A stretch of DNA of 41,068 nucleotides from Cylindrodendrum hubeiense. Lineage: Eukaryota; Ascomycota; Sordariomycetes; Hypocreales; Nectriaceae. Positions within the stretch are counted from its first letter, which is position 1, and the number at the start of each line of letters is the position of its first letter. The stretch is from the NCBI GenBank assembly GCA_014621425.1, contig JAANBB010000367.1:1-41068 (forward strand), given 5' to 3'. The position numbers and the translations under genes are program-made. Below are positions 1 to 41,068 of this stretch, piece after piece. Under the pieces are notes generated by a model. The model saw only the letters and a program-made list of their open reading frames with translations. It had not been told where the DNA came from and made no database searches.

Positions 1-443
1 GAAAACACGGAGTTGTAACCAGAGTTGGAGGTGGTTCAATATACATCGCTTATGACACTAGTTACGCCCAAGTCCAACACGGGATCTGACACCATGGATG
101 TGTTGGTGCAGATGGATCCGGCTCGGAGATGGCACCCGCAACCGTAGTGTCCACCAACGGGGCCACCCGAAGCTAACGTTTCTCGAAGGTGGTTTGTACC
201 AGGAATTGACGTCAATCGTATCTCCACATGTTAAATCAAGATACCTGGTTGTATCTCTGAGCGCATTGCAGATCAAACATCAAACACCAACCGACATAAG
301 TACACTTATTCGCTAATATTTCAACCCTCACACTGCCTAGACGAGCCGAAAAGGGTTTCGAGGCACTAAAGAAAACCCATAGATATGAAAGCAGCCATGT
401 CGCCTACCACTGTTAATGCGAAATTCCGGAGCAGTTTGTGAAG
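1..443. other. no gene seen
   Basis: Short overlapping frames run in both directions, but none has family signatures or a convincing start. This stretch lies downstream of the minus-strand gene ending at 444. I see no repeat in it. Confidence 0.4.
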
Positions 444-847
444 TTATATTTGCCAGTCGAATTGCCCCCCTATGCCGGCCAAAGTACTGTCGCGCGCAGC
501 ATCCTGCGAAGTGGACGCATTTAGCAGTAGCGTTGCATCCGGCTGAGTCTCATGTAGCCTTGCGACTGCAGTTGCAACAGCGACATTTGCTGCGTACAAT
601 ATCATGGGCACTAGGATAATGAGCAAAGTGCCGGGGTCGTACAAATTATCTTGCGTTCGTGCGCTGACGGGATCTTGAGGGTCCCTCGATTGAGCCGTGA
701 CCGCGCAGGTATTTCCAGAGTTTATAAGCTCTCGTTAGCCGAATGTTTGGCTATTAGATGGGCCAGAGGATCTAATCATCAGGAGTTATAGAAAGTGTCT
801 AACCATGGATCGGAGTCAGTAGCCTTCTCAGTTGAACCGGTGGACAT
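444..847 (-). CDS. Small two-exon gene, family member F (unknown function)
   Basis: Proposed exons are 847-804 and 684-444 with a 119-bp GTTAGA...CGAG intron, giving 94 codons plus stop. Exon 1 reads MSTGSTEKATDSDP and ends in phase 2, exactly as in the other five members of this window's family. Exon 2 carries the core as DPVSARTQDNLYDPGTLL and ends LAGIGGQFDWQI, matching the GAQF tail of members A-C. It is the most divergent copy. After the core it has a hydrophobic stretch of about 20 residues (roughly residues 34-57) that the others lack. The CTAAC box near 732-737 is not followed by an in-frame acceptor at the usual 14-19 nt, so a more distant acceptor had to be used. A TATA-like AT run lies near 1137-1150. 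Splicing is inferred; a decayed copy is the alternative. Confidence 0.5.
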
Positions 848-1415
848 GATGCATGCAAGGCCCAGTAATCAAGATAGTTGTCGGCATCCAGCGCATGACA
901 CTGGCAGTGTGCCACAAGGTAAAAGAAGACATAAGGATTGTTGAGCAATGCTATAGTGGTGAGAGGCTTTCGTGCGGACTGCCCAAGGGGAGTAAAAGAG
1001 GTACTTCGAGTGCTGGAATAGCTGGCAGTCGGTGGTTGTACGGCGGGACACGGGGAGGAAGGGACAAAGAGGTCTGGGAGCAGCATTTATGCTGCAGATG
1101 ATACAGTACACCCAGTTTCGGTTGGGTCAAACTCATATGTTATATATTTGAATTGTGACGCTCGAAATGGTATCAACCGCTTTTTCCCGTGTTCAAGATT
1201 CTTCAGTTCACATGGGGCCTGTATATGAGATGAATCTCGATGTCTGCATCCTAGACCCATAGATGAGGATCATATCTGTTGTAGCCCGCCTAGGGCCTCC
1301 CCAAGACAACCCGAGAATCCAGCCATCTTACTCTCCTACTACGCGTTCTCCTCGCAACAGAAACCGCCAGCCGCGGCTCAAACTCTCCACACGAGACCTG
1401 TGGAGCCTATAGCCT
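848..1415. other. intergenic, promoter side of member F
   Basis: This is upstream sequence of the gene starting at 847 and the 3' side of the minus-strand gene ending at 1416. The AT-rich run near 1137-1150 is the only promoter-like element I see. Frames on both strands at 799-1111 mirror each other and show no recognisable protein. Confidence 0.4.
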
Positions 1416-1943
1416 TCAAGGTGTCAGGCCGAAAATGAGCATAATAGCCCCTACTGCAAGCGCCAGGCTCAGCGAAGGCGTCGTCGCTCCAGCTCCAGAG
1501 TCATACTCTTTGAGGTAAGGGTATCCCACGATCTCGAATTTCTCCGTTGTCACCACTGAAGTTCCGTCCATGGTCTCGTTGGAGTCTCGGAGGCGTGAAA
1601 GAGATGCTTCGAACCAGTTGTGCGTGCCAGCGGCAAGAAACTGCTTGGAGTCGTCCTCGGTCCAAACCTCTACCCATTCGGGGACGTCCCAGGTCCACGT
1701 ACTGTCGTTTCTTGTGTCGATTGTTTCGAGGTTGATCCCCCATCGACCCGTCTGGCCGGAGTCGCCCGTAGCGAATATGAGCTGAAGCCAAGGCTCCAGG
1801 GTGACCCCTTCAACGATCGGCCATTTGAACACGACAGGCTCCGAGAAGTTGATTGGTTTGCTGGTATCGGGGGCGGTAAATTCGAATGTGTGAGTGACCG
1901 GGGCCAAGGCGCAAATAAAGAAGAGGGCGGGTAGGACTCTCAT
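1416..1943 (-). CDS. GPI-anchored Kre9/Knh1-like secreted protein
   Basis: An intronless frame of 175 aa. I chose the ATG at 1943 because it opens directly into a signal peptide (MRVLPALFFICALAPVTHT); the frame extends further upstream but without signal-like sequence. The mature part starts FEFTAPDTSKPINFSEPVVF and contains WTWDVPEW, which fits the N-terminal domain of the Ser-Thr-rich GPI-anchored membrane family related to yeast Kre9/Knh1 (about residues 20-125). NFS, NDS and NETM are possible N-glycosylation sites. The C-terminus has a small-residue patch (DSGAGATT) followed by a hydrophobic tail LSLALAVGAIMLIFGL, the expected GPI-attachment signal. It probably sits at the plasma membrane or cell wall. 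The family is linked to beta-1,6-glucan and wall integrity; the exact role here is inferred. No neighbour suggests an operon-like or cluster relationship. Confidence 0.8.
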   Translation of the reverse strand: MRVLPALFFICALAPVTHTFEFTAPDTSKPINFSEPVVFKWPIVEGVTLEPWLQLIFATGDSGQTGRWGINLETIDTRNDSTWTWDVPEWVEVWTEDDSKQFLAAGTHNWFEASLSRLRDSNETMDGTSVVTTEKFEIVGYPYLKEYDSGAGATTPSLSLALAVGAIMLIFGLTP

Positions 1944-4900
1944 TGTTGATTCAAAGGATGTAGTTATCATTGCTATGGCCAGTTTCAAGAACAGAGGTAG
2001 AATTTTGTACTTCGCTGGCCGAGTTGAGGTGTTTATGAGGAAGCTGGAGTTGCGTGGAGCGTCTAGGACCCTCGTATCATTGTCAAAAGAAAGTACATTC
2101 ATACCATCAGCCCTACGGCACAGCCCCCCCCTGAAGGAAGATCAGCAGCACGGAATTGATCATTCCAAGTCCCCCATAGGCGGCGCTTATGAGCACTCGT
2201 ATTTGCCGGGCGATGCAGACCGTTAACCGAGGAAACCTGACCCTGTGATCGGACTTTGCAGGCGGTCAGCATTCGGACGGGCTTAGCGCAACTCGGTTAG
2301 TGGATCAATCTTGCAAAGGTATGAAGGCAGCAGCAATTTGAGAGAGGCCTCCTGGGCATCCCATAGCCATTGATCGTGAGATCGAGCATCTCGGTATCTG
2401 ACGACGGGGTAGTATTTGCTACCCTCCGAGAATGGCCATAGGTTACCTTGTCCCCTTGCCTTCATTTGATGCGTTAGGGTATTTACACTTCCTCTGCGTC
2501 GGCTCACGGCAGCGGTCGCAGAGCGACGGCGCCCTATGATTAAGCTTAAATTTAGGCTAATTGGCGCGTCCACCTCGGAGACATTTTCGTTTAGCAATCA
2601 GCCTTCCTTATTAAAATAAGATGAACTAATGGGCAGGTTTATCTCTCCCTTCGTAAAGCTCTCACATTGGACTTGTTGGGTCAGTCCATCGCGCGAGTGA
2701 ATCACTGGTGCCCTGCGTCGCACGATGGGCTGGAGCTCCAAAACGAATTTCCCCGCGTCCCACTGCTTCACATGATGAGGGTTCGAAGGATGAGGCCCTG
2801 GTTCACTAAGGCTCGGTTAAAAGCAGCAGCAGCTTAGGACCATAGACAACAAGGGAAAGTTTCAACGTCTTCATTCGTCTCGGATAATGGGCTGTTATCA
2901 CGCGGAGAACCTGCCAATCAAATGAGCCTAGTCGTGTATTTTTGGTGTCAGGATGGGGCCCTCACGGCGCGCAGCTGTATCCAACACAGGCCTTACCTAA
3001 ACAGGCAGGTATAACACTGCCCTCCATATTGCATATTGGCTTGAGAGGCGCCTATTCAACATGGCTCACTGGCCGCCAGGGTCTCTTGCAAGAGATTGCA
3101 ACTGTGAAGCGGGGTACGTGATGAGAATTCCGCCGGCGTCACACTCGTATTCAACGTCTGGAAATCGCGGCCCAAGAGCAGAGGCGATACGGTTTTGCTA
3201 CGTGAACTACGATTGCGAGCTGAATTCACACTCTCAATAAATATATGTTCACAGAGAAACCAGAAGCTAAACTAGAGGAACCCAACTCCCAGCTCTCGCT
3301 ACTATCGGTACCTGGGGATATGGCGATCCTCCCACATTCCAGCTTCTACGTCTGGAATATTGTACGGGCTGCGGCATCCCCAAATGCAGACTCATTTAGT
3401 ATCAAACCTAGTATGCCTATTAGAGATATGCCTTGAAATGTACCCCAAGCCAAGGAAATCTAACATGAGCGCCAAGCTAGGGCCGAGCTGGCGGCAGCTT
3501 CGTCCTGCTGTGGGGTTACTGCAGTGGGTAAGGGCAGCTTCCTTCGTCCTTATTGTTGCAGCAGTTGCCTTTCAAGGAAGGTAGATAACTGCGCTTCGGC
3601 TTGCCCACTCTGGTCAACGACGTGGATAAGCTGCACAATTGTGCGAATCTCATCCCCAGGATAGCAGTCCTAGTGGCTTTAGATTCGCATCTGGCATTTA
3701 GAGATCTTGAAGGTGGTTCTTACTAATTGAATAACCTATTTTTGGAGCACCGTGATTTCCCTTCCTACACCGCTCTCGAGCATGGCTTGGACCCTGATTG
3801 TTGTTCATGAGATTGCTAGGATCATACCGCGGGTGGGAAGGCTGCGTTCTTCTTTACCTAACTCATTTATGCTAGGCATGCATCGTATGCCAGACCGCGA
3901 TTCTACGCTTAGTTCACAACTTGGCGTGTCGTGTGACATTGTAAGGTCCTTCCGCACCATCGCCTCATCGGCATGCCCAAACCGAACAAAAGACTGGCAA
4001 TCACCGGACCATTGACCTGGCCTCTCTGAATGCGCTCTGAAGCAATGAGAAGTTTTACACCCCATGAGCCAATTTAATTTCGCGTAGGTGTTCATGCATG
4101 TTGGGGGTGACACTTGTCGTACCTGAATATGCTGGTCACAGCCGTATAGAGTAACTTGCCGTTGCTCGCTACTCGCGGCCACACTGATATCGACAAGGGC
4201 TGGAGAGTGCCAAGCCTATCTGCAATCTAGCATTGGAACACGTGGGGAGATCGCCAAGAGTAGTCTTACGACATCTATCTCCCAACAGAGCGTGGGATGC
4301 TCCAAGGCGGGGTTGGAGCACGTCCCGCAATACGTCAGTGCCCAAGTTGTGACAGTGGCCAACCAAGTTGAGCCAATAAAGCACAAGCCGTATAGATAAG
4401 TAATGGGCGTAACGCATTGGTATAAGACTATTTAATGCACAAATAGACGTCAAACCCCAACTCCAACACCAATACTCCAGGGCCTGATGACCCGTCACGA
4501 TCATCATTTGGTCTTCCTATCTGGAGACCAAAAGCCTGCTATTATATGATGAGCCAGTAGATAAATGAACTGGAGCACCTGGTCTTGCAATAAGACCATC
4601 AACTACTGCCAATACGCAATGTATACTCGGGTCGCGATCCAGCAATAGAGTGCCAGGATGATAGGTCGGGTTTTGAAGTCGAGCAGAAACAGGCTGTTGG
4701 GTATCGTGAACGAAGCGATCGATGTGGATTGATGTGCAAGGGGTGCCCGAATCGTTACTATTGTCAACGTGTTATTGTCAGCGGGGTTTCTGGGCCTGAT
4801 GACAGCTTGCGAGGACAGCTGAGCTGGCTTAACAAACTGAAAATAGGGACGGTTTCTTACCTTTGCACGTCATCCCGGGAACCATCGACTGTGGGCGTGG

Positions 4901-6766
4901 ACCCGAGGGCCATAGAGACAGATGTGGACATGTTCGATTATCTAGTGCTGTTAGCATGTCATTGCAAGAGGGAGGGTAGGGCTAGACGAATGGACCTCCG
5001 GATAAGGGTACGGATAATGGTAGCTAGCACGGCCGAGACGAAACATGTCAGGCAGTACAATGTTGACAGTCGGCCAAAGGATGCAAGAATAGATTCGGGG
5101 AAAGAAGCCATCGCATTAGACCTGATAATGCTGTGTTCATCCTGGAGTAAATAAGCCGAAGGGAACAGACTTTATACCAACCGGCGGTATCCTGGCCATC
5201 CTGGAGAGCATGGGTCACTGACGGGTCTATACTGTTGGGATTTTGAGGTTCAAGTGGTGATCAGGTGGCTTCTTGAAGGCAACTCTGAGGATACACCCCG
5301 CAAAGCCACCTAATAGTTGGATTGCGATGTGGACCAAGCTATTGGAAAAGGACTTCTGTAGAGGAAGCTATGACCCTCAGAGTGGTAGCGGGCGCTACCA
5401 ACGAGGTAGGGTCATGGAATGGGACGCGAAGCCATGAGCATGGGTGGCGATCATGTGCTACCATTGTGGAGCGGCGCCCGAGATAAGGCAAATGTATTTT
5501 GAAAGAGGCCATCACTGGATTTTCGTCACGGATACAAAGTCGCCAGTTCTCGTAAACAGGGACATCGAATCATCGGGGAGTGAGGTAGCTCATCCGCAAC
5601 ACCGCGCGGAGGCTGCCTGATGATGGTATTGCGGTAGCGAATATTCAGCTGAGGTAGAAGTTCCAGGGGAAGCTCCTTAATGTCCTAAAAGCCCATCCGG
5701 GGTCGCCGAGCTGTCGGTACGCGCGTGTCGAATTGCTAAGCACATGGTGGTGGGTGGTTGAGCTGGAGCATTTCTTCCGTGCAGTTACTCAAATAGGCAG
5801 GTGGTAATTGTTCCGCCAGCTGTACCATCAGACACCAGACTCTACTGTGACCTTGTGTTGGTCTTTGGAGAGCAGAGAAATACACGGCATGATTAGCGGC
5901 TATCCGCTTCTGCTTATCATCCGATTCGGCCGTGGGCATTCTCAGAATGAATAAAAATGGGGATGTTGGGTTACAGCTGAGGCGGCATTGGACCGCTTGT
6001 GTTGGTTGGTCTTGTACCATATTGGCCTTGCTAGAGTGTCAAGGCGCTCGTGCATGCGCCCGCATAAATAGCGAGTGGTCTTTCATGGCCCTTTGTTATT
6101 GAACGGAGCTCCGTTGCGAGTCGGAGATCCCACAGTCAGGTACGTGTCGATCTCGTGCAGTCACAGGATATTCGGTCCACGTCCGCACAGGGTAGCTTTA
6201 CACGCAGTGTAGATCATACACAGGACAGGCGTGAGCAGTAATCGCCGAGGATTCGGTTGCGACGCTTTTCGAAGATATGAAACTCCAATTCTCACCCAAT
6301 AATTGAATGGGAATTGCTGTGTTCAGGGGGTTGAGTGTACGGATTACTCGGCAGCTATCATGCAGCTGTTGGTGGCACGCAGGAGCTTCCCCGCTCGATT
6401 TGATCGTCGTGTGTCTGACGTGGCCGTTCGCCACTTCCGCCCCAACTGTGCCTCGCATTTGCTTCGCAGCATGAAGGCGGCCGGAGGCTCCTTGTCCCGA
6501 GAGGCCTGTCCCCATAATCCATTAAATCTTCTTGAATTTATGAGCTGCATTAAAACATTTTGCACCTATCACTTCTTAGCCGTGTGTGACACAAAACTAG
6601 TGCCGCAAATGGAGAGACAGTTCGTGCTAGTTGTCTCCTCGTCTCTTGGCTGACAGCCTTATCGGCTTGCCCTGAACCATCCGAAATTCCACTCGCTTTC
6701 AATTTGTTCCATGCATGGATCATTGTGTGTTCTTTCTCCTGCCGCTAATGATCTTCCTTGTCCATG
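1944..6766. other. long gene-poor stretch
   Basis: Nearly 5 kb without a gene I can support. Open frames of 100-140 codons exist (for example 2283-2597 minus, 3805-4182 minus, 4729-5154 plus), but none shows a known domain, splice-consistent continuation or signal peptide. I saw no tandem repeat or transposon terminus. It may contain strongly diverged transposon or gene remains that cannot be read by eye. Confidence 0.4.
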
Positions 6767-7174
6767 TCAACAGTTTATTTCCACTGACCCCCGTCCCCCC
6801 TTCCGGTTCAAGCGGGCATGCCGAAGGCGATGCAGCCCAGTGTTGAATCTTGGTCTCAGCCCGGCTGAGCTTATATGAGCTGGCCAGCCCACCCCCGCTT
6901 CTCTTGTTTCATATGGGTGACACACTGAACTCTCCAGCGAGTGACTGCGATTTTGAGCTTCAATCAACGGATTTATCCCGAAGCTGAATGCACCTCTGAA
7001 TCCTATCCCGTCGCACCCGGAGGTGAGCATGCTGTTGACAGAGAAAAAGTCGCCGTAGCCGTCACACCAAACCATCCAGCACGCGGACTGAGAAAAATGT
7101 GAAGGAGTGGGGACAGGGCTTACCACATCATCAGCCCCAACTATGGATGTTGGATTACCGTAGTAATCCATCAT
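6767..7174 (-). other. possible small Cys/Trp-rich coding fragment
   Basis: I do not recognise this. Reading from the paired ATGs at 7174/7171 gives MDYYGNPTSIVGADDV, then an in-frame GTAAGC...TTTTTCTCAG element of 36 bp that resembles a very short intron, then SACWMVWCDGYGDFFSVN and further residues including a second Cys. The pyrimidine-rich AG end and coding-like downstream residues are suggestive. However, 36 bp is shorter than normal fungal introns and the rest of the frame looks random. It could be a decayed exon. Confidence 0.2.
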
Positions 7175-7485
7175 CTCTCTCCAAGTTCAAAACAGTAGCA
7201 GAATACGAAGTACCGTAGGGTGATGACAAGTGATGGCACCAATGGCTGTTCCATTTTCGAAGTAGCATGTTCATCTATACCAATCGTCTAATATCTATGA
7301 AGCCGTTTACCCATTCCCAAATCAACTGGTATCTTGATACGGATCAAAGACCCATTATATGGCTCAATTATCGTATTATCGCATGTATAAATAATATCCA
7401 ATGTTATATGTCTATACAAACAGAACCGTCTCTCTACCTGACACCTAGCCATCATCAAATCAATATTTCTTCTCTCAAAGATATG

Positions 7486-7910
7486 TTAATTAGATGAGAA
7501 TTGCGCTCCAAATCCTGCAAGATCGTGTACGCTTCCACCAGCTTGCGACTGATTTGGTGGTATCAAGCTCGTAAACATTAATTGCGCGGCGGGGTCGCGA
7601 GAGAACAATGAGCAGCCGGTTGTATAGGACGGATTCTGCATTCGGGCGTTAACAGGCTCGTGGGCGTCATCATTGAGAGATTGAAGGGTGTGAGTGGTTC
7701 CATGGGTTGTGGCAAGTTTGCGTTGTGAGGCGCTTCTGTCGTTTGCACGAAACTGTCAGCGGAAGGTTCCTTCACTGTGTGACTTGTAAATCTCATCTTT
7801 CGAGCACTTGAGATACCACATGGGATTTCTAGAGCAATGAAAGAAAAATTGAGAGAGAATTCTTACCCATGCGCAGAGCCTCGAGAAGAGTTGGTGGTTG
7901 ATGTCGACAT
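7486..7910 (-). CDS. Small two-exon gene, family member A (unknown function)
   Basis: Exons are 7910-7867 and 7735-7486, with a 131-bp phase-2 intron (GTAAGA...GACGACAG-type end). The spliced frame is 97 aa. Exon 1 is MSTSTTNSSRGSAH; exon 2 carries HEPVNARMQNPSYTTG, then CSLFSRDPAAQLM, and ends VHDLAGFGAQFSSN. The gene shares its exon-1 length, intron phase, core motif and tail with five other minus-strand genes in this window. A CTGAC box lies 19 nt before the acceptor. If the more upstream CTGACAG were used as acceptor, the frame would break before the core, so the acceptor was chosen by comparison with the other copies. No signal peptide or membrane segment. An AT-rich TATTTAAT element lies near 8174-8184. 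Function unknown; I know no family with this core. Confidence 0.72.
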
Positions 7911-9627
7911 GGCGATACGGCGGGCAGTAGACAACGTAGAGGAAGGTGGACCGAGATAGGGGGGGGGGGATATTTGAGAAAGAGGGCGCAGAGGAATTTT
8001 TGACGCCAATGAAGCCGCCGGTTATCGATGATAATCCAGGTGTTCGTGGAGGAAAGAGGATGAGAGGTGAGGTGTCACTGGTGCTATTGGTGAGGATGCG
8101 TTGCATTGATCATCGACGGTATGATGGGGAACGCAGCTCTTCTTATAACGGATATGAACAGATCTTCGCGATGATTAAATAAGGAATGTTTGACAAAAAG
8201 TTCTTTGATTCCGATTCCAGGCTCAACTCACGACGGAGCATGTAAGCTGAAGGCCGCGTAAGGCGAGAGCGGATTGCTGAGTTTGAAACGCTGCAGGGGA
8301 CGAGAGCTCGGGTGCTGCTGGAGGAATAGATGATTGGCTGGAGATCTGGCTTTGCTCAGGACCACCCTCTTTATTCAGCGGGTCCATGGTAAATACGGGA
8401 GTTATTTCCGGGGCCTTATGTGTGTTGTGCTTTGCGATCATAAGGCTGAGAGGAAGGAGCGTTCCAATGATGTATCAGTCGTCGTAATCCCGGAATTTGG
8501 GGACTTTGAATCTGTTAAGCTGACGCCCTTCAGTAGGTGCCTGCTGTGAGGCCTTGTCGCGTATCTCAGACAAGTTTCCCTTGACACAAATAGCCATTGA
8601 GGGTGGATTGACCGGGATGTACATCGAACCCAAGCCGTAGGCTACAGGATAGTATCCAGCTATAATCGGAAATCTACGAGTGCATCCTTGGCGATTTTAT
8701 TCCCAGCTTCTTAATCGGTACGTACTGCAGTAAAGGCGTTGTCTTACCCGTGTTCACCCCTGATCCCAGCAGCCGGGTCGCCTTGATAGGCCATGATGGT
8801 CTCCCACTTCGTATTTACGTTGGGGGAATTGTTAAGGCCCCTATTCGCCACTCGCTATTTTTGGGTCGTGTTTGCACCTCGTGACTTTGTTACCCCGTTT
8901 TAAATTTAGGGTGCTTCGGGCCGTTGAATCGCGATTGTTTATGTAGTGGATACGGGCAATTTTTACCCGTGTAGCTTAAAAGGGGACAGCTATTGCCCTG
9001 GTTAATAGCTTTACGAGTCTCTTCATCAGGTTTTGTGAACAATCGAGACTATTGATTGTCACCACGAATAGAGGAGGCCGCTCTCTCGTGGTAATTATAT
9101 CAGTATGCTTCCAACAATACAAGGGCACGATGATCAATACTTTGACTCTCTGTACTCTGCGGACCGTTGTGGCTAGTTTAGCCAAATTGTTCATGGACTT
9201 CGTTTGGACCGGGAATCACTGGCCTCGATTGCGTAAAGTGTGGTAGATTGGAGTTATGTAGGGGAGTATGGGCGGAGGTTGTATTCGCTCTTCCACTATT
9301 CACCAACGAGCTAATCGGCGCTGAGGTGCTCAGCAACGAAGAGCGACATGTCCTGTCTTGAAGAAAGCCTTTTCAGGTGGCACATTAGCAACTTTGGTTT
9401 GCGCGATGGTGAGTTCGGTTTGAGTGTTGTTGATTTCAGTTTGCACATTGATGAGTTTGACCCGTATGGAAGAAAGTTCGGGCTGTAAGATTGAATTAGT
9501 GCCAGAGCTTGGTTCGCTTACGTTGTGCGTGGCCACGGTTAATCAGGCGGATGTGTCTTAGGGAAAATTTGAATGTCTTTCAGGATGAAGATTGAGTTTG
9601 GCTGTACCTTGAGAGGAAGGGCGCTAA
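7911..9627. other. intergenic with one weak coding-like patch
   Basis: A run of 11 G residues near 7959-7969 sits within the leader of family member A. The minus frame from about 8387 to 8223 (MDPLNKEGGPEQSQ..., Ser/Pro/Gln-rich, ending at a GTGAG that could be a donor) looks faintly coding, perhaps the first exon of a lost gene, but no continuation was found. The minus frame at 9330-9533 (GTG, not ATG, start; heptad-like repeats of Q, T, I, V) is not convincing. Confidence 0.3.
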
Positions 9628-9670
9628 TCCAAAAGCATCTGGGGTCTGATCGACCCCAGATGCTTTTGGA
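9628..9670. repeat. perfect 19-bp inverted repeat, 5-nt loop
   Basis: The left arm 9628-9646 and right arm 9652-9670 are exact reverse complements (left arm TCCAAAAGCATCTGGGGTC), separated by TGATC. No extension of the stem beyond either end. A transcript through it would fold into a strong hairpin. It is not beside a gene I can name, and a perfect palindrome is unexpected in otherwise decayed sequence, which suggests recent origin or a function. Confidence 0.9.
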
Positions 9671-10836
9671 CTAGCACGGTTCTCATCATCAGGTAGCTTG
9701 GTGTCTTGATCCAGCAATCCAAGATGGAGGATAGAGGTGTAGAGGAAACAATGTATTTTATGTCCTTGGGTACAATACGAGGATTGGAGACACGCACATC
9801 ATCTCTGCCCTTCACTTCACTGATGCTTTCGGCCTGTGTCCTCGGTTCATCTGGCCGACTTGGTTTTTCTCGAACGCCCCTCAGTGGCAACTGGCCGATG
9901 GCATGATACGCGTGAGTCGATGGGCAAGGGATTCGAGGAGTCCTGATAGGTTATTCAGCCCGAAAAGTGATATGAGAACAGACGGCAGTAAAAACTTCCC
10001 AGGCTCCCCAGCAAATGAGATCATACAATTCGAATGGCTGGAGTGCAGGCGCGGACCATGCCTGAGGGAAAACAGCATTATTTGGTTAGCCACATCATGT
10101 TCAGATTCCACCTTTCGGTGTTGACTGCTGCCTTGACTGTTCGGCCGTCCCACTCACGGGTAGTCTGGGGATGTGGGAAGGAACATAGGGCGAGGCCTGA
10201 GGGGACTACACTAAGCACAAAACACACAATAGCGACACGTGACGGGGGTTGGAATTAACTAAGCGCGCCCCCACACGGCAGTAGGAAACACAGATGAGAC
10301 TGGGAACACGCCCATATTGTCCCTGACCAGAGGGCATGTTGGAAACTTAAAGCTTTTATTCAATTGCCCCTAATTCGGAAGTGGAGAGCGTTAAGCCAGT
10401 AACGCTGCCAAGCACAGCTGTGCGTTTTTGTTTTCCATTGTTCCCATTTCCTTCGGCTCCCATCTACACTTGGGCTTGACGTATTGTGCTACACAATTCC
10501 CTTAGATGATTCACTTGCGCTCGTTCTGTAATCGCGTTATGGTGCACTTGTGGCCTTGTGCACACAACCCTGGGCAACTAAATGGTCGACAGGTGCTAGC
10601 CGCAGTCGTAGTACTGGTAGCCACAATGGCTTGATGGTCTTTTCCAATAACTAGTAGTAGACCCTCCGAGGTGGCTGAGAGTTGAGTAGCCGAGAGACCG
10701 GAACATTTTCAGTTGCGGCTTGTCGCCTTTGTCGATGCAGTTGCGCAGCCGGATGACATCATGCGGTCCTCCAAAACCGCCATACTCCTTCAGCAGCACG
10801 AGAAATCATGTCAACGCCATCTTCCTGAAGTTTATC
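9671..10836. other. no gene seen
   Basis: Frames on both strands between 9624 and 10258 are shadows of each other and match nothing I recognise. The stretch ends at the stop of family member B. Confidence 0.4.
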
Positions 10837-11244
10837 TTACTTTGACGAAAATTGCGCTCCAAGACCAGCAAGATCATTTACTCCTGGAACAGCCTTTGAC
10901 ATTGTTGTTTGGGATATTTGGCTCAGGCCCGGAACTACATATCGCTCTGAGGAGTGGCTAGAGGTGAATTGAGTGCCGGCAACGTATGCCGGATTTTGCA
11001 TTCGTGCATTTACGGGTTCGTGGAAGTCGTGGGAGAATAGATGAGGAAGGTAGGTAACTCTGCGTGGTACAGTAGGCTTGTGTGAGAATTTGCTGCTATT
11101 AAATCCACTTGTTAGTGGAGGGATTCCTTCGCCATGTAGCGGAATCTCATCGCCCGAGTATTGACACTTGTAGTAGCAGAGTAATGAAAATCGTGCGTAC
11201 CTCGGCAAGGAGCCGTGGGAAGCGTTGGTGGAAGTTTTCGCCAT
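10837..11244 (-). CDS. Small two-exon gene, family member B (unknown function)
   Basis: Exons are 11244-11201 and 11095-10837, with a 105-bp phase-2 intron (GTACGC...TTTAATAG). The product is 100 aa. Exon 1 is MAKTSTNASHGSLP. Exon 2 begins SKFSHKPTVPRR, holds HEPVNARMQNPAYVAGT and ends VNDLAGLGAQFSSK. An ACTAAC branch box lies 15 nt before the acceptor, as in member C. Unlike the others, the GTPLF-RDP half of the core is replaced by GTQFTSSHSSE. Member C resembles it most upstream of the core (FNSSK/FNNSK encoded across the acceptor region, then a basic segment). An in-frame unspliced reading from 11319 also exists, but the intron model is supported by the five paralogues. Function unknown. 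Confidence 0.75.
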   Translation of the reverse strand: MAKTSTNASHGSLPRYARFSLLCYYKCQYSGDEIPLHGEGIPPLTSGFNSSKFSHKPTVPRRVTYLPHLFSHDFHEPVNARMQNPAYVAGTQFTSSHSSERYVVPGLSQISQTTMSKAVPGVNDLAGLGAQFSSK

Positions 11245-12558
11245 GAAAAAGCTGGGGATGGTACGGGTAGATTCGGGTTGTTGAATGATATGCGGCCAAC
11301 CGGTAATGCTATGCGCCATTAGTTAGGCAGCCAGATGAAAGTAAATATGCCTTGTCTGAAGAGAGAGACGGCAATCTTTGGGACGAGTACCTCAAGATGC
11401 GGCAAGCAATTTGCGGGTTGGCAGTGTGCAACGAGGACAGCACCTGTCCAAGAATGCGTTGCGATTACGGTCAAAGAGGAGTGGGCCAAGCGAAAATATA
11501 ATCGAGAGTAGGCCAAATTCCACAGTTGGTTCGACGAGGATGCAGTGGACTCGTACATTTTGTTTATGGTGAGGAAGAGGCTGCAGATTAAATATCAATT
11601 GTTTCGACGTAGAGGAGTTGCATGGCCAGCCGCACGGGGTGGAGCACGGGGTGGAGCGCTGGGCTGTCAGGGACTAGGAAGTTACGGGCTGTGGGCTGTG
11701 CTATCGTCCAGGACCAGGTCTGACGAGCGAATTGAGATAAACTTCAAGGCACGAGTAGTGGAGTTGGCTCGAGCAACGAGGAAGCGCCATCATCCTCTCT
11801 CCCAAACCCAGTTCCCACCCCCCGTCGACGTGAGCGACATGGACGATGGTTAAGTGGAGCAGAGACCCTGGCCCCGGGCTTGCAGAGGGCTAAACGTGTC
11901 GTCTGCAGACGGGTGTGGCCCGGTTGTTTCCAGGCTTCTGCTCCACTGTACTCGAGCATCGTCGGGAGCCAGGTCCCAGAAACCGCCCCAGACAAACGGT
12001 CCTTAGGCGCACCACTGCCTTTACCACTCCCCCCCCCCCCCCAAGCATGGTACTGGAGAGGGGTGGTGCCATGGTAGCCGGGGGTGCGGGCTGGGGCTTT
12101 TTGCGAGGCAGGGCTGCGGGCTGGGCTGGGCTGGGTACGCCAGCTCGGAGCGGGATTGGTCAATCAATCAGGGCATCCTCCTCTGCTCATCGAACCCGTC
12201 TGTCCATCGATCGCATCACTCGTCAATTGCCCTATTTCAGTCGCACCCCAATGCGCTGACGACCGGGGGGGTGATTACGACGCGGTGCTTGACCCTCGTA
12301 AGCCCGGGCCGCCCTTTGAGTGTGGATGATACGACCCCACTGCGGGAGGCTCAAGTCAAGTCGGTCAAGTCAAGCCAGGTCGATGGCGCAGGGCTGAGAA
12401 ACGGTGACACAGTTGGTTCCCGCATCACACCAGTGCTCAGAAGATGGGTGATAAAACAGCGTCGACCGGTTGACCACCCCTGGAGGCCAATACAATACGA
12501 CTAGGCAGTCTCTTCTCCAGGTTACTTGCGTGGAGGGGACATTGCGCTGACTTTGTTA
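11245..12558. other. GC-rich gene-free segment
   Basis: From about 11600 the sequence becomes GC-rich, with frames open on both strands, a doubled GCACGGGGTGGA unit near 11634-11659 and G-rich clusters near 12078-12136 that could form quadruplexes. A poly-C tract is listed separately. A short GTCAAGTC-type repetition lies near 12350-12380. I see no protein family here. Confidence 0.4.
12029..12042. repeat. poly-C tract (14 C)
   Basis: An uninterrupted run of 14 cytosines inside the GC-rich segment. Such a run is prone to length errors, so frames crossing it are unreliable. Confidence 0.9.
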
Positions 12559-12679
12559 TCGTCCATGCTCTGTCGTCCATGGCCCACCGTCCATGCTCCA
12601 CCCCCCTGCTCCATCGCATCGCTCCATCGCTCCACTGTCCATGCTCTATCCTCCATGCTCCACCACCCTCCATGTCCCA
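12559..12679. repeat. degenerate 14-bp (2x7) minisatellite
   Basis: Repeated variants of TCGTCCATGCTCTG, TCGTCCATGGCCCA and CCGTCCATGCTCCA run through the segment with a 14-bp period that also reads as 7-bp steps. Copies degrade toward the right end. Because the period is not a multiple of three, long frames appear on the minus strand that are artefacts of the repeat. Confidence 0.8.
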
Positions 12680-12737
12680 GAGCCATGAAAAGCGGGCCTT
12701 GAGTCGCGAAAGGCAGGCCTCGAGACATGGAGGGTGG
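12663..12737. repeat. 14-bp inverted repeat, 47-nt spacer
   Basis: CCACCCTCCATGTC at 12663-12676 is the exact reverse complement of 12724-12737. The left arm overlaps the end of the minisatellite. The spacer contains two similar GGCCTTGAG/GGCCTCGAG pieces. Confidence 0.8.
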
Positions 12738-13808
12738 ATCCCCCTGGGTCCTTGAGTACCTGCTGTTTATACTGGCTGAAGCATCCATCACATCAGAACT
12801 GGGTTGCGAATGGGCCTCCGTATTAAGCTCTTGGGTCTCCGGTCTGGTTACGCCCCGCCCTCATACACACTCATACAGGCATCCAATCGCCAGCCCTACG
12901 ACGGCTGTGCCCAGCAAGTGAGGTTTGTTGGATCGGACCGCAACGATCGGACCACAACACGGATGAATTGACCACCCCGACCGGCTGTTGCGCTCTTTAG
13001 GGATACTTTCAGTGTGTAGTGGTCACGACACTTCAAATACAGACCTCGACACAACTTATATGCATGGGAAACTCTGTCAGAACCCGTCTGTGGAGAGGTC
13101 GGACCAGGACCCAACCCCAAGAAGCTCTTTGACTCTGCCTATGGCCACAGCTTGTGCACCCCCGCGACTCCAAGTCCCGTCTTTCCACAGCTCCATTTCC
13201 GATTAAGAATTAAGGTGCGGCATCGATTCCAACCCCACTCTTAATGTTATTGTTGTTACATTGTTTAGGAAAATGTCCACGTCCAAAACGACAATCTTCA
13301 ATACAAAATAGAAATTCACACGCTCTCTGATTTTATTCTCCTTCCGATATCTCGTCAATAAGTAAAACAATAAATACTTTCAATTACTCAGATGCAGCGC
13401 CAGAAATGAGATGGAAATAGTTTGGACGTTCGAACCGGGCCTCAGGATGTGAGAGACAAAAATGAATCATCTCATCTCGAAAAATCTCACTCGCCGCCTC
13501 TCCTGACCACAACCCCCGTTGGTAGGGAATTGCGCATTGTAATCCCGACTTTTTCTTTATCTCCCGCCGACAAGCACTTATTCTCATCCATACTCCCAAA
13601 AAGACATGTGATGATATTGATAAGTACAATTACATTCCGTCCTTTCAAGTATTGCGGTAGCACAGGCGAATATTGGTTAAGCTGCTGGCACTCAAGACCT
13701 GACTGTTAGAAAGGCCACCATGAGTCCTCAACTAGCATAAGAAAAGATCATCCTTCCAACTGATTTGCTGTGACCGAATTAACTACAGCCTCTTGGAAGC
13801 TGGGTCAA
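12738..13808. other. intergenic, AT-rich to the right
   Basis: No supportable gene. Composition shifts from GC-rich to AT-rich near 13200. The stretch ends at the stop codon of family member C. Confidence 0.4.
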
Positions 13809-14231
13809 CTACTCGCAATAGAATTGTGCACCCAACCCTATAAAATCATGGACTATTTCAGCAGTCTGCGGTGCAGACGCTTTTTTTGGAAGTGTAAGGT
13901 CCGCGACCATGTGTTGTGCTTCGGGGTCACGAGAGAACAACGGAGTGCCACAAGTGTAGTACGGATTTTGAATTCGAGCATTGACCGGGGCGTGATGATC
14001 TCGGGTGGAGGTTTGAGAGATACGGATGGCTCGTGGCGCGGTAGACTTGTCTGGGATTTTGCTATTATTGAAGGTCGTTAGCAGTGTCTTAGATTTGTGA
14101 CTTAGAAAGACTATCCGCCGGGAGCCGGGTGACTAGTACCGGAATGCAAGAGAGATGAAGGGATGATAAAATTTAGGTGGGACTAACTTTGGCATGAAGC
14201 CATAGGAAACGCCGGTGGAAGCCGTCGACAT
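13809..14231 (-). CDS. Small two-exon gene, family member C (unknown function)
   Basis: Exons are 14231-14188 and 14061-13809, with a 126-bp phase-2 intron (GTTAGT...AATAATAG). The product is 98 aa. Exon 1 is MSTASTGVSYGFMP; two further in-frame ATGs lie just upstream (14240, 14234), but 14231 aligns with the other members. Exon 2 starts KIPDKSTAPR, has the core APVNARIQNPYYTCGTPLFS then RDPEAQHMV, and ends VHDFIGLGAQFYCE. A GCTAAC branch box sits 15 nt before the acceptor, the same spacing as member B. No signal peptide. A TATTTAAT-type element is found near 14520-14527, about 290 bp upstream. Function unknown. Confidence 0.75.
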
Positions 14232-16258
14232 CATGATCATACGGGTCGTAAGGTTGAATGGAAGTGGTGAGTGGCAACGGTATTTTCAGGCGTTGGAGAA
14301 GGCTGAGAGGGTCTGGTCAGTACAAGTAGGTCCTCTGTCGTCGAGTGAAGCTAATGGAGGATGTGAATTAATAGTACATAAGTAAAGCGCAGTGCTGGAT
14401 AGTGTTTCCGATAGGGGCATCGCCAATCGAGAGAACAGGGAGCAATCAAGGGGGAGATCACTTAAAGATAGAGAGAGAATATTGCCAGTAGGGAAGGGAC
14501 GACGAATACGATGACTGGCTATTTAATGTAGCCGTCGAGTGGGGGGTGAGAAATAACACAAAAGCCAAGATGCCACAGACGGTGCTGCGTCGGATGAACT
14601 ACTGTCATTTTCAAGGGAAGGAAAGAGAAGGGACAAGTCGTCTTTATAGGGAACTTGAACAAGTCGTCACTGAATATCGGCATATGAATGAAGCCTGCTG
14701 AAACGCGCGCAGAGCGGCATAGGATCAACCAAGAGGGTGGTCGCGGAGGCCATTCATTGGAGGTTGAGACTTAGGCTGTGGCCTCGCACAGTGTATCAAA
14801 TGTCAATTCCAACCTTTTTACGTGTATTTGCACAGTGCCAGTCGATCTCACTTCCCCCCGGCAGTACTCGTCATGACATGGGTAGGGATTCAGCACACGG
14901 CACGCGGCACACGGCACACGGCACACAGAATACGGAATACGGAATACTGCACACAGAATACTGCACACAGAATACTGCACACAGAATACTGCACACAGAA
15001 TACGGAATACGGAATACTGCACACCAAACACTGCACACCAAACACCGCACACCGCACACCGCACACCGCACACCGCATAGCATAGCACAGAAAGCACATA
15101 GTGAGATCTCGCTCATACATACTGGGCAATTTGTGATGACAATTTCGGCACCAATTTCGCATACGAGTCGTGCAACGATGAACATGCCAACGCAACTCCT
15201 GTCTCCTTGAAGGGCGCCCAACGCGATAGCAAGAATAGTCGCAGAAGTTATCGCAATGCGATGCCTGAGACGGTTCGATAGAATGGGCCTTCATGAGAAC
15301 TCTAGTAACCCTTCATCCACGAAATTGCAATCCTGTTAGCTAGCCTTTTGTACGAATGACCATCACGCAGGTCTCCGGGACCACATGAATCATGTCCATA
15401 GCCTCAGGACATTGTCCCCCATAACGGAGGATTAATTCCGCACAGGACACAATTAAGCTTCTAATTTCGCATACATATAGTCGTATAAAGGGTCCGTACG
15501 GTTACTAATGTGTGAGTATCGTGCCCGCAATACCAGATATGGAAACCGTTGATGCTGGGTCAACTTAATCGTTGACCACCGTTTTTTTGCCCTGGGGATC
15601 AAGCTCCTTTCGCTCGGTCTTGAAGATCACGACAAAACTCTTCAAGACGCAAGGAAAATCCGGTTACTCATCACTATAGTAAGATCAGTGACATCCCTAC
15701 TGAGCTTTTCTTTTATGATTTGCCCCTTTGTCTTGGCCAATGTTCAAAAGATCCTCAGCCCGGACAGCTGACGTTGCGTATCCTCACGTTCCAGGGCGAT
15801 ATCTGTCTAGTGAAAATGCACATTTAAGCACTCACTTTGTGTTCAGATATCATCTCATACTTGACTTGCAAGAATGGTTTTTATGCTCATTTTCCTCAAA
15901 CATATTTTCTCACACTGCACGATCAGCAGAGATGCCAACCATCGACGAGACTCTATGTCAGTGTTGCCATCTTCAAGCCTCACAGACTAGCCCACAAATG
16001 TGCTTGAGAATACTTTCGAAGCAATTTGGTTCACTTCGTAATACTTCTTTATGTCCTTCTGCTCAACTGCTTGCTCAATTATGCCTGTGGTGGCAAGGTC
16101 CTAAGAAAATGAAGGTTCGGAGCATTACTATTTACAACCTTGATAATGAAATGATAGCTTGTTAGATATTAGGGATATTCTGCGCCTCAAAGCTTAATTC
16201 AACTACCCTTAGATACCATATGAGAAAAAAAGCGAGGGTAGGAGCCCAGGAATTATTG
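14232..16258. other. intergenic containing a heptamer satellite
   Basis: Apart from the satellite at 14892-15079 I see no gene. Long frames at 14737-15294 on both strands exist only because a 7-bp repeat without stops keeps frames open. The plus frame at 15728-16165 is not convincing; its right end runs to the 3' side of the hemerythrin-like gene. Confidence 0.4.
14892..15079. repeat. 7-bp variant satellite, about 27 units
   Basis: The sequence reads in uninterrupted 7-mers: GGCACAC (several), AGAATAC, GGAATAC x2, then (TGCACAC AGAATAC) x4, GGAATAC x2, (TGCACAC CAAACAC) x2, CGCACAC x4 and CGCATAG. Variants are arranged in ordered blocks rather than at random, a higher-order pattern. As 7 is prime to 3, each strand encodes 7-residue repeats in the open frames, rich in H/T on plus and C/V on minus. 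I consider translation unlikely. Confidence 0.95.
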
Positions 16259-17125
16259 TTACTCCTTCTTCTGGGTAAGCGCGTGGAGGGGACGTAACTT
16301 TCCATGTCGATCGCAAGACGCAAACTTCCACCAGTCTCTGTGAACCCAGTATGTGACATGGCGGGCAAGGATATGCACAATCCATGGAGCAGGTGGCCAA
16401 TTTGCCCACAGACCATCTTCAAAGTGGACATCGTGGTTGCAAAAGCCGAAGGGTAGTCCAGCAGCGATTCCCAGCAATTTCTGTATCCATATAAGCAGCT
16501 TGTCCAATGATACGCCCTGATGTTTAGACTTACCATGTTCTTTTCTCCTTCCTCGTCGAAAGTTTTCTCCAAAGTTCCCAATTTTTCAAGCCCAAACTCT
16601 CGCAGCTGCAACAAGGTCGGGATCTCATCCCGTAGGTGTGTGGTCAAGGTATTTCCAAATCCATCAATAATATCGACCAGCTTGCTTCCTTCAAAGTTTT
16701 GCTTTGCAGCAACGCAATCTTCCAAGTATGTCTTGAAGGCCTCTAGCCCGTCTTGAAACGCATGGTGTTGACTCACGTTGATTTCCATCAACCCCTTCTG
16801 TCCTGTCGTATTTTCCAGGTACGGGAAAAAGTCCGACTCCTCGCCTAAGTGATGCGTGTGTACGAGATCATACCAGATAAGCGAGTACTTCAGGAAGGAA
16901 GGCACTTCATTTGGTGAAACGAGCGGGGCTTGCAAATAGACGGAATTGAGCCCGCGGATAATCATGTTATGTACGATGGCCATTTGGGAGGCGACTCGGG
17001 AGAACATGTCAGGCTAGAAATGATTAGCCTATGAGTTAAGATGAGGAAGGAACACTAACTTCTGACTCTTTATGGGCCGGAGTCGGGATTAGGGGAAAAG
17101 GATGATCAGCGAGGAGAGAAGCCAT
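16259..17125 (-). CDS. Hemerythrin-like (HHE) domain protein
   Basis: Three exons: 17125-17060, 17013-16534 and 16480-16259. The phase-0 introns are 46 bp (GTTAGT...CTAG, GCTAATC branch) and 53 bp (GTAAGT...ACAG). The product is 255 aa. The N-terminus is MASLLADHPFPLIPTPAHKE. The HHE fold is seen in residues about 30-160: His37 in AIVHNM, HTHHLGEESDFFPYLE (His74-His77, Glu80-81), QHHAF (about 105-106) and THLRDE (His148, Glu152). These are candidate di-iron ligands. The C-terminal exon reads NHDVHFEDGLW, PPAPW and THYWVHRDWWKF-like sequence typical of fungal members. Without splicing the frame runs on to 16162 with a nonsense tail, so the second intron is well supported. The protein is predicted soluble and could bind iron or oxygen; its physiological role in fungi is not established. 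A TAAATA element lies near 17213-17220. Confidence 0.88.
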
Positions 17126-19313
17126 GGCGAAAACGGCTGTGAGTGTGGCTCAGAATTACAGTTGAATCTAGGATTTCTGGGGACAGTTAGACCTCAAATT
17201 CTCAGCAGACGGGGTATTTATGTCACAATGCTGTCCGTGTAAATACAGAAGCCCGTGGAGGCGTTCTGGGCTGAGGATTGGGCTTTATCGCGTACCGTCA
17301 AGGCCCAGCCCTGAATAGCGCTAAGTGGTGGGAAGTCGACGCCAATGATAAGACAGCAGCCGCGCTCTGACACAAATGTCACCCCATGGCTTACGCTGAC
17401 CACATGTCAAAGCAGCCCTGGAGCTTACGTTACTAAACGAGTTATCGTGGTTGGTCCCCGGTGCGTTGTTGGCATTCAGCGTGGCGCACCACCTTGCCCA
17501 CCAAAGCCCGCTGGCCAACGTTCAATGCTACGCGACGCCACCTGTTAGCCCGTTCTTTGTGTGGCTCTTGATAGAGTTCTGGGACTCGATTTCCACGGTG
17601 GGGGGGCCGTCTTACTATGTAGCGCGCTGATTAAGCCATTTGTCAATTGTTCTACACGTCGGTTATGACGCCACAGCAAAGGTACAATTAGCCGGTAGGT
17701 GACAAACCTATCCGCCTCCTGTAATTGCCCCCAGCTTCTTAATCGTATCTAGGGCGCTTATTATTAATTTTCAGCTCTTTTTTCGTAGTGGGTGCTAACC
17801 TGCAGCCAACCCCTCACCCTGCCAAACTTGACCTCGGGATCCTACCCTAGAGCGACCCGGGGTTCGTGATTCACGGACATACTTGGCCCGAATCTTGAGG
17901 TTTTCGTTTATTTCCACGTGCATCCTGGACGCAAAGGGTTATAAAAGAAGATCGGTTTCTGAAATAGACACCTCTGAAGTGTGCTAGTCAGAAGATTTGG
18001 GAAATTTCGCATAAATCCGCTTTTAGATTTTACCGTAAACTTTCTCTATTGCAGTACTATGCATAGATTATGAATTATGACAACCCAAAGAGTTCGCAAT
18101 GTGACCAACTCATGCCAAGCTTGGTTATTTCCAGCTGCCTATCGTTTCTAAACAGGTTGAAATCGGGCTATCTGCCCTTTCTTGAAGCTTATGAAAGTTA
18201 TAACCCCCTTATGATTATTTATCTTCACGAGCAAAGGAAGCAACAGCCATGATAGGATTGATGATCGTTGCGGAAGTGCCGCGTTATTATCTCCAGACAG
18301 AGTCCAGTGCGGGGCTGGCTCACTACCTACATGCTAAGGTGGCCAGCATGGACGGTTCTGTAACAGCCACCGGCGGCTTAAGTTGGGTATACTCAGGCTT
18401 TGACTACCGCGCTGCAATTCAGGCTGCGCTTGACTCTATTGGCAATAGGCATCGAGTTTAGTATAACATCACCCCCATGCACATCAGTTGGTTAATACGT
18501 CGAAGATATTAAGTATTAATTCTCAGACGACAATATGATACCCACCCTAGAAACTGTCAAATAGATGCGGTCTGAAGAGTCTACCTGAGTACTCGTAAAA
18601 CTTAACTAGGACGACATTGTAACTTGCGCTCATATCAAACTCAACTCATTAGCTGCAAGGCCTTGGGTTATATGCTGGACGATCTCAAGCGTAGTACTTT
18701 TAATATCAAGACGTATTCTCCAACCATTTCATGCTTGTGATATATTTAAATTTATTTAAAAATCAAAGCCTGTCAATCCTTACGCAGAGAGGCCGCAGAC
18801 CTTTAATATGGTGTCAGCTGGTCCAGCCTCTGGTCGAAATTCTGGTCCAAACCTCACATTGGGGCCCCGGTAATGTTAATGGTGGCTTAGACAATCGTAA
18901 TCAGATATCAGCCCTAGACATTGTCATGCCGTGTTTCAGCAGCCTGCAGGAAAGGTGACACTAGCAAAAACAGCTGGGCCTCAGCCTCAACACCAACTGA
19001 TATTGATGATGAAGATCGTGTGGCGGATAATTATATCGGATTCATTATGGCCTGAAGGCAATGGCCGGGCTTCGAGTGCCTTGCAACGCCTAACTTTATT
19101 CCATTGATCCTTCTACCCCTAGACTATGCTCCCAATTACTTACGTTGCCCATTTCTTGGATCTCAATTGGGATCATCTGAGTTGATCTGTCAGGGGCTTC
19201 CACTTTCGTCATTCGCAATGGGTAGCCACAATCCACTTTCAAGGACTGCCGAGCAACGTTGTATATTAGGTTCGAATACGAGACTAGTTGAGGTAAAGAG
19301 ATTGTCCTAAGTC
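17126..19313. other. gene-poor stretch
   Basis: Contains the promoter side of the hemerythrin-like gene and then AT-rich sequence. The plus frame at 18249-18461 and others are short and unrecognised. No repeat seen. Confidence 0.4.
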
Positions 19314-19395
19314 AGCTTACTCAGATCAACGAGGCTCTCCGATGACACTTGACAAGCTGACTCAGATAAACGAGATGCTTCAATGACCATTGATT
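19314..19395. repeat. 41-bp tandem duplication, two diverged copies
   Basis: Copy 1 (19314-19354) and copy 2 (19355-19395) share the pattern AGCT-ACTCAGAT-AACGAG and ...ATGAC--TTGA, with several substitutions. No gene is associated with it. Confidence 0.6.
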
Positions 19396-20062
19396 ATGGT
19401 CCTCGAATCAGCATCGAGCTAATAATCATAAGCGGGCTTTTCCAAACCCAAACCCGATTAAAATTTGCCCTCGTACAGAGCATGCGGGGCAAGGGGGGGA
19501 GGTTGACGCCAGTGGCCATGAGGCTATATTTAATGCATAAAATTTAAGCACTGAATGATTCCATCGTGTTGACCCACAGCCTCAATCAATACATGATTGA
19601 AGCCGTTATATCCGTCGTAGATGATTCCAATGAGCCGATAATCCTTCGAGTAACGATGGGTGTTCAAGCGCTACAAGTACATTTGTTGTTCTGATGTGCT
19701 CGCCACCATCGCAATACTATTCCCCGAAGACTCCTTGTCCATGTACCGTGCAAGATTGGGACCACCAAGAGGTTGTTACTGGTGGGGTAATGCTTCTTGT
19801 TTGTGACTGGCTGCCTTATAGGGCCTTGAACTGCGCCTCTGTAGCTGGAGCCTCTAGGATTGAAGAAGCCTTCCGGGGCATCAAGGGGGAACAGCCGTTT
19901 TACGGGCTATGTCAACCTGTTGATACTATTTTTGTACTACAGGGTGTTTCTTGACCGTATCGTGACCAAAATAATCGCTTGCCTCAACTTGATGTTGCGG
20001 GCTGAGCAAGGGATATGGCGACAGGACGCCGAGCAAAATAATACCTGGCTCTGGTACACGAG
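19396..20062. other. intergenic upstream of the But2-like gene
   Basis: No gene seen. This is probably promoter territory for the secreted-protein gene at 20195. Frames at 19694-20069 are short and unrecognised. Confidence 0.4.
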
Positions 20063-20069
20063 TATATAA
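20063..20069 (+). promoter_or_regulatory. TATA-like box
   Basis: TATATAA about 126 bp before the ATG at 20195, followed by a leader rich in CAATCA, CTCTC and CCATA pieces, as is common in highly expressed fungal genes. Confidence 0.55.
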
Positions 20070-20194
20070 ACTTCCTTGAGATCCGTGAGTTGGCATTTAT
20101 TTCTCATCATCACTCAGAATCAATCAGCATCTCTCAAGCCAGCTTCTGCAAATAATCGATTAAACCATATTCCATACCCATCAACTCAATCAAC

Positions 20195-20758
20195 ATGCTC
20201 TTCAAGACCCTTATTTCGACTGTTGTCGCCACTACCTCTGTTTTGGCTGCTCCTCTTGAGTCTCGCACAGAGAAATACTTCACTCCCTCTGTCATCTGGC
20301 ATTACTCTGTCAGCAACGGTGCCATTTCCGCCGCCACCTCTGGCGAGGTGTACAAGGATGTGGCCAACCACGGTCAAGATGTCACTACTCTCTTGACCTT
20401 CAGATACCCCGAGCAGGCTGAAGGTCTGCAGTGCCAATTCGCATTCTATGTCGACGACACGGTCGGTCTCAGCGGTAGCAAGAAACTCGACCTCTTCACC
20501 AGCTACAACCCCGCCCCTGGGCCTACTACTGGCTGGGGCCCAGGAAACCAGCGAAATGTGCCCCTGGGTCGCCTTTCGCTCGAGCCGAATTCTTTTGCGA
20601 CTTGGGACGCCACTTACGACTGTTTTCTTACCGAGAAGACACCCTGCAAGCCGCACGGAACTATTGAGGCATTTGAGCTGGTTGGAGTCAATGACAATGA
20701 CGTGGTGACTTGGAACCCTGCCAACGGTGCTGGCCCTCGTATTGTCTATTCCTCCTAG
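20195..20758 (+). CDS. Secreted But2-like domain protein
   Basis: An intronless 187-aa frame, ATG in good context (CAACATG). Residues 1-19 (MLFKTLISTVVATTSVLAA) form a signal peptide, followed by a short propeptide-like PLESRTEKY. The remainder, with TTLLTFRYPEQAEGLQCQF, a YVDD segment, KLDLFTSYNPAPG and VPLGRLSLEPN, resembles the C-terminal domain of fungal But2-type (ubiquitin-3-binding protein) secreted proteins. Three Cys follow the signal (LQCQF, YDCFL, TPCK). Codon choice is C-rich at third positions, unlike the surrounding non-coding DNA, which suggests good expression. Function of this secreted group is not known, and the intracellular But2 name should not be taken literally. The next gene is about 1 kb away in the opposite direction. 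Confidence 0.7.
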   Translation: MLFKTLISTVVATTSVLAAPLESRTEKYFTPSVIWHYSVSNGAISAATSGEVYKDVANHGQDVTTLLTFRYPEQAEGLQCQFAFYVDDTVGLSGSKKLDLFTSYNPAPGPTTGWGPGNQRNVPLGRLSLEPNSFATWDATYDCFLTEKTPCKPHGTIEAFELVGVNDNDVVTWNPANGAGPRIVYSS

Positions 20759-21796
20759 ATTTTGCCTGATGCCATTTCCGTCATGGCCCTTTGAACTTCT
20801 TTGAGACCTTTTTTCTGGCACACTCCTTTTTGCTCCGTAACCATATACAACTATCAGCAAGCGATTAATTTGGGATTTTGACAAACTTCACTACTACGAT
20901 CATTTGATTCGGCATTTCACACACTCATTTTATACGATAGATACTCAGACGACATAATTAAATAGATAGAAATTTATAGATTGATGCTGCAACGTGGGGA
21001 TACATTATCGTTTGCCTTTTTTGTGTGAAGCAGCGAAACCTGTCAATGATTTTATTATTGAGCATGGTGATATCGTCAGTTTGCCAATGCTCTTCACATA
21101 ATCCATTCCTCACGTCCAGATAACTTTCCCGTCACTGATTTTCCCATCTAGCAGGCATATGCTAGATATTGCGGTTCCATTCACAGACGGGTCATCGCTG
21201 CTATTAAACACAGCTATCGTCATTGAATGCTATGGCTGTGGCTATGGCATGGAATACTAACCTTTATTTCATTTCATTTTCTTACTTCGACAATTCGAGT
21301 TATGAAGTCATCTAGACCCGTTTAATCTGTCAACATGTTCTAGCGGTTTTCATCAAAACTATTAGTTACTTTAACGACGGTTTTTCCGGCCCTTGGTTAG
21401 CCAGAAAACGAAGCACATATCTTCCATCATAAAATGCACTCATCTTCATCAGATGCAATTAGTGCAAACAGAATATCTAGCACGAGGAAGAGGATGATAA
21501 ACTAAGCCATGATTGGATTGGATTACCGATCTTAATTTTACATCCGGTTTGTCTACTGGAAACTCGAATTGACAAATGGATAATTCATTTTTAGGCTTGA
21601 GTCAATTCATCCACAAGGTCAGAACTATGACGGTGCCTTAGCAAGGCGCTCCTCATACCCAAACAGGCTATATATCCCGGAACAACACTAAATAGGGTCA
21701 GATCAGATCAAAACACTGCAGCTCAGGTTATGAAAGAGGAAAATTTTGAGATTCGTATTGAGCGTACGTTTGATATCTGGCCAAACAACCGGCTGA
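20759..21796. other. AT-rich intergenic stretch
   Basis: Convergent 3' flanks of the But2-like gene and the broken methyltransferase gene. No frame or repeat worth noting. Confidence 0.45.
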
Positions 21797-22757
21797 CTAG
21801 TTATCAGGTTTCCTCCCCCAAACAAAGTAGACTGGCATGTAGATATGAATCGATGGATCCTTCAAATCATCCTTCACCTTGGCCATGAACACCTTTATTT
21901 CATCTGCACTCCAGCCTAGAACACGCGAAAAAACACCAGGCGTGTATGAATCGATCAACCGACTCTCTTGGACGGACTGGAACTTCCCCATGTCCTTCAA
22001 CTTTGGATCTTTAGGCCACGCCGACATTGGTATCTAGATTTCTGTCAATGCTCTGACTTTAAAAATCACGATTTAGATGGGTCATTTGAGACTTGGTACC
22101 TTGAAGACTTGTCGTTGGATGTCAACAAACCCCACACTTCTCATCTTGTCTTCCCATTCAGGTGCACTGTCAAGTGGCTTCCCAAACTTCGCTGCTCCCT
22201 CACATATAGTCTTTATCCATGACTGGGCATTGGTGGCCTTATCAGCTGTGCCATCATCCGAAAGAAAGCGCGGGTAAACAGCTTGCATCTCAAAATATCC
22301 ACCAGGTACCAGGTGTTGAAAGGCTTTTTGGAATAGCGACTCATTGTTGGTTACACATCCTCCTAATTCTCGGGTGTGTATTAAATCGAAGTTTTTAGGG
22401 TTAAATGCACGATTACTCATTAGAGATTCTAAGTATCACGAATAGTTTGCGAATAGCCTACTTGTAGTTGATGATGCTCGAATTGAGAGATTCCAGATAG
22501 CTAGCAGATGCTTCTCTGTGGGAAGAGTTAAAGGTGTCCATTCAAGGAATATCCAGAGGACTAACGTGACATTGAATGCAGAGTCAGAGTCATGTGCAAC
22601 ATCCTAGGCGCCATGGTTAACGATTGGCATACACTTGCAGGTTAAGGTTAGTACACACATCGGCTTGCAAAGGATTCTCAGCCAACAACCCTTGCAGTTG
22701 CGTTGCTGGATCCTGCGGCGGAGTATGAGGCTCCCTTTGGGTGGGTTCTTCAGCCAT
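21797..22757 (-). pseudogene. LaeA-like methyltransferase lacking its SAM-binding core
   Basis: Exons recognisable on the minus strand: 22757-22659 (MAEEPTQREPHTPP..., 33 codons), 22603-22566, 22515-22462 (ASASYLESLNSSIINYK), 22415-22100 (FDLIHTRELGGCV, HLVPGGYFEMQ, DGTADKATN) and 22033-21797 (MSAWPKDPKLKDMGKFQ, VLGWSADE, ending VYFVWGRKPDN). Introns of 55, 50, 46 and 66 bp keep the frame, giving 247 aa. Fungal LaeA-like methyltransferases of this type normally continue after the INYK-type segment with ENGRRYHAYR, then the glycine-rich motif I (G-G-G) and motif II. About 90-100 residues including the SAM site are absent here. Without the 46-bp intron 22461-22416, a TAG follows INYK at once. 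I therefore call it an internally deleted gene, probably inactive. A truncated expressed protein is possible. Confidence 0.75.
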
Positions 22758-24447
22758 GAATTCTGTCTTTCTTGATGTGGCAGTGAGAGGCAATGAAGGA
22801 GGAAAGCAAATGTAAACCAAGCTCTTATCCTCTCCATTAAGCCCCACTTTAGCCAGTCTTGATCATATCGTCCAATTTATGGTCAAAGACACATGTGCCG
22901 TATGTCGGTATGACGCCACATAGGGTTGGTTATTGTGCCAAAATGCACCCATGCAAATTTTAATGCTTCTTCGGACCAATTGGAACGAAAACCGTCCGAG
23001 GCGAATGCATGGTATTGTCTCTTCGACCAACAACCTCGGTACCAGCAAGATTCATAGTGTCGATTTACCCGCCCCTATTTTCAATTCATGCACATGCAAG
23101 TTCATCACGTTGCAGGACGTTCATCAATCAGACCAGTCCCGCCACTCCCGTATCAATGCCTGTATCCTTCCATGTACCAATCCAGAAGTGATGAGATTAA
23201 AAAGTCGGTGAAGTGAACCCAGAACACGTTGTACTTTGCCAAATATACATGCTTATTGTCGTAATCGTTACTCTGGGTTATTCGAAGGGCGCTTGTAACA
23301 GCTAGCGACCCTGTTCATTGGCACGTTGCGTACTCGTTTCAAACTGTGGATAGCAGTGCTTGGCATATGCTCGGGTGAGGGGGGGATCAGTTGCCGTTAT
23401 ATTGTATTCGGCCGCTTAGGGAACGATGAGAAACGGCCACATACCTTAAAGAGGCCCCTCGCAGAGGGTCTCCACAGTTACTTCCTGCGCTTCGTCATCC
23501 AAGGACTTATGGAGGGGCCTCAGCGCCCTGGTGTAACAGGACTGTCTGCTCTTTATCGGTGCGGTTTGCCCACGGGCCACCGTATCTCCCGAAGAAGCAT
23601 TGTAATGACACAGTGTCTTTAGAAGAAATTGCACTCTCAGCGCGATCGAGCTTGCACTATACAGTTCATTATTCTCTTTATGTATTTCTCCCAGATTCCT
23701 GCGCATTGCCATACGATCGTATAGCGCTCCTCAGATTGGGTCCATTGGGTATCAGTCCAGCTGCAGACTGGCCCCGGGCTCTCTTCCCTAAGCGAAACTT
23801 GTGTGAGCACATACGGAGGTGTGGTCTTGTGCTTTAGGAAGTGTACTTTTGTTTAATTCGGTAGCTATGCTTCGGGAGTAGACAAAAGCGGTAATATCAC
23901 CCATGAGGAGCAGTCAGGTATATTATTACATATGCCAACGACGATGCCTGATTGTACATTTGTGTGGAGAGATCCATTTAGATAAACACATGACGATATG
24001 AAAGCATATGTAGCACCAGACATTGATAGCTCTGACCTCTAGACGGCACGTCCGATATCATGTTGGCGGTAGTGAGTACTAACAGTGTGGGTCCAGATGG
24101 TCATAACACACCACTCTAATAAACTCTGTCCAAATCTAGCCACGGATGAGGACTAGTGCTGTCGGAGCGGCGTAACTTTGTTGATTTCACATTTTGTAAT
24201 TAGGTAAGTTCGCCGCATGCGGCTCGTCTTTCATTAGAGTCGGGGGAATAGAACTCCGAAGCTCAAGGAAACAGTGCATTTACAAAAATACGAAGGGGTC
24301 CGACAACTCTGTCATTGATCCGCCAGTGATGAGAAACCCGGCGGTAGGGCGATGACATGTTTAAGGGTGCATCAATACAATGCATTCCATTTAATAGCTT
24401 CTGCCACTCTACAAACATCACGCCAGCCACAACAACCAACGCAATAA
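22758..24447. other. gene-free stretch
   Basis: Promoter side of the broken methyltransferase gene, then unassigned sequence up to the MDR gene promoter. Frames are short and overlap on both strands. No repeat seen. Confidence 0.45.
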
Positions 24448-24455
24448 TTATATAC
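24448..24455 (+). promoter_or_regulatory. TATA-like box
   Basis: TTATATAC, about 50 bp ahead of the ATG at 24501 of the oxidoreductase gene. Position and sequence fit a core promoter. Confidence 0.5.
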
Positions 24456-24500
24456 TCATTCATCTGCTGAACGGTTCAATTGCACAGCATCACCCCTAAA

Positions 24501-25514
24501 ATGGCCACCAGCATGCGCAAAGCAGTCATCACCGGCTATGGTGATCCCTCCAATATCAAGGTCACCACCGCCGACATCCCAGCACCAGCACAGAACGAGG
24601 TTCAGGTCAACGTCATTGTGGCTGGCTTCTCGGGCGCTGACATCAACATGCGCCTGGGCAACTACCCGAGCCAGAGAGCTGCCCCATTGACTCCGGGGTA
24701 CTCGTTTGTAGGCCGAGTCGCCAAGAATGGCCCCGGTTCTTCTAAATACAAGCAAGGCGACCTTGTGGCAGCCTTAACTGTCTACGACTCCGACGCAGAG
24801 AAAATCAACGTGCCAGAGAAGTATCTGGTCGTCGTCCCCGAGGGCGTCCCACACGACGAGGCTGTCGGTCTCGTTCTGGACTGGAGCACAGCCTACGCCA
24901 TGGTCGTTCGTGTGGCCAAGGTGTCAAAGGGCCAGCGAGTCTTCATCCATGGCCTCAGTGGTGCTGTTGGCTACGCTACCATGATTCTGTGTCAACGAGA
25001 GGGCGCTACAGTCTATGGCACAGCATCAGAGCGGAACCATGCCGCTCTCAAGACGCTCGGTGCTACGCCGTATGTATACACCAACAAGAATTGGATAGCA
25101 GAGATCAACAAAATTGGCGGTGTCCATGCCGCCTTTGATGCTCTTGGTCTCGAGAGCTATGACGAGTCATACTCTATTTTGAGCAGTAAGGAATCAAGCA
25201 TCCTCGTCGGATACGGCGCCAACTTGGACACCCTGGGTGGTTCGAAGCCGAGATCAGCTGTCGCATCAGTCCTCAAGCTATATGCGCGCAACCTGGCAAT
25301 TTGGTCCAGAAAATCTGCCACATTTTACCTCATCTCACGGGATGAGAAAAACTTCTTACCGGATCTCGGCACCTTGATGAGCCTTCTTAAGGATGGTCAC
25401 ATTAAGGTACCGATTAAGCAGAGTTGGGACTTGGAGAATATTAAAGGTGCACATGAGAACTGGGGTTCCGCGTCTGGAATGGGATGCTTGGTGATCAATG
25501 TCAAAAGGGAATAG
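24501..25514 (+). CDS. MDR-family zinc-independent oxidoreductase (quinone reductase-like)
   Basis: An intronless frame of 337 aa. The ATG at 24501 (TAAAATGG) is the start; the frame is open further upstream but with no ATG. Residues 1-110 form the GroES-like substrate domain (KAVITGYGDPSNIKV, then GFSGADINMRLGNYP and GYSFVGRV). Residues about 110-260 form the Rossmann domain, with GQRVFIHGLSGAVGYATM as the nucleotide-binding loop followed by GATVYGTAS. The Cys/His ligands of catalytic and structural zinc are absent, so it belongs with quinone oxidoreductase/enoyl-reductase-like MDR enzymes that use NADPH. Substrate unknown. Its length is normal for the family and no break is seen. It converges on the cupin gene with about 620 bp between stop codons. 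No polyketide synthase is nearby, so a trans-enoyl-reductase role is not supported. Confidence 0.88.
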   Translation: MATSMRKAVITGYGDPSNIKVTTADIPAPAQNEVQVNVIVAGFSGADINMRLGNYPSQRAAPLTPGYSFVGRVAKNGPGSSKYKQGDLVAALTVYDSDAEKINVPEKYLVVVPEGVPHDEAVGLVLDWSTAYAMVVRVAKVSKGQRVFIHGLSGAVGYATMILCQREGATVYGTASERNHAALKTLGATPYVYTNKNWIAEINKIGGVHAAFDALGLESYDESYSILSSKESSILVGYGANLDTLGGSKPRSAVASVLKLYARNLAIWSRKSATFYLISRDEKNFLPDLGTLMSLLKDGHIKVPIKQSWDLENIKGAHENWGSASGMGCLVINVKRE

Positions 25515-26132
25515 GTGCAAGGAGTATTACAACTGTATTGAGGATTGGTGTAAGCGGCGCACTCTTAGTTTGTCTAATGAAGGGGTTTATAGAATAGTTA
25601 GTCCGGATTTGAAGTATAACCTACCATTAAGTCTATATTGGTAGACTTTTCGCCATATATTATCAAACCTATGTTCCATCTGATGAATCGTACGTTCAAT
25701 TCCCGACTGTAGTGAATTAGCATATGCCAATGCCGTTAGTGCATGGCGCCTTCGCGGAGTTCATCATCTAGCACATTTCAAAGTCGGATCGGCGAAAACA
25801 AACTCAGTGTGTGTGTTTAAACTAACACCGCTCTCTCCATCGATAATCGGCATTGACTTACGTAGTATCAATTTCTCATGTGTGCTCATCGATCCAGTGT
25901 TGAAGTGATATTGGTCGGGGGAACTACATTTCATCATGCTTTTGATGATAACCCGTTCTGTTCTTGATCTCCAATTGTATGCAAGACTCTGAAAACTATA
26001 CTAAACTCTTTTAGGCGAGATGCAGTCCCTCATTCGTCGTAAGAGACTTACCTTCACTATGAAAGGCTGGTTATTGCACATCGCGAGATGTTTCTTTTCT
26101 AGATTGAAAGCTAGCTGTATGAATCATCTAGC
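25515..26132. other. convergent intergenic region
   Basis: The 3' flanks of the oxidoreductase and cupin genes. AT-rich with no frame of note. Confidence 0.5.
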
Positions 26133-26907
26133 CTATTTTTTGTTTGAAGCCGTAGTGCCAAAATAAGCCTTCTCCTCCTCAACGTCCTTGTCAATGACGA
26201 AAACGCGGCCGATTTTTGCATAATCCTCCTGCAAACTCCTGGCTTGGATATCTAACCCTTTGAAGACATCGGTACTGACGATCAAGTTGGCAACGAAAAG
26301 AGCCTCCTCATCTCCAACGGTCTCAGAGCGGACATGATGGCAGCCGGGGGCCTCGTACCAACTCTCTCCAGGTCCGTACACTTTCGCACCGCCATCCTTA
26401 TTGTGCACCGCCCCAGTTACCGGATCTACGTGGTGATGTACCATCTGATTCAACACATGACCCCTTAGGACGGTTGCAACAACGGCCGCGCCAGCGTGAG
26501 TGTGTGGCGGTGTGGCTGGTGAATAAATCAGTAATCGGTACTTTCATCAAAGTTGTGCAAACGAATGAAAACAGTGCGCACGAAACATATGCTTGTTAAA
26601 CGAAAGTGTGGGAAAAGCCAATGGCTACTCACCCGCATTCGGAGGTGCCTTCACAAGCAGTCCAATCCACGTCTTGTCAGCCAAGTTAGGTGGTTGGTGC
26701 ACATATGAGAGTTCAACGTTCACCACCGGGCGTCTGCAGAAGTGAAAAGGCGTCAGCATGGTTCTGTAGCTCTGCTGGAGCTGGACAAATATTCAACTTG
26801 CTAGCGCAGAGGGATGCCACTCACCCGTCAACGGTCCATTGCCCATCCTTCTTGACCACATTTTGGTCTTGCCACCGAACATTGAAGTCGACGTTGGGGA
26901 AGTCCAT
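26133..26907 (-). CDS. Cupin-domain protein
   Basis: Exons are 26907-26825, 26733-26633 and 26515-26133, with introns of 91 bp (GTGAGT...CTGCAG, GCTGAC branch) and 117 bp (GTGAGT...ACCAG, CTGAT branch). The spliced frame is 188 aa. It starts MDFPNVDFNVRWQDQNVV. Residues about 60-135 hold the cupin: motif 1 as TPPHTHAGAAVVATVLRGHV and motif 2 as GESWYEAPGCHHV. His, His and the motif-2 His are likely metal ligands; the usual motif-1 Glu is not obvious. The last exon ends YFGTTASNKK. An alternative first exon is possible: ATGAAGGTTG, an intron GTATCT...ACTAG, and a reading MKVVGDTKVMDFP that joins in frame ahead of the ATG used here. Small single cupins can be isomerases, oxygenases or sugar-modifying enzymes; the substrate cannot be told. 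Confidence 0.82.
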
Positions 26908-28138
26908 AACTTTGGTGTCACCGACTAGTCAGGGCCGTAGGATTTTCGATGGGAAAGTCTGTTTTCCAAGAAGAATTGACAGATCGAATAGAAAGTTGAC
27001 CTTGGTGTTAGATACCAACCTTCATGGGGGGGCCGTCCTCTTATATGTCCGCTTCCCATGTAGCTAACTTGATGACTGATCGGATGTGCCGTGGGGTCTG
27101 CATGCATTCCGCATATCCGCGGAGGTGCAATATGAGCGGAGTTTCCAAGTATGGCACAGTATTCAATTTTAATTGCGGCTGTCTCGGAGCGCATTTCATC
27201 ATGGGAGGATAATTCTGCATTGGAGCGCTATGTTTGGGCTCCGCCACGTCGTCGGAATGACACGGAGATAGAAAATTACCACAAATGGAAGTATGATAGG
27301 AGCGGGGTAACGTGGGCCTCATACCGCCGCCAGGCCCATCCTGCTGAATCACCCAATTGCGATGGTAGCATGATGGCAGCCCCAATTAAAATCCGCCTCG
27401 ATTATCCTATGCCATCCCTGTGTAGCTACTAGAGTATAGACTATTGATTGATTGGACGCATGATGAGCCGGTGGCGGGTGAAGGTAGTACTACGTCGGCC
27501 TCGGCGCCGAAAGTCAAAACGCTTACGACATGGAACCAGTTCGTGCATGTCACCTAGCAGGACAAGACTTGTGATAGGCTGCGTATGACACATTCGATCA
27601 GGGTCATAGGGTTCAATAGAGTGTGGATCAACAACGTGACGATTGTATTGAGCTGAGATATCTCGAGCCCCTCTCTCCTCGAGATGGGGTTTTGGATCAA
27701 TCTTACCATCGTCTGACTAAGGCTACGGTGTCGATGTAATAGAGGATCGTAAAGCTTCAATCTCGATCACACAATCTGCTTACCTAGTACAACGGTAATA
27801 AGGAGTCGAAATGTTTTTCAAGGGGAAGGCAGGATAACATATAAGATCATCAGTAACTAATATGTCAATGTCGAAGAAACGAAAGGAAGAAGTAGAGAAA
27901 TTACGGTTGCAGATTTCATCAATATCATAGTTTCAAGCGACGTGCCCCTTCATGCTTTCCCGACCATTTCTATGCTGAGTACGTCCATTCCTAGAGCGGT
28001 TGAAAAAGCAAGTGTAGAGGCCGGCCTACAACATCGTTAGCTCATCTGACAGAAGCTCATCCACTCTACCAAATTGCGGAAGACGGCTCACCTAGGCAGG
28101 AATGTCTATTACTCATGCTGAACTTCCTGTTTTTTCTC
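26908..28138. other. gene-free stretch
   Basis: Upstream of the cupin gene and then AT-rich. A small ATCTCGAG...CTCGAGAT hairpin lies near 27658-27684. No gene seen. Confidence 0.4.
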
Positions 28139-28339
28139 CTACGTTTTGTCGTTCTCCACGTCCTTGGTCTCCTTCGCAGCTTGTGGAGTAGTCGCATTAT
28201 TGGAATATAGCAACTGAGTCAACTCTGGCGTCTCTGTCAAATGCGATGCTTCTGCAGCACTCTCGTGGGCAATATTTCCCACTTCATCTGGCACTGTCAC
28301 AGTGTGCACGGCGAGGGGCCGGGTCCTGTCGCGAAGAAG
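28139..28339 (-). other. coding-like C-terminal fragment, unrecognised
   Basis: The minus frame before the TAG at 28139-28141 reads VTVPDEVGNIAHESAAEAS, then TETPELTQLLYSNNATTPQ and finally KETKDVENDKT. This acidic, Ala/Thr/Lys-rich run looks like a real hydrophilic protein tail. It opens after a TAG at 28340-28342. A GTAAGT donor near 28373 (after a reading DWWRLLAVM) and a TGTGACAG acceptor near 28290 could make it the last exon of a larger gene, but nothing recognisable lies upstream before the tRNA. Probably a relic. Confidence 0.3.
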
Positions 28340-28567
28340 CTAAAACCAATGGATGTAGCTGCAACTTACATGACGGCTAGAAGTCTCCACCAATCAACAG
28401 CGAGTATATATGCCCATTATCACTAGTTGTGGTACGAAATATGTAGGCATAAGTGGATAGGGTACAGACGGTACAATTATCGTTTTTCCAGCTAGGTTGA
28501 AGAATGCGTGGGAATTCGATTCCAAAGTAGAAGAATTGGTGATAGTGTCACAACAAATATACAAATA

Positions 28568-28666
28568 GGCAACTTGGCCGAGTGGTTAAGGCGCTGTGTT
28601 TAGGTTCTCTATTAGAAACCAGACCCGCAGTGGGAAACCGCGCAGGTTCGAACCCTGCAGTTGTCA
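28568..28666 (+). tRNA. tRNA-Leu (anticodon UAG) with short intron
   Basis: The acceptor stem pairs GGCAACT (28568-28574) with AGTTGTC (28659-28665), with one G-U pair, and A28666 is the discriminator. The D arm is GCC/GGC with a GAGTGGTTAA loop. The anticodon stem is CTGTG (28594-28598) with CGCAG (28626-28630), and the loop starts TT followed by TAG at 28601-28603, so the anticodon is UAG. About 20 nt after position 37 are an intron (about 28605-28624). The variable arm TGGGAAACCGC has class II length, as required for leucine. The T arm is GCAGG-TTCGAAC-CCTGC. No CCA is encoded, as expected for a nuclear gene. Internal A and B boxes are intact. Confidence 0.93.
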
Positions 28667-28675
28667 TAAATCTTC

Positions 28676-28680
28676 TTTTT
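28676..28680 (+). terminator. RNA polymerase III T-run
   Basis: Five T residues start 10 nt after the tRNA discriminator base, the expected Pol III stop signal. Confidence 0.75.
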
Positions 28681-30302
28681 GATCAAGCTGATACTGTTTT
28701 GGCCTAGCCCCTAGGGAATTAGCTGATGGGGACAGAACCTGCGTATTCGTATGATCAACTGGGCAAAGTTATAAAACTAAGAGGGCGAGCTATGGCTAGA
28801 CTAGATCATCCAACGTGAAGAAATACGTCTATTCGCTACCAACCAGTGTTGGAAAATGCTAGAATCCGACTGCTGAAAGCGGTTGAAATAGTTAGCGTTT
28901 AGCTACCATGTAACAGGCGCATAATTGATAAAAACACAATAGTGGGGGCACAGGGTTCCACGAAGAATAGTTGGAGAGTGTTTTTTGCTTGGTGAGTGGA
29001 TCATAGTTGAGAGTGAAGTGGATGCAGATACGGATGTAAACCGTTTTTTTTAGAACTGAGACGCTAGTACGTAGTGGTTTCCGTTGCTGTGGTCAATACA
29101 GAAACTTGAGATAACTAGTATAAGTTAACCTAGAGTAGGATCAAGTAAATAGACAGGTAATAATTATAAGGCAACGGATGTATTTATGAACGTCAAAAAT
29201 TAACTACCACATCAACCCACAATTAAACTGGCAATATCTTGGATTCACAAAATATTCCAAGAATCAACGTAATCCTTGGTATGAAGAGCACTCGACAACA
29301 TTCGTTCATCTCTCAAATGCATAGACGTGCTCTAGCCCCGTCACAGGGTTTTGTTTACGATTATTTAATCACCGCCATGAGGACACGAGTGTCTAAGGAG
29401 ACCTTTATGGGGCAAGACGACGTGCTAGGTACAGGGTAGGTGTGACGGCCGAGGCCGCTAGCCAGCTAAGAGTAGCTCGAAGCCGCAACTTGATGTCGCA
29501 TGCAAGCCTCAGGTCTCTCCACGCGAGCCGAGACTGAAAACGGTTAATAACCCCCATGTCCTGGATCTTGTCCATGGTGCTGCACATGCCGCTAGTGACG
29601 TGTCCCTGCACAAACGCAGCATACAATACCAACCCCGCAGCAAAGATGAGAATGACATATTTTGGCTTCCGTCGGAAGAGTTGGGTGGTAGGCTCTCACT
29701 TCACCGGTGCACTGGGGTGAATGGCTGTGCAGACACAGAGAGTTAAGGTGAAAAGACAGTTGTAGAATAGCCAGTACCTGCCCCGGTGGGGGATTCTGAG
29801 ACTATGCCGGAGCATACGTGGTATCGTTGTTGTCTCTTTTCACAGTGGCCCCAACTGGAGGCTTCATAGACATCAACAGGTTGGGTAGTGACTCTTCTGT
29901 AACATTCGCAACGTGCGATATTTGAAAGGCTTGGAGTGCCTACGATATTTACAACCATGGGCTCCTTCTTGCGGAAATAAAGTCTGGATTCAATCAAGGA
30001 CTTCGGAGAAAGGATGGCAAAACGTGAGGGAACAGTGAGATTTTGATCCCTTGCTTCCAGTGTGGCCACGACTGTGATCTCTGGCGCGGCGTCCGCCTCA
30101 CTTCCGCTTCCTCGGCCGTCCAGCACTGACAGCGAGTGCGTTCTGAGACATGCATGGTGACCTCATCGCTCTGACCGGCTCACACAATATGGAGTTTGAC
30201 GGCTTTAGTCACTCCATGGTGCCGCCAGTTGACCGGAGGAAGCGTGCAATTTGATACTTGCCTACATCGCGTGAGTCGGATACTTCGATGAGTCGTCGGG
30301 AA
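28681..30302. other. gene-poor stretch with one membrane-segment frame
   Basis: The minus frame about 29691-29405 reads TTQLFRRKPKYVILIFAAGL, then VLYAAFVQGHV. That is a basic patch followed by one hydrophobic segment, like a signal anchor, continuing CSTMDKIQDMGVINRFQ. The minus frame 30126-29743 (Ser/Val/Arg-rich) may be part of the same lost gene. Neither matches a family I know and no splice model joins them. Confidence 0.25.
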
Positions 30303-30374
30303 GCGATCGATTCTAGATCTGTGTGATCGTCGCCCGTCAATCGCACGATTGATGGCCTGTGCGATCACGTCGGA
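30303..30374. repeat. 72-bp dispersed repeat, copy 1
   Basis: Aligns without gaps to 34135-34206 with about 62 of 72 identities. The centre is a near palindrome (TCAATCGCACGATTGA), flanked by GTGATCG and CGATCAC in inverted orientation. Read on the minus strand it encodes AINRAIDGRRSHRSRIDRFP, which is conserved in copy 2. Confidence 0.8.
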
Positions 30375-31586
30375 AACTCGTACAAACCACTCAACCGACA
30401 GCCTCGTCAGGGCTGCTCATGTACACTGCGATGCGCTAATTCCAGGCACACACAACTTCCTGGGGTGATGAGCTAACCGCAGGCCGTGCGACCGCCGAGT
30501 TGGTCGTGTGCATGGCAAATTATGAGTTGGCACGGCGGAAACCGGTTCATTTGGACTTGTTTACAGAAGAGGGATTGGACCTAACACCGCCAAGAGATGT
30601 GAGATGGCTGTAGCGACTGGGGGATCTACAGTGCATGTGCATCCAAAGTTCCATTCCAACGGTGTTATGTATATGCCAACACATCACCCCAGAGGCCCGC
30701 ACATACAAACCCACAGAGCTGGTAGAGGATCATGTCGGCCCCGATGATGCCCAATCGCATTTTACTGCCCTAAACAGTTAGACGATGGCCTGTATAGTAT
30801 TCCACGTATCATCGTTCCCCATCAAAGTCGGAAGAGGCCATGTACCCCGGACAGGCTGAAGTGGCCTGCTCCAGGCGACTGGCCCTTGATGATAGATGGT
30901 CCAGCCACACACGTACGTACCATGCACAACACAACACACGCGTACATGGAAAACAGGCAACAGGCATACGCGGGATACTTACACATGTGCGATTATACTG
31001 CTGCCCGAAGGGTCCCTTGTCCTAATTCATGCCGGCTCTGCTCAACTGGGGAATGGCCGAATCTCAGTGAGTAACTGACTAGGGCGACCAAATTCTTACC
31101 GACCAATCTGACTCCACGCTCCGTCCTGTTTCCTGATTCGCAATCGCAATCGAGGCTGAGAGTTAAAATCAGCGCTCACACATTGAGAAATGAACGGGCG
31201 CAAGAACGAATCCTTGGTGTTTTGCTGTCTCCCTTGCAGGAAAACCTGTTTTTAAACTGCTGCAACGAGGAAATTGATCAACTGAATACAGTCGGCATCG
31301 TCCAACGGGGTGGCAGAGTCGATGCTATTTATGACCGTCAATCACGCAAAGAAACATCGCGGATGAGGCAAATAGGCATGTACAACCAGGTAATATTGAA
31401 TCTGACACCAGCTTACGCAAGTTACGAAAGGATAAAGTACAATCATCCACTAAATTCAACACCGACACCAGGACCAGGAAGACAATGATACGCCATCATG
31501 CTAACCGTTATTCCCACGAATGTTTAGTAGTTTAAAAATGAACCGCGATCTCAACCAAAAAGAAAATTAGAAAATCCCGCACCTCG
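30375..31586. other. no gene seen
   Basis: Frames at 30778-31078 lie on both strands and are unrecognised. The stretch ends at the stop of family member D. Confidence 0.4.
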
Positions 31587-31950
31587 TTAGGAAGATGCAT
31601 TGCGAACCGCTGTCGGGCTTGCTGTGTGGGTGAGAATACTCGTAGCCGCAGCAATGACAAGTCGGGCATTGGGATCACGATCAAATAGCGGCGTCCCAAA
31701 AACGTAGGATGGATTCTGCATTCGTGCACTGACGTGATCATCGGCGTCATGTGTAAGGTTAAATGGGAGGATTCTGATATCGGTGGCGGCACCGACATTG
31801 ATGCCGGTGCTGCTTCAGGGTGGCTTGTTAGCGAACATGATTTGCCTTGTGACTCGACAATTAATGGTTGAAATTGGAGTAAAATGTGAGGCTGTAAATA
31901 TTATCTCACCTCGGCACTGAATCTTGCGCCACGGTGGCAGAAGATGACAT
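31587..31950 (-). CDS. Small two-exon gene, family member D (unknown function)
   Basis: Exons are 31950-31910 and 31812-31587, with a 97-bp phase-2 intron (GTGAGA...CCTGAAG). The product is 88 aa. Exon 1 is MSSSATVAQDSVP (13 codons, one fewer than the other copies). Exon 2 holds DDHVSARMQNPSYVFGTPLF, then DRDPNARLVIAAAT, and ends SPTAVRNASS; it lacks the GAQF tail. A GCTAAC box lies 14 nt before the acceptor, as in member E. The leader just upstream (TCAAGCACAGAGTTGC...) is similar to that of E, differing mainly by C/T and G/A changes, so D and E look like the most recent pair. A TATATAAA element (minus strand) lies near 32268-32276. Function unknown. Confidence 0.7.
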
Positions 31951-34134
31951 GACTTTGGCGGAGACGGATGTGGGGCAACTCTGTGCTTGACGGCGGCAGC
32001 TCGCCGCTTGATGGTGACAAGAATCTCTGCCGCAATGGCAGAGAGGAACAAAGGCGCCAAAGGGGAAGACGAGGCCCTCGGTATGAACAAGGGACATGGT
32101 AGTAAGCAGTGAACAGCGGAGAGTATGCCCTTCGAGTAGATGCTGCTGTAGATTGAAAGGTGTGAAGAAGGAATTATGACGAAAAGCACATGTGAAATAG
32201 CTGCAGCTAGATAGCGAGATGTGTGATGAAATGCAGTCAATTTCATCTCATGAGGTGGAAGAAATCTCATTTATATACGTCCGAATGCTTTTGAGTGGCA
32301 ATGAAGCAACTCCATGCCGGGATGCTTGAAACTCAAACAAGGCTACCAGGAATGTTTGCAACTAGTTGGGCCATGGATCAAAGAAACAACCACGCATATC
32401 AAGTCTTTTGGGAAGCAGTTGTCGATAATATCTGTTAGAATAAACTGAGTCATATACAAAGATTCCTGGATGCCGTGCGGGTCCTGAAAGTCCATAGCCG
32501 CACACATGTGAGAAACCGCGGCAGGCAACTGAGAAGGGCGTGGGGGAGCGTACCGGCACGGCGTTGGCTTGGCCTCTCGCCTTGCAATTTTTGATAGGCC
32601 CAGATACGCGTGCTTGGAACGGGGTCTCCCTTGTCTGTTCTTTCAACCACAGAGATACATACCGAGTGCTTGGTCCCTCTCAATCGACTCACATCACTAC
32701 CGTCGAGTCCACCCACTGACAGCAAAAGTCCTTCGGGTTCGGCTCCGCTTACGTTCTAAACGTGGACCCCGAGCCATCTACTTTCCCTACTGGTCACCAA
32801 GGTTTCTGTCCAGCCTTCTCCCATCGGAAGCCCGCCCTTTAGGTCGGTTTCCGTTCTTTGCACTCGGTGCGCCGAGTCAAGATCGAGGCTGTTCGTCGCC
32901 TCATCCCAGTACCCATAAGGCTTCCCAGCAAGGGATTGCGGCACTCAGATTCGGGATTGGCTACTCCGTACCCAACAACACATGTGATATTGCGGCGGCC
33001 TCATCATCACCTCCATGACCCCAGCTACGGATTCGCCAGAAAGGTATGCTCTGTGTTGGATCGTCTCAAGCCGCGAGTTGGTGCCTCCAAGTCAATCGCC
33101 GGCCGAATCCAACGTCAGCCGTCCGAAGCCCCGCTGTGAGCCCTGCTGAGAGCCCACTACATTGGGGGTACCACTGTTCCCACACAGGCCACACCACATC
33201 CCGCGTATCAGCCAAGCCAGCCCAACGTACATGTCGGTCTGAGCTGTCCTTTATCAGGGGCTCTTGAAAGCCCTGATTGTAGTCCATCATGTCGTATGGC
33301 GGAAAGGGCCTAGCGACTCCGGCGAGTACAGTACGGCCTTTTAAGCCGCATGCTGCATCGATCAGGTGTTACTCCGTACGCCTGTGGTGGCAGTTGTTAG
33401 CTGACGCGACGCAGCACCAGCTCTGTGCTGTCCAGTGTCTCAGCCTTCTCCACCCTGGAAGCAATGTCTGAGATGTTGGACCGGCTATAGCTGTAGTACA
33501 ATATCGTGTCTCCCCGACTTGAGTCATATGACTTGCGCGAAAACCAGCGTCCCTGGGCTAGCCGCACGCATCGCTACCCATATACCACCCAGGCTAGAAC
33601 CTTGTGGTGTTTTATTTGGGTGAGTGAAGCATCTCAGCCAGTTCCGGCGGCTCGCTCCTTGACGCCGACAGTCTACTACAAGGATGAAGGCAGCTGGGCA
33701 GCACTCGCCCACCGTGCGCAGGCTGGAGAATTCGACGAGGCTCGCAATTTGGAGCTCCGTATTCCCGACGCAAAGAAAGCTTGACCAGCTGTGCCACTCG
33801 TTTGTCGACGATTATGACTACGTCGACTCTCACTGCGCGGAGGCTCTGGCCCCTTCAGCGTGTACAAGACGCGGCTGGTCGACTTCGGCCCGCTTACGCC
33901 AAGCACTCTAAACGGCCATACGGCGCGACACTGGCAGATGATCTGAGTCTATCGGTAATAACAGTCATCCACGAAGGCCACTGGCTGCAGTTGCCTGGCA
34001 AGTTGGTCTCTTTGCACCGGCGTATTATTGGCGTGGAGTATCGGGTGTTGGTGAGGCGCTACGGCCCGAAGGTTACCTCGTGCCCAGCGGTTCAGCATTC
34101 CCCACGTCGCATTCACATCACACCATCTCGGGAA
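31951..34134. other. GC-rich stretch with decayed frames
   Basis: After the leader of member D the sequence becomes GC-rich from about 32500. On the minus strand, 32944-32756 and 32725-32450 are one frame separated by a stop near 32755 (KPYGYWDEATNSLDLDSAHR, then GGLPMGEGWTETLV, later SVGGLDGSDVSRLRGTKHS). They may be a broken gene. Plus frames at 33506-33911 are equally open. No domain recognised. Confidence 0.3.
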
Positions 34135-34206
34135 TCGATCGAGTCTAGATCTGTGTGATCGTCGCTCGTCAATCGGCCGATTGATGGCCCGTGCGACTGT
34201 GTCGGA
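34135..34206. repeat. 72-bp dispersed repeat, copy 2
   Basis: Partner of 30303-30374, in the same orientation. Here the centre is a perfect 16-bp palindrome, TCAATCGGCCGATTGA. The minus-strand reading AINRPIDERRSHRSRLDRFP keeps the peptide of copy 1. Flanks do not align well. Confidence 0.8.
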
Positions 34207-35503
34207 AGTTGTACTCAGTTGAACAGCATGACCAGGACTGCCATTGTCGGTTCTGTGCTCGCGCTGGGATCCAGCAATTCGAAGCACAGACGGTTCCGAC
34301 TGGGAGGGGTCGACTGAAGGGCACGCGATCGACGAGTTTGCCATGTCCGTAACAAACCACGACTGAGCGAATCAATGTTTTGGCGGATGGGTGTACAGAC
34401 GGATACCCAGAGCCGACACCATTGCGACGCTCGACACACCGTTTGGATTGACGCTAGCCGCAGAACATGGAAGGCGATAAATAGTGAATTGGATTTAATG
34501 TGCCATCGGTGCAGTGCATGCGTCCAGGGTCTCAGTCCCTAAGCCTAAGCCTGGGAGGCTCGCTGAGGGTCCTCGGGTCGGACGAAAACTCATCGCATGC
34601 AACCATCTCGAGCAGTTAGGCTGCCATGTACCGTGCTCTATCGGCATAACGGGAAACGGGGGGTGCAAAGTGGTGGTGTACCAAACCATGTCGGGCTGAG
34701 CTCGCCCGTCGGAGGCCGCCCTGGATGTCCTGACACAGAGGTATTTCACACAGCCACCTACGTACATACTTCGTACAGCACACGTGAGCCGGGTCAGCAT
34801 TCCCCGTAAACACGGGTAGGTAGGCTGCCAAGACATGTGTGTGTGGGCGTACGGGGCGTCCCTTGCTTCGTCTAACCCACGTGTTCGGCTCGGTTACAAC
34901 CGGGCTTCTGACCCGCGTGAATTATGAAAGCAACTCTCAGCTTGCACTGGAATTTCGATCGAATCAGTCAACGAATGACCTGAGACGAACGCTCGCGATA
35001 TGTGCCTGCCCGTCATTAGGGAAAAGTATCTCACTGTCTGCCGCATCGAGGAATTTCCCTTCACTTTGTAAGTAAAGACTCACCAAAGAAAGAACGAAGC
35101 CCAGGCTAATCTATTCATCTGAACTTGCCCAACCCTGATATCCTTATGAGATACTACTGGGGTTGGTATTGTATCGAATGAAGCGGCTTCCCGTACAGGC
35201 CAGGAAACTCTGTGGAGTATGACCAACAATGAAGTCGATATAAACACATAACTTTCGACCTTACGGAGAAAGAAGCGTGGGATTGGTTTAACGGTAGATA
35301 TAAATGCCCAGAACAGACGAAACCTTTAGCTTGTCCAAGGTAGGAAAACGTAGAATATCTATTGCTATCTACCAACATCAACAAGAGCGGATACCATGCC
35401 ATGTCAAATCACGCATCATGTCCGCCTATTTCAATGACTTAAATTTTAATCGCACTCATGGAAGTGGCGCAATTTAAATTCTAGCATTACGTCATGTCGA
35501 AAG
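34207..35503. other. no gene seen
   Basis: GC-rich until about 34900, then AT-rich. A plus-strand reading near 34300-34470 (DGSDWEGSTEGHAIDEF, ADTIATLDTPFGLTLAAEHG) looks faintly coding but is interrupted by stops and unrecognised. Confidence 0.35.
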
Positions 35504-35850
35504 TCATGTTGGTGCCTTGGGGGCTCCTGTAGCAATAGCGATAACTCTTTTCAAATGAGGATCGCGATTAACAAGGGGTGTCCCAAACACGTAACACGGG
35601 TTTTCCATTCGTGCATTGACAGGCTCGTCCCCAGTGTAGATTACCTGGGGAGTGGGGTTCGTTCGATGAAGGGTGAGAGGGTTATCTGAGGCGGCATTGC
35701 TTTGCCCGTGTACGTTAGCAAAAGAGATTCGCATTGGGATTTGATGGGCTCTGAGTTAACAGTATTTAATAAAGCAAAAGAAAGGCAAGATTGAAAATTG
35801 ATTTACCTCGGTACGGATCCTCGAGTGACGTTCGTGGAAGATGGTGGCAT
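35504..35850 (-). CDS. Small two-exon gene, family member E (unknown function)
   Basis: Exons are 35850-35807 and 35699-35504, with a 107-bp phase-2 intron (GTAAAT...GGCAAAG). The product is 79 aa. Exon 1 is MPPSSTNVTRGSVP. Exon 2 starts NAASDNPLTLHRTN and carries DEPVNARMENPCYVFGTPLV, then NRDPHLKRVIAIATG, ending APKAPT without the GAQF tail. A GCTAAC box is 14 nt before the acceptor. The leader resembles that of D. An ATATTTATA element on the minus strand lies near 36120-36129, about 275 bp upstream. An unspliced reading from 35734 is possible but would lose exon 1, which is conserved in the whole family. Function unknown. Confidence 0.72.
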
Positions 35851-36379
35851 GGCGGCCGTAGAGATAGATGCAGAGCAGCTCCGTGCTTGATACTACTAGA
35901 TCGCGGCGGGGAAAGGTACGCGTCCCATAAGGAGGAAGAATAATATATATAATTAGTGCTAAAAAGAATATTTCAACAAAAATAAAGAAAAGAGTCGCAG
36001 GTGGGTAGTTGTCAACAGGGAGCATGGCCACCAGAGTCAATGCAAAGCTAAACGGAGATATGTAAGGGAGTGATGGTGGATTCTAACAAGCTCTGATGAA
36101 AGGAGGAGGAAAGGTAGCTTGTATAAATATCCCAATAGCATTGTACTAGGACGAAGCAAGCATATTCTTAAGTGCGGCAACGTGGCAAGAAGCGATTGTT
36201 AAGATCAAGACTGCCTTGGGCAGAAATCCGAAGCTAGATGAGCTGAGTAGCATCCCGTGCTAAGTGATGTGCTGATACACTTCATACTGACCAGTGCGTG
36301 TGATGGACTGCGTGTCAGGCTGGCCTCAAAGATACGGGTGACATGAATTTTACGAAGCCACTCTATTACCAAGCACGAA
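35851..36379. other. promoter side of member E
   Basis: No gene. The TATA-like run near 36120-36129 is the only element noted. Confidence 0.4.
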
Positions 36380-37121
36380 TTACTTCTTGTCGAGTAATGT
36401 GGGAAGGACAGGACCGGCGAGATACCAGGTAACTGGATGAGGCCCCCAAAGTAACGTACGATTGACATCGCCGAGCCAGATGGTGAAATGAGGTAATATC
36501 TGCATGTTGGCTACGTGGCCAAGATTGTGCACAATATGTTGATGCCATCCGTCGTGCTTGTCTCGAGATGGTGGATTTGTGTGTTTGTTGAGAAAAACTT
36601 GGCTTTCGCGTGTGGCCCAAGTGCCGTCGAGTACCAGTCAAGAAACAGCGATGACATTGGCGCTGACGGCGGTACCGTGACCAATACGAAACCAGGCAGC
36701 CAAGGCACCCGCCGTTGCAGTTGATACTTGTGGGTTGGGCTCCAATGTCGAACGATATCAGGTCTGTGGCGCTCGTTTGCCAAAGTGTAAACGCCACGGC
36801 AACGGCGTCAGCCTCGGTGGCTGCGTCTACAAGGCTACACGGCAACGGGGGTTGCATCGTCTGTGGGCTACGGTTGCAGTTGGGCATCAAGAGCCTCGCC
36901 AGTTAGCCATGGATAAGTGACCAAGTACCGCTGTGTCCGCACAATCAACAGATGTATAGCTATCCCCAAGTACCGATCAATGTATCTAGGCGAGCCACCA
37001 TAGTCTGAGTTGCCGTGTTGTTGTATTCTTTGGTTACTGTGAATGTGCCATATGCAGCCATGCATACCCGCTGTACAAACCCACCAGCCGTGCCCAACGT
37101 TGACAGCACAATGGACGCCAT
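36380..37121 (-). pseudogene. Broken gene of unknown family
   Basis: Two coding-like parts on the minus strand. The left (5') part, 37121-36960, is MASIVLSTLGTAGGFVQRVC followed by MAAYGTFTVTKEYNNTATQ and ends at a TAG. The 3' part, 36757-36380, runs in another frame: LEPNPQVSTATAGALAAWFR, GHGTAVSANVIAVS, an in-frame TGA (36638-36640), then LVLDGTWATRESQVFLNKHT, DKHDGWHQHIVHNLGHVANM, TIWLGDVNRTLLWGPHPVTW and the end PVLPTLLDKK. The last 85 codons look clearly protein-like. A TGA also precedes the 3' part (36758-36760), and I found no splice model joining the parts. I do not recognise the family. An intact gene with undetected introns is the alternative, but the internal TGA argues against it. 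Confidence 0.45.
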
Positions 37122-37206
37122 CGCTCTCCAATTGCCCCTTTCCCTCCCGTAGACTCATCGCACCATAGTTGCAGCAATGCACATGCATGCCATCGCTCCC
37201 ACGTGG

Positions 37207-37239
37207 ACATCATTGACGTCGGGCGGCCGTCAATGATGT
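37207..37239. repeat. 12-bp perfect inverted repeat, 9-nt loop
   Basis: ACATCATTGACG (37207-37218) and its exact reverse complement (37228-37239) flank TCGGGCGGC. It lies between two gene relics, and the arms contain TGACG, the half-site of bZIP/CRE-type factors. Confidence 0.85.
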
Positions 37240-37664
37240 GTTGGCCTCAGCCACGGGCACAGTGCTGCCTGTTCCCAGTCGGCCTCAATTTTACCACTGG
37301 CCCCAATGTCAGCTTTCTTGTAGACTCAACGGAACCGCAGTGTACAGCCATCCATCTCCCCAGATGCAACACATGGTGGGTGAGGCGAACGCTGACGCAC
37401 AGCTGTCTGGCCTTGACCATGGACGTACGAATACCGATGCCGGACTTCTCTTATCAAATCATCTTTCAGACTAGGACTCTGCCTGGTCTTAGATGCACAG
37501 ATAATGTTTCAATAACTTTGAACTACAACAAACCGACGCTAACCATGCCCTTCCCATGGCCTATTATGCGAAGCTGTAGTGGGATTGCCGTGTTCGTATT
37601 TTACGGGGTCTGCCCTGGAAGAACTACGCTCCCTAATATATTATCATTGCCATGTTAGGCTTGT

Positions 37665-37982
37665 TTCCGTCTTCTTCGTGACGCCAATTTGGTGCGACAT
37701 CTGAAGGCCTGTGAAGTCATGAGTAACCCAACGACTATTTGCTCCGACAAGACTGGTACCTTGACCCAGAACAAGATGCGAGTTGTTTTGGGAACCATCG
37801 GAACCAGCCATAGATTCGGCGGTGCTCGTCCTGGAACCCAAGGCAGTGACGGCGAATCGACACCAATTAACACGAATGGCGACATCTCGGCGTCTAAATT
37901 TGCTGCGATGCTTAGTGCCCCGATCAAGGAACTTCTACTCGAATCCATCCTCCGAATGCAATCGGCCTTCAAGAGCGATTGA
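37665..37982 (+). pseudogene. P-type calcium ATPase fragment
   Basis: One frame reads [20 protein letters not shown], then [17 protein letters not shown]. That is the phosphorylation-site segment of plasma-membrane or vacuolar type Ca-ATPases (PMCA/Pmc1 class), with the catalytic Asp in DKTGT intact. It continues [40 protein letters not shown] as in fungal homologues, and stops at 37980-37982 after AFKSD. A whole enzyme exceeds 1000 residues; here about 105 are left, with no transmembrane segments, nucleotide-binding domain or hinge on either side. It is a relic of a duplicated gene, not functional. Confidence 0.85.
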
Positions 37983-38240
37983 CGAGCTTGAAATACAGGG
38001 AGTTGCAGGCATATGTGCACCAACACCTCAGTCATTAAACAGTTGCGATTCGCTCGTGCAGGTCAATTATGGAGCACGGCTACACCCTGGTTTCAAATAA
38101 AATATCAGCCTTCGTAATGGCTTTGCAAAAGACGCCCTGCATCCTCGGCTCAATTTCGGACCTTTAGTTATGTCAACCCCGCGTCTTGTCGCAGCAAATT
38201 CCTCCTTTTAACGCTGCTCAGACATCCCTCTAGCATCACG
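37983..38240. other. intergenic between ATPase relic and F-box gene
   Basis: Probably the promoter and leader of the F-box gene. No further ATPase similarity is seen. Confidence 0.5.
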
Positions 38241-39728
38241 ATGGAAACGTCAATCTTAACCCTTCTAAACCTTCCCACCGAGGTCATTTCTCTTATTTGC
38301 TCTCGAGTTTGTGGCGAGATCACTGACGAGTCCTGGAAATCGACGCCTATTTCTCGACCAATTTCTTTAAGGTTTCACGAGGACACGAGGACTTTGATTA
38401 GGCTGAGTCTCACATGCCGCAGACTTTACCACACAGCGACACCATTCATCTACCATGACTTTGACTCTAGTGAATGTCATCCGAAGCGGACGCTTATGCT
38501 CTTGTATACACTGTACCGAAAACCAGAGCTAGCGAATCATGTTCGCCGCATCGCATTCAATGCGCATACATATTGGCCTGGCAATCACTGGGTTAGTATC
38601 AAAGAGGAGGCGACTAAACGTGGAATGCTCGTACCCGAAGCTTGGAACCCGAGCTTAAAGGAGGTAGAAATGGGTCCGTGGCCGCCGCCAATGCATAGCC
38701 CTCCCATCTGGTTGTCAGATACCAGCGACGATGATGATAGTGATGGAGCGGAAGAGGGGGAAGATAACGACAGTGTTGGCAACACTGAGCAAGATGAAGC
38801 TCCGCAGGATGAGAATTTCGGTTGGGGCGATGCAATTACGATACGTACGTCTATCGGCATCGTCTTTGATCTCTTTCTTTGCATTCTCAACAACGTTAAA
38901 TGCGTCAGATTGTTGAGAAGTAGAGGAGCAGGGTACACCTCGTTTCTGCCTCCGTCATCAAATGTTCCTTCCCTACGAAAGTTTTACTACGATGAGGGCG
39001 CTCCTCGTGGCCAGATTCTGAATTGGGGTCAGATCGAGATGGGATGTTCATTCAGTCACCTGTTGGGCCTGTTTCCCAACCTTGAAAGTTTGCAACTCAA
39101 TCACTGCGAGTCGGTGTCAACCGATTTGGATATAGGAAATGTGACTTATTTGTCGTTACGGAATACCTTTCTCTCCGCACTGGATTGGAAAACTTTATTC
39201 GCGAGTGTCCCACGTCTGGAGAAATTCATCTACACCTCTAATGCAGGTAGACAGAAGGATATCAACCAAGGGCATATTACTGCTGGAATTCAGTCATGCA
39301 AGCAAATATTACGCCATTTAGAGATCACGACTTCAGCTGGGAGTGAAGGCTCTTGCACTATAGAGACAGATGAGCTTGCAAGGTCTTTGAAGGATTTCAA
39401 GGCTTTGAAAGTCTTGGGCTTGGACGGAAGCGCGCTCTGTCTCACAGAACCGAGCCCAGGGTGCGATTGGGCGTCCGTTTCCGTCGACGATGAATACACT
39501 AAGTACTCCATATCCTTAGTGGATTTGCTGCCAGAATCAATCGAGACTGTCCTGATTCGCGAGGTGAGAGTGCGTAGCTTCAAGGCTCTGGTTGAGTTGA
39601 AGCAGGCCGTTTCCAACGGTTTATTTCCTCACCTCAAGAGGTTTGAAGACGTGACCCACGGGCAAAGCACTTCTCCGTTCGTAACAGCTCTGCAGGATAC
39701 AATTAGGATTCAAACGGAAAATGCTTAA
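38241..39728 (+). CDS. F-box protein
   Basis: An intact intronless frame of 495 aa with start context CACGATGG. Residues about 6-75 form an F-box-like motif (LLNLPTEVISLICSRVC, then LIRLSLTCRRLYHTATPFIY). An acidic low-complexity segment (DTSDDDDSDGAEEGEDND) covers about residues 160-190. The rest has leucine-rich irregular segments (FPNLESLQLNHCES, VTYLSLRNTFLSALDW, ALKVLGLDGSAL), as in fungal F-box/LRR-like proteins. Such proteins are expected to dock on Skp1 and present substrates to an SCF ubiquitin ligase; the substrate is unknown. These genes are expanded in Pezizomycotina. No defect is seen. Confidence 0.82.
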   Translation: METSILTLLNLPTEVISLICSRVCGEITDESWKSTPISRPISLRFHEDTRTLIRLSLTCRRLYHTATPFIYHDFDSSECHPKRTLMLLYTLYRKPELANHVRRIAFNAHTYWPGNHWVSIKEEATKRGMLVPEAWNPSLKEVEMGPWPPPMHSPPIWLSDTSDDDDSDGAEEGEDNDSVGNTEQDEAPQDENFGWGDAITIRTSIGIVFDLFLCILNNVKCVRLLRSRGAGYTSFLPPSSNVPSLRKFYYDEGAPRGQILNWGQIEMGCSFSHLLGLFPNLESLQLNHCESVSTDLDIGNVTYLSLRNTFLSALDWKTLFASVPRLEKFIYTSNAGRQKDINQGHITAGIQSCKQILRHLEITTSAGSEGSCTIETDELARSLKDFKALKVLGLDGSALCLTEPSPGCDWASVSVDDEYTKYSISLVDLLPESIETVLIREVRVRSFKALVELKQAVSNGLFPHLKRFEDVTHGQSTSPFVTALQDTIRIQTENA

Positions 39729-40479
39729 AAGTTAAGATGGTTTATATCCACAGCCGTCGTGAATATATAAGAAGAGCAGCTTGACAACCAGATTGAACGC
39801 GAGAGAATAGATAATTATATCTTAGGTGCTATTTATAAAGCACCGACACATGTTTATTCCAGTTTAAGAGGATACCTCAGCCAAAGCTACATGCCCACTA
39901 CCACATGGGTGTATCTGCAGGTGAGCAGATGAGCAGGCGTCCAATGAATAATTGGGAACCCGAGTAAGTGCTCAACAAGCTATTGTTGCCGAGCCATCGA
40001 GATGTTGCAAATTAAAAGTAGTCGAAATGTTAGGCAGGGGTTATGCTATCAGTCAAGCAACTTAAAAACATTCCGATGGGCAGTCAATACGTAAGTTGAG
40101 AAAGGGCCTACGATCGATGGCGCAGTCAATCAGGTGTGTAGGAGTCTGGCAAGCAATGAAAAAGGAGATGCGATCGCGATACAGGCTCCGGTCTTGATTC
40201 TTCATCTCCAGTAACCTTGCGACCGATGCTGTGACCGATGTTGCAACAGCTGCGCCTAGCTAGACTTGATTACATTTGAGAAAGGTGGCCAAAGACAACC
40301 GTCAAATACAATTTTCCGGGGAATATTAACCAAAATAAAATAGTAGATAAGGAAAATGGCCAGAGAAGATGAGCTGGGGGGACAATCATGAGACAACGGT
40401 GGCCACAGACCTTTAACCAGACGAACTTTGATCTGCCAGAGAAAGATAGGCAATGAAAGTTAGCCAGACAACTTTGGCA
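39729..40479. other. intergenic, 3' of the F-box gene
   Basis: AT-rich sequence with no gene. From about 40280 scattered GGCCAGA and ACTTTG elements anticipate the minisatellite. Confidence 0.4.
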
Positions 40480-40675
40480 ACAAAACATTGACCAGCAGAC
40501 ATTGACTTAAACATCGACTCATCCAGTCAACTTTGACCAAACCTGGTCTTTAGCCGGTCAACCTTGGCCAGCCAATAAAAATGGCCAGACAAACTTCGGC
40601 TATGGAACATTGAACTTTGAACTTTGACCAGCGAACTTTGACCAGCGAACTCTGGCCAAAGAAAATGGCCAGAGA
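40480..40675. repeat. degenerate 7/14-bp minisatellite
   Basis: Variants of GAACTTTGACCAGC and GGCCAGA alternate at 7- or 14-bp steps. Two exact 14-mers lie at 40619-40632 and 40633-40646, next to a partial GAACTTT unit at 40612-40618. Frames here are artefacts of the repeat. Confidence 0.7.
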
Positions 40676-40957
40676 ATGGTAAACCCCCGATTGCGGGCAA
40701 GATCCAATAGCGGTGCATTGTAGCGCCTTAATCTGCTGTCGCGTACCCGTACTAACTGATCTCAAATGAATCATAATATTGCGTGAGTACCATTATCTCC
40801 ATCGCAGGTCCGTTGTGCAGTGGGTGAGGAAGGGGCCCGCGAGGGGGCTGGATGAGACGGTGGAGGGTTCCTCATGGCCGCTGGGCTTGCTGTTAGCCTA
40901 GTGGCGCTACTGCCTTGGTGCGCCGCAGTGTTTGGGCCATGCAGGGCAATGCGGTAG
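40676..40957. other. spacer between two minisatellites
   Basis: No gene seen. GC content rises from about 40810 onward. Confidence 0.4.
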
Positions 40958-41068
40958 TAGTTGGACAGTGCCATAGTTGGGCAATGCCGTAGCTGGGCAA
41001 TGCCGTAGTCCGGCGATGCAGGAGTCCGGGAAGTGCAGTATTTTAGCAATGCAGCTGGTCGGCTGGTC
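40958..41068. repeat. 16-bp minisatellite running off the window end
   Basis: Units TAGTTGGACAGTGCCA, TAGTTGGGCAATGCCG, TAGCTGGGCAATGCCG and TAGTCCGGCGATGCAG are consecutive from 40958, then a 17-bp and a 16-bp variant, then a diverged end. The array is probably longer than the window shows. Confidence 0.85.

Follow-up and report, generated by a model that had tools for sequence, protein, structure and literature searches.

Lineage-restricted multigene families of small disordered proteins are a familiar general kind, and the family described here resembles them in its local clusters, small products, and lack of a known domain, but differs in the notable constancy of its exon-1 length, intron phase, and branch-point distance, and in that homologues reach at least three genera. 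It is represented in a window of 41,068 nucleotides, the whole of contig C298 (49.2% GC) of Cylindrodendrum hubeiense, whose assembly is listed in PMC11433043 as 48.81 Mb with 51.81% GC; the genome searched here consists of 47,533,381 bases in 798 contigs. The proteins have a short Ser/Thr-rich N terminus, a variable linker, a core reading EPVNARMQNPSYxxGTxLFxRDP, and then a short predicted helix, and they fall into subfamily A, which shares a C-terminal GxGxQF motif with the Fusarium proteins, and subfamily B, from which this motif is absent. We regard the gene family as almost certainly genuine, not previously described, restricted to its lineage, and subject to purifying selection.

Homologues outside this genome, which the first-pass annotation had named as support for the family if they had the same intron, are reached by profile searches in Ilyonectria and in six Fusarium species or strains. 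The Ilyonectria protein, BKA56DRAFT_619071 (P0002) of Ilyonectria sp. MPI-CAGE-AT-0026, matches at an E value of 2.3e-13 in a protein profile search and has the subfamily B layout, but its linker is longer in the public model. The Fusarium proteins are all uncharacterised: FALCPG4_003081 (F. falciforme), N0V84_006986 (F. piperis), CEP53_012202 (Fusarium sp. AF-6), CEP54_006527 (F. duplospermum), MRS44_000627 (F. solani), and NM208_g13322 (F. decemcellulare); P0004 and P0006 came from the profile searches, and P0007 to P0010 were found with those two as query. Their parts are in the same order: the M-(T/A)-(K/R)-(S/T) start with HGS or QGS is followed by a core reading EPxNxRLQ(N/D)P, and the C-terminal motif is GIGxQFS. 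However, there is one match per species or strain in the searches made, as against 27 places in C. hubeiense, and the GTxLFxRDP that follows the core is missing or changed, being partly kept only in F. decemcellulare (SYVAGT). By sequence similarity, the family is found so far only in Nectriaceae, in at least three genera. In a phylogenetic tree, P0001 and P0003 lie inside a subfamily A clade (support 0.984) and P0002 lies beside the window copies at 35504 and 31587 with weak supports (0.63 and 0.56); if this tree is right, the copies would have split before the genera did.

The first-pass annotation had described six small two-exon genes in the window, and re-derivation from the sequence recovers all six on the minus strand, each with an ATG, a GT..AG intron, and an open frame, at the same lengths (94, 97, 100, 98, 88, and 79 aa) and with the 13- to 14-codon first exon (41 or 44 nt) and phase-2 intron that it had reported (Table 1). 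Its six members therefore stand, but the extent it gave the family does not, the window having seven copies and the genome 27 places. The seventh copy matches the exon-2 profile at an E value of 3.1e-15, though it is outside the profile seed. Acceptors are ambiguous by one codon in three of the six (96/97, 99/100, and 87/88 aa). Copy 1 is the weakest in the window (exon-2 profile E value 1.3e-5, also outside the seed) and is matched by P0005 alone (E value 6.2e-6); its GAG acceptor is unusual, it has no branch point, and one stretch reaches a Kyte-Doolittle mean of 2.28, a hydrophobic stretch missing in the other six window copies. Exon 2 of one copy matches another window copy at an E value of 3.8e-13 and a copy on a different contig at 4.3e-13, so chance similarity is excluded.

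Table 1. Family copies and TATAAA elements in the window (copies 1 to 6 are those of the first-pass annotation)
Feature	Position	Strand	Details
Copy 1	444..847	-	94 aa; exon 1 847-804, intron 803-685, exon 2 684-444; diverged, acceptor doubtful, hydrophobic stretch
Seventh copy	4517..4931	-	103 aa (97 aa if start is 4913); exon 1 4931-4861, intron 4860-4758, exon 2 4757-4517
TATAAA	5171..5176	-	Upstream of seventh copy
Copy 2	7486..7910	-	97 aa; exon 1 7910-7867, intron 7866-7736, exon 2 7735-7486; subfamily A, GFGAQF end
Copy 3	10837..11244	-	100 aa; exon 1 11244-11201, intron 11200-11096, exon 2 11095-10837; subfamily A
Copy 4	13809..14231	-	98 aa; exon 1 14231-14188, intron 14187-14062, exon 2 14061-13809; subfamily A
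TATAAA	14643..14648	-	417 nt upstream of copy 4; may be chance at such distance
Copy 5	31587..31950	-	88 aa; exon 1 31950-31910, intron 31909-31813, exon 2 31812-31587; subfamily B, without GxGxQF end
TATAAA	32270..32275	-	325 nt upstream of copy 5; aligns with TATA box of C777 copies
Copy 6	35504..35850	-	79 aa; exon 1 35850-35807, intron 35806-35700, exon 2 35699-35504; subfamily B

Exon 2 of the copy at 13809 gives 20 matches in its own genome (E values up to 0.001) on six contigs, and further queries together with a profile run over the DNA around the matches bring the total to 27 related places on nine contigs, a lower bound that leaves uncounted weaker matches on C479 (E value 0.27), C290 (0.0135), and C712 (0.57). 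Seven places each are on C298 and C777, three each on C1 and C190, two each on C179 and C24, and one each on C2, C79, and C196. Copies within a cluster are mostly on the same strand (C298, 7/7; C777, 6/7; C1, 3/3; C190, 3/3; C24, 2/2; C179, 2/2), and they therefore appear to have spread by local duplication. The clusters lie near contig ends; a subtelomeric origin was considered and set aside, as the nine contigs that contain (TTAGGG)4 are all without a copy, which is a weak test in a fragmented assembly. Two repeats were seen on C777: overlapping long frames of a repeated HAWFLGLGL-like peptide (L009 2016-3201), which are therefore a minisatellite, and a 190-bp direct repeat between cluster copies, at C777:6944-7133 and 22482-22671 (L009 6944-7133 and L011 2482-2671).

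Automatic modelling yields at least one model at 24 of the 27 places, four of which (C1:713159, C24:241453, C777:23402, and C79:256359) were set aside because exon 1 is unlike that of the family or the best fit is implausible. With the 20 automatic models, two made by hand (C2, 84 aa, and C1:713159), and copy 1 from the earlier reading, 23 places have an open two-exon model, and a convincing one is absent at four. The 20 automatic models code for products of 77 to 116 aa and all have a phase-2 intron; 15 have a first exon of exactly 44 nt (lengths overall are 41, 44, 47, and 53 nt), and the C196 model has a GC donor. The model at C179:125111-125487, built before the matching public annotation was found, is identical to the public C. 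hubeiense protein G7Z17_g2553 (P0005). This is the only product of the 27 places found by protein searches of the public annotation, and within the limits of those searches most copies seem to be unannotated.

In 17 of the 20 automatic models, the intron carries the pattern CTRAY, the usual fungal branch point, 16 to 30 nt before the end of the acceptor. Of the acceptor-like sites in the window, 161 of 3,655 (4.4%) have it at this distance, as do 2 of the 84 others inside the 20 introns; the acceptors were picked by protein fit and not by branch point, and the profile used for the fit came from 16 of the models themselves. Both hand models have CTRAY, at 20 and 22 nt. In P0001 (131 aa, from a contig of at most 1,466 bases), the exon-1 peptide runs straight into exon 2 without an intron, as a spliced message would, although the gene may be intronless. 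In the 75 nt before the start, a branch point with an acceptor is also present in 7/22 cases versus 345/3,218 (p 0.006), which is no more than suggestive of a 5' UTR intron in some copies.

Substitutions in the core are most frequent at third codon positions. Comparison of 26 core codons among 25 copies (all except copy 1 and C2) gives per-site differences of 0.354, 0.267, and 0.539 at positions 1, 2, and 3, and pN is lower than pS in all 300 pairs, although these pairs are not independent, the copies being related, and pN is lowered by aligning the core for its conservation. Where it is computable (223 of the 300 pairs), core dN/dS has a median of 0.26, and whole models give 0.28 to 0.51 in nine chosen pairs, in keeping with the expectation of dN/dS below 1 among the copies. 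Constraint is weaker in exon 1 (0.424, 0.336, and 0.492 at positions 1 to 3). In blastn comparisons of the surroundings, most similarity falls in the exons, with promoter blocks and some C777 spacer repeats in addition. No signature of RIP is seen in the window (TA/AT 0.73; (CA+TG)/(AC+GT) 1.26, read against the cut-offs in general use), and decay by RIP is not indicated by these indices.

Of 22 upstream regions, each taken over 450 nt, 11 contain TATAAA versus 49 of 532 control stretches (9.2%; p 1e-6), and the other 11 lack it. It lies 112 nt before the ATG at C1:717945 and 117 nt before it at C179:120406, and the regions upstream of nine subfamily B copies can be aligned on a TATA-like block situated some 300 nt ahead of the ATG. 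No shared promoter words were found, upstream 7-mers being no commoner than in shuffles. The enrichment of TATAAA, together with the branch points and the substitution patterns, bears out the proposal that the copies were kept as genes rather than mutated to noise.

The core motif P-(V/F)-(N/S)-x-R-(M/I/L) is present in 22 of the 25 tabulated copies and altered in the remaining three; the untabulated copies have PVSART (copy 1) and PVSRRM (C2). By inspection and hydropathy, there is no obvious signal peptide, the N termini being Ser/Thr-rich and not hydrophobic, and no obvious membrane segment apart from the hydrophobic stretch of copy 1; the top 19-residue hydropathy average is at most 1.42 in the 20 automatic models. 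AlphaFold predictions for P0001 have a mean pLDDT of 50.9 with one sequence and 59.5 with 17, and in both runs the RDP motif is followed by a helix (residues 91-98 and 91-104), to which the 17-sequence run adds two further helices, both very short, in the core and behind it. The proteins are thus probably largely disordered with one short helix, a prediction of low confidence, as the low pLDDT could come from too few sequences instead of disorder. Pfam gives no convincing match for the 6 and 19 members scanned (best E value 0.049), nor does NCBIfam for 19 members (best E value 0.0062, in one member), and PDB has no match at E values up to 1. Core strings are absent from the literature searched, locus-tag prefixes appear in one paper, and none of the titles listed by word searches is relevant, which is not proof of nothing in print; within these searches the earlier statement that no described family has such a core holds.

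Genes around the clusters are varied. Ten chosen frames in the window include a hemerythrin domain and a zinc-binding dehydrogenase by Pfam, with weaker matches to methyltransferase, cupin, But2, and F-box-like domains. Ten chosen frames near other clusters include, among others, an NPHP3_N/NACHT protein and ankyrin repeats on C190, while those on C179 include a HET protein, a zinc-cluster protein, and an aldo/keto reductase. These 20 frames reveal no neighbour that recurs between clusters, and the suggestion of a new system gains no support from the neighbours scanned in part of the clusters, which include no common partner gene. The NPHP3_N/NACHT protein of C190 (frame at L012 6785-7999) has the N terminus GHFNIPAP..NNFHFNAPSNS, which we take to resemble the amyloid signalling motifs of fungal NLRs. 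The window also contains a tRNA reported by Rfam (45.9 bits; 28568-28666, plus strand) and not by ARAGORN, its length of 99 bases suggesting an intron; a near-perfect palindrome, seen by eye, at about 9635-9672 around AAAAGCATCTGGGGTCTGATCGACCCCAGATGCTTTT; a tandem repeat of short units at about 14870-15090 that reads HTEYCTQNTAHR in one frame; and an open frame at 37659-37979 (plus strand) with no Pfam match at E values up to 0.01, which is probably a gene fragment or one exon and contains an 11-residue motif corresponding to the P-type ATPase signature.

The copies might instead be decaying repeats, an old gene family or a non-coding repeat drifting neutrally with short frames open by chance. 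The four places without a convincing two-exon model (at C777:23402, for example, the best exon-1 match has no start codon), the poor acceptor and missing branch point of copy 1, and the recovery of one copy only from public annotation in the searches made are in line with this, but pN below pS in every core pair, the dN/dS of the nine whole-model pairs, branch points in 17 of 20 introns, similarity between copies that mostly ends at the exons, and RIP indices without a RIP signature all speak against it, and we consider decay very unlikely and already largely refuted. A mobile element could have dispersed the copies through the genome as its cargo or its own gene, and the scatter of clusters over nine contigs, the 190-bp C777 repeat (186/190 bases identical), and further spacer blocks common to C777 copies fit such an origin. 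However, blastn of stretches of about 2.7 kb at the 27 places finds only exons and promoter parts shared across clusters and no common ends within about 1.2 to 1.5 kb of each core, and Pfam scans of the copies find no transposon domain, the match that the first-pass annotation had named as a refutation; this origin also has very little likelihood. Small size, fast evolution, and many copies would suit secreted or membrane effectors acting on other organisms, as would the hydrophobic stretch of copy 1, but the Ser/Thr-rich N termini and the low hydropathy maxima of the automatic models argue otherwise, and this reading too is very unlikely.

Many-copy allorecognition and spore-killing families exist in fungi, and the copies could be genes of this sort, diversifying beside HET and NLR genes. 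The whole genome has at least 150 HET and at least 148 NPHP3_N matches, both counts being lower bounds, and the proximity test used 150 of 150 HET, 136 of 148 NPHP3_N, and 92 of 106 P450 matches, those omitted being second pieces and weak fragments. Four of nine sites have a HET or NPHP3_N match no more than 10 kb away, in surroundings that make up 10.5% of the genome (p 0.01), versus 12 of 92 P450 places (Fisher p 0.033), but the distance of 10 kb was chosen after the neighbours had been seen, and the comparison with P450 places is not significant at 5, 20, or 40 kb (p 0.149, 0.329, and 0.412). The association is nominal at 10 kb and not robust. Neither a HET nor an NLR match is present in the window itself, all nine chosen pairs have dN/dS below 1, and allorecognition or spore killing is in our judgement unlikely. 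A related reading, in which these small disordered proteins, numbering in the tens and combining free tails with a core kept by purifying selection, make up a diversified intracellular recognition or killer/rescue repertoire that sets strain compatibility or biases spore survival, is similarly improbable.

The reading that we prefer, and that taken whole has about an even chance of being right, is of a Nectriaceae family of small, largely disordered, locally duplicated proteins that would act as peptide-motif ligands of a conserved partner. This mechanism is proposed because of the likely disorder and the conservation of the motif. The genes would be expressed from TATA promoters under certain conditions, and the products would be intracellular and would bind the partner via the core and helix and then modulate it, while the linker and tail would diversify among copies.

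The family of 27 places has stayed almost wholly outside public annotation, where one copy was found, and outside Pfam, and it illustrates how small genes of two exons escape notice when the first exon has 44 nt. It is also a clean case of a lineage-restricted disordered protein with a short motif conserved across genera, and if the partner of the core motif is found, the reason for the expansion becomes testable.
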